Shown here in pieces: positions 1 through 64,000 of a stretch of 64,000 nt of DNA (position 1 is the first letter of the stretch; each line of letters begins with the position of its first letter). The notes beneath the pieces are model-generated. The model was not told the origin of the DNA. It saw nothing but the letters and a program-made list of their open reading frames with translations, and made no database searches. The position numbers and the translations under genes are program-made. The stretch is taken from assembly GCA_946415315.1 (NCBI GenBank), contig CAMKRZ010000015.1, positions 1 through 64,000 on the forward strand, in the 5' to 3' direction. Source of the DNA: an uncultured Lachnoclostridium sp. Its GTDB lineage: Bacteria > Bacillota > Clostridia > Lachnospirales > Lachnospiraceae.

Positions 1-114
1 CTGCTGGCCGCCCTGCTGAGGCTCCTCCTGCTGCTGGCCGCCCTGCTGAGGCTCTTCCTGCTGCTGGCCGCCCTGCTGAGGCTCCTCCTGCTGCTGGCCG
101 CCCTGCTGAGGCTC
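1..114 (-). repeat. 30-bp tandem repeat, four copies, coding
   Basis: Units start at 1, 31, 61 and 91; the fourth is cut short near 114. One unit differs by a single base (C to T near 55). Each encodes the ten residues QEEPQQGGQQ in the adhesin stalk. The array touches the window edge, so its copy number is unknown. Confidence 0.95.
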
Positions 115-2541
115 TGTGGACGCCGTCTGGTTCATGAACGTCCGATCCGCATCACTCATTTTCCCGGATACCGCACCGTCTGCGAAATTCTTGTAATAAT
201 TCACAACTCCCGGAATCTTGACCGAAGCACCGGAAATCTCCTTGAGCGTCACATTGAGCTGTACATAGATTTCCTTGTCATCAATCGTATAATTGCCTGT
301 CGTCTCCGCTGCCTTGCCGGTCTCCGTAATACGGAAAATGTTGCGTCCCTCCGACAGAACCGTCAACGGGATCAGAATGACATTGGCATCGTTGACTATG
401 ACCAGATCCGTCTTCTCGCCGGTTGCTTTGCCGTCGCTGTCCAACACATCCGTCTGAATCGTTTCGAATTTGCCTTCCGCGGCATTATAGCGCTCCAGCT
501 TGAACTCAAACTTCTGGTCAGCCGTCGCGGGCTGATCGTCCACTTTCTTGAAAGCCTTGACGGTTACCGTTTTCTCCTTCGAGAGACCCTGATACACAAA
601 ATGGAACTCCGAAGTCTTTCCCATCGTAACTTCACCGGCGCAGACGCCCCAACCGGTAGTCGTGTCACCGAGCGTCATCTTCGCATTCGCAAGCGGCGCA
701 AGATACATGCCGCCGGAAATATGAGTGTCGATGACACTTGCTTTTGCGCAATTCCAAACCAGCTGACGGTTAATCTTGTCAGCGTAAATATTCTGTTCAA
801 CGCCGAATTTTCCGTTTACCGTATCCGTGGAATGCTCTCCGGTTCCGTCACAGAAATCGACGAACGTCTTGGAAAGGACAACATTTTCAGACGTTTTAAA
901 GTTGAACACGATCGTCTGATTCGGCTTCATCTTAATATGCAGTCCGCCGTCCTTGCTGAACGGTTTATCGGGACCGTTGTACGCATCCGCATCGATGTAA
1001 ATCGTAACTCCGTCATCAAAGCCGGAAGTATCAAGATATACCGTGTTGTCCATCACCACGGGCGCCATGGTCGCCTTCTTTGCTGCCATCGCACTCGACA
1101 CCTGCCTCATATGTGAGATCATGTCATCGACGGCAGAATCAATGTCCTCCTTGTCCATCGTGATGATCATCACATTTTCCGGAGCTGCCTCATTGACAAC
1201 CTTGCCCGCCGAATCCTCGCCGACAAACACGATCGCTGTCGCAGGAGTTTCGTTTCCGAAACGCATCGTGTCGCTCTCGATCGTACCGACAAGATAGTTG
1301 CCGGGAACCTGCTCCGAACCGTTGCCGGACAGATCGGGGTCAAAATTGAAATCGTCGCTCTTTGAATAAACCTTCGTCGCAAAATTCGTTTCGCTGTGGT
1401 TGCTCTGCGTGATCTTCGCCGCCACAATACCGTAATTCACGGCATCACCGAGGACCGAAAGAAAATCGTAATCCTTCGTCGGAACGACCTCTGACAGTTT
1501 TACCACATCACAGTTTTCAACGACGCATTTCTCCTCATCGCGAACCTTGGTAATTCCCTCATAGGAAACCGTAAATTCCTTCACTGTCGTGGTTTCGGCG
1601 ACATCATTGCTGTCTATCGCCTTCTTCGCGGAAATGACTGTGCCGGGCTTTGCCTTCAGGATCTTCACCGTGATCGGATTCCAGTTACCGGTGTATTTCT
1701 CCGTGGTCGCATGCCCGTTGTTGTCGATCCAGTCCCCGTTGACTCCGCCGATGCCCTGAACTCCGTTACCGTTTTTCACGACAAAATCCACGGTGCTGTC
1801 CGTACCATTTGTCTCCAGCGGAGCGAAATAATACGAGTACGTGTTGGATTTGTGCTTTGCGGAAACCAGAATGTAGTATCCGTCATCCGCCGTAATACTC
1901 CCCGCTCCCGGATCAAAGGCAATCCGGACCGCATACTCCTGTGTGCCTTTGTACAGATTGATCTCACCGGAGTTTTGCGTGACGGCAGAACTCATAAAAA
2001 TGTATCCGTCAATCGTATCCGTCTGCGCGATCAGCTTGCTGTAGCCGACCCCGGAATACTCAAACCCTTTTCTGGCGGGGGATTTTCCGTAATACAGTCT
2101 CACGCTGGAAGCTTCATACCGGTCCGGATCATATTCCAGGGGAACAAAATCCGGAACACTGTAGTATACATTGCCGGTCTCCGACGTAGTCCAGAACTCC
2201 GTGATGTGCAACGTCTGTGTTGCCTTGTTGATATCGTCGATCACGGCAAAGCCATATCCCGCAACATCACCGGTCTGCTTGTCCTTCAGTGTTACAACCA
2301 CATGATAATTCTCGTTTTCATGCGGTCTGCCGTTGTTCAGCCGCGGCTCCGGCGCAGTTAACGTGGTCTGATCAAACGCGTAGAAATTGATCGTAACCGC
2401 AAAATCCGTCACCGGTTCTGCCACGGCAATTCCGATCGTCGAGAACAGTGACATCACCATCACCAAAACCATGACGATCGCCGTCATTTTTCGACGTTTT
2501 TTTCTTCCGTTTACTCGTGCTCCTCCTCTTTTCACTGCCAT
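1..2541 (-). CDS. Surface adhesin with FctA-like pilin domain and Q/E/P repeats (3' end outside window)
   Basis: Secreted surface protein, 847 codons visible, running off the window edge. The ATG at 2541 follows a GAGGGA ribosome site. Residues 1-41 are a long basic signal peptide ending in AVA. About residues 495-620 (VYLDTSGF, ADAYNG, then INRQLVWN and HISGGMYLAPLA) resemble choice-of-anchor A domains. About residues 655-780 (VKAFKKVDD, FKLERYN, then FRITETG) resemble the Spy0128/FctA pilin fold, in which a Lys and a Glu form an isopeptide bond. The last visible 38 residues are four near-identical ten-residue Q/E/P/G repeats, probably a wall-spanning stalk. A sortase signal would lie outside the window. 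The role in adhesion is inferred from domains only; domain names are from memory of the families. Confidence 0.85.
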   Translation of the reverse strand, partial: MAVKRGGARVNGRKKRRKMTAIVMVLVMVMSLFSTIGIAVAEPVTDFAVTINFYAFDQTTLTAPEPRLNNGRPHENENYHVVVTLKDKQTGDVAGYGFAVIDDINKATQTLHITEFWTTSETGNVYYSVPDFVPLEYDPDRYEASSVRLYYGKSPARKGFEYSGVGYSKLIAQTDTIDGYIFMSSAVTQNSGEINLYKGTQEYAVRIAFDPGAGSITADDGYYILVSAKHKSNTYSYYFAPLETNGTDSTVDFVVKNGNGVQGIGGVNGDWIDNNGHATTEKYTGNWNPITVKILKAKPGTVISAKKAIDSNDVAETTTVKEFTVSYEGITKVRDEEKCVVENCDVVKLSEVVPTKDYDFLSVLGDAVNYGIVAAKITQSNHSETNFATKVYSKSDDFNFDPDLSGNGSEQVPGNYLVGTIESDTMRFGNETPATAIVFVGEDSAGKVVNEAAPENVMIITMDKEDIDSAVDDMISHMRQVSSAMAAKKATMAPVVMDNTVYLDTSGFDDGVTIYIDADAYNGPDKPFSKDGGLHIKMKPNQTIVFNFKTSENVVLSKTFVDFCDGTGEHSTDTVNGKFGVEQNIYADKINRQLVWNCAKASVIDTHISGGMYLAPLANAKMTLGDTTTGWGVCAGEVTMGKTSEFHFVYQGLSKEKTVTVKAFKKVDDQPATADQKFEFKLERYNAAEGKFETIQTDVLDSDGKATGEKTDLVIVNDANVILIPLTVLSEGRNIFRITETGKAAETTGNYTIDDKEIYVQLNVTLKEISGASVKIPGVVNYYKNFADGAVSGKMSDADRTFMNQTASTEPQQGGQQQEEPQQGGQQQEEPQQGGQQQEEPQQGGQQ

Positions 2542-3002
2542 AATTCCCTCTTTCTTTCTTCGTGTTCCCACGTGCTTTTCTTCGTAAAATGAAGTGAAAA
2601 CAACAAGCCTTACACAACGCGCTGCGTAAAGCATCCGGAAACACGTATGCCAATTTGAACGGGTTACACGGAAAGATGATCATTCCTGCAGAAACTTCTT
2701 TGATCTTCAGAACACTCTTTTTTCAGATACACGTATAGACAATTCCCCCGCAAAAAATGATACCTTCCCATAAAGAATCATAGCATTGTGAGCGTGATAC
2801 GTCAAACCAACGAAGACGCGAGATCGTTTCGTCTGAGCGTTTCGTTGCGTAGTTGAAAAATTTGTGGTAATTATCCTGTATAATTGACGCAAAATACGTA
2901 ATTTTGCATAGTTGTGCATAATCGCTTATGCTGAGACGGCTACATGTACATGTGGTATCCAAAGCCATAACCGTCTTCCCCTGCCGATTCTCCTCTGCAC
3001 CG
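2542..3002. other. Divergent intergenic region between adhesin and YitT genes
   Basis: This AT-richer spacer of about 460 bases must hold the minus-strand promoter of the adhesin gene and its leader. I see no convincing -35/-10 pair for that gene, no RNA gene and no coherent reading frame. One copy of the dispersed motif CGTAAAATG lies at 2583-2591. Confidence 0.6.
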
Positions 3003-3032
3003 TTGACATGATCCTCGCGCTGATGCTATACT
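3003..3032 (+). promoter_or_regulatory. Sigma-A promoter of YitT-family gene
   Basis: Perfect -35 TTGACA at 3003-3008, an 18-base spacer, and -10 TATACT at 3027-3032. The ribosome site GGAGG at 3057-3061 and the ATG at 3067 follow, giving a leader of about 30 bases. Confidence 0.8.
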
Positions 3033-3066
3033 TTGGGCGAAAAGTTTATTTGCGACGGAGGCCACC

Positions 3067-3948
3067 ATGTTTGACAACGAAAGAGGAAGTTTCCGCAGCG
3101 GGATCACCAACTTTTCCATCTGCTGCCTGGCTTCCCTGATCTACTGTCTCGGTATCAACTTCTTCATTCTCCCCGGCGGATTGTATTCCGGCGGGTTTAC
3201 CGGTATTTCGCAGTTGTTGTCTCTGTTTGCGAAGGGCACCCGGCTTGAACCGTACAACATCAAGGGTGCGATCTATTTCATACTCAACATTCCCATCATG
3301 ATACTCGGCTGGCGCGTTCTCGGCAGCAAACCGATGCTCAAAGCAGGCTTTACGATCCTTCTGGAAAGTGCGCTGATGTCGTTCCTGCCGATCCCGAACG
3401 AACCGATCATCAGCGACACCCTCACCAACACCATCGTCGGCGGTTTCTTCGAAGGTGTCGGCTGCGGTCTTCTGTACATCGGTTTCGGCTCCGGCGGCGG
3501 CACAGACACCATCGGCATCGTCCTGAGCCGTAAATTCCACTCTCTGAGTATCGGCAAAGTCTCCCTCGCCATCAACATCGTCGTGTACGCGGTCTGCGCG
3601 ATCGTCTTCAATCCGGAGGTCGCTGTCTACTCGATCATCGCCGCGTTCTGCTGCTCTCTTGTCATCGATAAGATTCATCTGCAGAACCGTGCTGTGACGG
3701 TCAACGTCTTCACCAACCGCGACCGGGAGATCGGCGACTGGATCCGCGACAACATCAACCGAAGTGCCACGGTATTCACCGGCACCGGCGTCTACTCCGG
3801 CGCGGAGCGCAAACTTGTGATCAGCGTCATGTCGGAGTACGAGTACTACCGTCTGAAGCGCACGCTGCCGGATCTCGACCCCACGGCTTTCGCCAACGTC
3901 TATCCGTCCTCCGCGGTGTTGGGAGACTTCGAGAAACGGCTGTCGTAG
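3067..3948 (+). CDS. YitT family membrane protein (DUF161 plus DUF2179)
   Basis: 293-residue integral membrane protein, full length for the family. The N-terminal two thirds carry about five or six hydrophobic segments with the family pattern (YCLGINFFILPGGLYSGGFTG near residues 25-45; GSGGGTDTIG near 140). The last 90 residues form a soluble DUF2179 domain (VFTNRDREIGDWI, GTGVYSGAERKL) typical of the C-terminus. The transported substrate of YitT proteins is not established. GGAGG lies 5 bases before the ATG. The gene stands alone behind its own strong promoter and ends at a hairpin shared with the convergent gene. Confidence 0.93.
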   Translation: MFDNERGSFRSGITNFSICCLASLIYCLGINFFILPGGLYSGGFTGISQLLSLFAKGTRLEPYNIKGAIYFILNIPIMILGWRVLGSKPMLKAGFTILLESALMSFLPIPNEPIISDTLTNTIVGGFFEGVGCGLLYIGFGSGGGTDTIGIVLSRKFHSLSIGKVSLAINIVVYAVCAIVFNPEVAVYSIIAAFCCSLVIDKIHLQNRAVTVNVFTNRDREIGDWIRDNINRSATVFTGTGVYSGAERKLVISVMSEYEYYRLKRTLPDLDPTAFANVYPSSAVLGDFEKRLS

Positions 3949-3975
3949 GCACACATTTTCCGAATTATATGCAAT

Positions 3976-4018
3976 AAAGCGCAGAGGAACGCCGCATGGC
4001 GGACAATCTCTGCGCTTT
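3976..4018. terminator. Shared hairpin terminator between convergent genes
   Basis: Perfect 11-bp arms AAAGCGCAGAG (3976-3986) and CTCTGCGCTTT (4008-4018) around a 21-base loop. It lies between the plus-strand YitT gene and the minus-strand gene ending at 4073. The T tracts are short on both sides, so strength is uncertain. Confidence 0.7.
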
Positions 4019-4072
4019 CTTATTTCTGAAAAATCTCCGCTGAAAATACTCTCGTTGGGGAATCCCGGTTTT

Positions 4073-5956
4073 CTACCGGACCGTATCGTTTTCTGCCCCG
4101 CCCTTTTTCCTCTTTCGGAATACCGCAAATGCCAGCACACCGACCACAAGGATTCCGGCTGCTGCACAGACAACGGGGACGATCCACTTCCGCGGCTGAG
4201 ACTCCGCTTTCGTTGTCTCAGCAGGCGCTCCTGTCACCGTAGGCTCCGGAGCCGGCGTGGGAGTTATCTCCGCCTCACCCGGATCGTCCGATGTATTCTC
4301 TCCCGCAACGACAACCTTACTCGCCTTCACCTGCTTTGCATCGATCGCCTCGCCTTTCACCAGTGCCTCGACAATGCCTTCCGCAGCATTGGTAATTCCG
4401 CTGTAGAGCACAGGGTTCTCCGGGTCAAGTACAAGCACGGTGTACTCACCTTCCTGAAGCGTAACCTTGTTGTACTCGATCCTCTTCGCATCGCGCGAGG
4501 CAAGGATATCGAGCAGGCCGCACTGCAGTGTGATCTTCTGCTTCTCGGTGGAAGGGATCACCACGTAGTAGCGTTCCGTGCTCGGAAAATCAAACAGAAG
4601 TTTTCCCGAATCGTACACGGCTCCGCAGACATGCTGCTCCTGCGCGAACTCGCAGTTTTCGCCGTCAGCGAAGACCACCTGCTTTCCTTCGCTGTCGAAA
4701 ATATTCACGAAGGAATCGCCCTCATAGATGAGAAAGCCGTAATCGGAGCGGCAGGTCTGAAGTCTCGAACCGTCGCCGATGGCGTCCAGCGCGGCAAGGT
4801 AAAGCTCCGGCGCATGCGCAACGAACGGATTGATGAGGTCACCCTCACCCACTTCTGTGGGAGCGCCCAAGAAGTTGCTCACGACAGAGAGCCCGCTCTC
4901 CGCCCCCATGAACGCGGATCGCAGCGTCTTCTGCGCTGTCAATACGTAAAATGCAGGCGAGATCAGCGTGCTCGCCAGCGTCGCGATCTTGCGGTCCATG
5001 GAGATGATATTGTCGGTATGAATCTGAAAATCCCCGGCAAATGAATATCGGAGATAGATCGGCAGAAACGTCTCATAATACGTGGCATAATCGTCGTCGG
5101 TGATCGATGTCGGCAGCAGGTACGTTGTCCCGAACCGACCGTATCCCCACTCACCCGGAGCAACTTTGGGCACCGGATCCGCCGGATGTACGAACGAGAC
5201 GATGTTGGCGTACAGCGCCTCCGAGGCTTCCTGCAACCGCAACGTGTTCCGCGGGCAGGCAAAGCAGTAGGCGTAAATATTTTCCGGAGACACGTTCCCG
5301 AGCTGCGATTCCGAAGCCAGCTTATCGAGAGAAGCTGCAGCCAGATTGCTCACCGCCGCGCCTCTCGAGTAACCGGTCAGAAGAACGGACACCTTGCGGC
5401 CCTCGGGCATTTGCCGGATATACTCCGTCAGGTCGTTCACTACAAGGTCCGCGCACGTGCGGAAGCCCTCGTGATCCTCCGTCGTTCCGAGCGTAAAATT
5501 GCCGGCCCACTCCGTCTGGTAATTTCCGCCTCGCACCACCGCTACGATCAGCGACTCGTTCTCGCCGATCTCCCGGACACCGTAGGCATACCCGATCGTA
5601 TCCGGTCCCGGAAATGTGTAATGCACCGTCTTCTCATCGTAGCGAATGTTCAGAAGGTCAAACAGCGCAAGCAGATTCGAGGCGTCCGATTTCTCACCGG
5701 CGCCGAAGCCCGCGACCGCCAACCGCAAGGACATCCGGGCGAGCTCCGGGTTCATCCGGTAGGAAGACTCCGCGAAGAAACTGTCACGGTAAATGTACCC
5801 AAGCTCCGTGTCCTCCTGCGTACCGGAGACGCCGCTCGTCTGATACGGAAAACTGCCTTCCAAGTCCTCCGCATACGCCGTGTGCGAAAAAAGAGCGCAG
5901 AAAAGAAAGACCAGTAAAACCGCCATCTTTCCGATTCTGCGCTGTTGTGTTCTCAT
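4073..5956 (-). CDS. Secreted lipase-like alpha/beta hydrolase with C-terminal membrane anchor
   Basis: 627 residues from the ATG at 5956, which has GAGGGA 5-6 bases upstream; a TTG at 5968 directly after the previous stop is the less likely alternative. A signal peptide covers residues 1-29 (ending TAYA). A Mbeg1/DUF2974-like serine hydrolase domain carries the nucleophile elbow GYSRG near residue 195 within VSVLLTGYSRGAA. Near residue 570 a Pro/Thr spacer begins, then one membrane segment (about 595-615) and a basic tail, so the enzyme sits outside the cell tethered by its C-terminus. The substrate cannot be read. It is the last gene of an operon with the genes ending at 5969 and 6335. A second secreted lipase-like protein lies at 19452-21584. 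Confidence 0.85.
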   Translation of the reverse strand: MRTQQRRIGKMAVLLVFLFCALFSHTAYAEDLEGSFPYQTSGVSGTQEDTELGYIYRDSFFAESSYRMNPELARMSLRLAVAGFGAGEKSDASNLLALFDLLNIRYDEKTVHYTFPGPDTIGYAYGVREIGENESLIVAVVRGGNYQTEWAGNFTLGTTEDHEGFRTCADLVVNDLTEYIRQMPEGRKVSVLLTGYSRGAAVSNLAAASLDKLASESQLGNVSPENIYAYCFACPRNTLRLQEASEALYANIVSFVHPADPVPKVAPGEWGYGRFGTTYLLPTSITDDDYATYYETFLPIYLRYSFAGDFQIHTDNIISMDRKIATLASTLISPAFYVLTAQKTLRSAFMGAESGLSVVSNFLGAPTEVGEGDLINPFVAHAPELYLAALDAIGDGSRLQTCRSDYGFLIYEGDSFVNIFDSEGKQVVFADGENCEFAQEQHVCGAVYDSGKLLFDFPSTERYYVVIPSTEKQKITLQCGLLDILASRDAKRIEYNKVTLQEGEYTVLVLDPENPVLYSGITNAAEGIVEALVKGEAIDAKQVKASKVVVAGENTSDDPGEAEITPTPAPEPTVTGAPAETTKAESQPRKWIVPVVCAAAGILVVGVLAFAVFRKRKKGGAENDTVR

Positions 5957-5968
5957 ACTATCCCTCAA

Positions 5969-6331
5969 TCAGTGGCAGCGGCACGCATATCCGCGGAGCA
6001 GATACAGCACCAGGAAAATGTTCTTCTTCGTCTCCGCGCCTGTCGTCTCGCGCTTGCGGATCGTCTCAAGCGCGCGGATACACGTGTAGCGGGCGCTGTC
6101 CGAGAGTTCCTCCATCCCTTCGGGTGCCGGCTCCATCGCAATGAAGGCCAGCAGTCGCAGGAGCACTTTCTCGTTGAGCTCTGCGTTCTCTCCGCCCTCT
6201 TCACCGAGCAGGCACGTCAGATCGAGGATCATTTTCTTCACCTCGCCCGTCGTGAATTCCTCGCCCATCGCGCTGAGCAGAGGCTCCTCGTCCTCACCGA
6301 TATTTTCCAGATACATTTCCACTGCGTCCAT
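5969..6331 (-). CDS. Hypothetical acidic helical protein
   Basis: 120 residues, soluble, acidic and probably all-helical; no signal peptide or membrane segment and no family I recognise. The start ATG lies 3 bases after the stop of the upstream gene, and its AGG ribosome site is inside that gene's last codons. Its own stop is 12 bases before the preferred start of the hydrolase gene. The tight packing suggests coupled translation and a shared function with both neighbours, which I cannot name. Confidence 0.75.
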   Translation of the reverse strand: MDAVEMYLENIGEDEEPLLSAMGEEFTTGEVKKMILDLTCLLGEEGGENAELNEKVLLRLLAFIAMEPAPEGMEELSDSARYTCIRALETIRKRETTGAETKKNIFLVLYLLRGYACRCH

Positions 6332-6334
6332 ATT

Positions 6335-6871
6335 TCACTGCCTGCTCAATTCTTCTGCCTGCCGCGCAAGTTCCTCCGCCTGTGCGCGCATCTCCTCAGC
6401 CTTCCTGGCCAACAGTTCCGCCTGCGCCGCCTTCTGTCGCGCCTCCGCGGAATCCGGCTGCGCGCCCATCGGCTGTGTCTGCGGCTGGACCTGATGCAGC
6501 TGCTGATCGACAAACTGATCCTGCTTCCGCTGCTGGTCAAGCATCATCTGCTGCTGACGCCGCTGCTCATCATACACATCCTCAAAATACGGATTGTACT
6601 GTACCGACATGTCATCGGCATGATCCATCTCCGGATTGACCAAAAGCGGTGTATTGTCCTTCTTCTGCACGGCAGCCGCATTCGGATTCTTCCCGAACAC
6701 CTGTCTCCCGAGTATCCAGGCAAAGCCGCCGTTCAGAGCCGCCATGATTGCACTGAACACCTTCAAGCTGATGTCCGTATCCTCGTCGAATATCATTCCG
6801 ACAAATATAGCCAGAAACAGACACACAAATGTCAGCAGGAATCCATTGAAGTACTTACGACATCCTCCCAT
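6335..6871 (-). CDS. Hypothetical membrane protein with Gln-rich coiled-coil tail
   Basis: 178 residues. Two hydrophobic segments (about 9-28 and 38-56) are followed by a linker and, from residue 100, a Gln/Glu/Ala-rich stretch with heptad character (repeated AEELARQAEEL pattern) that should form a coiled coil. The orientation is likely a membrane hairpin with a cytoplasmic helical arm, perhaps a scaffold for the next two gene products. GGGGAGG lies 12 bases before the ATG. First gene of the three-gene operon ending at 4073. Confidence 0.75.
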   Translation of the reverse strand: MGGCRKYFNGFLLTFVCLFLAIFVGMIFDEDTDISLKVFSAIMAALNGGFAWILGRQVFGKNPNAAAVQKKDNTPLLVNPEMDHADDMSVQYNPYFEDVYDEQRRQQQMMLDQQRKQDQFVDQQLHQVQPQTQPMGAQPDSAEARQKAAQAELLARKAEEMRAQAEELARQAEELSRQ

Positions 6872-6931
6872 AACGAAGCGTTACCTCCCCAAAACGAATG
6901 CTCTCACGCGAAGAGTTTCGTAACGTCGATT

Positions 6932-6946
6932 CAGTATATCATACTG
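6932..6946. promoter_or_regulatory. CAGTAT-ATC-ATACTG palindrome over the -10 region
   Basis: Perfect 6-bp inverted repeat with a 3-base centre, about 65 bases upstream of the gene starting at 6871. On the minus strand it contains TATGAT and TATACT, so it overlaps the likely -10 box. The geometry suits a dimeric repressor, but no regulator can be named. Confidence 0.4.
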
Positions 6947-6961
6947 AGCGGAAAAAGAAAA

Positions 6962-6983
6962 GGGGGCTGCCGCAGCAACCCCC
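6962..6983 (-). terminator. Rho-independent terminator of GlsB-family gene
   Basis: On the minus strand GGGGGTTGC and GCAGCCCCC pair around a TGCG loop, followed by a T-rich run (6946-6961). It lies 46 bases after the stop of the gene at 7030-7272. Confidence 0.88.
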
Positions 6984-7029
6984 GACTTTACGACTCTCCT
7001 CCGTTCCGAAGCGTAGCCGATTCTCCCGG

Positions 7030-7272
7030 TTACTTCTTCTTCAGAACGGCACGTCCGATGGCAATCAAAATACACGTTCCGATCACGCCTCTGATGATGC
7101 GGAAAACAAGCATGTTGCTGGCAAGTAATCCAAACACAATATTACCGACCACGCCGCCGACAATACCCAAAATGATATAAACGAGAATGCCCTTGGACTT
7201 GCTTCCCATCAGCATGCCCGAAAGCCAACCGCATACAGCACCAACAAGAATTATGATAATCCAATCCCACAT
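7030..7272 (-). CDS. GlsB/YeaQ/YmgE family stress-response membrane protein
   Basis: 80 residues and three hydrophobic segments, matching the transglycosylase-associated (YeaQ/GlsB) family in length and in its glycine-rich pattern (GAVCGWLSGMLMG, LGIVGGVVGNIVFGLL). Members are small inner-membrane proteins linked to general or alkaline stress; their biochemical activity is unknown. GGAGGG stands before the ATG. Single-gene transcription unit with its own promoter and terminator. Confidence 0.9.
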   Translation of the reverse strand: MWDWIIIILVGAVCGWLSGMLMGSKSKGILVYIILGIVGGVVGNIVFGLLASNMLVFRIIRGVIGTCILIAIGRAVLKKK

Positions 7273-7353
7273 ATTTGTATCCCTCCATTATATTGCATTG
7301 ACAGACAACATTATGTGCCTGTGTCGCGTGATTTTGTTCTCACTGACAAGGCA

Positions 7354-7382
7354 ATCATACCACGTTTTTTTGCTAAATGCAA
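7354..7382 (-). promoter_or_regulatory. Extended -10 promoter of GlsB-family gene
   Basis: On the minus strand, -35 TTGCAT (7377-7382), a 17-base spacer, and -10 TATGAT (7354-7359) preceded by TGG, an extended -10. The leader is about 75 bases. The remainder of the spacer (7383-7608) is AT-rich and shows no gene or hairpin that I can support. Confidence 0.75.
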
Positions 7383-7608
7383 TACGCTTAGCACCGAAAA
7401 AGTAAATTTAATCTACTTTTAATTTTCTCTTAACGCATCGTTTATTTCTCGGAAAATTTTGCATATCACTGTGCACGCTGCCAATAGCTAAGGTTCGCGC
7501 AGATGTTTCGAACATTCAGAGCGCCTGCTACTGGTAATTATATTTTACCGTCGTTGTGACTGGTGAAACGTCCCGTGTCCGCTTTCAAGTGATATAAAAA
7601 GCCCCCCC

Positions 7609-8778
7609 TCACATGCGAAGCATCAGCTCTTCCTCAATAACCTCGCCGCCGCGAATGTAGTGCCGAGGCACGCGCTTGCTGACCGCGCAGGTCAGCTCGT
7701 ACGGGATGGTCCCCGCGAGTTCCGCCATATGCTCGATCGGATTGCGCGGTCCAAACACTTCAACCTCCGAGCCGATGACAACACCGGGCTTGCCCGTGAG
7801 ATCGATCATGCACATGTCCATGCAGATCTTGCCGCGCTGCGGCGCCGGTCCTTCGTCGGTCATCAGGCTGCAGCGGTTGGACAGACAGCGGAAGAAACCG
7901 TCCGCATAACCGTACGGCAACACACCGATCCGCGTCGTTTGTTCCGTCTTATAGATGCCGCCGTAGCTGATCGCCGTCCCGGCGGGATAAATTTTGATCG
8001 TGGAGACGTTAGTCTTCAGCGTCATGACAGGCTTAAGCCCCAGTTCAGCGGCAAACTCGCCGTAACCGTACAGCAAAAGTCCCGGCCGTACCATATCGAG
8101 GTACGTCTGCGGATACCGCGCGACTGCGCCGGTGTTCGAGCAATGGCGCAGGCGGAATTTGTGGCCGCTGCGCTCCTCCACCCCGCTGATCACATCGGTG
8201 AAAAGCTTGAACTGATGCTCCGTATACGCCTTCGCTTCCTCCCCGGGCTCATCGGAAACCGCAAAATGAGTGAACACTCCTTCGGCATCCAGTCCCGGCA
8301 TGGAAACCGCTTCACATATACCTTCTACTCCTGTAGAAAAGAGGTCTCCGTCGCACAGATAACCGAGTCTCGACATGCCCGTATCGACCTTGATGTGGAT
8401 TCGAAGCGTGCCGCCGAGGCGTGTCGCCTCCTCCGAGTACTCCACCGCCTTCGCCTTACACGTTACCGCCTGCGTGATGTCATACTGAAGCAGCCGCTCC
8501 ACCTGCTCCTTCGGCGTGTGACCGAGGATCAGGATCGGCATCGTGATGCCGTTCAGGCGCAGTTCCATCGCCTCATCGATGCTGCTGACCGCAAGATAGT
8601 CGGCTCCGTTTTCCTGCAGCGTGCGCGCCACGATAACAGAACCGTGGCCGTAGGCATCCGCCTTCACGACTCCGAGGAATTTTACGCCCTCGCCGACGCG
8701 TTCGCGCAATGTGCGATAATTGTGAACCAGTGCGTCCAGATCGATCTCCGACCAGGTGCGTTTCAGTGTTGATTCCAT
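7609..8778 (-). CDS. alr: Alanine racemase
   Basis: Converts L-alanine to D-alanine for peptidoglycan; cytoplasmic PLP enzyme. 389 residues, usual length. The PLP lysine is K39 in VVKADAYGHG, and the second catalytic base is the Tyr of AISYGG near residue 271. The fold-type III barrel and the C-terminal beta domain are both complete (TGKPGVVIGSEVEVFG, TIPYELTCAVSKRVPRHY). Transcribed alone from the promoter at 8874-8902. No clear terminator hairpin follows; the stop is followed by a run of seven G and then T5. Confidence 0.97.
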   Translation of the reverse strand: MESTLKRTWSEIDLDALVHNYRTLRERVGEGVKFLGVVKADAYGHGSVIVARTLQENGADYLAVSSIDEAMELRLNGITMPILILGHTPKEQVERLLQYDITQAVTCKAKAVEYSEEATRLGGTLRIHIKVDTGMSRLGYLCDGDLFSTGVEGICEAVSMPGLDAEGVFTHFAVSDEPGEEAKAYTEHQFKLFTDVISGVEERSGHKFRLRHCSNTGAVARYPQTYLDMVRPGLLLYGYGEFAAELGLKPVMTLKTNVSTIKIYPAGTAISYGGIYKTEQTTRIGVLPYGYADGFFRCLSNRCSLMTDEGPAPQRGKICMDMCMIDLTGKPGVVIGSEVEVFGPRNPIEHMAELAGTIPYELTCAVSKRVPRHYIRGGEVIEEELMLRM

Positions 8779-8873
8779 ATTTCCGCCTCACCTTATAGAA
8801 ACGTTGTGAACACAAAAAACGGCTTTGAAAAGCTCTCCGTCGTTTTCTTGACAGCCTTGCGTTCACTCCTTGC

Positions 8874-8902
8874 ATCATAGCACAAAAGGGCTGCAAAGAC
8901 AA
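8874..8902 (-). promoter_or_regulatory. Promoter of alr
   Basis: On the minus strand, -35 TTGTCT (8897-8902), a 17-base spacer, and -10 TATGAT (8874-8879). The leader is about 90 bases and shows no recognisable riboswitch. Confidence 0.65.
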
Positions 8903-8993
8903 CTATTCGGAACTTTGAATTCTTCTGACATCTGTATGATTACCTGCGCAGTAACCGCCGAAATTCGCACAGGCACATGCGGTTCCGGCCGCA

Positions 8994-9017
8994 AAAAAGG
9001 CGCCTTATCGGCGCCCT
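8994..9017 (-). terminator. Rho-independent terminator of XRE regulator gene
   Basis: GGCGCC arms at 9000-9005 and 9011-9016 around a 5-base loop, followed on the minus strand by six T (8994-8999). It lies 11 bases after the stop of the gene at 9028-9840. Confidence 0.88.
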
Positions 9018-9027
9018 TTCGGAATCC

Positions 9028-9840
9028 TTATTGATACGGTTTCAGATACATCTCCGTTCCGTCGATTGCAATGGTTACCAACTCTTCCTTCATCGGAAAA
9101 TAAGAAAAGTACTGAAGAACCGTCTCCTTTCCGTTCGCCGTGATCCGGTCGGTAATCTTCCGATACTTTCCCTGCACCCCGGACTCATCCAGCGTCGAGA
9201 GAGAACTGCTCCACCGGACAAACCAGTGATCGCCCTTCTCGCCGCGGATGCGCATCAACACGGCAACCTTACGGTTGTTCGGGTCCTCTAACCAGAGGCG
9301 GGTTACGTACTCCTCGTTATCCAGCTCATTGCGATAGAAAAAGCCGCTCTTTCGGATTACATTGATCGAATCGAGCATTTTCCCCTGGGGAACATCATTC
9401 TCGTCAACGACGTCCCACGCAATGCAGTCGAATATGAATTCGTCCTGAGAGAACCGAACCGAATGCGATTCCTCCATCCCGGAATACAACAGGTCATCCG
9501 GCGTCAGCCGATACCCCCACATATGCGCAACAAGTATGATCAGAAGCAGGATCATGACAAGCATCGCCAGCCCGCTCAAAACAAACCCGCGCACATGCAA
9601 AATTCGAAGTTTCCGGTTTTTCTCGCACAGAATTTTCTCCGGCTCCTCCGCCCGAAAAAAATCGTCCCCGACTTCAAAAAGCGCCTTGATCTGCTCCCGG
9701 CAGTCATCGGAAGGGTACCCGAGCCCGCTCTCCCATTTGGCGACCGCACTCCGGCTGACAAAAATCTTCTCCGCCAGGTGCTGTTGCGACAGCCCGGCCT
9801 CACACCGCTTCTCCCGCAACTTGTCCTTAAACTCTTTCAT
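9028..9840 (-). CDS. XRE-family regulator with membrane segment and extracytoplasmic domain
   Basis: 270 residues from the ATG at 9840, which has GGGGAGG 9 bases upstream; longer frames lack a ribosome site. An HTH_3 domain occupies residues 3-58 (KLREKRCEAGLSQQHLAEKI, VSRSAVAKWESGLGYPS). A single membrane segment follows near 85-107. The C-terminal 160 residues would lie outside the membrane and match nothing I know. This XRE-TM layout is common in Clostridia and suggests a DNA-binding protein that senses envelope state directly. Three direct repeats lie upstream (9898-9969) and may be its autoregulatory sites. Confidence 0.88.
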   Translation of the reverse strand: MKEFKDKLREKRCEAGLSQQHLAEKIFVSRSAVAKWESGLGYPSDDCREQIKALFEVGDDFFRAEEPEKILCEKNRKLRILHVRGFVLSGLAMLVMILLLIILVAHMWGYRLTPDDLLYSGMEESHSVRFSQDEFIFDCIAWDVVDENDVPQGKMLDSINVIRKSGFFYRNELDNEEYVTRLWLEDPNNRKVAVLMRIRGEKGDHWFVRWSSSLSTLDESGVQGKYRKITDRITANGKETVLQYFSYFPMKEELVTIAIDGTEMYLKPYQ

Positions 9841-9871
9841 TTCGTACAACCTCCCCGTTCGTGTTGCGAGA

Positions 9872-9969
9872 ATCATATCATGTACACGGAAAATGCGGTT
9901 GTTACTTTTGTTCATTTCCGCGGAAATCGTTGTTACTTTTGTCTGTTCCGCGAAAAATGTTGTTACTTT
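9872..9969 (-). promoter_or_regulatory. Promoter and triple direct repeat upstream of XRE regulator gene
   Basis: An extended -10 (TGATATGAT on the minus strand; -10 at 9872-9877) is followed upstream by three exact copies of the 11-mer GTTGTTACTTT at 9898-9908, 9929-9939 and 9959-9969. The period is 30-31 bases, close to three helical turns. CCGCG-containing sequence separates the copies. The placement over and behind the -35 region fits operators for the XRE protein. Confidence 0.6.
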
Positions 9970-9978
9970 GCCAAAAAC

Positions 9979-11481
9979 TCAGCCGTCGATCGGCATCCCC
10001 GTCGTGGTTCCGTCCGCAAGGTGGATGATCAACCGTCCGGTGCCGGTCGCATTCTGGTGCTGGCCCTCGATCAGGATCTCCTCGATCACCTGGCAGCACG
10101 AACTTGCGATCACCTTAGGCTTGCGCCCTTTCTGAACCTCCTCCGGGTCGAGGTCGAAGGAATCCTTCATGTTGACGTAATGGTAGAGCTGCAGACCGAC
10201 GGTAAACTCGCGCTCGTCATCCACCGGCTCTCCCTGATAATTGAACTTCAGGTAGCTGTGCGTCTTCTGGTCGTACTCGACTTCCAGTCCTTCCGAGAGC
10301 TGGTAGAACTCCGTGTGCGCGCCCGCAAGCGCCTCGTCACGGAGCATGCGCATCAAAGCATGCTTGAGCTGTGCGCCGCTTAAACGCACTAAATACACCG
10401 GATCATCGTACGGGAAGCAGACCGTAAAGTCGCCCTTCGTCACAACCGGTCCGAGTGCCTCGTTTCGGATCGAGCCCGATGCGAGCAGGAAAATATCAAC
10501 GCCGAGCGCATTTTTCAAAATATCGGAGAACAGGTCGCCGAGCTCCGTCTCACGGTTGCGCGCCGGATGCGTGAGCTCGCGGACAAATCTCGTGAGGATC
10601 TGACCGTACTTGGCGTCCGTCTGCGTCTGGTACACATCGATAACCTTCTCGATCGCAGGGTCCTTCGGGCAGGTCTGCGCGTTGATCGGGATCGGCTGCC
10701 ATGTGTAGCTGTCGATGCAATTGTTGTCCGTGTCGACCACGAAGTCGAAGCGGCCAATCTGGTCTGTACCGGTTCCCGCCTGTACGATCGGGATTCCGTT
10801 CACCTCAGCCGGCTCGGTCAGGAACGTGTGCGAGTGTCCGCCGATGATCACGTCGACGCCCCACGCCGGGTTCAGCATCGCTGCCAGTTTCTTGTCCTCC
10901 TCAAACCCGATGTGAGTGAGAAGCACCGTAAAATCGACATCGAGCGAGTTGTACGTATTGCAGATGCGCCCGATCTCGTCCGCAGCGTCCTCGAGCGTGA
11001 CGAAGGTTCCGATCAGATTGTCCTTGCGGCACTGCGCGAGCGCGATCTCGGTGATGATACCGATAAACAGAATTTTCATGCCGTCGATCTCGATGATCTT
11101 GCACGGCGCGAACAGTCTCTTGTGGTTTGTGGAGATGTGCAGGTTCGCATTGATGATCGGGAACTCCGCGCATTTTTCGAGAAATAAAAGATGCGAAAGG
11201 CCGTAGTCAACCTCATGGTTGCCAACCGTGACGATGTCCGGCGCGAGGATGTTCATGATCTGGATCGTGGAGACGCCCTTGAATTCGGAGTCGATGATCG
11301 AGCCCCGGAACATGTCGCCCGAAATGGCGTAGATGACGTTCTTCTCCTCCCTGCGTACCTTGTTGATGTATCCCGAGAGCATGGAAACGCCGCCCACCAG
11401 GTTCTCATCGACATTTTCCGCGAAGAAGTCGCCGTGCATGTCGTTGGAGTGGAGCAGCGTAAGTTTCTTGGTGTTCTTCAC
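9979..11481 (-). CDS. Cytosolic 5'-nucleotidase / metallophosphatase (YunD-like)
   Basis: 500 residues; hydrolyses nucleotide or nucleotide-sugar phosphoesters with a two-metal centre. The N-terminal metallophosphatase motifs are present: LLHSNDMHGDF (9-19), SGDMFRG, VGNHEVDYG, GGHSHT. The C-terminal 5'-nucleotidase domain (LFSDILKNALGVD, PYDDPVYLVRLSGAQLK) supplies the substrate pocket. There is no signal peptide or anchor, unlike secreted UshA or CD73-type enzymes, so it should be cytoplasmic like Bacillus YunD. The start is GTG at 11481 with GGAAAGG 9 bases upstream. The specific substrate cannot be read from sequence. Confidence 0.92.
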   Translation of the reverse strand: MKNTKKLTLLHSNDMHGDFFAENVDENLVGGVSMLSGYINKVRREEKNVIYAISGDMFRGSIIDSEFKGVSTIQIMNILAPDIVTVGNHEVDYGLSHLLFLEKCAEFPIINANLHISTNHKRLFAPCKIIEIDGMKILFIGIITEIALAQCRKDNLIGTFVTLEDAADEIGRICNTYNSLDVDFTVLLTHIGFEEDKKLAAMLNPAWGVDVIIGGHSHTFLTEPAEVNGIPIVQAGTGTDQIGRFDFVVDTDNNCIDSYTWQPIPINAQTCPKDPAIEKVIDVYQTQTDAKYGQILTRFVRELTHPARNRETELGDLFSDILKNALGVDIFLLASGSIRNEALGPVVTKGDFTVCFPYDDPVYLVRLSGAQLKHALMRMLRDEALAGAHTEFYQLSEGLEVEYDQKTHSYLKFNYQGEPVDDEREFTVGLQLYHYVNMKDSFDLDPEEVQKGRKPKVIASSCCQVIEEILIEGQHQNATGTGRLIIHLADGTTTGMPIDG

Positions 11482-11570
11482 TATTTCGTACCTTTCCTCT
11501 TTCCGTAAAATGACAGCCTTTGTTTATTATATCACACGCGAACCGACCAAACAACGCATTTCCGTCCGGA

Positions 11571-12743
11571 TCACGGCTTCAGTTTCACCGTCATCGTCAC
11601 CGGGTTGTGGTCCGAGCACACGAAGTCATACGAAAGCGTCTCGCAGGAGACCACTTCCACGTTGGACGAGACGATATAGCCGTCGATCACGTAGTACTGG
11701 AAGGTCGCCTTGTCCGAGCCTGCGTACACCGTGTCCAGGCTGCGGCAAGTCGGCACGCGGTTGTCCGCCACGAACGTATAATTGCTGCCGAACTCCTCGA
11801 CATCGATCTTGCCGCACTGCCATTTGTCGGGATCGATCGGATAGTTGCTCGTGTCGATGTTGGAAAATGTCTGATTGAAGTCTCCGCCGGCGATGACATA
11901 GTTGCCATTTTCCACCTCAGCGTCAAACACCTCGCGCAGCAGTTTCGTCTGCTCGATCTTACCCTCGCCGGAGTCATACGCCTCGAGGTGGAGATTGATG
12001 ACCACAAGTTCCTTGTCGCTGCCCTCAATCGGCATGCGCTGTATCGTCAGACACCGTTTCAGGTTGGCAACTCTCACCGGCCACGAGAACGGGCACGGAA
12101 GTTTCACGCGCTCCGCCGACGTGATCCGATACCTCGAGAGCATCTGGATCCCGCTGTACACGCGACCGATCGGCGGGATCGGGTAAGGAACGTAACTCAC
12201 CCGGAAGTTATAGGCAAATGCCGACTGGTAACCGGTTTCCGAGAGCCCGTTCAGCAGGTCCTTCAGCCGCTTCGTCTCATCGATCCCGTACGAGCGCGAA
12301 CTGTCCACGTCAATCTCCTGAACCAGCATGATATCCGGCATGACCTTCGCGATCACGCCGAACATTCCCTCCAGATTTTCGTTGACCCGGTCCCTGTCCG
12401 CCGTGTACACGCCGCTACCGCCGTCCATGAAGAAGTCCGCGTTGTCACCCAGCGCACCGTAGCCGAAGTTCCACGTCATCAGCGTGATTTCCGTATCCAG
12501 CGGCGCCGCGGGAAGCGTGCTCTCTTCTCCGTCTGATCCGACTGCATGCATCACCATCATTCCCTCGTAGTCCGACGGCTTATACTCCGTGATCGTCAGC
12601 CACAGGATAAAGCCGACTGCGAAAAGCACAACCGCTCCGATCACGACCCCGACCGCAAGCAGTATTCTCAGCCAAATGGGCTTCTTCCTGCGCGGGACTT
12701 CCATTATCTCCGGTTCGGGGTTTATAGTCTCATTTACGTCCAT
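11571..12743 (-). CDS. Membrane-anchored endonuclease/exonuclease/phosphatase family protein
   Basis: 390 residues from the ATG at 12743 (AAAGGA 9 bases upstream). One membrane segment (about 22-44) is followed by an EEP-fold domain placed outside the cell. Catalytic motifs are present: LMTWNFGYG near 90, MLVQEID, NLHLEAYDSG, AGGDFNQTF, and a C-terminal CSDHNPV carrying the Asp-His pair. The fold includes DNases, sphingomyelinases and phosphoinositide phosphatases; the anchor suggests an extracellular phosphoester substrate. A complete active site suggests it works; the substrate is open. Confidence 0.88.
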   Translation of the reverse strand: MDVNETINPEPEIMEVPRRKKPIWLRILLAVGVVIGAVVLFAVGFILWLTITEYKPSDYEGMMVMHAVGSDGEESTLPAAPLDTEITLMTWNFGYGALGDNADFFMDGGSGVYTADRDRVNENLEGMFGVIAKVMPDIMLVQEIDVDSSRSYGIDETKRLKDLLNGLSETGYQSAFAYNFRVSYVPYPIPPIGRVYSGIQMLSRYRITSAERVKLPCPFSWPVRVANLKRCLTIQRMPIEGSDKELVVINLHLEAYDSGEGKIEQTKLLREVFDAEVENGNYVIAGGDFNQTFSNIDTSNYPIDPDKWQCGKIDVEEFGSNYTFVADNRVPTCRSLDTVYAGSDKATFQYYVIDGYIVSSNVEVVSCETLSYDFVCSDHNPVTMTVKLKP

Positions 12744-12805
12744 AGCGATATTCCTTTCCAAGCAGCATTTTCGCAACTCTGCGTCCGTTTTCTTTCGGAA
12801 AATGA

Positions 12806-13468
12806 TTACTTCCTCTCACCGAGAGCCACTCCCGCGATCTCGCCCGGAGTCCTCACAATGTACGTGGCTCCCGACTCGCGCAGTTCCTCCTCGTTGCCGT
12901 AACCGTACAGAACGCCGACGGAATCGACGCCGACCTCGACGGCAGCTTTAATATCATAGAAGCGGTCTCCGACCATGAGGATATCTCCCCGATCCTCATC
13001 GCTCAGGCCGAGTACCTCCATAGCCTGACGCATAAACACGGCCTTGTTCGGGTCTCTCCCCTCCAGCGACGGTCCGATGATCCCCTCGAAGAAGTCCCTC
13101 ACGCCCTCGTGCTTCGCCACAACCTCCGCCATGTTCTGCGGCTTGGACGTGACGATCATCATCCGGCAGCCGGCATCGCGGAGCGTCTGCAGCGTGTCCT
13201 TTACGCCTGCAAACAACGGTGCCAGATAGACACCCTCGCTCTCGTAATACTCGCGGTAGACGCGGATCGCCTCAAAGCTGTCCTCGTCCGACAGTCCGTA
13301 AAATTCATGGAACGAGACATACAAGGGCGGCCCGATGAAACGCTTCAGAAGATCCCGGTTCGGTGTCTCAATGCCGAAGTGCGCGAGCGCCCTGCCCGCC
13401 GCCTCGACGATCCCGAATTCCGACTGCGTCAACGTGCCGTCCAGATCAAAAAAAACATATCGATACAT
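12806..13468 (-). CDS. HAD hydrolase, phosphoglycolate phosphatase-like
   Basis: 220 residues from the ATG at 13468 (GAGG 7 bases upstream). Haloacid dehalogenase motifs: FFDLDGTLTQSE with the nucleophile Asp near residue 7, IVTSKPQ for motifs II/III, and MVGDRFYDIKAA for motif IV. A four-helix cap (about 15-80) follows motif I, as in Gph/PgpB-type enzymes. Likely a cytoplasmic small-molecule phosphatase; the substrate is unknown. The C-terminus (VRTPGEIAGVA) is typical of the family. Confidence 0.9.
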   Translation of the reverse strand: MYRYVFFDLDGTLTQSEFGIVEAAGRALAHFGIETPNRDLLKRFIGPPLYVSFHEFYGLSDEDSFEAIRVYREYYESEGVYLAPLFAGVKDTLQTLRDAGCRMMIVTSKPQNMAEVVAKHEGVRDFFEGIIGPSLEGRDPNKAVFMRQAMEVLGLSDEDRGDILMVGDRFYDIKAAVEVGVDSVGVLYGYGNEEELRESGATYIVRTPGEIAGVALGERK

Positions 13469-13538
13469 TCCCAAACCTCACAGTGGTCATTTTTCGTAAA
13501 CCCAAACATCTCATGATCACAATCGGCCCCAAATCCTG

Positions 13539-15191
13539 TCACCCTCCGATCTGCATCAGGTCCGTGCTTCGGATCTTCGTGTACAGCCGGTACGTGACCG
13601 CCGCGACCACGACGATCAGGATCGCCGTCACCAGATCCGAATAGCCGCCTGGCAGCATAAGCACGGCAACGCCTGGCAGAAGCGCCGCGAAGAGGGACAG
13701 GATGCTCAGAAACACCGCAGCGCTCTGCTTCACGATCTCCGTCTCCGTCTCCCATTTGAGTTTCGGGAACTTCAGATTGACGAAAAGCCCCCACGTCGCG
13801 GAGAAAATGCAGTACACGAGCGGTACCAGCAGAAGCCACACTCGCTGCAGCAATCCGACGCGCATCGTGAACAACAGGATCACCTCGGAAAGACAGTAAA
13901 ACGGCGCGGTCACCATCATGCTGAACAACAGTTTCGCGTTGAGGATCGCCTCGGATCCAATCGGAAGACTTCTGATGACCCACCAGCTCTTCCCCTCAAT
14001 GGAGATGGAAGCCGAGGATGGGCTCATCATACAAAAGACAGCGCCGATCAGGAACGGAAATGCCGCCGTCGGGTGCGCCTCAAACGGCAGATTGGCCGCA
14101 TTGCCGAACAGATTCTCAATATTGAAAAACGCGAGCGCCACAGAGAGCGCGACGACAATGACCGGGCCGATGATCGTGTTGGAGACATAGAGACCGGACG
14201 CAAAATACCGCCCTGCCTCCTTGCGGAGCAACGCCTCCGTCACGGAGCGCGACCGTAGTTCGGTGATCTTATAATCGCGATGCGCCGCCATCGGCGTAAG
14301 TTTTGCGGAAATTGAGAACAGATTGCGCCCGATCACAAGAAGCGTGAGCGCAAACACGGCGATCGAGACTGCCGCAAGAATGCCGATGCCCGCGGGCTTG
14401 TCCCCGGAGAACCACGAACCCCAGGTCTTCGTAAACGGCGTCTTTTCCTCGATCTTCACAAGAGCCTCCGCCGCTTTCTCCGCAATGCGGTCATTCATTT
14501 CCTTCGATGAGAGCTGTCTGCCGTCCTCGCTCTTCATGATGTCCGACATGTTGATCGAGACGGCGCTGCCGCCCGAGAACACCATGGACAGCGAAAGCGT
14601 GCCGAGGACTACCAGCACTGCGAGCAGCACTTCCGCAAGGACTTTGTGCCGCACGCGCGCGATCAACGCGGAAAAAACGATTCCCACCCACGCGGCAAGC
14701 GCGACCGGAAGGATCGGCAGCACCAGGATCGCGGGCAGAAGAAAAATCCAGAATTTTGCGCCGGGATGTTCACCGACCGCATAGACAAGGAAAGCAGGGA
14801 CCAGCACCAGCACGGTGACGATCACGCCCTCAATATACATTTTCGCAAGCCGCGCCGAAGCGACCGGAAGACTTCGCACCGGCAGGGACGCCATGAGTTC
14901 GCGGTCTTTCGCGCGGTACAGATTGCCTCTGGATTTGAACAACCCGAACATAAACGTCAGCGCCATCGCAAGCGCGGGATACAACATCGGGATCGCGCGC
15001 CCGATGCGGTACGTCCGCAGCGCGTAAGCAGCACCTGCGATATATGCGACCGCCATGACCAGCAGAACCGCGATCACGTACATGATCGCTTTCTGCCTCT
15101 TTCTCTCCGAAGGATCCTTCGTGTGGCGGTAGACATTGAAGCCGGCGTAATTCACCATCTCCGCTTTCAGAATTGTCGTAAATGTATTCAT
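13539..15191 (-). CDS. ABC-2 type exporter permease
   Basis: 550 residues with about 12 hydrophobic segments, comparable to large ABC-2 permeases of Firmicutes. It begins with MNTFTTILKAEMVNY and ends in a hydrophobic segment plus RSTDLMQIGG. The start is the ATG at 15191 with GGAAGG 11 bases upstream; a TTG at 15242 that overlaps the ATPase stop is possible but lacks a ribosome site. The ATP-binding subunit is immediately upstream (15239-15958), so the two should form one exporter. The cargo is unknown. Confidence 0.87.
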   Translation of the reverse strand: MNTFTTILKAEMVNYAGFNVYRHTKDPSERKRQKAIMYVIAVLLVMAVAYIAGAAYALRTYRIGRAIPMLYPALAMALTFMFGLFKSRGNLYRAKDRELMASLPVRSLPVASARLAKMYIEGVIVTVLVLVPAFLVYAVGEHPGAKFWIFLLPAILVLPILPVALAAWVGIVFSALIARVRHKVLAEVLLAVLVVLGTLSLSMVFSGGSAVSINMSDIMKSEDGRQLSSKEMNDRIAEKAAEALVKIEEKTPFTKTWGSWFSGDKPAGIGILAAVSIAVFALTLLVIGRNLFSISAKLTPMAAHRDYKITELRSRSVTEALLRKEAGRYFASGLYVSNTIIGPVIVVALSVALAFFNIENLFGNAANLPFEAHPTAAFPFLIGAVFCMMSPSSASISIEGKSWWVIRSLPIGSEAILNAKLLFSMMVTAPFYCLSEVILLFTMRVGLLQRVWLLLVPLVYCIFSATWGLFVNLKFPKLKWETETEIVKQSAAVFLSILSLFAALLPGVAVLMLPGGYSDLVTAILIVVVAAVTYRLYTKIRSTDLMQIGG

Positions 15192-15238
15192 AGATCTACA
15201 TACCTTCCGGGTCAGCCGGGCATTTTCCGACCGATGGC

Positions 15239-15958
15239 TCAATCCTTTTTTTCCACCGTCTCCATGAAGATCGCCTCAAGAGAGGAACGATCCCTGACGA
15301 CCTCGCTCATCAGGCCCGAAGTGACAAGGTGTCCTTCCTTGATGATGGCAACCTTGTTGCACAGTTTCTCGGCCACGTCAAGGACATGTGTGGAGAAGAA
15401 GATCGCCGCTCCGGCCTCGGTCATTTTCCGCATGATCTCCTTCAGAAGGAACGTCGCCTTCGGGTCGAGACCCACAAACGGCTCGTCCATGATCAACAGT
15501 TTCGGCTCGTGAATGAGGGCCGAGATGAGCACCAGTTTCTGCTTCATGCCGTGCGAATACCCCGAGATCAGATCGCCGAGCGAGTCGGTGATCTCGAACA
15601 TATCCGCGTACTCCGCGATGCGCGCCTTGCGCTCCGCTTCCGATACACCGAAAATGTCCGCGATAAAGTTCAGATACTGAACACCGGTCATGAACTCGTA
15701 GATGTCGGGATTGTCCGGCACGTACGCGATGCGGCGTTTGACCTCCTCCGGCTCCTTTGTGATGTCGAGCCCGTCAATCAGGACCGTCCCCCGGTCAAAC
15801 GCATGAATGCCGGTGATCGCCTTCAAAAGCGTCGTTTTGCCCGCGCCGTTGTGCCCGATGAAGGCGTAAATGTCGCCTTTCTCCACATGGAGCGTGATCC
15901 CCGAAACACCCTTGGTCGTCCCTTTGTATATTTTCTCCAGATCACGGATTACCAGCAT
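15239..15958 (-). CDS. ABC transporter ATP-binding protein
   Basis: 239 residues, single nucleotide-binding domain. Walker A GHNGAGKTT (34-42), signature SGYSHGMKQ, Walker B LLIMDEP, switch His in FFSTHVLD. The short C-terminus and the YVPDNPDIYEFMTG Q-loop region are typical of ABC-2 exporters. Pairs with the permease at 13539-15191 and lies 12 bases after the stop of the DUF3137-like gene, so the three are probably cotranscribed. Confidence 0.93.
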   Translation of the reverse strand: MLVIRDLEKIYKGTTKGVSGITLHVEKGDIYAFIGHNGAGKTTLLKAITGIHAFDRGTVLIDGLDITKEPEEVKRRIAYVPDNPDIYEFMTGVQYLNFIADIFGVSEAERKARIAEYADMFEITDSLGDLISGYSHGMKQKLVLISALIHEPKLLIMDEPFVGLDPKATFLLKEIMRKMTEAGAAIFFSTHVLDVAEKLCNKVAIIKEGHLVTSGLMSEVVRDRSSLEAIFMETVEKKD

Positions 15959-15970
15959 AATGACCTCTCC

Positions 15971-16996
15971 TTACACGTCGTCTTTCGGCTCATCCGCCGA
16001 CGGTGCAGCCGACGGATCACCGTACTCCGCCGAATCCCACCAGCGTTCCCGATTCTCATGATCCTTCTTCTGCTGCTCGCGCTGTTCCGACTTCGACGGC
16101 TCCTGCTCCTTCACATCGTCCTGCAGGCTGAGCGCCTCCCCGATCATTTTCACATAGGAAAGTTCGATCGTCGCATAAGCGGACTGAATCTCCCGGGTCG
16201 TATCCCCGTCGGGTTTCACCTCAAGCGGATTGGTTGCCCTGCAAAGCACGACGTGGACTTTGTCCTTCACAAAGCTGATCTCAACCGAGGAACTCTCCAG
16301 ACGCTTAAGGTTTTTGTGCAGCTCGATCAGCGCCCGCATCAGCTTAGGAGTCAGCGCGTAAAATGCCTCTGCCTTGTCTTCGCAGAAGCAGCGGAACAGC
16401 TTGTTAAACTCACTGTCCTCCGTCTCGATCTCCGGAATGGTCTTGAACGTGAGTACTGATCTCGGCCGGATCACCAGAGGCTTCTGCAGACACTTCGGCG
16501 AATCATAGATGATCCATGCATCGTGATGATTGTCGCCTATGTGATTATCCGCCCTGCGAAACCGAATGCCGTTCGGACAAACTCCTTCCAGATAGTCATC
16601 GCTGTAGGAAAGATTGCCGGCAACCAGGCCATCCTCACCGATGTCATCGTCGGTAAACCCTCTGTCCGGGTTATACTTGTACTGAGAAAACAGTTTGTCG
16701 GCGGCATCCGAAACGATCATGATCTTCAGCCTCCGCATGCAGTCTTTGATCGCATCCGCATTTTTCCGGGAAAACTTATAGAGAACAATGGCTGTCACCA
16801 ACAAAACCACTCCGATGGCAACCATGATCAATACAACCTTTTGCTTCCCGGTCTGCGTCTCGGCATCCTTTATCCACGATACCATGCTCACCATGCCGCA
16901 GAGCACTGCTACCCATACTACATACAGCACCGTCAATATGGTGCCCTTGAACGAATATTTTTGATACTCCTCCCGAAGTTGTTCAAACCGTTCCAT
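15971..16996 (-). CDS. DUF3137-like membrane protein
   Basis: 341 residues from the ATG at 16996 (GGGGGGA 6 bases upstream). Two adjacent hydrophobic segments (about 18-42 and 54-75) are followed by a long soluble domain (NLSYSDDYLEGVCPNGIRF, FNKLFRCFCEDKAEAFYALTP) resembling DUF3137 proteins. The charged tail is Lys/Glu/Gln-rich. Function is unknown for the family. Close spacing to the ABC genes suggests it belongs to that exporter unit. Confidence 0.75.
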   Translation of the reverse strand: MERFEQLREEYQKYSFKGTILTVLYVVWVAVLCGMVSMVSWIKDAETQTGKQKVVLIMVAIGVVLLVTAIVLYKFSRKNADAIKDCMRRLKIMIVSDAADKLFSQYKYNPDRGFTDDDIGEDGLVAGNLSYSDDYLEGVCPNGIRFRRADNHIGDNHHDAWIIYDSPKCLQKPLVIRPRSVLTFKTIPEIETEDSEFNKLFRCFCEDKAEAFYALTPKLMRALIELHKNLKRLESSSVEISFVKDKVHVVLCRATNPLEVKPDGDTTREIQSAYATIELSYVKMIGEALSLQDDVKEQEPSKSEQREQQKKDHENRERWWDSAEYGDPSAAPSADEPKDDV

Positions 16997-17049
16997 TGTA
17001 ATCCCCCCATTTTTCGAAATATACATCACACTATGTAAGCGAATTCTGC

Positions 17050-17097
17050 TTTATACCGTGTGACCAAAGCGAAACTTTACACCGTATAATCAAAGCA
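17050..17097. repeat. Tandem duplication of the 3' end of the Dabb gene
   Basis: Two related 22-base units (17050-17071 and 17076-17097), each beginning CTTTA and ending CAAAGC, 26 bases apart. The right-hand unit contains the last codons and stop of the Dabb gene; the left-hand one repeats them downstream. It looks like a small local duplication. Confidence 0.6.
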
Positions 17098-17379
17098 GCT
17101 GCGTACGGCCGTGTACGGACGCACCTTGGTCGTCGCGACCTCCACATGCGCGGGATGCACCGCATAACCAGCCAGGGCCGCCTCATCCGTGAACGCGGAG
17201 TTGAGGATCAAATCGGCGTTGGAGCTCGCAAGCCCGTCCGTGTAAACCTTGATCTCAACGATTCCCGGCACCTTGTCCTTCAGACCTTCGAGACCTTCCT
17301 TGATGCCCTTCTTGATCTGCGCCTTCTCCTCGTCGCTGTACTCGGACTTCAGCGTCCATACAATTACATGCTTTACCAT
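17077..17379 (-). CDS. Dabb (stress-responsive alpha/beta barrel) family protein
   Basis: 100 residues from the second ATG (17379), where AGGAGG is 7 bases upstream; the first ATG at 17385 is too close to it. Pattern MVKHVIVWTLK, a helix with repeated EGLEGL, IVEIKVYTDG, NADLILNSAF, YAVHPAHVEV matches Dabb proteins, which form dimeric ferredoxin-like barrels. Some relatives are enzymes, but most are uncharacterised; no activity can be assigned. Confidence 0.88.
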   Translation of the reverse strand: MVKHVIVWTLKSEYSDEEKAQIKKGIKEGLEGLKDKVPGIVEIKVYTDGLASSNADLILNSAFTDEAALAGYAVHPAHVEVATTKVRPYTAVRSCFDYTV

Positions 17380-17419
17380 TTTCATTCCTCCTGTAAGAAT
17401 ACATTTATCGAATTGTTCT

Positions 17420-17935
17420 TCACCAGCTCAAACTGATGCAGAACGCCTCGTGGTCGATCACTTGTCTCGATTCAACCCGAAACCGTTTTATAAAAATCCC
17501 TTTTTCGATTTTTCTGTTAACTGTTTTGTAAACCGCGACAACCCTGATCACACCATTCTCAATACCTGCTGCGGCAAAAGATTCCCGCAGTCTTTCTTCA
17601 AAGAACTTCTTTTCGCGAGGCAAAATAAAGTCTGTCGTTAACTTCTCTGTTCTCGGGTCAACCGGTACATCGATATTATTGTCAATAATAAACTTCAGAT
17701 TTTTCTTAATTATGGTCTTTGCCTTGGCAACGTCTTCATCGCTATACGGAACGCAGCCGTATATCATATCACAAAATGCATGCCCGAGTTTTGCTTCCTT
17801 CAAACATTGCAACTGAAACGACTCAACAACTCTGTCAGCCGACGCTGACAACATTTTCACCCTGATTGATCCGGCACTGTTGAGCTTATCATCGTATTCC
17901 TGTTTCATACGGTGCAGTTCATCTTCAAAACCCAT
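17420..17935 (-). CDS. Hypothetical protein downstream of glpK
   Basis: 171 residues from the ATG at 17935, which has GGAGG 5 bases upstream. Soluble, mixed helical and beta, with no signal peptide. No family recognised. Base composition is visibly AT-richer than the flanking genes, as in the lipase gene at 19452-21584, which hints at separate acquisition. It follows glpK by 21 bases and is probably cotranscribed. Confidence 0.7.
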   Translation of the reverse strand: MGFEDELHRMKQEYDDKLNSAGSIRVKMLSASADRVVESFQLQCLKEAKLGHAFCDMIYGCVPYSDEDVAKAKTIIKKNLKFIIDNNIDVPVDPRTEKLTTDFILPREKKFFEERLRESFAAAGIENGVIRVVAVYKTVNRKIEKGIFIKRFRVESRQVIDHEAFCISLSW

Positions 17936-17956
17936 AGTCACCTCCGAATATTCCGT

Positions 17957-19426
17957 TTACAGCAGCATCCCAACGGCGTCCTTCCATCCGCGGATCCGTT
18001 TTGCGCGCTCCTCGCCGCTCATCGTCGGTCGGAAAATGCTCTCGCCCTCGCCGCCGTGTGCCAACTCCTCGTCCGTCCAAAAGCCTGTGGCAAGCCCGGC
18101 AAGGTACGCAGCTCCCATCGCAGTCGATTCCACGCAAGCCGGCCGGATCACCTCCGCGTTGCTGATGTCCGCCTGCGTCTGCATCAGGAAGTCGTTCACG
18201 CTTGCTCCGCCGTCCACCCGGAGCGCACCGACCGGGCTGCCCGCGTCATTTTGCATCGCGTCGACGATGTCGTTGACCTGGTACACGATCGCGTCAAGCG
18301 CCGCGCGGATGATGTGGTAACGCCCGACACCGCGCGTAAGACCCGTGATGACTCCCTTGGCCTCGGGTTTCCAGTACGGTGCTCCAAGCCCGGTAAACGC
18401 GGGCACGATGTAGCAGCCGTTCGTGTCCGGCACCTTCTGCGCCAGTTCCTCCGTCTCCGCCGCCGTCGCGACCAGGCCGAGCTCATCGCGCAGCCACTGC
18501 ACGACCGCGCCGCCCATGAAAACCGAGCCTTCCAGCGCGTACGTGACCTTGCCGCCGCGTCCCCACGCGATCGTGGTGACGAGCCCGTGTTCCGAGCGGA
18601 TCGGCGTCTCGCCGGTGTTCATGAGAAGGAAACATCCGGTGCCGTATGTGTTCTTGATATCGCCGATACTCCACGCTTTCTGCCCGAACAATGCCGCCTG
18701 CTGGTCTCCCGCTGCCCCCGCGATGCGGATGGGACCGCCCAGGAATTCCGGCGCGGACTCCCCGTACACTTCACTGTTTCCGACGGGCTTCGGAAGCATG
18801 CACATCGGAATACCGAGCCAGCTGCAGATATCCTCATCCCACCTGAGCGTGTGAATGTTAAACAGCATCGTCCGCGAGGCATTGCTCAGGTCGGTCACGT
18901 GGCACCTGCCCTTCGTCAGTTTCCACACAAGCCACGTCTCAACCGTTCCGAACAGAAGCTCCCCTCGCTCGGCACGTTCCCTCGCCCCGTCCACATGGTC
19001 AAGGATCCACGCCAGCTTTGTCGCCGAAAAATAAGGATCGAGCACGAGTCCGGTCTTCTCGCGGATCGTCTCCGCGTACGGCGCCAGCCGCTCGCAGTAA
19101 TCCGCGGTTCTGCGGCACTGCCACACGATCGCGCGGTAGATCGGTCGCCCTGTCTCGCGGTCCCACACGATCGTGGTCTCGCGCTGGTTCGTGATGCCGA
19201 TGGCATCAATCTCCGCCGCTGTGATGCCGGCCTTGCTCATCGCCTCGACCGCCACGCCGAGCTGCGTCGACCACAGTTCCATCGCGTCGTGCTCCACCCA
19301 GCCAGCCTGCGGATAGTACTGCGTGATCTCCTTCTGCGCCACGCTCACGATCTCGCTGTCATGATTGAAAATGATCGCCCTCTCCGACGTCGTTCCCGCG
19401 TCGAAGGCCAGAATGTATCGCTCCAT
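17957..19426 (-). CDS. glpK: Glycerol kinase
   Basis: Phosphorylates glycerol to sn-glycerol 3-phosphate; cytoplasmic FGGY kinase. 489 residues, usual length. [15 protein letters not shown] near the N-terminus binds phosphate, GITNQRET and GWVEHD fit glycerol kinases, and [13 protein letters not shown] and [13 protein letters not shown] complete the ATP site. As I recall enterococcal GlpK, the HPr-phosphorylated His sits in the loop after VYG; here that loop reads VYGESAPEF without His, so PTS control at that site seems absent. No glpF or glpD is adjacent. AGGGAG is 8 bases before the ATG. Confidence 0.97.
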
Positions 19427-19451
19427 ATGTACTACTCCCTGTTACTATTTT

Positions 19452-21584
19452 TCACTTTCTATCATTGACCGGGTAATCGGTATAGATATAATATTTTGAA
19501 TTCATTGCATAAACACTAATCGTTGCCATCCCTTCATCAGTATCATGATTTATACCGTATACCATACTTTGCTCATTCATCAATCTTCCGTTTTCATCGT
19601 ATGTAAATTCTATTTGGGTATAATCCATTCGATCTTCGGTCCCGTCTTTCCACAGCAATCTTCCGTCTTCACTGTACTCCCAATATATGTCACATATCGC
19701 GTCGCACATATTTACGCGCTTCTTCTCACCGTTATCATAGTATGTGATCCCATAAAAGATTTCGTTTTCTCCATCGTATTTTGACCAGATTGATTTCCAA
19801 ATCATATCGCCTTGTTCGTTATACTCGTATTCCTCTTTTTCAATTAGTTCACCTTCCGGCGGTGCTTCGTATAATTCCGAAGTTCCTACATACTCCATGG
19901 AGATTAATCTCCCATTGTCATCATACTTGAATTCCCTAATGAACCAGCCATAAGGGTCTTCTTGCTCAATCCGAACTGGATTCTGTTTTTCATCATATTC
20001 TAACCGATCTTTTTCCCATGCATGTGCTCCATAATCCCTTTCATACACACCACCGCTATACCCCCACTGGTAACTGTCAATATCTACAGAGTTTCTTCCC
20101 TCATCGTAAGAAAAATCATAATCTCTGTGAACATAACTTTTACCAAAAACATCATAGATCATAGCAATATTCTCTACTCGCCCCTTTTCATCATAGGTCG
20201 TTAAAAGACCATCTCCAATGGGAATGAAAATATCTCTAAATTTCACTGCTTTGGTATATTCTTCGACTCTCCATCGCTTTTCCGGTTTTCCGCTCTTGTC
20301 AAATTCATACGCAATATAACAAGGACTATCGTCATTATCCAAACGTGCATAATACTCCGTCTGCATCAGTTGTTTTATTCGCCCTTGTGAGTCATACTCA
20401 TACGTTTCTCGCTCTCGTACTTCACCGTTTACAGAACAGATTCTGCGCTCTGTAAGTCGAACTTCCTCATCGTATTGATAGATTTCCTTGGAATTCATCT
20501 TCCATTCTTCATTTTCATCATTCCGTGTAAACTCAACTATTTCCGAGAGAACCGATGTGGTCGGGATCTCATTATGGTTCACGTTCACTTCGATGTAGTC
20601 ATCATCAATCAAATTTCCCATTTGAAGAATATAGGCAAAATTACCAATAAGATTGTGATGACTCAGAAACGTCCAGTAATCACGCAAGCTATTCATTTCT
20701 GTTTTCGGAAACAGTGCTTTTAATACTCCTCCGTTAAGATCATTCGTACTAAACGGGACATCTGTCCCATACGTCGTTGACCACATATACGGCGGCAGGT
20801 TGGTTACGGGATCATCCACATCTTTAAAGTTAAATGCATTGGACATTTCCCCCACCTTCATCCAGAAAAATGCAATGCATGTGTGAGGCGATTCGAATGT
20901 GTATGTATATATTTTCCCTTTATCATTTCCTGCTAGCTTCAATACGTCTTCTTTGATAGACATTACGTTTGCTACAGCTGCACCCAGACTGTGACCGGTA
21001 AAGAAGAAATAATTATCTTCTTTCTCCAACTCCTCTATTGACTGGCCGGTGCATTGCGTCATAAACGCTTTCAGATGTTCGATAACACCGCTGCTGCTTG
21101 CATTGAACATAGCAAAAGCACCGTCAATAACATCGGTATCCTTATCCCGGTCAGTACTTGTCCCCTTCACCGTAACCGAAAAGACATTTTTCCTGTTTCC
21201 GTTCTCATCAATCAGTAATTTGTATGCCATCGCAAAGGTTGGCTGTCCCAGTTGCGGCTCAACATCCTTCTGTTCGTAGACGATGTCATAGCCAAGTGTT
21301 CCGTACACATCTGAAGCATATTTATCATACACGGTTTTGGATAACACTGCCGCATTGAGCGCAAGCTTCCAATCACATTCCGCTGAGTTATGATCGATAA
21401 AATCAAACCCCTGATATACTTTCACCTTCGTTTTGCCGAAATCCTCAACATCGATCTCAACAAAAGTGCTCGGGTCTTCATAAGAATCATCCGCAAAGCA
21501 TACCGGATTCCCAAAAAGCATCGTGACGATCAAGGCGCTTACCAAAGCACACAACAAAGCAGAGAATATCCTACGTGTTTTCAT
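19452..21584 (-). CDS. Secreted class-3 lipase-like protein with YD-repeat-like C-terminus
   Basis: 710 residues from the ATG at 21584 (AAGGAGGG 5 bases upstream). Signal peptide about 1-32 (ending CFADD). Residues 50-260 form a lipase_3-like hydrolase with nucleophile elbow FTGHSLGAA near residue 198 and TFESPHTCIAF after it. From about residue 365 to 675 the protein consists of repeated Tyr-Asp units of the type YDExGR (YEYDSQGRIKQL, FKYDDNGRLISM, FTYDENGRLMNE), resembling the YD repeats of RHS/teneurin proteins but without a toxin tail. The gene is distinctly AT-richer than its neighbours. glpK begins 25 bases downstream, suggesting lipid breakdown feeding glycerol use. Confidence 0.85.
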   Translation of the reverse strand: MKTRRIFSALLCALVSALIVTMLFGNPVCFADDSYEDPSTFVEIDVEDFGKTKVKVYQGFDFIDHNSAECDWKLALNAAVLSKTVYDKYASDVYGTLGYDIVYEQKDVEPQLGQPTFAMAYKLLIDENGNRKNVFSVTVKGTSTDRDKDTDVIDGAFAMFNASSSGVIEHLKAFMTQCTGQSIEELEKEDNYFFFTGHSLGAAVANVMSIKEDVLKLAGNDKGKIYTYTFESPHTCIAFFWMKVGEMSNAFNFKDVDDPVTNLPPYMWSTTYGTDVPFSTNDLNGGVLKALFPKTEMNSLRDYWTFLSHHNLIGNFAYILQMGNLIDDDYIEVNVNHNEIPTTSVLSEIVEFTRNDENEEWKMNSKEIYQYDEEVRLTERRICSVNGEVRERETYEYDSQGRIKQLMQTEYYARLDNDDSPCYIAYEFDKSGKPEKRWRVEEYTKAVKFRDIFIPIGDGLLTTYDEKGRVENIAMIYDVFGKSYVHRDYDFSYDEGRNSVDIDSYQWGYSGGVYERDYGAHAWEKDRLEYDEKQNPVRIEQEDPYGWFIREFKYDDNGRLISMEYVGTSELYEAPPEGELIEKEEYEYNEQGDMIWKSIWSKYDGENEIFYGITYYDNGEKKRVNMCDAICDIYWEYSEDGRLLWKDGTEDRMDYTQIEFTYDENGRLMNEQSMVYGINHDTDEGMATISVYAMNSKYYIYTDYPVNDRK

Positions 21585-21612
21585 TCCAACCCTCCTTGCA
21601 CGGATGCAAATA

Positions 21613-22620
21613 CTATTCGTCTTCCGGAAAAACAACCCACATGGCAGGACGTATGCCGCCTTCCCGATTATCCGCATTCTGTGAATAGTAAGTCACGCCA
21701 TCGTTATCAACAATACTGCAATACGATAGATTCATCCCCGGATTACGCAGCCACCAATAACAACTTCCGACGCCATGCTCCTGTTCCCATTTTTCCACGT
21801 TTTCCAGGATCATCTTTTCGTCGGTAATTCCATAAGCTTTCGCGTCCTCAACACAATTGCGCAGGAATTGTTCTCTGGCTGCGCCGGTAAACCTCAACGA
21901 CCGCGCCTCCGCCGACGAGAAATAATTATTTGCTTCGTCCACACTCAGCAGGAATACCTGATCAACTGTTGCGGCGCCTCCTGCCGTGTGGACCGAGACC
22001 ACTTCCAATCCCTCTCCGGTATTATTCGCCTTTAGAATGCCTTCTGCGGTAACTCCAAGATAATAGTCTTTGTTTTCGATTGAAGAAGACACCAGATATC
22101 CCCTCTCCGTCTCTGAAAATGCATTCCCAAGGAACTCTCCGTTCAGCCAGGCGCGAATGGAGCTTGTTTCCCAGTTAGTTTCACCCGCAACACTATGGAA
22201 CGGCATGGATGCCAGGGCATACCTGCTGACCAAAAGTACATTCTTTCCTTCAACATCAAGCACGATCCATTCTATGTCTTCTGAACCATTTTCCGTATTG
22301 CCGTCCTGTTCATATCGGCCAAACAATACACTGTCTCCGACATGATACTTCGGTTCTCTGATGACTTCGGCAGTGGGGCTCGGTTCCGCCGGTTCCTTTG
22401 TCGGTGTCGGTTCGGCCAGCTTGTCTGTCGGGGTCAGTTCGATCGGTTTTCCGGTCGGTGTCAACTCTGTTCCCTGTTCGTTTTCCGTACCCTGTCCCGG
22501 TTTTTCAGAATCCTCATCATTCCGGGAATTCATCCCTTGGATCACAAGAACAACCGCTATAATAATACCAATAACTATGGCAAAAATTGATAGAAACAGT
22601 ATTCGTTGTTTTTTACTCAT
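21613..22620 (-). CDS. Membrane-anchored DUF6273 protein
   Basis: 335 residues. One membrane segment (about 8-29), a Thr/Pro/Glu linker with repeated LTPT units (about 48-85), then a DUF6273-type domain (SSIRAWLNGEFLGNAFSE, CYWWLRNPG, GGIRPAMWVVFPED) common in secreted clostridial proteins; its function is unknown. No strong Shine-Dalgarno precedes the ATG (GTGAAAA only), so a somewhat different start is possible. It lies upstream of the lipase gene in the same direction, 28 bases away, and both proteins act outside the membrane. Confidence 0.8.
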   Translation of the reverse strand: MSKKQRILFLSIFAIVIGIIIAVVLVIQGMNSRNDEDSEKPGQGTENEQGTELTPTGKPIELTPTDKLAEPTPTKEPAEPSPTAEVIREPKYHVGDSVLFGRYEQDGNTENGSEDIEWIVLDVEGKNVLLVSRYALASMPFHSVAGETNWETSSIRAWLNGEFLGNAFSETERGYLVSSSIENKDYYLGVTAEGILKANNTGEGLEVVSVHTAGGAATVDQVFLLSVDEANNYFSSAEARSLRFTGAAREQFLRNCVEDAKAYGITDEKMILENVEKWEQEHGVGSCYWWLRNPGMNLSYCSIVDNDGVTYYSQNADNREGGIRPAMWVVFPEDE

Positions 22621-22756
22621 TTTTCACGTCAGCGTTCACAATGACCAAACACCGTTCTCCTTTCTTATCACCATTTATCGTTTTCCGAACCAGCCATCCC
22701 CCACAATCTCTCCGTAAAACTGCATTTCTCAACCGATTTTTCATCCGCTGGTTAGG

Positions 22757-23701
22757 TTAGCCCTGCAGAAACGCCAGAATATCAGCCCAGACTTTCGCCT
22801 TCTCCTTTTCGCGCAGGATCTCGTGGCGCATGCCCGGGTACAGTTTCCCTTTCGTGTTCTTATAGCCCTGCTTGCGAAGCAGTTTGATGGCCTCTCCCAG
22901 TTTCTCCCGTGAAACTGCGCAGGGATCCTCAGCGCCCGAGTAGAAGCGGATCGGCAGCTCCGGATTGTTCATCGCGTAGCCCCCGTCGGTGTACGTGAGC
23001 ATCGCAAGCCGGATCAGGTTTTCATAGCCGTTCAGCGTGAACGTATAGCCGCAGAGCGGATCCTCATTGTAGAGGCGCACCTCTTCCGGATCTGAATTCG
23101 TCCACGAGTATGGTATGTGTTCCGCGGCAAATTTCTTACCATATGCGCCGCACACGACGTGATCCGCAACTTTCGAGCGGGCTCGTCCTCCTTGCGCGGC
23201 AATCAATCCTTTCACCAGCTGAAGTCCCGGCCACATGCCGCTCAGTTTCGACGGACAGCCCAGCAGGACCAGCTTATCGAGCTCTGCGTCGTGCATGCGG
23301 ATGTAACAGCGGGCGCACATAGTTCCCATGCTGTGCGCGATCGTGTAAAACGGAAGGTCAGTCCGTCCCGTGCGGTCTGCAGCGTACGTCTTCGCCTCGA
23401 GCACCATCTCGTGGATGTCCGCAAGCATCGCCTCGTAGCCACCCTCGTACAGGTAACCGAGATCCCCCGGATCACGCACGCTCTCGCCGTGCCCACGCAG
23501 ATCAAAGATCGTGACGATATATCCCTGTTCTGCCAGAAAATCAACGAACGCATCGTAGCGCCCCTTGTGCTCACACATTCCGTGCACCAGCAGCGTCGCG
23601 CCGCGGACTTCCGAACCGTCCGCAGGCTCCGTGCGCACGACCGAGAGCGCCAGTCCGTCCGTCTCGGATGTATGCCAGTATTTTGTCACTGTAGTCCTCA
23701 T
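22757..23701 (-). CDS. Alpha/beta hydrolase, monoacylglycerol lipase / lysophospholipase-like
   Basis: 314 residues from the ATG at 23701 (AAGGAGG 5 bases upstream). Serine hydrolase_4 (PldB) pattern: LLVHGMCEHKGRY for the oxyanion region, FDLRGHGES, nucleophile elbow IAHSMGT, catalytic Asp in FYSGAEDPC, catalytic His in YPGMRHEIL. There is no signal peptide, so it is cytoplasmic. It could release glycerol and fatty acid from monoacylglycerols, which would fit the nearby lipase and glycerol kinase genes; that link is inferred. Confidence 0.88.
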   Translation of the reverse strand: MRTTVTKYWHTSETDGLALSVVRTEPADGSEVRGATLLVHGMCEHKGRYDAFVDFLAEQGYIVTIFDLRGHGESVRDPGDLGYLYEGGYEAMLADIHEMVLEAKTYAADRTGRTDLPFYTIAHSMGTMCARCYIRMHDAELDKLVLLGCPSKLSGMWPGLQLVKGLIAAQGGRARSKVADHVVCGAYGKKFAAEHIPYSWTNSDPEEVRLYNEDPLCGYTFTLNGYENLIRLAMLTYTDGGYAMNNPELPIRFYSGAEDPCAVSREKLGEAIKLLRKQGYKNTKGKLYPGMRHEILREKEKAKVWADILAFLQG

Positions 23702-23824
23702 AAATACCTCCTTCTTTTCTGCCGATCGATCCCCTGCGGGATCTTCGCAAGCCCCCGACAATATAATACCACACCATCCTCATTTTCGGTAGTCCAGGAA
23801 GGGCCGAATCCGCAAAGTTCCGCG

Positions 23825-23857
23825 AAAAATGCGCGGAAGGCTTTCGACCTTCCGCGC
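23825..23857 (-). terminator. Rho-independent terminator of ABC-histidine kinase operon
   Basis: Perfect 10-bp arms GCGCGGAAGG (23831-23840) and CCTTCCGCGC (23848-23857), a 7-base loop, and T5 on the minus strand. It lies 43 bases after the histidine kinase stop. The dispersed motif CGAAAAATG overlaps its T tract. Confidence 0.9.
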
Positions 23858-23900
23858 GTCCTGTTTTGCTGTATAAAGTGCGGTGTCCGCACACACCCGA

Positions 23901-24806
23901 TCAGTCCTTCTTTGTCAGGGGAAGACGTATGACCACGGCAAATCTGTTCCCCTCGAGCGTCGCTGCGATCGTTCCGCCCATGCGCTCCGTAAACTCTTTC
24001 GCGATCGCGAGTCCCAGTCCGCTCGATACCTGACGATGGAACCGGTCGGCCGTATAAAACTGTTCGAAGACACGTCCGATCTCAATCTCCTCCGGATGCT
24101 CCACCGGATTGGAAATCTTGATCTCCGCCTCGCCGTCCACACGGTGCAGGTAGACCGTGAGAGCCTTCCTTCCGTGGAGAACCGCATTTTTCGTGATGTT
24201 GTGCAGGATACGCTTGACCGCAAGCTCATTGCCGTTGATTGACAGAACCTCGTCAGTCAGCATGATCTCGGGCTCCACGCCCATTTCACGCCAAGTGTCA
24301 TAGTACGAAAGCACGGTGTCCGCAACGACGCTTCTAAGCGAAACCGGCGTCAGGTCCAGCTCGTAAGCATCGTTCTTAAGTTTCGTGAAGGTAAACAGGT
24401 CCTCCAGCAATTCCTTGAGCGTGCCGATGCGCTCACTGATGATCGCGGTGTAGCGCGCCCGGTCCTCATCGGTCTTCGCATCTCGCAAAAGCTGTACGTA
24501 GCCGTCCAGCGACGTGAGCGGTGTGCGGATGTCGTGCGAGAGGTTCGCATAGGCGTCCGCGATCAGTTTCTCGCGCTCACTCATCGCGTGCTTACGATCG
24601 CGTACATCATCGAGCGTGCGGTTGATTTCCTCCGCAAGGGCAAGTTCCCCGAGCCTTTCCGCGTTGACCGATACGCGCATGCATGAGTCCTCCTCGCGGA
24701 TAAACTTAAGCTGCCGGCATACGGCGAAATTCTGCTTCCGCAGGAGCAACAGCCAGGCGATCAGAACAACCACCGCCAGCGCAAGAATGATGATTGCAAT
24801 CTTCAT
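23901..24806 (-). CDS. Sensor histidine kinase without adjacent response regulator
   Basis: 301 residues from the ATG at 24806 (GGAGG 11 bases upstream). One N-terminal membrane segment (4-22) and no external domain. HisKA phosphoacceptor H91 in ANLSHDIRTPLTS, N box HNITKNAVLHG, G box SSGLGLAIAKEF: a complete kinase. The layout resembles kinases that take their signal from a partner ABC transporter in peptide-antibiotic defence. The two ABC genes directly upstream support this. No response regulator gene lies in this operon, so the partner must be elsewhere. Confidence 0.9.
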   Translation of the reverse strand: MKIAIIILALAVVVLIAWLLLLRKQNFAVCRQLKFIREEDSCMRVSVNAERLGELALAEEINRTLDDVRDRKHAMSEREKLIADAYANLSHDIRTPLTSLDGYVQLLRDAKTDEDRARYTAIISERIGTLKELLEDLFTFTKLKNDAYELDLTPVSLRSVVADTVLSYYDTWREMGVEPEIMLTDEVLSINGNELAVKRILHNITKNAVLHGRKALTVYLHRVDGEAEIKISNPVEHPEEIEIGRVFEQFYTADRFHRQVSSGLGLAIAKEFTERMGGTIAATLEGNRFAVVIRLPLTKKD

Positions 24807-24917
24807 AGTTCGCGATACCTCCAAACGTTGCTTATGCAAAACGCACTTCACCGGAGGCTCGGATTTTCCGGCCTCCGGTTGTTTCATCTTCCCGATTTGC
24901 ACAAGCTGCTTACTGTA

Positions 24918-25760
24918 TTATATAAGATCCTTCTTCGTAATCCAAATGCTGCTGATGACAAACGACGCTGCTGCAAAGACTGCCGCTATCACAAGCGTGG
25001 AGCCCAGGATCTTCGAGCTTTCCAGACCGTACTTCATGATGCGTCCGCTGACCGTGTAGTTCGAGATTGCCGCATTCTCCCAGCCGAGCTTCTTAAGACC
25101 CTTGTCCGCAAGGATGTACAGAGCCTGGAAGACATGGAACGAGAGACAGCAGGATACGATCATGCTTATAAGATTGTTGCGGACGATCAGGCAGAGGCTC
25201 ATGATGACCCATGCGAACGCAATGTGCAGCAGGCACTGAACGCCAAGCACTTCGGTGATCTTGCCGGCAGGATCCATGATCAGCTTGTGTCCGCCGACGT
25301 ATACGCCCAGGCTGGAGCTCAGGATGAACACTGCGAAGAACACGATAGTGTAGACGAGCACTGCCGTACCCTTCGCGAAGACCATGTGCCAGCGATGTTT
25401 TACCGCGCCTCCGTAATTCTTGATATATCCGGTATTAAAATCCGCCGTGACGAAGATGACGGTAAAGATGCCGATGAACAACGCGCACAGCATTTCCCTC
25501 ACTGCTGAGGTGATGGTCTCAAGAAAGCCGTAGTCTCCGTTCTTGTCGCGCTCAATGGAAACGCTCATGCCGATGTTTGACAGCGGATCGTCTTCCTTGG
25601 CCTTCGTCGACTCGATCGCCTTCTTCATTTCCGGATTGTTCATCATTGCGTCGTTGAGCGAAACCGAGATCACGTTCATAATGCCGACGATGATCAGGAT
25701 TACCCAGAAGCTCTTCATACGTACCATACGGTACAGTTCCATACGAATCATATTTAACAT
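24918..25760 (-). CDS. ABC-2 permease of peptide/antibiotic exporter type
   Basis: 280 residues from the ATG at 25760; a GTG at 25781 is an alternative start and neither has an ideal ribosome site. About six hydrophobic segments, with the first (MKSFWVILIIVGIMNVI) followed by a large external loop (about 40-95), as in BcrB/SpaE-type permeases that expel antimicrobial peptides or bacitracin. Sits between its ATPase and the histidine kinase in one operon. Confidence 0.85.
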   Translation of the reverse strand: MLNMIRMELYRMVRMKSFWVILIIVGIMNVISVSLNDAMMNNPEMKKAIESTKAKEDDPLSNIGMSVSIERDKNGDYGFLETITSAVREMLCALFIGIFTVIFVTADFNTGYIKNYGGAVKHRWHMVFAKGTAVLVYTIVFFAVFILSSSLGVYVGGHKLIMDPAGKITEVLGVQCLLHIAFAWVIMSLCLIVRNNLISMIVSCCLSFHVFQALYILADKGLKKLGWENAAISNYTVSGRIMKYGLESSKILGSTLVIAAVFAAASFVISSIWITKKDLI

Positions 25761-25783
25761 AGTTCTCACCAATCCTTTCACTC

Positions 25784-26689
25784 TCAGTCGGCCGTTCTGC
25801 TTAAGAAGAACGACTCGAGGCTCTCATTGTTGACTGCGATCTTGCTGACCAGAACGCCCGCAGCATTCAGCTCGCGATTGATGTTCGCCACATCATCAAG
25901 GTGCTCCATGATGTTGATTGTCTCCTTGTCGATCACCTTGTAGTTGGTGATTCCGAGGCCGTCCAGCACCGTGCTTGCGAACTCCGGCCGGTCCACAACC
26001 GCCTCGATGCGGAGGCTGCATTTTTCGGAGAGTTCCTCGGCCGTCAGCTGTTCCACAAGACGGCCATTGTTCATGATCCCGTAGTGTGTTGCCACCTTCG
26101 AGAGCTCCTCCAGAATGTGACTGGAGATCAGAATGGTGATTCCTTTTTCCTTGCTGACCCTCGTGAGCATGTCGCGGATCTCCACGATGCCCTCCGGGTC
26201 CAGTCCGTTGATCGGCTCATCGAGCACCAGAAGATCCGGCTCACCGACCATCGCCAGAGCGATGCCGAGTCTCTGCTTCATACCGAGCGAAAAATGTTTT
26301 GCCTTCTTCTTACCGACATCCGCCAGCCCGACGAGTTTGAGAAGTTTGTTGATGTACTCGTCGCCCTTGATACCGTAGTACAGGCACTTGGCTTTCAGAT
26401 TCTCGTACGCCGTCATGTTTCCGAAGAGGCCCGAATCCTCGATCAGGCTGCTCACGCGCCCTCTCACGTCCGCCAGCTCCAGACCGCTCTTTCCGAACAG
26501 TGAAAAACTTCCGCTCGTCGGCGCCGCCAGGCCACCGATCATTTTCAATGTCGTTGTCTTGCCTGCGCCGTTCTTTCCGATCAGTCCGTAGATGGCCCCC
26601 CTCTCGACCTTCAGGTCGATGCCGTCCACGGCAGCCTGATCGCCGTAAACTTTCCTCAGATCATGTGTCTGCAGGATTAACTCACTCAT
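25784..26689 (-). CDS. ABC transporter ATP-binding protein, BcrA/NatA type
   Basis: 301 residues. Walker A GKNGAGKTT (38-46), signature FSLGMKQRLG, Walker B LLVLDEP, switch LISSHILEEL. After the nucleotide-binding domain comes an 80-residue C-terminal extension typical of the bacitracin/lantibiotic exporter group. First gene of the operon with the permease (23-base gap) and the histidine kinase. GGAGGG precedes the ATG. Confidence 0.93.
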   Translation of the reverse strand: MSELILQTHDLRKVYGDQAAVDGIDLKVERGAIYGLIGKNGAGKTTTLKMIGGLAAPTSGSFSLFGKSGLELADVRGRVSSLIEDSGLFGNMTAYENLKAKCLYYGIKGDEYINKLLKLVGLADVGKKKAKHFSLGMKQRLGIALAMVGEPDLLVLDEPINGLDPEGIVEIRDMLTRVSKEKGITILISSHILEELSKVATHYGIMNNGRLVEQLTAEELSEKCSLRIEAVVDRPEFASTVLDGLGITNYKVIDKETINIMEHLDDVANINRELNAAGVLVSKIAVNNESLESFFLSRTAD

Positions 26690-26757
26690 GGTTTTCCCTC
26701 CTTATCGAAACGTGGCGCGAAAGCGCTTCGCCTGCCCTCGTTTTCGTTTATGGCCTT

Positions 26758-26833
26758 ATCATAATCCGCACAGTTCAAGACATCGCAAACAAAAAGTAAA
26801 TAAAAAGTAAAATGTAAAACGGTCAAAAGTAAA
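26758..26833 (-). promoter_or_regulatory. Promoter with 11-bp phased direct repeats upstream of ABC operon
   Basis: Minus-strand -10 TATGAT at 26758-26763 with a poor -35. Upstream, the sequence AAAAGTAAA (plus-strand reading) occurs at 26792, 26803 and 26825, phased at 11 and 22 bases. Helically phased direct repeats at and behind the -35 are the usual site type for OmpR-family response regulators, which would be the partner of the orphan kinase. Confidence 0.55.
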
Positions 26834-26839
26834 GAACGA

Positions 26840-26877
26840 AACCGCCTACCCGGTGCTCACACACTGAATAGGCGGTT
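26840..26877 (-). terminator. Terminator of the PurF-like gene
   Basis: Arms AACCGCCTA (26840-26848) and TAGGCGGTT (26869-26877) around a 20-base loop, followed on the minus strand by TCGTTCTTTACTTTT. It lies 12 bases after the stop of the gene at 26889-28310. Confidence 0.8.
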
Positions 26878-26888
26878 CATAGTCCGTA

Positions 26889-28310
26889 TTATTCCTTATC
26901 CGCCGAGTCATCCCCGTTCCAGCAGTAGGTGCAAAGATTTTCCGCGGGAATGCCGATCGAGGCAAGCATGTCGTCGAGGCGGTGATAGCGAAGCGACGTG
27001 AACTTCAACTTCTTGCAGATCGCGTCGAGCATCTTCGCGTAGCGCTCCGAATCCGGGTCAGCGTACTCCGCGAGAACCTCCGCAGGGACATCCTCCGTTC
27101 CCTCAAGCTCCGCGATACAACGGCGCGTGATCAGTTCCATCTCGCTCTTCGAGCGCGAAAAATTCAGGTATTTACAACCGTACAGAAGCGGCGGGCACGC
27201 CGGGCGCACATGCACTTCCTTCGCTCCGCTCTCGAACAGAAACTCCGCGGTCTCCCGAAGCTGCGTGCCGCGCACGATGGAGTCGTCGATGATCAGCAGG
27301 CTCTTGTCCTTCACAAGCGACGGAACCGCGATCAGCTTCATCTTCGCGATCAGGTCGCGCTTCTCCTGCATCGTCGGCATGAACGAGCGGGGCCACGTGG
27401 GCGTGTATTTAATCAGCGGGCGCGTGAACGGAATACCCGCGGCGTTCGCGTAACCGATCGCGTGCGCCGTGCCGGAATCCGGAACGCCGGCGACAACGTC
27501 GGGCTTGACGTGATCTCGCTTCGCGAGAAGCTCACCGCAGTGGTATCTCGCCTCCTCCACGCTGACGCCCTCGTAGGACGAGGACGGATAACCGTAGTAG
27601 ATCCAGAGGAACGTGCAGATTTTCATCTTCTTGCCGGGCGCGACAAGCGTGTGACAGCTGTTCGCATCGAACACGACGATCTCTCCGGGGCCGAGCTCGT
27701 GCTCCGGCTGATAGCCAAGGTTGGCAAAGGAGAAACTCTCCAGCGCCGCGCAGTACGCGCCTTCCTTGCGGCCGATCACGATCGGTGTGCGGCCCATGCG
27801 GTCGCGTGCGGCGTAAATGCCTTTCTCTGTCAGGACGAGCATCGACAGCGAACCGTCAATGATCTCCTGCGCGTAACGGATGCCCTCGATCATGTTGGGC
27901 TTCTGGTTGATCAGCGCCGCGACAAGCTCCGTGGAGTTGATCTCACCGTTGCTCATAATAAAGAAGTGAGCGTTATTCTTAAGGATCGAATCAACGATCT
28001 CATCCTTGTTGTTAATCTTGCCTACCGTCGTGACGGCGAATTTGCCGTGATGCGAGCGCACCAGAATCGGCTGCGCCTCGAAGTCGGAGATGCATCCGAT
28101 GCCCATGTGGCCGTGCATCTCGTGGGCTTCCTTCTCAAACTTGGTCCGGAACGGCGAGTTCTCGATCTTGTGAATCGACTTCTCAAAACCGTCATCTCCG
28201 TACACCGCAAGTCCCGCTCTCCGCGTTCCGAGATGCGAATGGTAGTCCACTCCGAAGAACAGATCGAAAATGCAGTCTTCCTTCGTGGCAACACCGAAAA
28301 ATCCACCCAT
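26889..28310 (-). CDS. PurF-like amidophosphoribosyltransferase paralogue lacking Cys nucleophile
   Basis: 473 residues from the ATG at 28310 (GGGAGG 8 bases upstream). Class II glutaminase-like domain (1-230) plus phosphoribosyltransferase domain (about 250-440) with a PRPP loop LLIIDDSIVRGTQL near 340. True PurF starts Met-Cys-Gly and uses that Cys, exposed by processing, to hydrolyse glutamine. Here the start is MGGFFGVA, with no Cys at position 2. C-terminal cysteines resembling the Fe-S ligands of Bacillus-type PurF are kept (RPACPPLLYGCKY, NLCTYCWNG). It may use ammonia, use another donor, or have another role. No other purine gene is adjacent. Confidence 0.88.
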   Translation of the reverse strand: MGGFFGVATKEDCIFDLFFGVDYHSHLGTRRAGLAVYGDDGFEKSIHKIENSPFRTKFEKEAHEMHGHMGIGCISDFEAQPILVRSHHGKFAVTTVGKINNKDEIVDSILKNNAHFFIMSNGEINSTELVAALINQKPNMIEGIRYAQEIIDGSLSMLVLTEKGIYAARDRMGRTPIVIGRKEGAYCAALESFSFANLGYQPEHELGPGEIVVFDANSCHTLVAPGKKMKICTFLWIYYGYPSSSYEGVSVEEARYHCGELLAKRDHVKPDVVAGVPDSGTAHAIGYANAAGIPFTRPLIKYTPTWPRSFMPTMQEKRDLIAKMKLIAVPSLVKDKSLLIIDDSIVRGTQLRETAEFLFESGAKEVHVRPACPPLLYGCKYLNFSRSKSEMELITRRCIAELEGTEDVPAEVLAEYADPDSERYAKMLDAICKKLKFTSLRYHRLDDMLASIGIPAENLCTYCWNGDDSADKE

Positions 28311-28541
28311 GTATAAGTCCTCCCTGACTCGCCGGGGCATTCGGAATTCTTTTCCCGCGGCGGTCCATGTTCCTTTTTGACGTACACATTTTACTCTTTC
28401 GGAAAATGCCTTGCAAGGGAAGAAAACCTCTTTTATACTTATCGGAATTATAAGTTATACTTATGATTTGTATAATATGCACGAAACAGACGAAAAAGAC
28501 CCTCAGACTTTCTCAATCGCCGTCTCCGTCTTTTTCACCGA

Positions 28542-28570
28542 TAGACTTGTAATTATCGTTTAACTATGAT
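28542..28570 (+). promoter_or_regulatory. Promoter of PTS IIC gene
   Basis: TAGACT (28542-28547), a 17-base spacer, and TATGAT (28565-28570). The divergent spacer 28311-28541 also holds AT-rich sequence with two ATAAGTATAA copies on the minus strand near 28430-28465, probably promoter elements of the PurF-like gene; I saw no purine riboswitch pattern. Confidence 0.6.
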
Positions 28571-28606
28571 AGTTTGTAGAAAATTTGCCAAAAGGAGGTC
28601 CTCAAA

Positions 28607-29695
28607 ATGAAGGAATTTCTGAAACGCAAAAACATCGACATTTCCTGGAAAAGCTATGGTATCAAAGCCATGGGCGCCATGGCACAGGGTCTGTTCGCGT
28701 CCCTTCTGATCGGCACGATCATCAAGACGCTCGGGGAACAGGCCGGCAAAGCCGTCGCGAACATCCAGTGGAATCATGACTTCTGGATCAACTGTGTAAA
28801 ACCGTTTTTCAATATTCTCGTCGACATCGGCGTCTTCGCGCAGAGTGTCGCCGGTCCCGCGATGGCGGTCTCCATCGCTGTCGCTCTTCAGGCTCCTCCG
28901 CTCGTCGTATTTTCCGCTGCAGCAGTCGGTTATGCAGCCAACGCGGAAGGCGGCGCAGGCGGCCCGCTGGCAGTTTTATTGATCGCGATCATCGCCGTTG
29001 AGGTCGGAAAGGCAGTTTCCAAGGAGACCAAGATCGACATTCTTGTCACTCCTTTCGTCACTGTCACCCTCGGCGGGATCATGGCTCTCGGCTGGGCTCC
29101 GTACATTGGCTGGGTAGCAACGAAGATCGGCGAGTTCACCAAATGGGCAACCATTCAGCAGCCGTTCATCATGGGCATCATCGTCTCCGTGGTCATCGGT
29201 ATAGCGCTCACGCTTCCGATCTCCAGCGCTGCGATCTGCGCAGCCTTCGGCCTCACCGGCCTTGCGGGCGGCGCTGCGGTAGCCGGCTGCTGCGCGCAGA
29301 TGGTCGGCTTCGCGATTCTCAGTTACAAGGAAAATAAAGTCGGCGGCCTCGTGTCGCAGGGTATCGGCACCAGCATGCTGCAGATGGGCAACATCGCCAA
29401 GAAACCTGTCATCTGGCTTCCTCCCATCATCGCCTCGGCAATCACCGGTCCCATCGCCACCTGCCTCTTCAAGATGGAGATGAACGGCCCCGCAATCTCG
29501 TCCGGCATGGGCACCTGCGGTTTCGTCGGTCAGATCGGTGTCATCACCGGCTGGAACAGCTCAGCGGGCTGGTTTGACTGGCTCGGCCTGATCCTGATCA
29601 GCTTCGTGCTGCCGGCAATCCTGTGTTTCGTTCTCGGCAAGATTTTCCGCAAAGCCGGAATTATCAAGGACGGCGACCTGAAGCTGGAGAACTGA
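28607..29695 (+). CDS. PTS sugar transporter subunit IIC, PfoR/PTS_EIIC_2 type
   Basis: 362 residues, about nine or ten membrane segments, matching in length the PTS_EIIC_2 family that includes PfoR of Clostridium perfringens. Characteristic stretches are AMGAMAQGLFASLLIGTI at the start, glycine-rich NAEGGAGGPLAVL, and GPAISSGMGTCGFVGQIG late. No IIA or IIB domain is fused or adjacent, so it is either completed by proteins encoded elsewhere or acts as a stand-alone membrane protein, as proposed for PfoR-type regulators. AAAGGAGG precedes the ATG. Confidence 0.9.
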   Translation: MKEFLKRKNIDISWKSYGIKAMGAMAQGLFASLLIGTIIKTLGEQAGKAVANIQWNHDFWINCVKPFFNILVDIGVFAQSVAGPAMAVSIAVALQAPPLVVFSAAAVGYAANAEGGAGGPLAVLLIAIIAVEVGKAVSKETKIDILVTPFVTVTLGGIMALGWAPYIGWVATKIGEFTKWATIQQPFIMGIIVSVVIGIALTLPISSAAICAAFGLTGLAGGAAVAGCCAQMVGFAILSYKENKVGGLVSQGIGTSMLQMGNIAKKPVIWLPPIIASAITGPIATCLFKMEMNGPAISSGMGTCGFVGQIGVITGWNSSAGWFDWLGLILISFVLPAILCFVLGKIFRKAGIIKDGDLKLEN

Positions 29696-29717
29696 TCCGG
29701 CGGACCGATTTCCCGTC

Positions 29718-29746
29718 TTGTATCTGACAGAAAAGTTTTGTATAAT
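29718..29746 (+). promoter_or_regulatory. Strong promoter of rhomboid gene
   Basis: TTGTAT (29718-29723), a 17-base spacer, and a consensus -10 TATAAT (29741-29746). Confidence 0.8.
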
Positions 29747-29760
29747 AGTCACAGCGAACC

Positions 29761-29798
29761 GAGGTGTGACCGGATTCCCGGCCGCACCTCTTACTTTT
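29761..29798 (+). terminator. Hairpin with T tract in rhomboid leader
   Basis: GAGGTG and CACCTC arms enclose a GC-rich inner region and are followed by TTACTTTTTG. It lies only about 8 bases after the predicted transcription start of the rhomboid gene, so it may terminate the upstream PTS transcript, act as a leader attenuator, or both. Confidence 0.5.
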
Positions 29799-29818
29799 TG
29801 AAGGGGAGGAATGGTTCT

Positions 29819-30406
29819 ATGAAGTTACTCAGACGGTTTCACTACAACGCGCCTGTGACGCTCACATTTGTTCTGGTCTGTCTCGCGGCGCTCGGATTGA
29901 GCTCGCTGACAAATGGCAAGAGCAACACCTACCTGTTCATGACTTACCGCGCATCGCTCACAGACCCGCTGATGTACGTCCGTCTCTTCGGTCACGCGAT
30001 CGGCCACGCAAACTGGTCTCACTTCATGAGCAACATGCTCTACATCCTGATGCTCGGCCCGATGCTTGAGGAAAAATACGGCAGCAAACTCATTCTCGAG
30101 ATGATGGCGCTCACCGCGGTAGTCACCGGCATCGTGTTCAACATCGCGTTCCCGGGCAGCGCACTGCTCGGCGCGAGCGGCATCGTGTTCATGTTCATCA
30201 TTCTCGCTTCGATCACGAACGCCGAGAAAGGACGCATTCCGATCACCTTCATCCTGATCTGCTTCTTCTACCTCGGCAACGAGTTCCTCAATGCATTCCG
30301 CAATGATAACATCTCGCAGCTCGCTCACATTGTCGGCGGTGCCTGCGGCGGTTTCTTCGGACTGTTCATCGCAGCTACCGGCGGGATCAATGCCGAGAAG
30401 CGATGA
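29819..30406 (+). CDS. Rhomboid-family intramembrane serine protease
   Basis: 195 residues from the ATG at 29819 (GGAGG 9 bases upstream); a compact six-segment rhomboid. The catalytic dyad is complete: S120 in LLGASGIVF and H170 in LAHIVGGACGG. The HxxxN-type motif of segment 2 is present in NWSHFMSNML. Such enzymes cleave membrane proteins within or near their membrane helices. The substrate is unknown; several single-span secreted proteins in this window are conceivable targets, but nothing here proves it. Confidence 0.93.
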   Translation: MKLLRRFHYNAPVTLTFVLVCLAALGLSSLTNGKSNTYLFMTYRASLTDPLMYVRLFGHAIGHANWSHFMSNMLYILMLGPMLEEKYGSKLILEMMALTAVVTGIVFNIAFPGSALLGASGIVFMFIILASITNAEKGRIPITFILICFFYLGNEFLNAFRNDNISQLAHIVGGACGGFFGLFIAATGGINAEKR

Positions 30407-30459
30407 TCCGGCACTCCGTCCCGCAGACAACCGCAATAACATAGAATTCCATTGCAGCT

Positions 30460-30493
30460 AAGCCCGCTGGCTCCCGACCGAGCCGGCGGGCTT
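30460..30493 (+). terminator. Terminator of rhomboid gene
   Basis: Near-perfect 14-bp arms beginning AAGCCCGC and ending GGCGGGCTT with a 6-base loop, then TTCGTC. It is 53 bases downstream of the rhomboid stop. Between it and 30639 is AT-rich sequence containing loosely repeated CGATTATTT/CGATTGTG units but no gene. Confidence 0.82.
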
Positions 30494-30639
30494 TTCGTCA
30501 TTTGCAATTCTCATAGATCAGTTGTGATTATTTCCGATTGTGCACAGTCGGTTGCAATTACTCACGATTATTTTACGTTATATGCAATCGAACCCGTCAT
30601 TTTCGATCTTTTTCAATATTCTGCTGTCGTGGACAGGTT

Positions 30640-30667
30640 TTGAAAAGCCATTGATCAGTGATATACT
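30640..30667 (+). promoter_or_regulatory. Promoter of the three-gene membrane/secreted cluster
   Basis: TTGAAA (30640-30645), a 16-base spacer, and TATACT (30662-30667). It lies about 75 bases upstream of the GTG at 30744. Confidence 0.65.
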
Positions 30668-30743
30668 GTTATCATAGTTAAAAGCGGATTCGTAACATGT
30701 TTTTTCCGTTCTTAGCCACCATTCGTATTATAAGGAGGATTTC

Positions 30744-33536
30744 GTGAGTATGAAAGAAAACACCAAATCCAATCTTACCCCGTTCTATCTGTTTTTCGGG
30801 TCGGTCATGGCCGTCATCGTTTTGCCGAAGGTTTTGATGACCCTGATGATGCTCGGAACCGGCAAGGCGTTATCCACAGGACAGCGCGGTTTCTGCTGGT
30901 ACTGCGGCTATGTTGTCGGAGCCGTGCTGTTTTATCTGGCACACTCGGTCAGCAGAAAACCGCTGAAAGCAGTGACGGGTATTTTTTTCGGGCTTACCCT
31001 GCTGGCGCTGAGGCAGGTCTCTTTTGTCGTGCACAACTTCGGACCGTTGAAAAAGCCGGACGGAGGATCGCTGAGCAAGTCGGCTCTGGCTGTGGACGTC
31101 GTCCTTCTCGTGCTGGAGGCGCTTGCTTTTGCATATCTTCTGTTTGTCTGGATTCTGACGATCCGGGACGGCGAGGACCGCATCGGAATCGGCAGACGAT
31201 TCCTGCTTGCGTTTAAGAGTGTTAAGGAAAATCTTCTGTGTGCCGTTCTGTACGGGGTGCTGAACTTCGGATGCGGTTTTCTTACGGACAAGTTTATTAC
31301 CGGACTTGGAAAGAGTCGGACGGTCATGGCATTTTTCGTAAAATTAACCCTTCTTGCGCTGATCGTCTTCGCGGCGTTGGCCCCGGTAATCTATCTGATG
31401 AGAAAGAAGGCGGATGCGCTGCTTAGCGGAAGTGTAACCTCGAAGAAAGCATCGGATAAGCCGGTGGACAGCCCCGCCGGGCAAAACGGTGCAACGACGA
31501 AGGCCGCTCTCCCGATTCCGGAGTTGATCACGATCGGCGTAGCACTTCTTATCGTGATCATCATGAGTGTCATCCCGCTTTTCTCTAAGCCAAACCAGAG
31601 CAAGGACATATTGAACAGTCTCGATATAGGCATGACGGATAGCTTTGCATATGCCACGAAAAGAGACTGGTTGATGGCACTGAAGTCGGTGGATAAAGCG
31701 CGGGCTCTTCCGAACGCCTGGAAAGCCTATCTTGACGGCAATTCCAAAGCGGCCCTGGAGGCATATGAGCTTGACCGAAATCTTCCCATGGCAGAGCTTC
31801 TGTACTATTATACCTGCGCAGAGAACGGCCTCCCGAAGGAAGATAAGGATGAGGCGGAGAAAAAAGAAAATAACTCCAAACAGAATCTGCCTGATATTTT
31901 CTCTGATCTTGCAGCGCACGACGGAGACGAAATCTGGTATTTCGGTTTTCTTGACATCCTTTCCGAAGATGAATCTCTGACCGACACCGAGCAGCAGGAA
32001 CAGCGAAGGATTATCATGCAGCTCGCGGCGGGGAATTTATTCAACTGCGGAGCTGTCCTTCCCTCGGACCTGACCAAAGACGAGCGAAGGGAGATTTCCA
32101 AAGGCCTCGAGGCTTACGAAGATCCGGCGGAACGCTATTCCGATTATATCGCCGTATGGGAGACTTTGGAACTATACGTCGAAAGGGACGGCGTAGATGC
32201 GGACGTGTCAGCCCGTGTGACGGAACTTGCCGTGCAATATCCGGGAAGCGAACCGGTCCGATCGCTTTTGTTTATGGTTTTGGCGGAATGCCTGACGGAA
32301 CATGATTACATAAGCAATTTGTTCGACTGGACTTTTCCCAGAAATATTCTGAATGGACTGTTTGACGCCGTGGAGGAAGACAAGGAGTCCTTCGCTCTCA
32401 ATGAACTGACGATCCGGGCTGCGCAGCAGTACATCGTATCCTACCGCAACAATTATACCTGGGCCGAAGAAGTGCAGAATATCGCCCGCGAAAAGACCTA
32501 TCCGATCATCCTGAATTTCGACAGGCTCTTTGAATACGAGCTGAACAAGGACAACAGTCTCTCTGCCGAGGAAAAGAACAGCGCAAGGATCATTCATTAC
32601 CTCGATATGGCGGAGGTCATGATGGATATGGAGATGTCGCGTCAGCTTCAGGAATATCTGGAAGCCGTAATGCAGGTTGCTCCCGACGATCGGATCGAAA
32701 GTATCCTCGGAGCCGCCGCCCTTACAAACGGCGATTATGATACGGCACTTCCGATCATGGAAAAGGATTATGCCTCTGACAAGGATAACCTCGAGCTCAC
32801 GATCGAGCTTGCCATTCTGTATTACCGGTCCGGGGATGTCACGAAATCCCTGGAGAAAGCCGTTAGCTTCACCGAAGGCATGCTGGCCTCAGGCGTTTTA
32901 GAGAACAAGCCGCAGCTCGGAACGGACTTTACCGCATTGATCGCGACCTACATCACCGGCGACAAATCAGTTGCCGATAGGTCGGGCGGCAAGCATTGCC
33001 CGTACAAGGATTTTACGGACGAGCAGAAAGCCATCGTCGCCAAATCCTCTCTGTTAGAGAAGATGCTTGACTGCGAATACCGCTACCAGTACGAAATCCA
33101 TGATTATATGCGCTGGGACAAAGCGGATGAGTACCGCAAACTTGAGGAAGACGCCTTTGCATTTACGAAGGACTATCCTCTCCTCTCCACCGGCTACTAC
33201 CTGGCCGGAAGAGTCTACGGCCACTACACGCAGGAATTCTGGACGGACAAGGACGCTCAGGCGGAATTGATCGATACCGGCAAGGCAATCGAATTATACA
33301 GAAAATGCCTGAGCTTTGAAGATAACCAGCCCGCCGTTTGGTATTCCCTCGCGCTGACTCTGTCCGAACTGAAACAATACAAGGAAGCACTTGTCGCCTG
33401 CAACCAAGCGATCGATCACATGTATTACGAAGCCTGGTATGGCAGATACGGTGATGAGTATCACGGCTGGGGAATTCGTGAACATGCAGAGAATCTCGCA
33501 GGTTTCCTGAAACGCCAACTGGCGGAGAACCAATAA
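30744..33536 (+). CDS. Large polytopic membrane protein with helical-repeat (TPR-like) domain
   Basis: 930 residues. The GTG at 30744 has AAGGAGG 5 bases upstream; an ATG 6 bases later is spaced less well. The first 225 residues contain about six hydrophobic segments, and another lies near 262-282 (VALLIVIIMSVIPLF). The remaining 640 residues are soluble, helical and acidic, with TPR-like pairs (ALTNGDYDTALPIMEKDY, LAILYYRSGDVTKSLEKAV, LALTLSELKQYKEALVACNQAI). No enzyme motif is visible. First gene of a cluster with 33555 and 34346; the products probably form one envelope complex. Family not recognised. Confidence 0.85.
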   Translation: MSMKENTKSNLTPFYLFFGSVMAVIVLPKVLMTLMMLGTGKALSTGQRGFCWYCGYVVGAVLFYLAHSVSRKPLKAVTGIFFGLTLLALRQVSFVVHNFGPLKKPDGGSLSKSALAVDVVLLVLEALAFAYLLFVWILTIRDGEDRIGIGRRFLLAFKSVKENLLCAVLYGVLNFGCGFLTDKFITGLGKSRTVMAFFVKLTLLALIVFAALAPVIYLMRKKADALLSGSVTSKKASDKPVDSPAGQNGATTKAALPIPELITIGVALLIVIIMSVIPLFSKPNQSKDILNSLDIGMTDSFAYATKRDWLMALKSVDKARALPNAWKAYLDGNSKAALEAYELDRNLPMAELLYYYTCAENGLPKEDKDEAEKKENNSKQNLPDIFSDLAAHDGDEIWYFGFLDILSEDESLTDTEQQEQRRIIMQLAAGNLFNCGAVLPSDLTKDERREISKGLEAYEDPAERYSDYIAVWETLELYVERDGVDADVSARVTELAVQYPGSEPVRSLLFMVLAECLTEHDYISNLFDWTFPRNILNGLFDAVEEDKESFALNELTIRAAQQYIVSYRNNYTWAEEVQNIAREKTYPIILNFDRLFEYELNKDNSLSAEEKNSARIIHYLDMAEVMMDMEMSRQLQEYLEAVMQVAPDDRIESILGAAALTNGDYDTALPIMEKDYASDKDNLELTIELAILYYRSGDVTKSLEKAVSFTEGMLASGVLENKPQLGTDFTALIATYITGDKSVADRSGGKHCPYKDFTDEQKAIVAKSSLLEKMLDCEYRYQYEIHDYMRWDKADEYRKLEEDAFAFTKDYPLLSTGYYLAGRVYGHYTQEFWTDKDAQAELIDTGKAIELYRKCLSFEDNQPAVWYSLALTLSELKQYKEALVACNQAIDHMYYEAWYGRYGDEYHGWGIREHAENLAGFLKRQLAENQ

Positions 33537-33554
33537 AAGAAAGGAGGGGGTAAA

Positions 33555-34349
33555 ATGATTTTCACAGCAATTGTAATGCTCATTCTTGCATTTATGGGAA
33601 TGATCCTGTTTGATACGAAAATCCTGTTCGGGATCCTTATGCTCCTGTGTGCCGGAGGCCTTCTTGCCAACGAGTTGGTGCTTCAGAAGAAGATCACCAA
33701 AAAGCCGATCCGGGTCCTGATCATCTGCGGACTCGTGGCGGTCTTCGGAATCTGCGCCATCCTTCCGGGATCGAGAATGACCGCTCGCTCTGCGGATGAC
33801 ACTCCTTCCACCGTCGAAGGTGATACATTTTCCGAGGAAGACGAAGCCCATCTCAAGGCATCAAGAGAATTTTACGATCAGAAAGACTATTACATGGCGG
33901 AAATGGAACTGATAAACCTGTCGGAAAATGCGAAGAAGACCGAAACCTATTACATCCTCAGCTCGGATATCCGGATGGGAAACGTGAACTTCAATATCAC
34001 CAATGACTGGCGTTATCTGAACTTCCTTTTGGATGCTGTCCGGGATTGTCCAAACAGCCTGATCCTGAACTACCGGGCGGGAATCACCGCTTACGCGATG
34101 AACCGTTTCATCACGGCGGAAAATTATCTGACAAGAGCCTTCGAGCTTGCGCCGGAAGACGACCCCTACACGCCCTACGCGCTCGCTGCAGTCTATAAGT
34201 CACTGGACGAGGAAGAATACGCGTACGCCTTGATGACGATCGCCGAGAAAAACGGAATGCTTAAAACCGGCGAATGCGACGGTGAAAAGCTCGTAGACTG
34301 GTACAGAGAATTTAAGAAACAGTACGTAGAAACGGGGGTGACGAAATGA
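33555..34349 (+). CDS. Membrane protein with C-terminal TPR-like repeats
   Basis: 264 residues. Two or three hydrophobic segments in the first 70 residues, then a soluble helical domain with TPR-like pairs (ASREFYDQKDYYMAEMELI; AYAMNRFITAENYLTRAFEL, then ALAAVYKSLDEEEYAYALM). It resembles a small version of the product of 30744-33536. A GAAAGGAGG ribosome site lies before the ATG. The stop overlaps the start of the next gene by 4 bases, so the two are translationally coupled. Confidence 0.82.
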   Translation: MIFTAIVMLILAFMGMILFDTKILFGILMLLCAGGLLANELVLQKKITKKPIRVLIICGLVAVFGICAILPGSRMTARSADDTPSTVEGDTFSEEDEAHLKASREFYDQKDYYMAEMELINLSENAKKTETYYILSSDIRMGNVNFNITNDWRYLNFLLDAVRDCPNSLILNYRAGITAYAMNRFITAENYLTRAFELAPEDDPYTPYALAAVYKSLDEEEYAYALMTIAEKNGMLKTGECDGEKLVDWYREFKKQYVETGVTK

Positions 34350-35740
34350 AACGCTCAAAAACAACTCTTGTCCTCTCAAAAATAACGTCGGGAATTCTTG
34401 TATTCGCGCTGTTACTGACTTCGAGTATGACCATGGTACTTGCGGACTCCTACATGGAGGCCGGAAGAGCCCTCAATGTGTATAATACGCTGGGACAGAA
34501 CCCGCCGCCGGCTTCGACCAACAGCGACTGGTCTCCGAAATTCGGCGATTTTTATGACGCCTATGTGCAGATCAGGAACCTGGTCACCGGCAACAAACAG
34601 GAATCCGGCAACCCTGCTCCCGTAGGTGTCGCCCCTACTGCCAACAACGCAATGGAAGGCTATACCGGCAGGGTCGGTTCCGGTGTCAACCGATTGACCG
34701 GAGGCGTCGAGAACTTTGATCGACTCGTGGACGGAAATTCGCGGTTTGAATCCGAGACCGCCGATCTCGTAATCGACCGAGTCCCCGCTGCGGTTAATTT
34801 TTCGTCGAGCGTCACCGGCGAAAACACCTCCGGTGTGGTCGGCGGATACGTTCAGGATCTGACCGACAGAGTCGACCCCAACGTTGTCAACAACTATACG
34901 CGGAACGCCAAATGGACCAAAACCACCGACAGCTGGCTCCGAACCCCGAGTTCGTTCGGAATCACGGATGAAACCAAGGAGTACAGGGAAGGCGTCGATA
35001 TTTACAACAAATACGGCAAGGACGCGTACCAGAAATATATCAACGACCGGATTAAAAACGATCCGGATTACCTCAGTGCGAAGAAGAAAGCGGAAGAGGC
35101 AAGAAAGAATCGTACCTGGTTGGATGATCTCACGGATTACTACCGCCGCACCTACGGTTCCAACACCAAAGGCCTGGAGGGCGGTCCCAACGAGAAGCCG
35201 AACATTTACCTCTATCCTGAAAGTACAACAACGGTAAATGTGGCAATCGCGGATCCCGACCAGATTACGGTCTCGATTCCGGAGTACCCCGCAGACGGCT
35301 GGACAGTCACTGCTGATCCGGACGGAACATTGACGGACGCTGACGGAAACGAATACGGTTTTCTCTTCTACGAATCGGCGATACACGGGTATTCGTTCCA
35401 ATATGAAACCGCCTTCTATCTTCCCGCAGAAGACCGCTGCGGTACTTTCGAGAGGATCCTGTCGCTGTACGGTCTGAATGAAACCGAGATTGAGGACTTC
35501 AAGGAATACTGGAGCGACAGACTGCCCGCCGGTAAGGATTACTATATGTATCCTCAGATCAATGAGGCATGCGACTTAATAACTCCTTTGACAATTACGC
35601 CGACTCCGGATTCTGTTTTCAGACTTTGGTTCGTTTATAAGGAGACGGACGGACCGGATCCGAATATTGAGGAACCGGCGACGGAAATCTTTATCCGGGA
35701 CGGATTTACCGTCGTGGAATGGGGCGGAATGGTAAGATAA
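34346..35740 (+). CDS. Secreted protein with C-terminal KPNIYLYP domain
   Basis: 464 residues. Signal peptide about 1-34 (ending MVLADS). The middle region (35-275) is polar and low in cysteine, with no known domain. Residues about 285-440 form a beta-rich domain that starts EKPNIYLYPE and continues with a repeated GW/PDGTL pattern. I have seen this arrangement in secreted proteins of unknown function from many bacteria. No sortase motif or membrane anchor is visible, so it is probably released or held by the two membrane proteins encoded upstream. Confidence 0.82.
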   Translation: MKRSKTTLVLSKITSGILVFALLLTSSMTMVLADSYMEAGRALNVYNTLGQNPPPASTNSDWSPKFGDFYDAYVQIRNLVTGNKQESGNPAPVGVAPTANNAMEGYTGRVGSGVNRLTGGVENFDRLVDGNSRFESETADLVIDRVPAAVNFSSSVTGENTSGVVGGYVQDLTDRVDPNVVNNYTRNAKWTKTTDSWLRTPSSFGITDETKEYREGVDIYNKYGKDAYQKYINDRIKNDPDYLSAKKKAEEARKNRTWLDDLTDYYRRTYGSNTKGLEGGPNEKPNIYLYPESTTTVNVAIADPDQITVSIPEYPADGWTVTADPDGTLTDADGNEYGFLFYESAIHGYSFQYETAFYLPAEDRCGTFERILSLYGLNETEIEDFKEYWSDRLPAGKDYYMYPQINEACDLITPLTITPTPDSVFRLWFVYKETDGPDPNIEEPATEIFIRDGFTVVEWGGMVR

Positions 35741-35787
35741 AACATAATCGGAAAATGGTCGGAATGCTGTGGCAATTCCGAACTGAG

Positions 35788-35823
35788 AAAAGGACAAGCG
35801 GCGTCAAAACCTCTTGTCCTTTT
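35788..35823. terminator. Bidirectional terminator between secreted-protein gene and pgi
   Basis: Perfect 11-bp arms AAAAGGACAAG (35788-35798) and CTTGTCCTTTT (35813-35823). T-rich sequence follows on both strands, serving the two convergent genes. Confidence 0.9.
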
Positions 35824-35870
35824 ATTTGTCTTATGATCTGATTTTTGTTTGCTTTCTGCCTTGGGATTTC

Positions 35871-37223
35871 TTACTCTCCCAGTCTCTTCGCAAGCTCCGC
35901 GCGGAGCTCCTCGTAGCCGGGCTTTCCGAGAAGGGCGAACATGTTCTTCTTGTAGCTCTCAACGCCGGGCTGGTTGAACGGGTTGACCGCAAGCATGTAA
36001 CCGCTCACGCCGCAGGCGAACTCGAAGAAGTAGAACAGCTGTCCGAGGAAGAACTCGTTCTGCTCGGGAATGCTGATCACAAGGTTCGGCACACCGCCGT
36101 CCACATGCGCAAGCTGCGTTCCCTTCATCGCGCTCTTGTTGACAAACTCCACCGTCTTGCCCGCCAGATAGTTCATGCCGTCAAGGTCCACCGGCTCCGC
36201 CTCGAGAACGATCTCCTCGCGGCTCTTCTCCACCGAAAGCACGGTCTCGTACATGATGCGCGCGCCGTCCTGGATGAACTGCCCCATCGAGTGAAGGTCC
36301 GTCGTGAGATCCACGCTCGCCGGGAAGATACCCTTCTGATCCTTGCCTTCACTCTCGCCGTAGAGCTGCTTCCACCACTCGCTCACATAGTGCAGCGAAG
36401 GCTCGTAGTTCGCGAGCACCTCCACGCTCTTGCCCTTGCGGTAGAGGATGTTGCGCACTGCCGCATAGCGAAGGGCATCATTTTCCGAAAAATCCTTGTT
36501 GATGCAGGCCTCGCGCATACTTGCCGCACCCGCCATCAGCGCGTCGATATCCGCGCCGCTCACCGCGATCGGAAGAAGACCTACCGCCGTCAGCACAGAG
36601 AACCGTCCGCCGACATCATCCGGCACCACAAAGCTCTCGTAACCCTCCTCGGTCGCAACCTGCTTGAGGGCTCCTCTCGCCTTGTCGGTCGTCGCGTAGA
36701 TACGCTTGTTGGCCTCCTCATGGCCGTACTTCTTGATCAGCTTCTGCTTGAGCACGCGGAACGCGATCGCCGGCTCCGTGGTCGTGCCCGATTTGCTGAT
36801 GATGTTGATCGAAAAATCACGGTCACCGATCACATCGATCAGGTGCTTTAAGTACGTCGAGCTGATGCTGTTGCCCGCAAAATAAATCTCCGGCGTGCCG
36901 CGAAGCGCCTTCGGCGCGTTGTTGTAGAAGCTGTGGCGCAGGAATTCGATCGCTGCGCGTGCTCCGAGATACGAACCGCCGATGCCGATGACAACAAGCA
37001 CTTCGGAATCCGACTGAATCTTCGCCGCTGCCTTCTTGATGCGCGCAAACTCGTCCTTGTCGTACGCAACCGGAAGATCGATCCAGCCAAGGAAATCATT
37101 GCCCGCGCCCTGTCTTCCGAGAAGCTCCGCGCGCGCTGCCTCCGCCTGACCCTTGATCAGCGCAACCTCCTGATCGATCATAAAGCGTGACGCCAAAGCA
37201 GCGTCAAATGTGACATTTTCCAT
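35871..37223 (-). CDS. pgi: Glucose-6-phosphate isomerase
   Basis: Interconverts glucose 6-phosphate and fructose 6-phosphate in glycolysis; cytoplasmic. 450 residues from the ATG at 37223, the length of Bacillus Pgi. Signature 1 [13 protein letters not shown] and signature 2 [10 protein letters not shown] are intact, and the sugar-phosphate site [12 protein letters not shown] is present. Its own promoter lies upstream and a bidirectional terminator downstream. Confidence 0.97.
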
Positions 37224-37324
37224 TGTTTTACCTAACCTTTCCCGGACGAGCACCGATCATCCTCTGCATATCCTGTTTCGTTTCGCGCTAAAGCCTTTTG
37301 TGCGCCGTCCGCTATACCGCAAGC

Positions 37325-37353
37325 ATTATAGCAAACCACCCATCGCAATGCAA
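37325..37353 (-). promoter_or_regulatory. Promoter of pgi
   Basis: On the minus strand, TTGCAT (37348-37353), a 17-base spacer, and consensus TATAAT (37325-37330) preceded by TGC, an extended -10. The leader is about 95 bases. Confidence 0.8.
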
Positions 37354-37384
37354 GCGTAACCGACTGCCGCGCCCCCAAAAATGC

Positions 37385-37413
37385 TTTTCATTTGTCGCGT
37401 CGTGTGCTAAAAT
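37385..37413 (+). promoter_or_regulatory. Promoter of VanY-type carboxypeptidase gene
   Basis: TTTTCA (37385-37390), a 17-base spacer, and TAAAAT (37408-37413) with upstream TGC (extended -10). It is divergent from, and about 30 bases away from, the pgi promoter. Confidence 0.55.
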
Positions 37414-37488
37414 GGCTGTGTTTGACAGGTTCCGCTGCATCGCAGCGTGAAAACCGACAACTTTGGTACTCCCAGGGGGATATTTTAC

Positions 37489-38646
37489 ATGCCTACTGAC
37501 AACAGAGACCCGCGCAACGGATCATCACGCACGGGCACACAGCGAAGCGGAACGCGACCGTCGCAGGGCAGCGGAGCAACGCGCTCGACGCAGGGCAGCG
37601 CGCAGCGCACCGGCACACGCACCGCGCAGGGCACCGGACAACGCTCTTCCGCAACGCGAAGAAAAAAGAAGAAGAAAAGTTTTCTGCAGCGCAACTTCGG
37701 GCTCTGCATGGCAGTTCTGATCATACTTTTGATACTGCTGATCGTGCTGATCGTGAAGGCGATCAAGGGCAGCAACGACGGGGAGAAGCCGGACAACCAG
37801 CCGACGAAGACCACGCAGGCGCCGACCTCACCGGCCGGTCAGAAGACTCCGACGCCGACCGGCGCCGTTAATCAGTCGACCTCGACGCCGACCGCTACGC
37901 CCGCACCGACCGACACTCCGACACCCACACCGTCGCCGACGCCGTACGTCTACGGCCTGTGCTCAAGCGTCACGCTCGATGAGAACTCCGAACCGGTGGA
38001 GGGTGACAACTGGGAGATCGATTACCTGATGCTGGTCAACTGGTCTCACCGCCTCAAATACACCGGCAATCCGGAGAATCTGGTCCCCCTCAAAGAAGTG
38101 CTCACCGCGGACTTCTACACCATCGAGGAACCGTACACCGTCTCCGAATCCAAACGCAATTTCGTGATCGAGACCGAGGAGGACAAATACAACCGCGGCA
38201 ACCGCGTCGCCGTGGAGAATCTCAACGAGATGTGCACGGACTTCCACAAAGCCACCGGCATCGGGATCAAGGTTTCCCAGACCGGCGCGTACCGCAACTA
38301 CGCGACGCAGGATCGCTTCTGGCAAAAACGTGACAAGAGCCTTAACCCGCCGCGGACCATTCCCGGCAACGCAAGCGAGCACCGCACCGGCCTGGGCTTC
38401 GATATCTGGGTTCTCGACAGCGGGGAAAATGACACGACCTGGTTCCGCAACAACTGCTACAAATACGGCTTCATCCTCCGATATCCTTCGGACAAGAAGA
38501 AGATCACCGGCATCGCGTACGAACAGTGGCATTTCCGCTACGTTGGCAAAGAAGCCGCCAAGGAGATCTTCGACCTCGGCTTCTGCCTCGAGGAGTACGT
38601 CGCCTACAAGAACGGCGAGGACCTCTCGATGCTGCCGACGTACTGA
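37489..38646 (+). CDS. Membrane-anchored D-Ala-D-Ala carboxypeptidase (VanY family)
   Basis: 385 residues from the ATG at 37489 (AGGGGGA 8 bases upstream); a GTG at 37447 lacks a ribosome site. A Ser/Thr/Arg-rich basic cytoplasmic tail (1-65) precedes one membrane segment (about 72-95). A Thr/Pro linker (about 105-160) leads to the zinc peptidase domain. Zinc ligands are the His and Asp of SEHRTGLGFDI (about 297-307) and the His of EQWHFRYVG (about 347). The enzyme trims the terminal D-Ala of peptidoglycan pentapeptides outside the cell. No van-type regulator or ligase is adjacent, so a housekeeping cell-wall role is likelier than vancomycin resistance. Confidence 0.92.
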   Translation: MPTDNRDPRNGSSRTGTQRSGTRPSQGSGATRSTQGSAQRTGTRTAQGTGQRSSATRRKKKKKSFLQRNFGLCMAVLIILLILLIVLIVKAIKGSNDGEKPDNQPTKTTQAPTSPAGQKTPTPTGAVNQSTSTPTATPAPTDTPTPTPSPTPYVYGLCSSVTLDENSEPVEGDNWEIDYLMLVNWSHRLKYTGNPENLVPLKEVLTADFYTIEEPYTVSESKRNFVIETEEDKYNRGNRVAVENLNEMCTDFHKATGIGIKVSQTGAYRNYATQDRFWQKRDKSLNPPRTIPGNASEHRTGLGFDIWVLDSGENDTTWFRNNCYKYGFILRYPSDKKKITGIAYEQWHFRYVGKEAAKEIFDLGFCLEEYVAYKNGEDLSMLPTY

Positions 38647-38693
38647 TCCGCAGCGGCCGGACAGGGCGCTTCACAGACAATCACAGACGCAAG

Positions 38694-38719
38694 AAAACCC
38701 CGGCGATCGCCGGGGTTTT
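38694..38719. terminator. Bidirectional terminator, perfect palindrome
   Basis: AAAACCCCGGCGA with its exact inverse, no extra loop, flanked by T4 in each direction. It ends the carboxypeptidase gene and also abuts the stop of the convergent methyltransferase gene (38722). Confidence 0.92.
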
Positions 38720-38721
38720 GT

Positions 38722-39507
38722 TTACTGTTTCATCCGCAAATGGTACATCAGAATAGCCGCTGCCACAGCCGCGTTGAGCGACTCCGCTTGCCCGTCCATC
38801 GGGATGCGGATGCGCACGTCGGAAAGTGCCGTAACACCGTCCGAGAGGCCGTTGGCCTCATTGCCGATCAGGATGCCTGCCCTGCTGTCGTAGGACGCCT
38901 CCGTGTACGGAACCGAGCCCTGCAGGTGCGCCGCGTACAGCGTCACGCCGCGCTCCTTGAGATTTTCCATCGCCTTCGGAAAATCCTCGACATAGCAGAA
39001 CGGAACTCTCAGGATCGCGCCCATCGTTGACCTCACAACCTTCGGATTGAACACATCCACCGAGTCCGACGAGAGGATAATGCCGTTCATACCGGCCGCC
39101 TCCGCGGTCCGCATGATCGTGCCGAGGTTGCCCGGATCACGCAGGCTCTCCAGCAGAAGAAGTTTCGTCGTCTCGCCGGCGATCATATCCTCGATCGAGT
39201 ACCGAGGCATGCGCACGATCGCGATCACGCCCTGCGGTGTCACCGTCTCCGCCACAGCGCAAAATGCCGCGTCCGAGACTGTCTCCCAGTCGCAGGTGAG
39301 CATCATTGCCCGCTCCGCATCCGCAAGTTCCGCGACGCTGCTCTCCGACCAGTAGGCCTTCACAAGCGATTCCGGTCTCTGCGTCAGAATCTCGAAAAAC
39401 ATTTTCCGACCCTCGCAGATGAACACACGGTCCGCCTCGCGGGCGCTGCGCTTCTTGAGAAGCGTCTGCAGATATTTCAGTTGTGGGTTGGATTTGGAAG
39501 TGATCAT
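38722..39507 (-). CDS. TrmH/SpoU-family RNA 2'-O-methyltransferase
   Basis: 261 residues from the ATG at 39507 (CGGAGGA 7 bases upstream). An N-terminal substrate-binding domain (about 5-95, SNPQLKYLQTLLKKRSAREADRVF split by the RNA-binding pattern) precedes a SPOUT knot with motif 1 DPGNLGTIMRTAEAAG, motif 2 GILIGNEANGLSD and motif 3 IPMDGQAESLNAAVAAAILMY. The family methylates ribose in 23S rRNA or tRNA; RlmB- and YsgA-like members are hard to separate from sequence. An extended -10 (TGATATGAT) lies upstream near 39580. Confidence 0.93.
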   Translation of the reverse strand: MITSKSNPQLKYLQTLLKKRSAREADRVFICEGRKMFFEILTQRPESLVKAYWSESSVAELADAERAMMLTCDWETVSDAAFCAVAETVTPQGVIAIVRMPRYSIEDMIAGETTKLLLLESLRDPGNLGTIMRTAEAAGMNGIILSSDSVDVFNPKVVRSTMGAILRVPFCYVEDFPKAMENLKERGVTLYAAHLQGSVPYTEASYDSRAGILIGNEANGLSDGVTALSDVRIRIPMDGQAESLNAAVAAAILMYHLRMKQ

Positions 39508-39653
39508 ACTGTCTTCCTCCGACTCTTCTGCGCCATGATAATCCAAACTGCCGGCTTTGTCGTGTTTATTCTCACGATCATATCAGCTCTGTCGCATTGA
39601 TCTCGCGATTACCCGATGATCCCGATCAGCTCCTCCGGAAGGCCAAGCTGTCT

Positions 39654-40727
39654 TCACATCTCTTCCTGGTTCGCCAGCTTTGCTGCCTGATCGGCCGCCG
39701 TCAGCGCGTCAATGATCTCCTGCAGGTCGCCGTTCATGATCTTGTCCAGCTTGTACAGTGTCAGTCCGATGCGGTGATCGGTCACACGGCTCTGCGGAAA
39801 ATTGTACGTGCGGATCTTCTCGGAGCGGTCGCCCGTTCCGATCTGGCTTCTGCGCTCTGCCGCAACCGCATCGTGCGCCTTCTGACGCTCAAGGTCATAC
39901 AGTTTCGCGCGCAGCAGGGCAAATGCCTTGTCGCGGTTTTGAAGCTGCGATTTCTCGGTCTGCGAGTAGATCACGATACCGGACGGATAGTGTGTCAGAC
40001 GCACCGCGGAGTCCGTCGTGTTGACGCACTGGCCGCCGTTGCCGGACGCGCGCATGACATCGATTCGGATGTCCTTCTCGTCGATCACGACATCGACTTC
40101 CTCCGCCTCGGGCATCACTGCCACGGACGCCGTCGACGTGTGAATCCGGCCGCCGGATTCCGTTTCCGGAACACGCTGCACGCGGTGCACGCCGCTCTCA
40201 TATTTGAGCACGGAGTAGGCTCCCTGCCCCTTCACCATGAACTCGACTTCCTTCATCCCGCCGATGCCGGTCTCATCAAAGTTGACGAGCTCGATCTTCC
40301 ACCTGCGCGACTCGATGTAATGCACATACATGCGGTACAGTTCCGCAGCAAATAAGGCCGCCTCCTCGCCGCCGGCACCCGCGCGGATTTCCACGACAAC
40401 GTTCTTGTCATCGCACGGATCCTTCGGGATCAACAGAATTTTCAGTTTCTTCTCATACTCTTCAATCTGTGCGCGCGCGTCGGAGAGTTCCTCCTTGAGC
40501 ATCTCGCGCATCTCGTCATCGGTCTCCTTCTCGAGCATCTCAAGGCTCTCTTCGACCGTCTGTTTCGCTTTCTTATATGCCAGGTATGTTGTGACAAGCG
40601 GCTCACAATCGCTCTGTTCCTTCATCAGTTTGCGGAACCGGTTCGTGTCCGAGGTCACATCCGGGCTCGCAAGCTCCAGCTGCAGCTCCTCGTACCGCTT
40701 GCAGACATCCTCCAATTTGTCAAACAT
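39654..40727 (-). CDS. prfA: Peptide chain release factor 1
   Basis: Recognises UAA and UAG stop codons and triggers peptide release. 357 residues, full length. The GGQ catalytic loop is at about residue 230 ([18 protein letters not shown]); Q of GGQ is the methylation target of PrmC, encoded just upstream. [18 protein letters not shown] is typical of RF1. Last gene of the rpmE-DUF1385-prmC-prfA unit. Confidence 0.98.
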
Positions 40728-40875
40728 TGTATTTCCTGCCTTTCTGCGGGCATAGTGCGCCCGTCTCTTTGATTGTCCTCGTAAAATGGTTTCATTGCCG
40801 ACATCACCGGGGCTCCCGCCCGCGGCTTTGTCCTCATATTACCGCAAAAACCCGGTTCCGCGGCACGGCAACGCA

Positions 40876-41736
40876 CTACAAATGCCCGAAGACAACCCGG
40901 TCAAGGCCGGCATAATCTTTTCTCACGCGTACCCCGGAAAATCCCGCTTCGCGGAACAGGGCAGGCACGCTGACGCCCTGGTCAAATCCGATTTCCACGA
41001 TCAGTATACCTCCATTTTCCCCGTCTCGCGCAGGTCGGAGATGCTTTGCACCCTCCGTCACCAGCACACGGTAATACGAAAGCCCGTCCTCGCCGCCGTA
41101 CAGCGCGAGACGCGGCTCATGATCCTTCACTTCGGGCTCCAGCCCTTCGATCTGCTCCGGCGGAATATACGGCGGATTGGAGACGATCACATCGAACTCC
41201 CCGTCGATGCCTGCGAACATATCACTCTGCACCCAGTCAACCACTGCTCCGAGTCGCTGCGCGTTGTCGCGCGCCACCGCAAGCGCCGCCTCCGAGATAT
41301 CCGCGCCCGCCACGGACGCCGGCTTGCCGAGCTTTGCGATACTGATCGCAATGCAACCCGAACCGGTGCACATGTCAAGCACACGTCTGCCCTCACAGCA
41401 CGCCAGAGCCTCCTCCACAAGGTGCTCCGTATCCTGCCTCGGGATAAGCACATCGGGAGTGACGCGGAACGACAGTCCCATGAACTCCTGCTCCCCCGTC
41501 AAATGTTGCAGCGGCTCTCTCGCGAGCCGTCTCTGCGCAAGGGAACAGTACCTCTCCCATTCCGCTTCCGAAATGGCTTCCTCGCGCCGCATCAGCCATG
41601 CCGCGGGCGTCATGTCGCAGACATACCACAGCAACTGCTCCGCCTGAAGCGCCGCCTCGGGCACACCTGCCGAAAGCAGTTCCTCGCTCCACCGGCGCAC
41701 GGCCTCACGATATGAAGTTGGGCACTCTCTGTTCAC
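40876..41736 (-). CDS. prmC: Release factor glutamine methyltransferase
   Basis: Methylates the GGQ glutamine of release factors with S-adenosylmethionine. 286 residues from a GTG at 41736 with GGAGGG 12 bases upstream; this start gives the usual N-terminus (TSYREAVRRWSEELL). An ATG at 41823 overlapping the previous stop would add 29 basic residues unlike the family. Motifs: LIPRQDTE near 105, SAM loop LDMCTGSGCIAIS, catalytic VSNPPYIPP. The position between DUF1385 and prfA genes is the usual one. Confidence 0.95.
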   Translation of the reverse strand: MNRECPTSYREAVRRWSEELLSAGVPEAALQAEQLLWYVCDMTPAAWLMRREEAISEAEWERYCSLAQRRLAREPLQHLTGEQEFMGLSFRVTPDVLIPRQDTEHLVEEALACCEGRRVLDMCTGSGCIAISIAKLGKPASVAGADISEAALAVARDNAQRLGAVVDWVQSDMFAGIDGEFDVIVSNPPYIPPEQIEGLEPEVKDHEPRLALYGGEDGLSYYRVLVTEGAKHLRPARDGENGGILIVEIGFDQGVSVPALFREAGFSGVRVRKDYAGLDRVVFGHL

Positions 41737-41819
41737 GATCGTTCCAAACCCTCCACAAACGTTCCCTGTTCTGCATATTTCCCGGAAAATGTTTCCGCGG
41801 CTTCTTCTGCGTCGCAGCG

Positions 41820-43040
41820 TCATTCCGCCTTATTTTCCGAATTCTTCTTCGAATCGTTGAGGAAGCCTGTCACGGTAGGCGTGTAGCTTCCGTCCTCCTC
41901 CAGAAGGTACTCTCCTGCACCTGTAGCCGTCGCACACTCCTCCGCGGCCGTTCCCGCGAGAAATGCCTTCCAGTCGAACACTGCCTCGACCGAGGTGATG
42001 GCCACGGCAAGCATCGTGTCATCCGGCTCCTTCGTCGTGAGCGCCTGCATCCACATCCCGGGTCTGCTCAGCGCATTGACGAACTTGTTGTCCGTACGAC
42101 CGGCAAGGCGAAGCAGCTCGTAGCTGATCCCGGCCACAAGCGGCAGCAACAGGATACGCACGACAAACCGAACGACGAACTTCAGCACACGCGAGGTCCC
42201 GGTGTACAGCGGGAACACATTGACTATGGAAAATACAAGAATACTGATCACCATGACGAAGATCATGAAACTCGTGCCGCAGCGCTTATGCTCCTTCGAT
42301 GACGCGCGCGCATTATCCACCGTAAGCTCCAGACCATGCTCGATACAGTTGATCGTCTTGTGCTCCGCTCCGTGGTAGCGGAACACGCGCTTGATCTCCT
42401 CCATCTGTGAGATCAGTACAATATAACCGACGAAGATCGCGATCCGTAGCACACCTTCCATTGCGCTGGAAAAAAGCGGCGAGTCAATTCCGGTCGCGCG
42501 CTCCAGAAACGAGGTGATCGTGAACGGAAGTAAAATGAACAGCGCTACCGTCAGGATGAGCGAGAGCGCTACCGTGGCGCCGATCATCGCCGTCGTCATC
42601 ACCGGTTTCTGCTCTGCCTTCTTCCCTGCATCAGCTGCATTTGCGGATTCCGACCCCGTAGCATCCGACGTTGCGACCTCCTCAGACGCTGCATCGCTTG
42701 CTCCCGTGGTGTTAGCGGTTTCCTGCGCGGCATCCGCGTTCTCCGCCTTCTCGGCGTCCTTCTCCGACTTCTTCGGCTCATCGACATCCACGAAGTTTGC
42801 CGAGTACATCAGCGTGCTCATGCCGACGATCATCGATTCCACCAGATTGACGGCACCGCGAATGAACGGCCAGCCGAGCCAGTGGTGCTTCTCGTTGACG
42901 CTGTGGTATTCCTTCACATTGATGATCGTCTGTCCGTCAGGTTTGCGCACGGCAACCGCGTACTTGCTACGGTTGCGCATCATCACGCCCTCCATGACAG
43001 CCTGTCCGCCGATGCCCGACGGTTTCAACTCCTCTGCCAT
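41820..43040 (-). CDS. DUF1385 membrane protein
   Basis: 406 residues from the ATG at 43040 (GGGAG 7 bases upstream). The family signature GGQAVMEGVMMRN is at the N-terminus (about 12-24), followed by KHHWLGWPFIRGAVNLVESM. An unusual low-complexity Glu/Ala/Ser/Thr insert covers about residues 92-150, followed by several membrane segments and the conserved FRYHGAEHKTINCIEHG. Function is unknown, but the gene sits between rpmE and prmC in many Clostridia and Bacilli, as it does here. Confidence 0.93.
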   Translation of the reverse strand: MAEELKPSGIGGQAVMEGVMMRNRSKYAVAVRKPDGQTIINVKEYHSVNEKHHWLGWPFIRGAVNLVESMIVGMSTLMYSANFVDVDEPKKSEKDAEKAENADAAQETANTTGASDAASEEVATSDATGSESANAADAGKKAEQKPVMTTAMIGATVALSLILTVALFILLPFTITSFLERATGIDSPLFSSAMEGVLRIAIFVGYIVLISQMEEIKRVFRYHGAEHKTINCIEHGLELTVDNARASSKEHKRCGTSFMIFVMVISILVFSIVNVFPLYTGTSRVLKFVVRFVVRILLLPLVAGISYELLRLAGRTDNKFVNALSRPGMWMQALTTKEPDDTMLAVAITSVEAVFDWKAFLAGTAAEECATATGAGEYLLEEDGSYTPTVTGFLNDSKKNSENKAE

Positions 43041-43134
43041 ATTCCTTCTCCCTCGTACTGAACTTATCAATATCCGTAAGCGCAGCTTGCGCCGTAAGTG
43101 TCTCCGATCGGTTGGTACCTGTGCTCACCGCCGC

Positions 43135-43221
43135 GAATCGCGCGACTTGCGCAGCAAGCTTTCCTTTGCGCGATTCTGCGATCAAGCCTTCTATGAAAAC
43201 GCCATATGCGTTTTCATAGAA
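43135..43221. repeat. Nested inverted repeats between rpmE and DUF1385 gene
   Basis: Two inverted repeats in series. GAATCGCGC (43135-43143) pairs with GCGCGATTC (43168-43176), enclosing a smaller GCGCAGCAAGC-type stem. A perfect 14-bp stem follows, TTCTATGAAAACGC (43189-43202) with its inverse (43208-43221) around CATAT. Together with the rpmE terminator, three hairpins occupy about 120 bases, more than termination needs. Confidence 0.75.
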
Positions 43222-43226
43222 GAAAA

Positions 43227-43251
43227 GCCTTGACAATGGAGTTGTCAAGGC
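43227..43251 (-). terminator. Terminator of rpmE
   Basis: Perfect 10-bp arms GCCTTGACAA and TTGTCAAGGC with a 5-base loop. On the minus strand TTTTCTTC follows. It lies 28 bases after the rpmE stop; readthrough would reach the DUF1385 gene. Confidence 0.85.
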
Positions 43252-43279
43252 ATAGTCACGTTTCTTTCCGAGTCTTAGA

Positions 43280-43477
43280 TTAAAAACCGTACTTCTTGTT
43301 GAACTTCTCAATCGCACCACGCGCCTGAGCAGCCTTCTTCTGACCGGTATAGAATGTGTGGCACTTGGAGCAGATTTCTACGTGAATCTCCGGCTTCGTG
43401 GAACCGGTCACGAACTCGTTGCCACAGTTGCATGTTACCTTTGCCTGATAGTATTTCGGCTGAATTCCTTCTTTCAT
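43280..43477 (-). CDS. rpmE: Ribosomal protein bL31, zinc-binding form
   Basis: 65 residues from the ATG at 43477 (GAGGTG 6 bases upstream). C16, C18, C36 and C39 (VTCNCGN and ICSKCHTF) form the zinc site of the C+ form of L31. The 50S protein contacts the small subunit across the interface. It has its own promoter and a structured leader, and a terminator directly after it. Confidence 0.96.
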
Positions 43478-43592
43478 GTCATTCACCTCGCAATTCTGTA
43501 TTTCCAATCCGTTTTTCGTTCACCCGGCATTACCCGGTTATCGTAAGAAGCGCTGAATCAATCAGCGTTTCGTAACACTCATTTGAACAGCT
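43478..43592 (-). ncRNA. Structured rpmE leader (possible L31 autoregulatory element)
   Basis: The leader of about 110 bases from the promoter at 43598-43626 contains a strong imperfect stem: CGCTGA and TCAGCG around TTGAT, extended by CGTAAG/GTTACG-type pairs (43541-43577). A second stem has CCGGGT/GCCGGG arms (43520-43536). L31 leaders that bind L31 are described in Firmicutes; whether this one belongs to that class needs a covariance search. Confidence 0.4.
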
Positions 43593-43597
43593 TTTGT

Positions 43598-43626
43598 ATT
43601 ATAACACAGCGTTTTTCAAAATGCAA
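43598..43626 (-). promoter_or_regulatory. Promoter of rpmE
   Basis: On the minus strand, TTGCAT (43621-43626), a 17-base spacer, and consensus TATAAT (43598-43603). Confidence 0.82.
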
Positions 43627-43668
43627 CATCATTTTTCACATCATTTTTCGAGCGATTTTCGGCCAAAA

Positions 43669-44427
43669 CTAATGCTCTGCGACGCTTTCTTCCCAGGTAA
43701 AAGCCCCGTCCCTGAACTTGCAGTCCGTGACGAACTCCCGCACAAGAATTCTCTCCTGACCGACCCCCTTGTAACAACACACGTGGAGTTCCCGGTACAG
43801 TCCCGGAAGCATCGGGATCACCGATTCCGCTTCACTCCTGATCTCCTCCGGCGTCAGCTCATCCGACTGTTCGACATCAATCGTGATGATCACCTTAGCG
43901 TCGTACCAGACCGTGTTGCCGGAGTTATCTGCAAAATATTTCGCGACTTCCTTCTTTGTGAACCTCATTGGTTGCAGATCACTGCTCCAGTCCACACAAA
44001 TCGCGGAGATGCTGTATCTCCCGTCTCCGAGCAGTCCCGCTTCCCGAATTGAAGCGTCCACGTATCCTTTCACATCTTCAGAGCAGTCGTACATTCTGAA
44101 GTTTGTGTAGAAGTCCGAAACCCGGCATGCCACATACTCCACCCCGTCCACGGTAAATTTGTACTCCGCTCTCTCAGGTTCCTCATACTTCTTCGAAGTG
44201 ATCTTGTAATCACCTTCCTTCAGGCCATAGTACTTCTCCATATCGCGGCGAAAACTTTCATCTATGCTCCTTCTCTTGTCCCGTTCCCGTTCCTGCCGAT
44301 CATTTTTATAACTCCGAATCATAAGTGCTATGACGCAAAAGACTGCAATAATTACCGCGATAACAATAGCCGAAACTTTCAGCGTTTTCGATTCATACTC
44401 TCGGCCGGTGTCCCTGTTTTCTTCCAT
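43669..44427 (-). CDS. Hypothetical single-pass membrane protein
   Basis: 252 residues. One membrane segment at about 16-38 with a short cytoplasmic N-terminus; the rest is an external alpha/beta domain (FTVDGVEYVACRVSDFYTNFRMYDCSED) with four cysteines. Not recognised. GAGAGGG precedes the ATG. Less GC-rich than the surrounding translation genes and interrupts the usual rpmE-rho order together with the decayed gene upstream. Confidence 0.75.
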   Translation of the reverse strand: MEENRDTGREYESKTLKVSAIVIAVIIAVFCVIALMIRSYKNDRQERERDKRRSIDESFRRDMEKYYGLKEGDYKITSKKYEEPERAEYKFTVDGVEYVACRVSDFYTNFRMYDCSEDVKGYVDASIREAGLLGDGRYSISAICVDWSSDLQPMRFTKKEVAKYFADNSGNTVWYDAKVIITIDVEQSDELTPEEIRSEAESVIPMLPGLYRELHVCCYKGVGQERILVREFVTDCKFRDGAFTWEESVAEH

Positions 44428-44454
44428 GTGTCCCTCTCCGTTTCACTATACCGT

Positions 44455-44905
44455 TCATTGATCATCCTCGATCAACTCATGTACGGTTACATGCCCTTCC
44501 TCAAGTTGACAGATGATCGTTCGTGTACTCGCATATTTTCCGAATTCTGCCAAGTCATTTCTTTGATGCATTCCAATATCCGTTCGAATGCCACGGATGC
44601 CTTGATCCTCAGCCAATTGTCCCTGCCACTACGTTCTACCGCTGTAGAAAACGTCTTATCTGCAAACACTTTTCTTACTCGCCGCAGGACATCGTCAATA
44701 TCGTTTTCAAACATATCCGTTTCATCCGGAATAAACGTACGAATACACCGAAACAATCTTTCGCGCTCTACATATTCCGAGAGATAGCAGAGGTCAAACC
44801 CATCCTTGACACGTCCTGAAGATAGTCCGATCCGTATTCCTCAAGACATTCCGCGCGCGTTCTACCTCTATTTGTGTAATCCTCTGCAATTTACGTTGTT
44901 TTTGT
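44455..44905 (-). pseudogene. Decayed gene of unknown function, several frameshifts
   Basis: The minus strand reads as one plausible protein only if the frame changes three times. The pieces are LQRITQIEVERA, ECLEEYGSDYLQDV, GFDLCYLSEYVERERLF running on through DVLRRVRKVFADKTF and ASVAFERILECIKEMTWQ, and KYASTRTIICQLEEG ending HELIEDDQ and a stop at 44455. The first shift is at a CG-dinucleotide run (44851-44858), a typical slippage site. A good promoter remains upstream. The longest single open frame is 44487-44756. Family unknown. Confidence 0.45.
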
Positions 44906-44919
44906 ATAGGTTTGTATAA

Positions 44920-44948
44920 AATGTACCGTAATGCAGGTCCCTTGTCAA
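44920..44948 (-). promoter_or_regulatory. Promoter in front of the decayed gene
   Basis: On the minus strand, perfect -35 TTGACA (44943-44948), a 17-base spacer, and TACATT (44920-44925). Confidence 0.55.
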
Positions 44949-44958
44949 CAAAAGGCTT

Positions 44959-44999
44959 AAAAAGGCCTATGCCAAACATCTCGTTTTGCATAGGCCTTT
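44959..44999 (-). terminator. Terminator of rho
   Basis: Perfect 12-bp arms AAAGGCCTATGC (44961-44972) and GCATAGGCCTTT (44988-44999), followed on the minus strand by TTAAGCC. It lies 19 bases after the rho stop. Confidence 0.85.
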
Positions 45000-45017
45000 A
45001 CAAGTTAATTCCATCAT

Positions 45018-46634
45018 TTACCGCATGATAAACTGCATGAACTCCTGGTTGTTCTTCGTGCGGACGAGCATGTTGATGATCTTCTCGATCGACTCCTCCG
45101 CCGATTTGCCGTTGAAAGCCCTGCGCATCACGTTGTTGGCGCGCTGCTCCTGCTCCGTCAGAAGAAGGTCCTCACGCCGCGTGCTCGACTTCGGCAGATC
45201 GATAGCCGGGAAAATGCGGCGCTCCGAGAGATCGCGGTTCAGCACCAGCTCCATGTTGCCGGTGCCCTTGAACTCCTCGTAAATGACATCGTCCATGCGG
45301 CTTCCGGTCTCCACCAGAGCAGTCGCAAGGATCGTCAGGCTTCCGCCCTCCTTCATGCATCGCGCTGCGCCGAAGAATTTTTTGGGCATGTACAGGGCGT
45401 TCGGATCCAGACCGCCGGAGAGCGTACGTCCGCTGGAAACGCAGGTGAGGTTGTAGGCGCGTGCCAGACGCGTGATGCTGTCCAGAAGAATGACTACATC
45501 CTCCCCGTACTCCACCAGTCTCTTGGCGCGCTCCATCGTCATCTCCGACACGCGGCGATGGCGGTTCGGTTCCTCGTCAAATGTCGAGTAAATAACCTCC
45601 GCGTTCGAGTCCTTCACGAACTCCTTGAAGTCTGTCACTTCCTCCGGGCGCTCATCAATGAGTAAAATGATGAGATGCACGTTCTTGTGGTTCATCAGGA
45701 TCGACCGCGCGATCTGCTTCAGCAAAGTTGTCTTACCTGCCTTCGGCTGTGACACGATCATGCCTCGCTGTCCCTTGCCGATCGGTGAGAAGAGATCGAC
45801 CGCTCTCGTGGCAACGTTGCATCCGGGGTACTCCATGCGGAGTCTCTCGTGCGGGAACACCGGAGTCAGACGGTCAAATCTGCGGCGATGCATCGCCAGC
45901 TCCGGGGCTTTGTCGTTGATCTTTGTGATGTGATGCAGCGGAACAAACTTCTCCCCCGAACCAGGCGTAACGCGCTTGAGCGTTCCCTCGACAACGTCAC
46001 CGGTAGTCAGATTGTACCGCCGGATCATCGAAGGATTGATGTAGACATCGTGCTCGCTTGGAAGATAGTTGTCATTGCGCAGGAATCCGTAGTTGTCGGA
46101 ACAGATCTCGAAAATACCGCGTCTCACGATACCGGAGTCCGAAGGATCTCCCTGCTGTACGGGCGTTCGGTTTTCCGCATTCTCGCCGCGTTCGCCGGCA
46201 TCGCGCTTCTCCGCTGTCTCACCGCGAGCAGCATTGCCGGTACGGCCCACGGTACGCCTTGTCACGGTACCATGTACGCGCCGTTCCACAGGCGCTTCCC
46301 GTCTCTGTTCGGAAGGCGCATTTTCCGCGGAAGAAGGCTCGCTCTCCGTGACAGAAGGCACACTTTCCGTGATAGAAGGCTCGCTTATCGCGGATGCGGT
46401 TTCTTTTTCTACATTAGTAGAACTTAGTTGATACTCGTTTTTCGTATTCATTTCAGCAACCGTCTCCGGCACTGTTGTGCGTTTGGGCTCCTCGTTGTTA
46501 TCATCGCCGGAAAGGTTCATTTTCTCAAGCAAAGCAACCATTTCCGCCTTGCGCATCGAACTGTAGCCGGCAACATTGTTCGCACGAAGGATCGCACGAA
46601 GTTCGGCAAGCGACATTTCCGAATAGTTCGTCAT
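45018..46634 (-). CDS. rho: Transcription termination factor Rho with long disordered insert
   Basis: Hexameric RNA helicase that ends transcription. 538 residues, over 100 longer than E. coli Rho (419). Rho N-terminal SAP-like domain at 1-45; low-complexity Glu/Ser/Thr/Arg/Asn insert about 46-165; cold-shock RNA-binding domain from [20 protein letters not shown]. The ATPase core has P-loop [13 protein letters not shown] near 290, IDERPEEV, and the secondary RNA-binding [11 protein letters not shown]. Everything needed for activity is present. The insert resembles phase-separating inserts reported for some gut bacterial Rho proteins. AGGAG precedes the ATG. Confidence 0.97.
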
Positions 46635-46730
46635 AGATATTCTCCTGTATGGTGGTACTGCGTGGTGATTATTTCGGATCAGTATAAGAAAAATGCGGAA
46701 TTCCCGAGAAACGCCGGGATAAAGAAAGAC

Positions 46731-46761
46731 TTCCGCAGGGGCGGTAACCCGCCCCGCGGAA
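46731..46761 (-). terminator. Terminator of rpoBC
   Basis: On the minus strand TTCCGCGGGGCGG pairs with CCGCCCCTGCGGAA (one bulge) around GTTA, then GTCTTTCTTTATC. A smaller CCCG/CGGG hairpin follows just before rho. Rho is therefore probably transcribed separately. Confidence 0.85.
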
Positions 46762-46822
46762 TGTCAGATTTACAACTTGAGAACCGGCCGTTCAGCCGTT
46801 CTGTAGATAGCCTTGACAATCA

Positions 46823-49800
46823 TTACTGATCGTCCGAAGAGTCCTCAAACTCCTCATCGAATTCCAGTTCTTCGTCATCGAGGAACTCGTCATCGAAATC
46901 ATCAAAACCGTCGTCAACAAAATCGTCAGCAGCGGTATTCAGAAGATTGGTATCATCGTCGTTGACATCGGAAGCTGCGATGCTGTCGCGATACTCATCG
47001 TCCATCGTGTAAGGACGCTCAATCACTTCGTTGTCGGTGTTCAGGCGAATGTCACGATACTCTTTCATACCGGTTCCGGCAGGAATCAGCTTGCCGAGGA
47101 TGACATTTTCCTTCAGACCAACCAACGGGTCGATCTTGCCCTTGATCGCCGCATCCGTGAGAACCTTGGTGGTCTCCTGGAAGGATGCTGCGGACAGGAA
47201 CGAGTTCGTAGCCAGCGAAGCCTTCGTGATACCGAGGATGATGCGCTTGCCTTCCGCAGGCTTCTTGCCCTCAGCAAGCATGCGCGCGTTCGTCTCCTCG
47301 AAGTCGAGTACATCAACATGCGTTCCCGGAAGGAAACCGGTGTCTCCGCACTCCTCGACGAGAACCTTCTTCAGCATCTGGTGCAAAATGATCTCGATGT
47401 GCTTGTCGTTGATCTCCACGCCCTGCTTGCGGTACACCTGCTGTACTTCGCGGAGCATGTAATCCTGAACCGCACGGAGGCCGTTGATCTTCAGGATGTC
47501 GTTCGGGTTCAGCGGACCTTCGGTCAGGCCTTCGCCTGCCTCAACGATATCGCCGTCCCTCACGCGATCCTTGGAACCGAACGGGATCAGGTAAGCCTTG
47601 GACTCACCGGTCTCATCGTTGGTTACGATCGCCTCACGCTTGGTCATATTGTTCTTGCTCGTCTCGCGGATGCTGACCTTACCGGAAATCTCCGTGACGA
47701 TTGCAAGACCCTTCGGCTTTCTCGCCTCAAACAACTCCTCGACACGAGGAAGACCCTGTGTGATGTTGTCTCCGGCGACACCACCGGTGTGGAACGTTCT
47801 CATGGTCAGCTGCGTACCGGGCTCACCGATGGACTGTGCAGCGATGATACCGACAGCCTCACCGACCTGAACCGGCTCACCGGTTGCCATGTTAGCGCCG
47901 TAGCACTTCGCGCAGATACCGAGGTGCGAACGGCAGGTAAGCGCCGTACGGATGCGGATCGTTGCGTCCTCACCGGCATCCTTGATCGCCTTGGTCTGCA
48001 GCAGACGTGCGGCACGGTTCGGCGTGATCATCTGGTTCTTGCGAACGATCAGATCGCCGTTGTCATCATAGTAATCCTCGCAGGAGAAACGACCCGTGAT
48101 ACGCTCGGCAAGCGTCTCGATCGGCTTCTCCTTATCCTTCGTCTCCTCACCCTCCTCAGGCTCGGACTTCTTCGTGGAGCTTGCGAACATGCGGACATCC
48201 ATGCCGGGGATCTCGTCCATGCCGGCGCAGCAATCCACCTCGCGGATGATCAGCTCCTGCGAAACGTCAACCAGACGTCTGGTCAGGTAACCGGAGTCTG
48301 CGGTACGCAGAGCGGTATCGGCCAGACCCTTGCGGGCGCCGTGTGCGGAGATGAAGTACTCCAGAACGTCGAGACCGCTTCGAAGGTTTGCCTTGATCGG
48401 CAACTCGATCGTCTTACCGGTTGTGTCGGTGAACAGACCGCGCATACCGATCAGCTGCTTGATCTGGGACTTGTTACCACGGGCACCGGAATCCGCCATC
48501 ATACGGATGTTGTTGTACTGATCCAGGGACTCGAGAGCCTTCTCTTCGAAACGCTCATCGGTCTTGCGCCAAGCTTCGATAACCTTGCTGTAGCGCTCCT
48601 GCTCACTGGTAAGACCTTCCTCGTATGCCAGTCCGATCGCCTCAACCTGCTTCTCGGTCTCGCGGAGCATGCTCTCGCGATCCGCAGGGATGATAACGTC
48701 GGCGAGCGAAACCGTCATGGCTGCTCTCGTAGAATACTTGTAACCGATGGCCTTAACAGCATCGAGCGTCTCTGCCGTCTTGATCGCGCCGTGCGTGTTG
48801 ATGCAGCGCTCGAGGATCTTCTTCAGCTCGCCCTTCTTTACGAGGAAATCAATCTCGTACTTCAGGAAATTCTCAGGACGCGTACGATCGACGAATCCGA
48901 GGTCCTGGCTGATGATCTCGTTGAACAGGATACGGCCGACGGTCGTCTTGATCGTGCGGGACTCCTGCTTGCCCTCCGCGTTGATACCGGTGCGGCGGAC
49001 ATAAATGCTCGACTGGAGCGTGACATAGCCGTTCTCGTAAGCGAGAATAGCCTCATTTTCATTCTTGAAATGCATTCCCTCGCCCTTGTCACCCGGCTTC
49101 TCCATCGTAAGATAGTAGATACCGAGGACCATATCCTGCGACGGAACCGCAACGGGACCGCCGTCGGACGGCTTCAGGAGGTTGTTCGGGGACAGCAGCA
49201 GGAACCGGCACTCGGCCTGTGCTTCCACGGACAGCGGAAGGTGTACAGCCATCTGGTCACCGTCGAAGTCGGCGTTGAAAGCGGTACATACCAACGGATG
49301 CAGCTTGATCGCCTTACCCTCGACAAGGATCGGCTCGAACGCCTGGATACCAAGGCGGTGCAGGGTAGGTGCACGGTTAAGCATAACCGGGTGCTCCTGA
49401 ATGACCTTCTCGAGGACATCCCATACACCGGGCTCAAGACGCTCCACCATCTTCTTCGCGGCGCGGATATTTTTCGCCTTATCCATCGCCATCAGCTCCT
49501 TCATAACGAAGGGCTTGAACAGCTCGATCGCCATCTCCTTCGGCAGACCGCACTGGTAAATCTTCAACTCGGGACCGACGACGATAACGGAACGGCCGGA
49601 GTAGTCAACACGCTTACCGAGAAGGTTCTGACGGAAGCGGCCCTGCTTACCCTTCAGAAGATCGGACAGCGACTTAAGGGCACGGTTGCCGGGTCCGGTT
49701 ACCGGACGTCCGCGGCGGCCGTTATCGTTGAGCGCGTCAACGGCTTCCTGCAGCATACGCTTCTCGTTGCGGATAATGATCTCCGGAGCACCGAGGCTGA

Positions 49801-50674
49801 TCAGTCTCTGAAGACGGTTATTACGGTTGATAATACGGCGGTACAGATCGTTCAGGTCGGACGTTGCAAAACGGCCGCCGTCCAGCTGTACCATCGGGCG
49901 AAGATCCGGCGGGATAACCGGAATACACTTCAGGATCATCCACTCCGGACGGTTGCCGGACTCGCGGAACGCGTCGACAACCTCAAGGCGCTTGATCAGC
50001 TTCGCGCGCTTCTGTCCGTTGCTGTGAGCAAGCTCCTCCTCCAGCTCTGCGGAGAGAGCGTCAAGGTCGATCTCCTCAAGCAGCGTGCGGATCGCCTCCG
50101 CACCCATCTGCGCTTTAAAACTGCCCTCGCCGTACTCTTCCTCGTAACGGTTGTATTCCTGCTCGGACAGAATATCCTTCTTCTTCAGCGGAGTGCTGCC
50201 GCCGTCCAGCACGATATAGCTGGTAAAATAAAGCACTTTCTCAAGGTTCTTGGGAACCATGTCAAGGAGAAGTCCCATACGGCTGGGAATTCCCTTGAAA
50301 TACCAGATGTGGGATACCGGAGCCGCCAGCTCGATATAGCCCATGCGCTCACGGCGCACCTTGGCATCCGTCACCTCGACACCGCAGCGGTCGCAGATAA
50401 AGTTTTTCGCGCGAACCTTCTGCTTCTTGTATTTGCCGCAATGGCACTCGAATTTCTTGGTCGGTCCGAAGATCTTCTCGCAGAACAGACCGCCCACCTC
50501 GGGCTTCAGAGTTCTGTAGTTGATCGTCTCCGGCTTCTTCACCTCGTAATCGGTGACATCGCCGGGTCTTCCGGCCCGGGCCCACTCGCGGATTTTATCG
50601 TCAGATGCCAGTCCGATACGGATGGCATCGTAGGTGATTTCCTTCACATCCTCGTTGATCTTGTCCATAGCCAT
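46823..50674 (-). CDS. rpoC: RNA polymerase subunit beta-prime
   Basis: 1283 residues; catalytic subunit. N-terminal zinc site C77, C79, C94, C97. Active-site loop [15 protein letters not shown] near residue 466 carries the three Mg2+-binding Asp. Bridge helix and trigger loop regions follow ([22 protein letters not shown]). The last 50 residues are an exceptionally acidic Asp/Glu tail, possibly binding basic partners. AGGAG lies 8 bases before the ATG, and a 96-base spacer separates it from rpoB. Confidence 0.98.
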
Positions 50675-50770
50675 TCACGCTACTCCTTCCATGTTCAGTT
50701 TGAAAGAATATATCAGGTCATTCATGGCACTTTATTTCCGATAATACGGAAAATGTGCTCATTCCGTATA

Positions 50771-53700
50771 TCAGAAATCGTCATCCTCGGTGAGCGGTTC
50801 CAGATCCTCGAAATCGGAATCATCGAAACCGTCATCGATATCGACTGCGGAACCGTACAGGTCGCCGGTCTCCTCATCCGGAGTAATCTCCTGGAATCCG
50901 GCCATCGACATCTCGTTCGCGCCGGGATAGTAGCTGTCGCCGTCGTTGTACAGATCCGAGAAGTCCTCATCGTCGCCGCTGGTGAACTTCTCCGTCATCT
51001 GGATCTCGTTGCCGTTCTCATCCAGAACGGTGACATCCAGTGCCAGAGCCTGAAGTTCCTTGAGCAATACCTTGAAGGACTCCGGAATGCCGGGCTCGGA
51101 AATGTTCTCGCCCTTCGTGATCGCCTTGTACGTGCGGTCACGGCCTTCCACATCGTCGGACTTCACAGTCAGGATTTCCTGAAGAATGTGAGCCGCGCCG
51201 TAAGCCTCGAGGGCCCAAACCTCCATCTCACCGAAACGCTGGCCACCGAACTGGGCCTTGCCGCCGAGAGGCTGCTGCGTTACCAGCGAGTAAGGGCCGG
51301 TCGAACGCGCGTGGATCTTATCATCAACCAGGTGATGCAGTTTCAGGTAGTGCATGAAGCCGACCGTGACTTCGCTGTCGAACGGCTCACCGGTACGGCC
51401 GTCTCTGAGCTGTACCTTTCCGTCGGGCTTGATCTGCACTCCCGCCCACTCCTTGCGGTGCTCCTGATTCTTGATCAGGAAGTCCATCACCTCAGGGTTG
51501 AGAATGTCTTTATACTTCTTTTCAAACTCGTCCAGATCGGTGTTGACATAGTCGTTGGCGAGCTGGAACATGTCTGTGATATCATTTTCATTCGCACCGT
51601 CAAACACCGGCGTCGAAACCTTGAAGCCGAGAACCTGGGACGCGAGCGAAAGGTGCGTCTCCATGATCTGACCGATATTCATACGGCTCGGCACGCCGAG
51701 AGGATTCAGCACGATATCGAGCGGACGTCCGTTCGGAAGAAACGGCATATCCTCCACGGGAAGAACGCGGGAAACGACACCCTTGTTACCGTGGCGGCCG
51801 GCCATCTTATCACCGACCTGAATCTTACGTTTCTGCGCGATATAAACGCGAACCTTCTGGTTGACACCCGGGTTCAGCTCGTCGCCGTTCTCTCTGGTGA
51901 ATACCTTGACGTTAACGATCACGCCGAACTCGCCGTGAGGCACCTTGAGGGACGTGTCACGGACTTCCTTCGCCTTCTCACCGAAGATTGCACGGAGCAG
52001 ACGCTCCTCAGCGGTGAGCTCGGTCTCGCCCTTCGGCGTAACCTTACCGACGAGGATGTCACCGTCGCGAACCTCGGCACCGATGCGGATGATACCGCGC
52101 TCGTCAAGGTTCTTGAGCGCATCGTCGCCGACACCGGGGATATCACGCGTGATCTCCTCCGGTCCGAGCTTCGTGTCTCTCGCTTCGGACTCGTACTCCT
52201 CAATATGAACGGAAGTATATACGTCATCACGTACCAGGCGCTCCGAAAGCAGAACGGCATCCTCGTAGTTGTAACCTTCCCAGGTCATGAAACCGATGAG
52301 CGGGTTCTTGCCGAGAGCAAGCTCGCCGCCTGCGGTGGACGGACCGTCTGCGATAACCTGACCGGCCGTAACCGACTCGCCCTTCTTCACGATCGGGCGC
52401 TGGTTGATGCTGGTACCCTGGTTGCTTCTCGCGAACTTCTGAAGTTTGTACTCCTCGCGCTCACCGTCCGTCGTGCGAACGATGATGCGGCTCGCTTCCG
52501 CGCGCTCTACAACGCCGTCGCTCTTCGCAACAACGCACACGCCGGAGTCAACAGCTGCCTTGAGGGCCATGCTCGTATCAACGACCGGCTCCTCCGTGAA
52601 GAGAAGCGGCACGGCCTGACGCTGCATGTTGGATCCCATCAGAGCACGGTTTGCATCGTCATGCTGCAGGAACGGGATCATAGCCGTTGCCACGGAAAAT
52701 ACCATCTTAGGCGAGACGTCCATCAGATCGATGGATCTGCGGTCGAACTGCGCGATCTCCGTGCGGTAACGGCCGGATACCTTGCCGTTGACGAAGTGGT
52801 TGCCCTCGTCAAGAGGCTCGTTCGCCTGCGCTACATGGTACTTATCTTCCTCATCTGCGGTCAGGTACACGACCTCATCAAGGACGACCGGGTTGTTCGG
52901 GTCGGACTTGTCAACCTTGCGGTACGGGGCCTCGACAAATCCATATTCATTAATTCTTGCATACGATGCAAGAGAGTTGATCAGACCGATGTTCGGACCT
53001 TCGGGGGTCTCGATCGGGCACATACGACCGTAGTGCGTGTAGTGAACGTCTCGAACCTGGAAACCTGCGCGGTCACGCGACAGACCGCCGGGGCCGAGTG
53101 CGGAGAGACGTCTCTTGTGCGTCAGCTCGCCGAGTGGGTTGTGCTGATCCATGAACTGGGACAGCTGGGAGCTTCCGAAGAACTCCTTGATGGCAGCCGT
53201 CACAGGCTTGATGTTGATCAGCGACTGCGGTGTGATCGCCGCCTGCTCCTGCGTGTTCATACGCTCGCGAACGACACGCTCCATACGGGACATACCGATA
53301 CGGTACTGGTTCTGCAGCAGCTCGCCGACGGCACGGATACGACGGTTGCCGAGGTGGTCGATGTCGTCCGTGTTGCCTACGCCCCACGCGATGTGCATGT
53401 TATAGTTGACGGAGGCGAAAATGTCCTCCTTCGTGATATGCTTCGGGATCAGCTCGTTGATGTTTCTGCGGATCGCTGCCTCGATCTCCTCCTGCGTCTC
53501 GTTGTTCGCAAGGATCTCGCTGAGCGCGGGATAATACACAAGCTCGGAGATGCCGAGTGCTTCCTTATCGCAGTCAACATAGTTCGTAAGCTCGACCATC
53601 ATGTTCGAGAGCACCTTGCAGCTGTGCTTCTTGATCTGCTTCTCGACAAGCTTCTCCGTCTCCACGTAGATGTACGGAACCGCCGCGTTCTGAATGGCAT

Positions 53701-54658
53701 CCGCGAGTGCTTCCGTGATCAGTGTTCCCGCCGTAGCGAGAACCTCACCTGTGGTCATGTCCGTGACATCCTCTGCAAGGTATTTGCCGACGACACGGTT
53801 GCGAAGCATGAGCTTCTTGTTGAACTTGTAACGTCCGACCTTCGCGAGGTCATATCTCTTCGGATCGAAGAACATGCCGTGAAGAAGCGACTCCGCACTC
53901 TCAGTCGTGAGCGGCTCGCCCGGACGCAGTTTCTTATATAATTCAAGAAGACCGTCCTCATAGTTGTCGGTCGGATCCTTCTTGAGCGATGCCTCCAGAA
54001 CTTCCTCATCGCCGAACATCTCATGGATCTCAGCGTTGGTGCCTACACCGAGGGCACGCAGGAAGACCGTGATCGGAACCTTGCGGTTGCGGTCAACGCG
54101 GACATAGAACACATCGTTGGCATCTGTCTCGTACTCAAGCCATGCGCCGCGGTTCGGGATTACCGTCGCGGAATACAGCTCCTTACCGAGCTTATCATGC
54201 GTCATCGCATAGTAAATGCCGGGGGAACGAACCAGCTGGCTGACGATAACACGCTCAGCGCCGTTGATCACAAATGTTCCGTTGTCCGTCATCAAAGGGA
54301 AATCGCCCATGAACATGACATGTTCTTTAATCTCGCCCGTCTCCGCATCGTGAAGACGAACGGTGACCTTCAAAGGCGCTGCATAGGTCGCATCGCGCTC
54401 CTTGCACTGGTCGATCGTATACTTGGCATCGTCCTTGCAGAGCTGGTAATCCACAAACTCCAGGCTGAATCGCCCGTCATGGTCGGCAATCGGCGAGATG
54501 TCGGTAAACACCTCATAGATTCCTTTCTCAAGGAACCACCGGTAAGAGTCCTTCTGCACTTCGATCAGATTCGGCATCTCAAGGATGTCCTGTTTCTTCG
54601 CAAAGCTCATTCGAACGTTCTTGCCGACTTGCACCGGATGAATTCTGTTCTTATTCAT
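50771..54658 (-). CDS. rpoB: RNA polymerase subunit beta
   Basis: 1295 residues from the ATG at 54658; AAGGGG is 11 bases upstream, and a GTG at 54670 would lie too close to it. The rifampicin-pocket cluster ([27 protein letters not shown], about 498-525) has the wild-type Gln, Asp, His and Ser, predicting sensitivity. Conserved C-terminal regions ([21 protein letters not shown]) are intact. The last 75 residues are an acidic extension. Unlike the usual arrangement, rplJ/rplL do not precede it; the promoter at 54824-54852 serves rpoBC. Confidence 0.98.
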
Positions 54659-54756
54659 TGACGTTGTCACCCCTTGATTGATTAGTCCCTTTCATTCGAC
54701 AATCGTAGTCCTTAGCACCCAAAAGGGCGGCGGAGAAATCGCTTGAAAAACGCTTG

Positions 54757-54771
54757 CATTTTTCGTAAAAT
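54757..54771. repeat. Paired dispersed motif in the rpoB leader
   Basis: CATTTTTCG directly joined to CGTAAAAT (shared CG) makes a dyad CATTTTNCGNAAAAT in the untranslated leader of rpoB. The same paired form occurs at 31330-31344 and 36479-36493 inside genes. Single halves (CGNAAAATG) are scattered throughout the window. Confidence 0.7.
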
Positions 54772-54823
54772 TATGTTACGATTATTGAGAACGGGCATAT
54801 AACACCATTATAGTGCATCGTAT

Positions 54824-54852
54824 ATAATAACTCTACGCTTGGCAAAAGTCAA
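54824..54852 (-). promoter_or_regulatory. Promoter of rpoBC
   Basis: On the minus strand, -35 TTGACT (54847-54852), a 17-base spacer, and -10 TATTAT (54824-54829). A leader of about 160 bases follows, with a partial GAAAAATGC/GCGTTTTTC dyad around 54743-54765. Confidence 0.85.
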
Positions 54853-54884
54853 GCGATATTTTTTTGAAATCGCGACGAAAATAA

Positions 54885-54906
54885 GGGACAGCATTTCTGC
54901 TGTCCC
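54885..54906 (-). terminator. Terminator of the gene at 54937-55404
   Basis: Perfect 9-bp arms GGGACAGCA and TGCTGTCCC with a GAAA tetraloop on the minus strand, then TTATTTTC. It separates the preceding operon from the rpoBC promoter. Confidence 0.92.
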
Positions 54907-54936
54907 GTTTTTGTTATATTTCCGTGTGTTTCCATT

Positions 54937-55404
54937 CTACTCGTAATCTTCTTCGTCGTAGTCTTCCTCGTCGTACTCATCCTCTACGTACACCTCGGCG
55001 GCAACGTTCCCGCTGCGTGCCATCCCGATGACCGCAAGTACCGCTCCGATCCCAAGCAGCGGCCACCCCACGATGGAGTAATACTTCAGAAGACGGTTGG
55101 TCGTGCCGTAGATCTCCACGACACCCGTGGCCACCGATCCCATCGTCAGCGCGGCAATGCCGGACACGAACAGGTTCACGCCGCCCCGCACCAGCGAAGC
55201 GTACGGCACCTTCCGGAGCCCTCTGACCCTGGATAGAGCCAATGCCGGGATTACACCCATCAGCAGCGGATAGAGAAACGCGTACATCATCGGCTTTGAA
55301 CGGACACCGTGGGCAAACTGCTCATAGATGAACGCGAAGATGACGACAAATACCGTCACGCCGAGGAATATTTTCCAATGTCGGCGAAATACATCACTTG
55401 ACAT
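54937..55404 (-). CDS. Hypothetical four-segment membrane protein with acidic tail
   Basis: 155 residues from the ATG at 55404 (a TTG at 55410 is possible). Four hydrophobic segments (about 12-30, 42-60, 70-92, 105-125) and a C-terminal tail of repeated Asp/Glu/Tyr (EDEYDEEDYDEEDY). No family recognised. The start overlaps the end of the upstream glycosidase gene by 11 bases, so the two are coupled. Confidence 0.8.
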   Translation of the reverse strand: MSSDVFRRHWKIFLGVTVFVVIFAFIYEQFAHGVRSKPMMYAFLYPLLMGVIPALALSRVRGLRKVPYASLVRGGVNLFVSGIAALTMGSVATGVVEIYGTTNRLLKYYSIVGWPLLGIGAVLAVIGMARSGNVAAEVYVEDEYDEEDYDEEDYE

Positions 55405-56473
55405 AGACAATGTCGGTCACCCCTCTCTCGTAATAACTTCCTTCCGAAGTCGGAAAATTGATCACCTTCCCCTGGAAGACCATCGTCGAGGAACCGCCTC
55501 CGTCCAGGTTGAACGCCTTCGTGCAGCCGAGCCGCTGCATGAAATCCGCAAGTTCATACACTGAGAGTCCGTGACTCTTCTTCGTTCTTCCGTCCGCTAC
55601 AACAATAAAATAGTGAAGCGGTTCCACCATACCGATCGCGGTACGCGGGTTCGTCACGTAACAGTAATCCACTTCCGTGTCGACATCGACCTTGATCGTG
55701 CTGCCGTCGATCAGGACAGGCCCGAAGGTCAGCGCCTGCCATGTGCCGTTGTCCATCAGCTGCTGAGCGGTTGCCTTGTTGGAATGGCTGAACACAAAAT
55801 CTCCGCTCGGCATGATGCAGAGCACATCCCTTTTCTTATTCGTATTTCCGACAGTGCGGTACAGGACACCGTTCCGGATGACATAGCCACCCTCGCGCGC
55901 GCCGTAATTGTCTCCGTTGATCGCGAACACCGCGTCATGCGCCTCCGCCATCTCGGATGTTGTCTGGGTAATGTTGCGGCCGTACGTGTCCTTGGCGAAC
56001 GCCGTCAGCAGATACTGCGCGGACGTCAGCCGGATCTCGGCCACATGAATCTGCGTGTCATGCTCGCGGTACTCCGAGATGGAGACATACAGATGATCGT
56101 TTGAATAGGTGGTTTCCGTCGAGACCGGAGTCTGCGTAAAATACACCGGCTCCGACGTAGGTGTCGGTGTCTCCGTCGGCTCCGGTTCCGTCGTCGGTTC
56201 CGGTCCATCGGTCGGCTCCGGCCCGTCAGTCGGTTTCGGTGCGTCCGTCGGCTTCGGCGCTTCTGTCGGTGACGGTCCCTCCTTAGGCGTCGGCGTATTG
56301 TTGGCGACCAGACTTCCGCCCGGCGAAGGCGTCGCGAACAGCGACAGATTGATTTCCGTCGCGTTGGTCTGCATCGGGCGCTTGATGACAAATACATCCA
56401 GCATCACGTACGTTGTGTACGCGCACAGCAGAAATCCGAACAAGATCGCCCAGATCGGTTTAGGCTTCTTCAT
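55394..56473 (-). CDS. Membrane-anchored phosphodiester glycosidase (NAGPA family)
   Basis: 359 residues. One membrane segment (8-28), a Pro/Thr/Glu/Asp linker with PTDGPEPTDG-type repeats (about 58-108), then a NAGPA domain from about 120. Diagnostic motifs are VFAINGDNYGAREGG, RTAIGM and NLDGGGSSTMVF. The family includes the uncovering enzyme that removes GlcNAc from phosphodiesters; bacterial members are thought to act on cell-surface sugar phosphodiesters such as teichoic acid-like polymers. The substrate here is inferred, not seen. Confidence 0.9.
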   Translation of the reverse strand: MKKPKPIWAILFGFLLCAYTTYVMLDVFVIKRPMQTNATEINLSLFATPSPGGSLVANNTPTPKEGPSPTEAPKPTDAPKPTDGPEPTDGPEPTTEPEPTETPTPTSEPVYFTQTPVSTETTYSNDHLYVSISEYREHDTQIHVAEIRLTSAQYLLTAFAKDTYGRNITQTTSEMAEAHDAVFAINGDNYGAREGGYVIRNGVLYRTVGNTNKKRDVLCIMPSGDFVFSHSNKATAQQLMDNGTWQALTFGPVLIDGSTIKVDVDTEVDYCYVTNPRTAIGMVEPLHYFIVVADGRTKKSHGLSVYELADFMQRLGCTKAFNLDGGGSSTMVFQGKVINFPTSEGSYYERGVTDIVYVK

Positions 56474-56621
56474 AATCCTTTCTCTCCCTCATTTCGGCGC
56501 TCCCCCGCGCCTGTCTCCTGCCCTGGCGCAACCCGCGCCTGTACTCTGCTATCATATCATACTGTTCCGGAAAATAACAGCATTTTCTGTAGCCGGAGCA
56601 GGCAGTTTATCGCCGCGCGGT

Positions 56622-58994
56622 TCAATCCGTCAGCTCATACGGATTAAACCCGTTTACGGCCATGACAAACCATGCCGTGGGGGCTATGTGCCGATCATCG
56701 GAGTACTCCCAACGAGACCCGTCGGAGAGGTAAATGCCGGTAAACAGGTGTTTCACCGAAGCCGCGGGGAAGAGTCCGCCCTTCGACTGCAGGGAAACCA
56801 GCGCGTCCATCACCTGCTCGTAGTCGGTCCATTCACCGCGTTTGCGCAACAGGAGGGCCGTGAAAGCGCTGCCTTCCGCCCAGAACCCTTCCTCCTCGCC
56901 GCTCACGCGGAACGGATACGCACCTTCCTTCGTCTTCATGGAACGCACCAGATCGAGCGCTTTTTCGTACGGTTCGAAGAAATCGCCGAGCGACAGCGCG
57001 CACCATACCTGCGCATCCAGCACGATGACCTCCTTCGACGGAGTCTTGCCGTCATTTCCTGTCCCCGTGCAGAACAACCCGCGCTTCGCATCGTACATCG
57101 AGAGGATAAACCGCTTCGCGCTCTCCGCTGCCTGTGCGTACTTTTCTTCCTTTGTCATCGACGCAAGAGCGTTAAACACCGCGTACAGATCCAGGTTATG
57201 CTCCGTGCTCTTATAGGTATGCTTCGTCACGACCTTCGGATCCGCTTCCTCCCAGCCGTCAAAACCGGCCGTGAAACCGTCCGTTCCGTCCTTACAGTTC
57301 TCAAGAACCCAGTCCATCAGCGAGCATGCCGCACTCAGATACTGTTTTCCGCCGTAGGCTCGGTAATACTGCAGCAAGGCCATCGCGACAAACGCAGTAT
57401 TGCCGCAGTTGCTCCCCACCTGGTAGGCATCCTCGTACCACGTATAGGACTCCGCTTCATACCATCCCGGCAGACGCGCGCCGCTGTTCCACCCCGGGAA
57501 CGAGGAGATGTCACCTGCCGCATAAGCATTTCGCACGCGCTTTCCCTTGTTCCCCTTGTTATCGGAAAGGCTTCTGTCGTTGTCGATCGCATACAGGAAC
57601 GCGTCGACGATCGTCTTGGCTTCCGACTTCTTTCCCTCCGAGAGGAACGCCATCGCCGCGAGTGCATTGTCATAGGAAAATGCTGCGTTTTTGATGTACT
57701 GATTTTCCGTATCATACGAGCGCAACAGGATCGGCGCCTTGGTCGCGCTCCGGATCTTGCCCGAAAAATAAATCTCGTCAAGGTAAAATACGGTGCTGCC
57801 GATCCCGCTCCTCTCATCGTTCAGAACATAGCCGAAGCCGCAGACGATGCTGCTCATGTCCGCGCCGTCCAGCGGGATCACATATTCCTTCCATTCCTTC
57901 GTGAGTTCGATCCAGCCGATACTCTGCTTCGTCGCGCTGTCCGGATACTCCACGGTCTTTTTATTGTTCGACGCATTGTAACCGAAGCCGCAGGTGAACA
58001 GCTCCAGTCGCTCGCCGCCCCGTTCTCCGCGCGCATAGAAATGAAGCTCGTTCGCGCCGGTTAGGTCAAGTCCCTGGCCCGGCTGATCTCCCTTGTTGAG
58101 CGCCGGCGTGTTACTTCCCTCCGGAATATATCCCTGCATGAACATCCATCCGCCCCAGGAGCCGACTTTGATCAGCTGCTCGCATCGGATGCAGGACGTG
58201 CCGCTGTACGGATTTTGCGTCCAGTTCTCGTTCATCTCCTTCACAAGACTTGCGTCAAGTCCGTACATTTTCGCCTTTTGCGTAAAATGGTTTTCCGTCA
58301 CACCGAAATCATGATACACGTAAACCACCGACTGCTCGTCGTTCAAACGCTTCGCAAGAGCCGCAAGGGCAGCGTTCTTCGCCTTCTCATACGTTTTTGC
58401 CTTGGCTTCGCTCACGCCCTCCGTCGGAACTGCTGTAGGAATCGCCGTAGGAGTCGCTGTCGGAACTGCTGTCGGGACTGCAGTAGGAGTCGCTGTCGGA
58501 ACTGCCGTAGGTGTAGCCGTTGGGACTGCTGTCGGCTTTGCTGTAGGAACGGCTGTAGGAATCAGCGTCGGGATAGCAGTCGGCGTCGCTGTCGGAACTG
58601 CCGTAGGAGTCGCTGTCGGAACAACAGTAGGCGTTGCCGTAGGAACTGCCGTCGGTACTGCTGCAGGTGTTGCTGTCGGCTCAGCAACAGGCGTAACAGT
58701 CGGCGTGGCCGTCGGAACGGTCGTGAGCACTGCCGTCGGTTCCACCGCCGGCGTCGCAGTCGGCGTGGCTGTCGGAACAGTCGTGGGCACTGCCGTCGGT
58801 TCCGCAGCCGGTGTCGCGGTCGGTGTCGCGGTCTGTATTGGTGTCAGTACTTCCGTGGGCACTGTTGTCGGTGATTCTGTCGGCGATTTTTCATTGCTGT
58901 CCTGCCTGCCGCACGCTGACAATGATCCGATCAAAACCAGCAGGATTGTCAGCCCGACGATCATTCTGTTCACATAACACTTTCTCTCTCTCAT
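56622..58994 (-). CDS. Large lipoprotein with Thr/Pro stalk and predicted (alpha/alpha)6-barrel domain
   Basis: 790 residues from the ATG at 58994 (AAAGGAGG 10 bases upstream). Lipobox LSAC with Cys28. Residues about 40-205 are a degenerate P-T-A-T/V-P repeat stalk. Residues about 215-440 resemble a galactose-binding-type beta-sandwich (GANELHFYARGERGG, STVFYLDEIYFSGK). Residues 450-790 are helical, with the spacing of six-hairpin glycosidases (NAAFSYDNALAAMAFLSEG, YWYEDAYQ-like Trp/Tyr segments, GSAFTALLLRKRGEW, TAWFVMAVNGFNPYEL). Probably a cell-surface polysaccharide-acting protein; no catalytic acid can be assigned with confidence. Confidence 0.85.
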   Translation of the reverse strand: MRERKCYVNRMIVGLTILLVLIGSLSACGRQDSNEKSPTESPTTVPTEVLTPIQTATPTATPAAEPTAVPTTVPTATPTATPAVEPTAVLTTVPTATPTVTPVAEPTATPAAVPTAVPTATPTVVPTATPTAVPTATPTAIPTLIPTAVPTAKPTAVPTATPTAVPTATPTAVPTAVPTATPTAIPTAVPTEGVSEAKAKTYEKAKNAALAALAKRLNDEQSVVYVYHDFGVTENHFTQKAKMYGLDASLVKEMNENWTQNPYSGTSCIRCEQLIKVGSWGGWMFMQGYIPEGSNTPALNKGDQPGQGLDLTGANELHFYARGERGGERLELFTCGFGYNASNNKKTVEYPDSATKQSIGWIELTKEWKEYVIPLDGADMSSIVCGFGYVLNDERSGIGSTVFYLDEIYFSGKIRSATKAPILLRSYDTENQYIKNAAFSYDNALAAMAFLSEGKKSEAKTIVDAFLYAIDNDRSLSDNKGNKGKRVRNAYAAGDISSFPGWNSGARLPGWYEAESYTWYEDAYQVGSNCGNTAFVAMALLQYYRAYGGKQYLSAACSLMDWVLENCKDGTDGFTAGFDGWEEADPKVVTKHTYKSTEHNLDLYAVFNALASMTKEEKYAQAAESAKRFILSMYDAKRGLFCTGTGNDGKTPSKEVIVLDAQVWCALSLGDFFEPYEKALDLVRSMKTKEGAYPFRVSGEEEGFWAEGSAFTALLLRKRGEWTDYEQVMDALVSLQSKGGLFPAASVKHLFTGIYLSDGSRWEYSDDRHIAPTAWFVMAVNGFNPYELTD
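58430..58880 (-). repeat. Degenerate Thr/Pro-coding tandem repeats
   Basis: About 450 bases of imperfect repeats with an 18- to 30-base period built from GTCGG, GCTGT and GCCGTAGG blocks. They encode the P-T-A-T-P stalk of the lipoprotein. Such arrays often change length by slippage. Confidence 0.85.
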
Positions 58995-59101
58995 TTTCCT
59001 CACTCCTCCTTTCAAAACTCTCCGGCAAAGTCGGCTTCGCTGTAACCTCAAAACCGCTCCGGGACATCCTCAACCTCACAAAGACCCTTGTCTTTAAACT
59101 C

Positions 59102-59130
59102 AATATATCATTGCCTTATGGGCTCATCAA
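59102..59130 (-). promoter_or_regulatory. Promoter of the lipoprotein gene
   Basis: On the minus strand, TTGATG (59125-59130), a 17-base spacer, and TATATT (59102-59107). The leader is about 100 bases. Confidence 0.65.
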
Positions 59131-59138
59131 TAGAAAAA

Positions 59139-59178
59139 AGCCGAACCCGCCGTGCACGCACGAATCAGCGGTTCAGCT
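59139..59178 (-). terminator. Minus-strand terminator upstream of the lipoprotein promoter
   Basis: Arms AGCCGAACCCGC (59139-59150) and GCGGTTCAGCT (59168-59178), then T6 on the minus strand. No minus-strand gene precedes it within 3 kb, so it may end a short RNA started in 59180-59300 or stop antisense transcription. The rest of the spacer (59180-59328) is AT-rich without a gene and holds one dispersed motif (59247-59255). Confidence 0.65.
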
Positions 59179-59328
59179 TATTTGAATTCAGTTGGCAATT
59201 TTATGCGCTTTTAAGATAAATTACGCTCTATTTATATGTGACAACTCATTTTTCGGCAAATTCATGATGAAAATTCCGGATTTTTTAACGATCTCTTATC
59301 CTCTGCTGAATTTTCCGCAAATTTGTTA

Positions 59329-59357
59329 TTGTATTCGCTCTGCCGCTTCGCTATAAT
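59329..59357 (+). promoter_or_regulatory. Promoter of XRE/HD-TGS genes
   Basis: TTGTAT (59329-59334), a 17-base spacer, and consensus TATAAT (59352-59357). Confidence 0.82.
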
Positions 59358-59394
59358 GTGGGCAAATCAGAACGAAGAACAGGAGGCGAACACC

Positions 59395-60480
59395 ATGACT
59401 GCATCTCAAAAGAACAATTCCACGGTTCCGGACAATCAGGATCTCGAGAAGATCATATCAGCCAATCTGAAACGGCTGATCGCGCAGAACGGTATCACGC
59501 AGAAGGATCTGGCCGAACAGCTGGGCGTTGCGGCAGCCTCCATGACCGATTACTGCAAAGGGAGGCGCATTCCCAACGTGGAATTCTTCGTGTCGCTCAA
59601 GAATCTCTACGACATTTCCATCGATGATTTTCTCACCAAGAGCATCAACCCCTCCACGCGGGCACTTCCGGCTCGCGAGACTTCGATTGACAGCACCCTG
59701 ATGGCCACGTACCGCAAATACTGCGGCTGCTACTATGTTTACTACCTTGACACCGGCAAGTACAAGGGCCGGGACACGCAGCCGCCCAAGGATTCCGTCC
59801 TGTACGGCGTGCTGTACATTTACGAGAATCCGTCGAGCCTCGATGTTCCGGAGTTCAGCTGCGCCGCCGTTCTCGGGATCAAGGATCGGGAAAATGCGAT
59901 CCTCATCCGGAAGACGATCGAGGATTTCAGGGACTCCTCCGAGATTGTCGAGCAGATCGGGAACAAATACCCCAACACAGCTTACTACGGGGATTTCGAG
60001 TTGTCGCCTGAGCACGCGTTCATCAGCATGCGCCACGCCGGCACCGACCGGGCGCTTCTGATCTTCCATCGCGTCGACAGCAACAAGGCGGACTACACCG
60101 GCGGGATCGGCACCGTCAACTCCATCTCCAAAGGCCGCGAGCGCGCACCCGTTGTCCAGTTCATGGGGATATCCCGGTATCCGCTGTCCATGTCGATTGA
60201 GGAGATTCACCACAGCCTGCTGCTCAACTACCCGGACATCAAGATCGAATCCGAAACCGAGGAAATGATCCGGAATTTCAAGGCGCTCTACGTGGATTCC
60301 GAGACGTCCGATCAGGGATTTTCCGAGTACCAGAAGTCGGTTGTCGTGCGTTCCACCCTCGAACGGTTCATCCGGAAAAGCCTGGAGCGCAACATGTTCC
60401 GCTACGGCAAAGTCTCTGAGCGGGACGATGACGAGTGGTACCATGCGATCAAGGTTACATCCGTCACCGACAACGAGTAA
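59395..60480 (+). CDS. XRE-family regulator with large C-terminal domain of unknown function
   Basis: 361 residues from the ATG at 59395 (AGGAGG 8 bases upstream). HTH_3 domain at about 22-78 (LKRLIAQNGITQKDLAEQLG, AASMTDYCKGRRIPN). Residues 105-361 form a soluble alpha/beta region (KYCGCYYVYYLDTGKYKG, FDCI-like beta strands) that I cannot place; it could sense a small molecule. The HD-TGS gene follows in the same direction after 119 bases without a visible terminator, so the two may be one unit. Confidence 0.88.
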   Translation: MTASQKNNSTVPDNQDLEKIISANLKRLIAQNGITQKDLAEQLGVAAASMTDYCKGRRIPNVEFFVSLKNLYDISIDDFLTKSINPSTRALPARETSIDSTLMATYRKYCGCYYVYYLDTGKYKGRDTQPPKDSVLYGVLYIYENPSSLDVPEFSCAAVLGIKDRENAILIRKTIEDFRDSSEIVEQIGNKYPNTAYYGDFELSPEHAFISMRHAGTDRALLIFHRVDSNKADYTGGIGTVNSISKGRERAPVVQFMGISRYPLSMSIEEIHHSLLLNYPDIKIESETEEMIRNFKALYVDSETSDQGFSEYQKSVVVRSTLERFIRKSLERNMFRYGKVSERDDDEWYHAIKVTSVTDNE

Positions 60481-60599
60481 ACGCAGAAGTGACATGCTCC
60501 GCTCCCGCAATACGCGGAGACGGGAGAAATCAGCCCGACCGAAACACGGTTTACCAAACCGAAATACGATCCGTTAACCTGCACGAAGGAGGAAGACTC

Positions 60600-62132
60600 A
60601 TGGCTTACGAAATGAACGTCAGTTTCAACGACATCATCACGCTCTACGGCAAGAATCACAAAGTAGGCAACAAACACGATATCAAGCGAGCCTACGAGTA
60701 CGCCTCCGAGAAGCATTCCGGCATGCTGCGCGGATCGGGCGAACCGTACATTTGTCATCCGCTCCGAACCGCCAGATTCGTCACCGAATGGGGTTTTGAA
60801 AGTGATGTCATTATGGCCGCCCTGCTTCACGATGTCGTTGAAGACTGTGACACCCCGCTGTCCGAGATCCGCGAACTGTTCGGAACCGGCGTCGCCGACA
60901 TCGTCGATGTCGTCACCTCCCTCAGCGACAGGGATTTCGCCGACCATACGCTCACCAAGGAGCAGCGGAACCTTCTCTCTGACGCCCGACTTCAGAAGAA
61001 GATGAACAACAAGGCGCTGTACGTGAAGATCGCGGACCGCATCGACAATCTGAACACTCTCTTCGGCGTCCCGGAAGCCAAGCGCATCCCCAAGGCCGAG
61101 CACACCCGCGAGATCCTCATTCCGATGGCTCGAATGGAAAATGCCTACCACCTTGTCAACATTCTCGAGGAACTCTGCTTTCAGATCGAGCACCCGAAGA
61201 TGTACGTCGACATGTCGAAGCAGTACAAGGCGCTCTGTAACGCCAACAGCAGAAAATGTAGGGAATCCCTGGAGACACTCTCCAACGTCTTCGACCCGCA
61301 TTTTACCGGCAATGAGGCCGAAGGTCTTGATCGATACCACCGCTGTATCGTCGATTTCACGTACAATCCCCGATCCTGCATCAGCATTTTCCGACAGATC
61401 AGCCGCAACGCGGACAACCTTCGTGACGACTGGCGCGCGCTGCTCTCCAAGGACAACATCGCTCTCTACGACCTCAAGCTGATCGTCAGTGACAAGCTCT
61501 CCGACGACAATTCCGACATTCGACCCAACGATGTTTTCTTTCAGTATTTCGACAAAATTCTGTCCCGCAAGGGCTTCTATCTGATCCGGTACAGTCTCGC
61601 GTCCTACAAGGACATCGGGTATTTCCTGATCTCCGACGAGATGGACAACCTTTACCGGCTCTTCGTCCGGACCGAAACCGAGTACCGGCGTTTCCAGTGC
61701 GGCAACATTATCGATGCCGACAGTTCTCTTGCAATCTCCGACATTAACGAAATCGAGCCCCGCGACACCTACAATGAGAAGATCAAGGTGTTCCGCAAGG
61801 ACGGGTCTGCTATGATCATCGATAAAGGTGCAACAGTGCTCGATTTTGCATTCTACATTCACGGTGAACTCGGTTACCACTTCGACTATGCCATGATCGA
61901 TGAATCCAAAACGCATCTTCCGAAGAGTACCCGTCTGAACGAGGGCGATACCATCACGATCGTCGCCAACGAGAACATTCACCCTGACATTTCGTGGTTC
62001 AACAGCGTCAAGACCAGCCGCGCCGTACATCACCTGGTTCGATATTTCTCCGACGTCTCCAACACAAACCGCTATCTACAGGAGCTCGCGGAGAAGAAAA
62101 AACCTTCTGCGGAAAATGCCGCGCAGGCATAA
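60600..62132 (+). CDS. HD-TGS protein, RelA/SpoT-like hydrolase without recognisable synthetase
   Basis: 510 residues from the ATG at 60600 (GAAGGAGG 7 bases upstream). The N-terminal HD domain keeps the (p)ppGpp-hydrolase residues: H53 in PYICHP, H77-D78-V-V-E-D, and D146/N150 in VKIADRIDNLNTL. The middle (about 190-390) lacks the synthetase signatures of long RSH enzymes. A TGS domain lies at about 395-465 (KIKVFRKDGSAMIIDKGATV, DFAFYIH, LNEGDTITIV), but the zinc-finger/ACT regions of RelA are missing. A hydrolase-only alarmone enzyme or a hydrolase of another nucleotide is the likely role. Confidence 0.88.
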   Translation: MAYEMNVSFNDIITLYGKNHKVGNKHDIKRAYEYASEKHSGMLRGSGEPYICHPLRTARFVTEWGFESDVIMAALLHDVVEDCDTPLSEIRELFGTGVADIVDVVTSLSDRDFADHTLTKEQRNLLSDARLQKKMNNKALYVKIADRIDNLNTLFGVPEAKRIPKAEHTREILIPMARMENAYHLVNILEELCFQIEHPKMYVDMSKQYKALCNANSRKCRESLETLSNVFDPHFTGNEAEGLDRYHRCIVDFTYNPRSCISIFRQISRNADNLRDDWRALLSKDNIALYDLKLIVSDKLSDDNSDIRPNDVFFQYFDKILSRKGFYLIRYSLASYKDIGYFLISDEMDNLYRLFVRTETEYRRFQCGNIIDADSSLAISDINEIEPRDTYNEKIKVFRKDGSAMIIDKGATVLDFAFYIHGELGYHFDYAMIDESKTHLPKSTRLNEGDTITIVANENIHPDISWFNSVKTSRAVHHLVRYFSDVSNTNRYLQELAEKKKPSAENAAQA

Positions 62133-62203
62133 CCGCGTAATCTTTCACTCCTCCGGCCTCTTGAAATCCGGTCTTTCGCCCGGCCTGTCCAAAGGTCCGC
62201 CGT

Positions 62204-63118
62204 CTATTGATCCTGCCGGATTTTCTCCAGCTTGCCGACAGTGACATCACAGGCTTTTCGGGAAATGTCACACCCGATGAACCGTCTTCCGAGTTTCTTC
62301 GCCACAACAGCCGTTGTACCGCCACCCAGAAAGAAGTCCGCGACCAGATCTCCCGGTTCCGACGCGATCCGGATGATCCTGTCCAGAACCGCTTCCGGCT
62401 TTGGTGTGTCGTACGCTTCCGCTGTATCAGTCCTTGTGTACGTATCCAGCATTTCCGGTCCGTCCCACAGATTTCCGACAGGGATCACTTTGGAGAACCG
62501 GTACGGCAGACCGTTGATCAACTGAACCTCCCCTGCATGTTCCATATCGGCCAGTTGCGGAACGCTCACCAGCCAGTGCTTGTTCAGCGCCTTCAGATCG
62601 ACTGTCTCACCGTTGACAACGCGGGTATCGCTTCTTCCTTCCAGCTCCCCGTTCTCGTAGAGCGGAACGATCCGGTTCGCATCTCCCTGCAGCTCATGAA
62701 AGATGAATTTCCGCGGATTCTTCACGTAGTACAGAATGATGTCCATCTGGGAATCGAAATTCGCGTAAAATCCTCTTTCCCTGCTGTGCTTTCGATAAAT
62801 CCGGTTCCGGAAGCATTTCGTTCCGAACACCTCGTCCATCAGAATACGCATGTAGGAATCCATGCGCCAGTTGCAGTGGATGAAAATGCTGCCGTTCGGC
62901 GCCAGGGCCCTCCGCATCTGTTCAATCCTGGGGCGATACCACTCCGTTGCTTCATCGGGAGTTCCCAGGTCATCCGAGTAATCGTCAAAAACTTTCCCCG
63001 TATTATACAGAATATCGCAATAGATCAGATTGACCGAGCCTTCCGGGAGTTCGCGGAGCAACTCAAGGTTGTCCTCCAGATATACCCGGGCACCGTCATT
63101 TTCATAGTACAGACCCAT
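62204..63118 (-). CDS. Orphan beta-class DNA (amino) methyltransferase with DILY motif
   Basis: 304 residues. The amino-methyltransferase catalytic motif IV reads CDILYNTG (D35-I-L-Y38) instead of the common DPPY. The SAM motif FFLGGGTTAVVAKKLGRRFIG is C-terminal, giving the beta-class order. HCNWRMDSYMRILMDEVFG is typical of type III/Mod-like relatives. It should methylate adenine N6 or cytosine N4; the target is unknown. No endonuclease or specificity gene is adjacent, so it looks like an orphan. AAGGAGC lies 8 bases before the ATG. Confidence 0.9.
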   Translation of the reverse strand: MGLYYENDGARVYLEDNLELLRELPEGSVNLIYCDILYNTGKVFDDYSDDLGTPDEATEWYRPRIEQMRRALAPNGSIFIHCNWRMDSYMRILMDEVFGTKCFRNRIYRKHSRERGFYANFDSQMDIILYYVKNPRKFIFHELQGDANRIVPLYENGELEGRSDTRVVNGETVDLKALNKHWLVSVPQLADMEHAGEVQLINGLPYRFSKVIPVGNLWDGPEMLDTYTRTDTAEAYDTPKPEAVLDRIIRIASEPGDLVADFFLGGGTTAVVAKKLGRRFIGCDISRKACDVTVGKLEKIRQDQ

Positions 63119-63131
63119 GTCAGTTGCTCCT

Positions 63132-64000
63132 TCAGTTAAACTTTTTGCGAAGTCTGTTGATCTCGCCGGTGATCAGTTCGAAGTTCTTTTTGATCTCTGC
63201 GTTGTCAAGCAGCGGCATGGAGGAATACTGCGAAGCGTCAATGTAGTCCTGCGAGAACTGGATCGAGCAAAGGCAAGTGAGCAGGTCTTCAACATAGTCG
63301 TCGAACTCCCCGTTCGGGCAGCTCACGCCCATCAGTCCATAACAGGTATAGTACCAATTGCCGAAGAAATAGCCGCTGAAATCGAGATCGACCAGTGCGC
63401 CCGCAATGCCGAGAGTACATGCTTTTCCGTTCTCATCGATAAATGTACCGACGCCGACCGTCTCGGGTCCGTAACCGCTGTAAGGTCCCTGATAGTTCTC
63501 GACCTGGGCAAGCTGAATACTGTTCATCGTCGGGAAGAGCTGCTTGCCATCGTAGCGCATCTGGAAGTCAATACAATTCTGCCAGCAGTCCGTAATGCCT
63601 CGCACAGTGGCACTCGACAACACCGGTCCGTTGGAAATGATGCCGCCGGTGGTATCGTAGTACGACAGATATCTCCGGGATGCCTCGCTCTTGTGGAACG
63701 GTGCCAGGGCTCCGTAGTAGAAGACCTGTCTGCTCGGCATATTCGGGTCGTAAATGCGATAGCAGATACCGCTGTAACTGCCGGAGACGTCGACACGCCA
63801 ACCCTCGGGGATCAGCAGAGTGAAGTAACCGCCGTTGTAGCTCACAAGGTTCAGTTTCTCCCCCTGTTGTGAAGTGTTGCCGGTGTCACCCGTGTCACCG
63901 GTATCACCGGTGTCGGCTGTGGCGCTCTTGCCGGAATTGATCACCGGCAGTGTCGTCACGCCACCGTCCCGAACAGTGAGTATTCCGTAATTATTGGCCG
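63132..64000 (-). CDS. Hypothetical protein with GDT repeats (5' end outside window)
   Basis: The frame stays open through the window edge (NNYGILTVRDGG upstream of the GTG at 63959), so the start lies beyond 64000. 288 codons and the stop are visible. A short Gly-Asp-Thr repeat linker (four units, 63868-63916) separates the N-terminal part from a 245-residue domain rich in Tyr, Gly and Cys (YFTLLIPEGWRVD, YGPETVGVGTF). It is probably secreted or a membrane protein domain, but the signal would be outside the window. Not recognised. Stop 13 bases before the methyltransferase start: same operon. Confidence 0.75.
   Translation of the reverse strand, partial: ANNYGILTVRDGGVTTLPVINSGKSATADTGDTGDTGDTGNTSQQGEKLNLVSYNGGYFTLLIPEGWRVDVSGSYSGICYRIYDPNMPSRQVFYYGALAPFHKSEASRRYLSYYDTTGGIISNGPVLSSATVRGITDCWQNCIDFQMRYDGKQLFPTMNSIQLAQVENYQGPYSGYGPETVGVGTFIDENGKACTLGIAGALVDLDFSGYFFGNWYYTCYGLMGVSCPNGEFDDYVEDLLTCLCSIQFSQDYIDASQYSSMPLLDNAEIKKNFELITGEINRLRKKFN

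What the first reader, a model, noticed from the sequence alone, without database searches (positions are those of the whole stretch)
1..64000. Dispersed 9-mer CGNAAAATG, strongly over-represented and enriched between genes
Reading both strands I count at least 42 exact matches to CGNAAAATG (mostly CGGAAAATG and CGAAAAATG). By hand, base composition predicts about one or two. Intergenic copies start at 2583, 3954, 9887, 9951, 11506, 12796, 13488, 15221, 17008, 23823, 28400, 35749, 40780, 41783, 43642, 50747, 54757 and 59247: 18 copies in about one tenth of the sequence. Others are inside genes, in different reading frames, so codon usage does not explain them. The two strands are equally represented (about 20 each), which argues against a polar Chi- or KOPS-like signal. 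Dispersed short motifs of this kind are known as DNA-uptake sequences in Neisseria and Pasteurellaceae; I know of none in Clostridia.
Basis: partly seen in the sequence, partly recalled or inferred. Interest (0 to 1): 0.78.

Follow-up and report, generated by a model that had tools for sequence, protein, structure and literature searches.

The report
Dispersed self-DNA mark with dialects
A gut bacterium's genome is sprinkled with some 1,700 copies of one nine-letter DNA word, related bacteria carry altered versions of the same word, and the pattern looks like a self-recognition mark used when DNA is taken up or recombined, of a kind I know of only in distant bacteria.

Summary
The genome (Lachnospiraceae; nearest named relatives mostly ruminant-gut MAGs) has 1,703 copies against 150 for the reversed word. 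Copies lie in genes (7- to 11-fold over expectation, by Markov order; all six frames) and between genes (11- to 14-fold), equally on both strands, without leading-strand bias; they are partly conserved in position. Other species and genera carry related 'dialects' (GGNAAATG, GGNCAATG, GNAAATGC), sharing roughly GGN[A/C]AATG. New feature: close copies tend to point in opposite directions, mostly within 200-500 bp and weakly to 1-1.5 kb, also in sister species and in pooled other dialects. Codon usage, transposon scars, KOPS and ordinary operators fit poorly. Two mechanisms remain: a DNA-uptake-type mark (0.40) and an unpolarised Chi site read by AddAB (0.30). For uptake: comEC whole in 18 of 22 genus genomes and PilC-type genes in 13 of 13 tested, but not in two motif-bearing genera. 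For Chi: AddB, the Chi reader, is specially diverged and lacks its P-loop in the main CGNAAAATG clade, though the match is imperfect. Receptor and function are unproven.

The parts
332..340 (+). CGGAAAATG
   Evidence: in gene
1173..1181 (-). CGGAAAATG
   Evidence: in gene
2485..2493 (-). CGAAAAATG
   Evidence: gene edge
2583..2591 (+). CGTAAAATG
   Evidence: intergenic
3954..3962 (-). CGGAAAATG
   Evidence: intergenic
4945..4953 (+). CGTAAAATG
   Evidence: in gene
8260..8268 (+). CGCAAAATG
   Evidence: in gene
9887..9895 (+). CGGAAAATG
   Evidence: intergenic
9951..9959 (+). CGAAAAATG
   Evidence: intergenic
11171..11179 (-). CGAAAAATG
   Evidence: in gene; motif also in G012
11412..11420 (-). 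CGGAAAATG
   Evidence: in gene
11504..11512 (+). CGTAAAATG
   Evidence: intergenic
12796..12804 (+). CGGAAAATG
   Evidence: intergenic
13488..13496 (-). CGAAAAATG
   Evidence: intergenic
15221..15229 (-). CGGAAAATG
   Evidence: intergenic
15422..15430 (-). CGGAAAATG
   Evidence: in gene
16357..16365 (+). CGTAAAATG
   Evidence: in gene
17008..17016 (-). CGAAAAATG
   Evidence: intergenic
18030..18038 (+). CGGAAAATG
   Evidence: in gene; motif also in G016
22287..22295 (-). CGGAAAATG
   Evidence: in gene
23823..23831 (+). CGAAAAATG
   Evidence: intergenic
24185..24193 (-). CGAAAAATG
   Evidence: in gene
26019..26027 (-). CGAAAAATG
   Evidence: in gene
26288..26296 (+). CGAAAAATG
   Evidence: in gene
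28400..28408 (+). CGGAAAATG
   Evidence: intergenic; motif also in G012, not in G002, G010, G016, G019
31330..31338 (-). CGAAAAATG
   Evidence: in gene
33826..33834 (-). CGGAAAATG
   Evidence: in gene
33922..33930 (+). CGGAAAATG
   Evidence: in gene
35749..35757 (+). CGGAAAATG
   Evidence: intergenic
36479..36487 (-). CGGAAAATG
   Evidence: in gene; motif also in G010, G012, G019; one-base variant in G002; not in G016
39258..39266 (+). CGCAAAATG
   Evidence: in gene; motif also in G010, not in the six others aligned
39400..39408 (-). CGGAAAATG
   Evidence: in gene; motif also in G002, G010, G012, G019, G006, not in G016 or G014
40780..40788 (+). CGTAAAATG
   Evidence: intergenic
41783..41791 (+). 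CGGAAAATG
   Evidence: intergenic
43642..43650 (-). CGAAAAATG
   Evidence: intergenic
46319..46327 (-). CGGAAAATG
   Evidence: inside rho
50747..50755 (+). CGGAAAATG
   Evidence: intergenic; not kept in the five relatives aligned
54757..54765 (-). CGAAAAATG
   Evidence: intergenic; motif also in G002 and G012, not in G010 or G006
58281..58289 (+). CGTAAAATG
   Evidence: in gene
59247..59255 (-). CGAAAAATG
   Evidence: intergenic
61385..61393 (-). CGGAAAATG
   Evidence: in gene
62110..62118 (+). CGGAAAATG
   Evidence: in gene

Best explanation
CGNAAAATG is a dispersed mark of own DNA, one dialect of a family of marks in Lachnospiraceae (skeleton roughly GGN[A/C]AATG). Shown: the enrichment, lineage specificity, related words in other lineages, lack of strand polarity, the excess of opposite-facing close neighbours, and partial conservation with turnover by substitution. 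Inferred, most likely mechanism: a cell-surface or competence protein prefers DNA that bears the word when free DNA of relatives is taken up; fragments that carry it enter and recombine more often, so each copy that arises by mutation is favoured and accumulates (molecular drive). A slowly changing receptor shifts the favoured word, giving dialects that limit exchange between lineages.
For: 1,703 copies against 150 control in the genome. Strong enrichment both in genes, in all six frames, and between genes; sense 90, antisense 103, so a DNA-level and not an RNA- or codon-level signal. No leading-strand bias in the five sample sets measured. Even coarse density: variance/mean 0.53 over 20 stretches of 20 kb. 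Close inverted (dyad) pairs of copies, as described for USS in H. influenzae terminators (PMC5217627, passages). Dialects differ between species and genera and share a core, as for DUS (PMC3630211, passages). The host encodes comEC and a type IV pilus operon. The strong over-representation inside genes suggests drive more readily than weak selection for each site (inference).
Against: Uptake, binding and competence are untested. PilC/ComGB-type PF00482 hits are missing from G110 (95% complete) and G175 (87%), which carry dialects, and present in G014 and G020, whose words are weak, and in G068 and G203, where no dialect was looked for. comEC is present in 22 of 22 family genomes of either kind, so it does not discriminate. 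The deficit of same-orientation neighbours is not expected if one site per fragment suffices in any orientation (as PMC1939737 argues for H. influenzae, passages) and was not seen in a small, provirus-derived Pasteurellaceae sample (15 direct, 11 inverted at 40-1000 bp). Fine spacing over both strands is near random (gap CV 0.87; 1.11 in relatives). The AddB change points to Chi.
Confidence: 0.4

Rival explanations
1. Chi-like recombination hotspot: the word is read on one strand by the AddB subunit of AddAB as it degrades from a break, which turns degradation into recombination; dialects follow changes in AddB.
For: AddB was found in 196 of 200 family genomes, 165 of 165 good ones. It is specially diverged in the main CGNAAAATG clade: 465-559 bits for its seven complete single matches against 666-735 in ten other congeners; AddA does not drop (805-872 against 814-975) and ComEC relative rates are equal. 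AddB of the 10 clade members aligned lacks the GxxGxGK[ST] P-loop, while the nuclease D-[YF]-K and the Fe-S cysteines remain. The clade's stem is the longest inner branch of the AddB tree as printed (0.96), and G094 and G110 are the longest tips. A directional reader would explain why close copies of the same orientation are rare while opposite ones are not.
Against: No leading-strand polarity (136 of 291 in G000), whereas Chi is polarised in E. coli (PMC8022716, introduction). The AddB change is a single event on the tree and covaries with phylogeny, and the match is imperfect: by count over control, G001 (7.5-fold) and G005 (5.4-fold) exceed clade member G016 (4.7-fold) although their AddB scores and P-loops are ordinary (dialects cross-match in such counts). 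GGNCAATG-rich G147, G088 and G162 have ordinary AddB (996, 924, 905 bits), though G093 is lower (E 1.8e-194). G175 has a strong word but no AddB and only a weak, helicase-like AddA match (87% complete). The tree program warned that the long tips G094 and G110 may be misplaced. The B. subtilis F210 position does not follow dialects.
Confidence: 0.3
2. Binding site of an abundant dimeric chromosomal (nucleoid or segregation) protein that prefers head-to-head half-sites, the motif being a half-site.
For: Excess of inverted pairs at short range; overlapping palindromes of the form CATTTT.CG.AAAATG; T-rich stretch upstream of the core.
Against: Few copies have a neighbour within 60 bp (14 of 266 gaps); the orientation effect reaches beyond 200 bp, although weakly (200-1500 bp: 75 direct, 109 inverted, P 0.006); density is even, without a poor or rich domain in 20 sampled stretches.
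Confidence: 0.15
3. Methylation or restriction-linked mark, or a context-dependent mutation or repair bias that makes the word accumulate (HIP1-like).
For: Very sharp core: single mismatches within AAAT of the core are hardly enriched (o/e 0.3-2.2).
Against: Asymmetric word; related words in related lineages rather than abrupt switches; orientation-dependent spacing has no explanation here. No methylome was available.
Confidence: 0.08
4. Scars or ends of a small mobile element.
For: Many copies are intergenic and some are paired.
Against: No extended similarity beyond the 9-mer apart from weak T-richness; at aligned positions lost copies differ from the motif by one base in 60 and by two in 89 of 273 cases; copies lie in all frames of genes.
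Confidence: 0.02

Closest known systems
DNA uptake sequences (DUS) of Neisseriaceae
   Same: Thousands of copies, dialects with a shared core that follow phylogeny (PMC3630211, passages)
   Different: Sequence unrelated; Gram-positive lineage; no ComP-like receptor shown; orientation-dependent spacing; no uptake data
Uptake signal sequence (USS) of Pasteurellaceae
   Same: 9-bp core, similar copy number (1,471 in H. [quoted passage not shown]
   Different: Deficit of same-orientation neighbours not seen in my small USS sample; receptor and apparatus unknown here
Chi sites of AddAB/RecBCD
   Same: Over-represented dispersed word; reader AddB present and remodelled in the main clade; orientation matters in the spacing
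   Different: No leading-strand polarity; stronger enrichment than I recall for known Chi; word unlike AGCGG, GAAGCGG, GCGCGT or GCTGGTGG (listed in PMC8022716)
KOPS/SRS segregation signals (recalled)
   Same: Dispersed short words
   Different: Those are strongly polar (recalled); this is not
HIP1 of cyanobacteria (recalled)
   Same: Extreme dispersed over-representation, lineage-specific
   Different: HIP1 is palindromic; this is not

Membership tests
DUS/USS-type uptake sequences | Strong genome-wide over-representation of a short word in genes and intergenic DNA | tested here: met
DUS/USS-type uptake sequences | No orientation bias along the chromosome | tested here: met
   136 of 291 on the G-rich strand in G000; no significant bias in relatives, G094, G175, G007
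DUS/USS-type uptake sequences | Related dialects in related species | tested here: met
DUS/USS-type uptake sequences | Inverted pairs in part of the copies | tested here: met
   pairs within 45 bp, broad motif: intergenic 20 inverted, 2 direct; in genes 27 inverted, 10 direct
DUS/USS-type uptake sequences | ComEC plus type IV pilus apparatus in motif-bearing genomes | tested here: inconclusive
   comEC in 20 of 22 genus genomes (in pieces in G004 and G011) and 22 of 22 family genomes; PilC type in 13 of 13 genus genomes tested and in G094 but not in G110 or G175
DUS/USS-type uptake sequences | Spacing blind to relative orientation | tested here: not met
   the USS yardstick is small and provirus-biased, and that this feature defines the family is my inference
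DUS/USS-type uptake sequences | Sequence-specific receptor and uptake preference | not testable with these tools
   needs bench work
Chi (AddAB/RecBCD hotspot) | Cognate helicase-nuclease present | tested here: met
   AddB in 29 of 30 genomes tested, AddA-family match in 30 of 30; G175 lacks AddB and has only a weak AddA match (5.8e-24)
Chi (AddAB/RecBCD hotspot) | Polarised with the leading strand | tested here: not met
   PMC8022716 says candidate motifs need not be polarised to be functional
Chi (AddAB/RecBCD hotspot) | Reader AddB changes with the word | tested here: inconclusive
   clade-specific divergence and P-loop loss, one event; imperfect in G001, G005, G016 and not seen in G147, G088, G162
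Chi (AddAB/RecBCD hotspot) | Orientation-specific arrest or protection of DNA | not testable with these tools
   needs biochemistry
Transposon/MITE repeat | Extended sequence similarity beyond the word | tested here: not met
KOPS/SRS | Strand polarity | tested here: not met

The most novel reading that the evidence does not exclude
An independent origin of DNA-uptake-type self marks, with genus- and species-level dialects, in Gram-positive anaerobes (Lachnospiraceae), read directionally so that neighbouring copies alternate in orientation.
Probability: 0.33. Interest if true: 0.92.

Novelty: new variant of a known kind. Interest (0 to 1): 0.76.

Why it matters
If uptake: natural transformation with self-recognition would be routine in a large, mostly uncultured gut family, it would explain barriers to gene flow between its species, and the word could be put on constructs to make these bacteria genetically tractable. 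If Chi: it would be an extreme, unpolarised Chi system with dialects, allowing AddB specificity to be read from genomes; PMC8022716 (abstract) states that Chi-like motifs were known for only five species. Either way it gives a testable word for each species.

Tried and rejected
Codon usage: rejected, all six frames used and sense about equal to antisense. Leading-strand signals: rejected. Mobile-element scars: rejected. GGNCAATG in G206: its sample is dominated by long dispersed repeats, so it is not counted as a dialect; G088 is weak. G135, G158, G151 and G159 gave no comparable word (26 to 80 kb each). Dialect signals in G020 (GNCAATGG, 48 against 18.5) and G014 (GGNCTATG, 26 against 6.2) are weak and may be chance. 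The GGNAAATG dialect was seen in G005 and G007; the other four genomes of that AddB clade (G001, G011, G013, G021) were not sampled for words. Competence genes as discriminator: comEC too universal. A family-wide AddB link was looked at by eye for GGNCAATG-rich genera only and did not hold (G147, G088, G162 ordinary; G093 lower; G083 and G119 in pieces); no formal correlation was run. Chi-contact residues: F210 is Y in the CGNAAAATG clade and also in G003, G004, G014, G020, so not dialect-specific. Orientation test by dialect: significant within 500 bp in G094, G007 and G003 but not in G175 or G110 alone; pooled other dialects significant. Beyond 200 bp the effect is weaker: 200-1000 bp 44 direct and 59 inverted, P 0.08, in G000; successive copies more than 1 kb apart show none (81 of 162 same). 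The polarity script stopped with an error before G110 and G003, so polarity was not measured there. Conservation comparisons are all ordered pairs among 10 sets and not independent. Rows dropped: USS loci reduced from 80 held (86 stretches found) to 30 by removing near-copies; loci with weak skew (under 0.03) left out of the polarity count; three partial AddB sequences (G017, G018, a second piece of G021) left out of the alignment and tree. Papers: searches that could have shown this word, or uptake words or Chi in Lachnospiraceae or Clostridia, and did not: 20 of 42 listed; 12 of 66 listed; open-access PMC library only; some searches were for background.


Full report
Observation. CGNAAAATG occurs 42 times in the window, 21 per strand; 100 dinucleotide shuffles give 2.86 on average and 9 at most. 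The only slip is 11506 for 11504.

Host. The window lies in a 2.93-Mb, 42-contig genome.

Genome-wide. The genome has 1,703 copies against 150 for the reversed pattern. In a 464-kb sample (20 stretches plus the window) CGGAAAATG has the highest z of the 9-mers scored (166; order-3 Markov 16.1). The fine structure is C (others tolerated), G, N (G and T, then A, favoured over C, relative to expectation), A, AAAT strict, G (others partly tolerated), then rarely G, with weak T-richness upstream; single mismatches in AAAT are hardly enriched (o/e 0.3-2.2). No longer repeat surrounds the word.

Placement. Of 287 copies 193 are in genes, 90 between genes, 4 at edges; expectation is 17.9 and 6.6 by order-2 Markov, 28.5 and 8.0 by order 3. 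All six frames occur (sense 57, 18, 15; antisense 33, 46, 24), sense 90 and antisense 103. Coarse density is even: 7-16 per 20 kb, variance/mean 0.53, but gaps between successive copies over both strands are near random (CV 0.87; 1.11 in relatives). There is no leading-strand bias: 136 of 291 on the G-rich strand in G000, 95 of 178 in same-dialect relatives, 38 of 92 in G094, 34 of 79 in G175, 41 of 80 in G007 (loci with |skew| under 0.03 left out; G110 and G003 not measured).

Orientation. Copies at most 1,000 bp apart are direct 49 times and inverted 87 times; with positions kept and labels shuffled, direct pairs average 67.5 and never fell so low in 2,000 shuffles. TGATCG and GAAGAAG show no such deficit; 56 GGNCAATG words in the same DNA are few and go the other way; the reversed word is too rare to test. 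Forty random 6-mers all have direct/inverted ratios of 0.87 or more against 0.55. It repeats in eight other same-dialect genomes (39 direct, 75 inverted within 1,000 bp) and in five pooled samples of other dialects (56 direct, 106 inverted within 500 bp), although not in G175 or G110 alone. Removing close inverted pairs leaves it (40-1000 bp: 47 direct, 78 inverted, P 0.001), but it is strongest below 200 bp and weaker beyond (200-1000 bp: 44 and 59, P 0.08; 200-1500 bp: 75 and 109, P 0.006); successive copies over 1 kb apart show none (81 of 162). Same-strand gaps are more regular than shuffled labels give (CV 0.786 against 0.884, P 0.0035; relatives 0.839 against 0.943, P 0.0055). Pairs within 45 bp (broad motif) are 20 inverted and 2 direct between genes, 27 and 10 within genes.

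Distribution and dialects. In 22 genomes of the genus, own included, counts run from control level (G014 157 against 103, G020 156 against 128) to 1,801 (G006). Of 198 genomes drawn from other genera of the family, only G094 and G110 exceed four times the control. Unbiased word counts in samples show that others have related words: G094 GGNCAATG 79 against 10.3 (2,302 against 162 genome-wide), G175 GGNCAATG 79 against 9.3 (1,171 against 83), G110 GGNAAATG 90 against 24, G007 GGNAAATG 80 against 18.6, G005 GGNAAATG 27 against 6.9, G003 GNAAATGC 69 against 14; G020 and G014 weak (a few of these stretches hold withheld letters). Right-aligned they share roughly GGN[A/C]AATG, followed in the profiled genomes by a base that is rarely G. 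The alignment of dialects is my reading.

Conservation. Between relatives a motif stays a motif in 227 of 500 aligned comparisons, against 217 of 768 for control words of the same letters; by identity band (0.84-1, 0.79-0.84, 0.70-0.79) 74 of 123, 137 of 329 and 16 of 48 against 50 of 157, 151 of 535 and 16 of 76. Of 273 lost copies 60 differ by one base, 89 by two, 124 by three or more (comparisons are not independent). From the window alone, single relatives keep between 0 of 2 (G014) and 5 of 8 (G012). Copies therefore seem to arise and decay by substitution with some constraint.

Machinery: uptake. comEC was found in 20 of 22 genus genomes; G017 and G018, both incomplete MAGs, have none, and G004 and G011 have it in pieces. 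It was found in 22 of 22 family genomes chosen across motif levels. A type IV pilus operon with PilB-, PilT-, PilC- and prepilin-peptidase-like proteins and several pilin-like proteins lies on contig C5 (roles inferred from sequence beginnings and the PF00482 match). Strong PilC-type matches occur in all 13 genus genomes tested (motif-weak G014 and G020 among them), in G094, and in G068 and G203, not in G175, G206, G088 or G110.

Machinery: Chi. AddB is the Chi-reading subunit (PMC4027173 and PMC4824097, passages). It was found in 196 of 200 family genomes. In the main CGNAAAATG clade its family score falls to 465-559 bits for the seven complete single matches (G009, G010 and G015 are partial or split), against 666-735 in ten other congeners, while AddA does not fall and ComEC shows equal identity to the basal species from both clades (0.280 and 0.279, against AddB 0.331 and 0.366). 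All 10 clade sequences aligned lack the P-loop, four of six in the GGNAAATG clade have it altered, the four basal species keep it; nuclease and Fe-S residues are kept. The clade stem in the AddB tree is 0.96 and the longest tips are G094 and G110, whose placement the program flags as unsure. This is one evolutionary event and follows phylogeny. It is also imperfect: G001 (693 against 92) and G005 (631 against 117) carry relatively more CGNAAAATG than clade member G016 (922 against 198) with ordinary AddB, and GGNCAATG-rich G147, G088 and G162 have ordinary AddB.

Weighing. Density, dialects, lack of polarity, dyads and strength inside genes speak for an uptake-type word spread by drive. Orientation-dependent spacing and the AddB change speak for a directional reader such as AddAB; an uptake word that works in either orientation (PMC1939737, passages) should not care about relative orientation, and a small USS sample did not (15 direct, 11 inverted). 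Lack of polarity speaks against Chi as known in E. coli, although PMC8022716 (abstract, introduction, first part of results read) allows unpolarised Chi. I put uptake at 0.40 and Chi at 0.30. The reading protein is not identified.

Literature. No paper on such a word in Lachnospiraceae or Clostridia appeared in searches, which cover open-access PMC only and of which 19 and 46 showed only the top of their lists. PMC12616744 (search listing only) predicts a minor pilin as the Pasteurellaceae receptor.

Noticed in passing
L242-L247 (G206 stretches): Dominated by a family of long dispersed repeats with words such as CGCTTGCNGA (87 against 0.8 expected) and GTGTNAGCG (61 against 1.5); a large repeat family in a single-contig genome.
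   Followed up: partly
L299-L308 (AddB loci of the main CGNAAAATG clade): AddB has lost its Walker A P-loop while keeping nuclease and Fe-S residues; the GGNAAATG clade shows intermediate decay.
   Followed up: partly
L147, L150 (G004) and L148, L149 (G011): comEC is in two pieces in G004 and G011; G011's sister G005 has it whole; could be assembly error or recent loss.
   Followed up: no
L009-L017: Pooled relative loci also over-represent AAGGGCNAG (51 against 5.0) and CCATNAACT (34 against 2.6); nature unknown.
   Followed up: no
L267-L271 (G007): Word GTAGGNGT over-represented (26 against 2.7) beside the dialect motif.
   Followed up: no
window 47318-53941 +: A 2,207-codon open frame lies antisense to the two large genes at 46823-54610 (1,283 and 1,279 aa, taken to be rpoC and rpoB from size and order only); most likely a codon-usage shadow.
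   Followed up: no
G051 and G175: Two GGNCAATG-rich genomes (635 against 184 and 1,171 against 83; 86% and 87% complete) in which no AddB was detected; if real, a test case against Chi.
   Followed up: no
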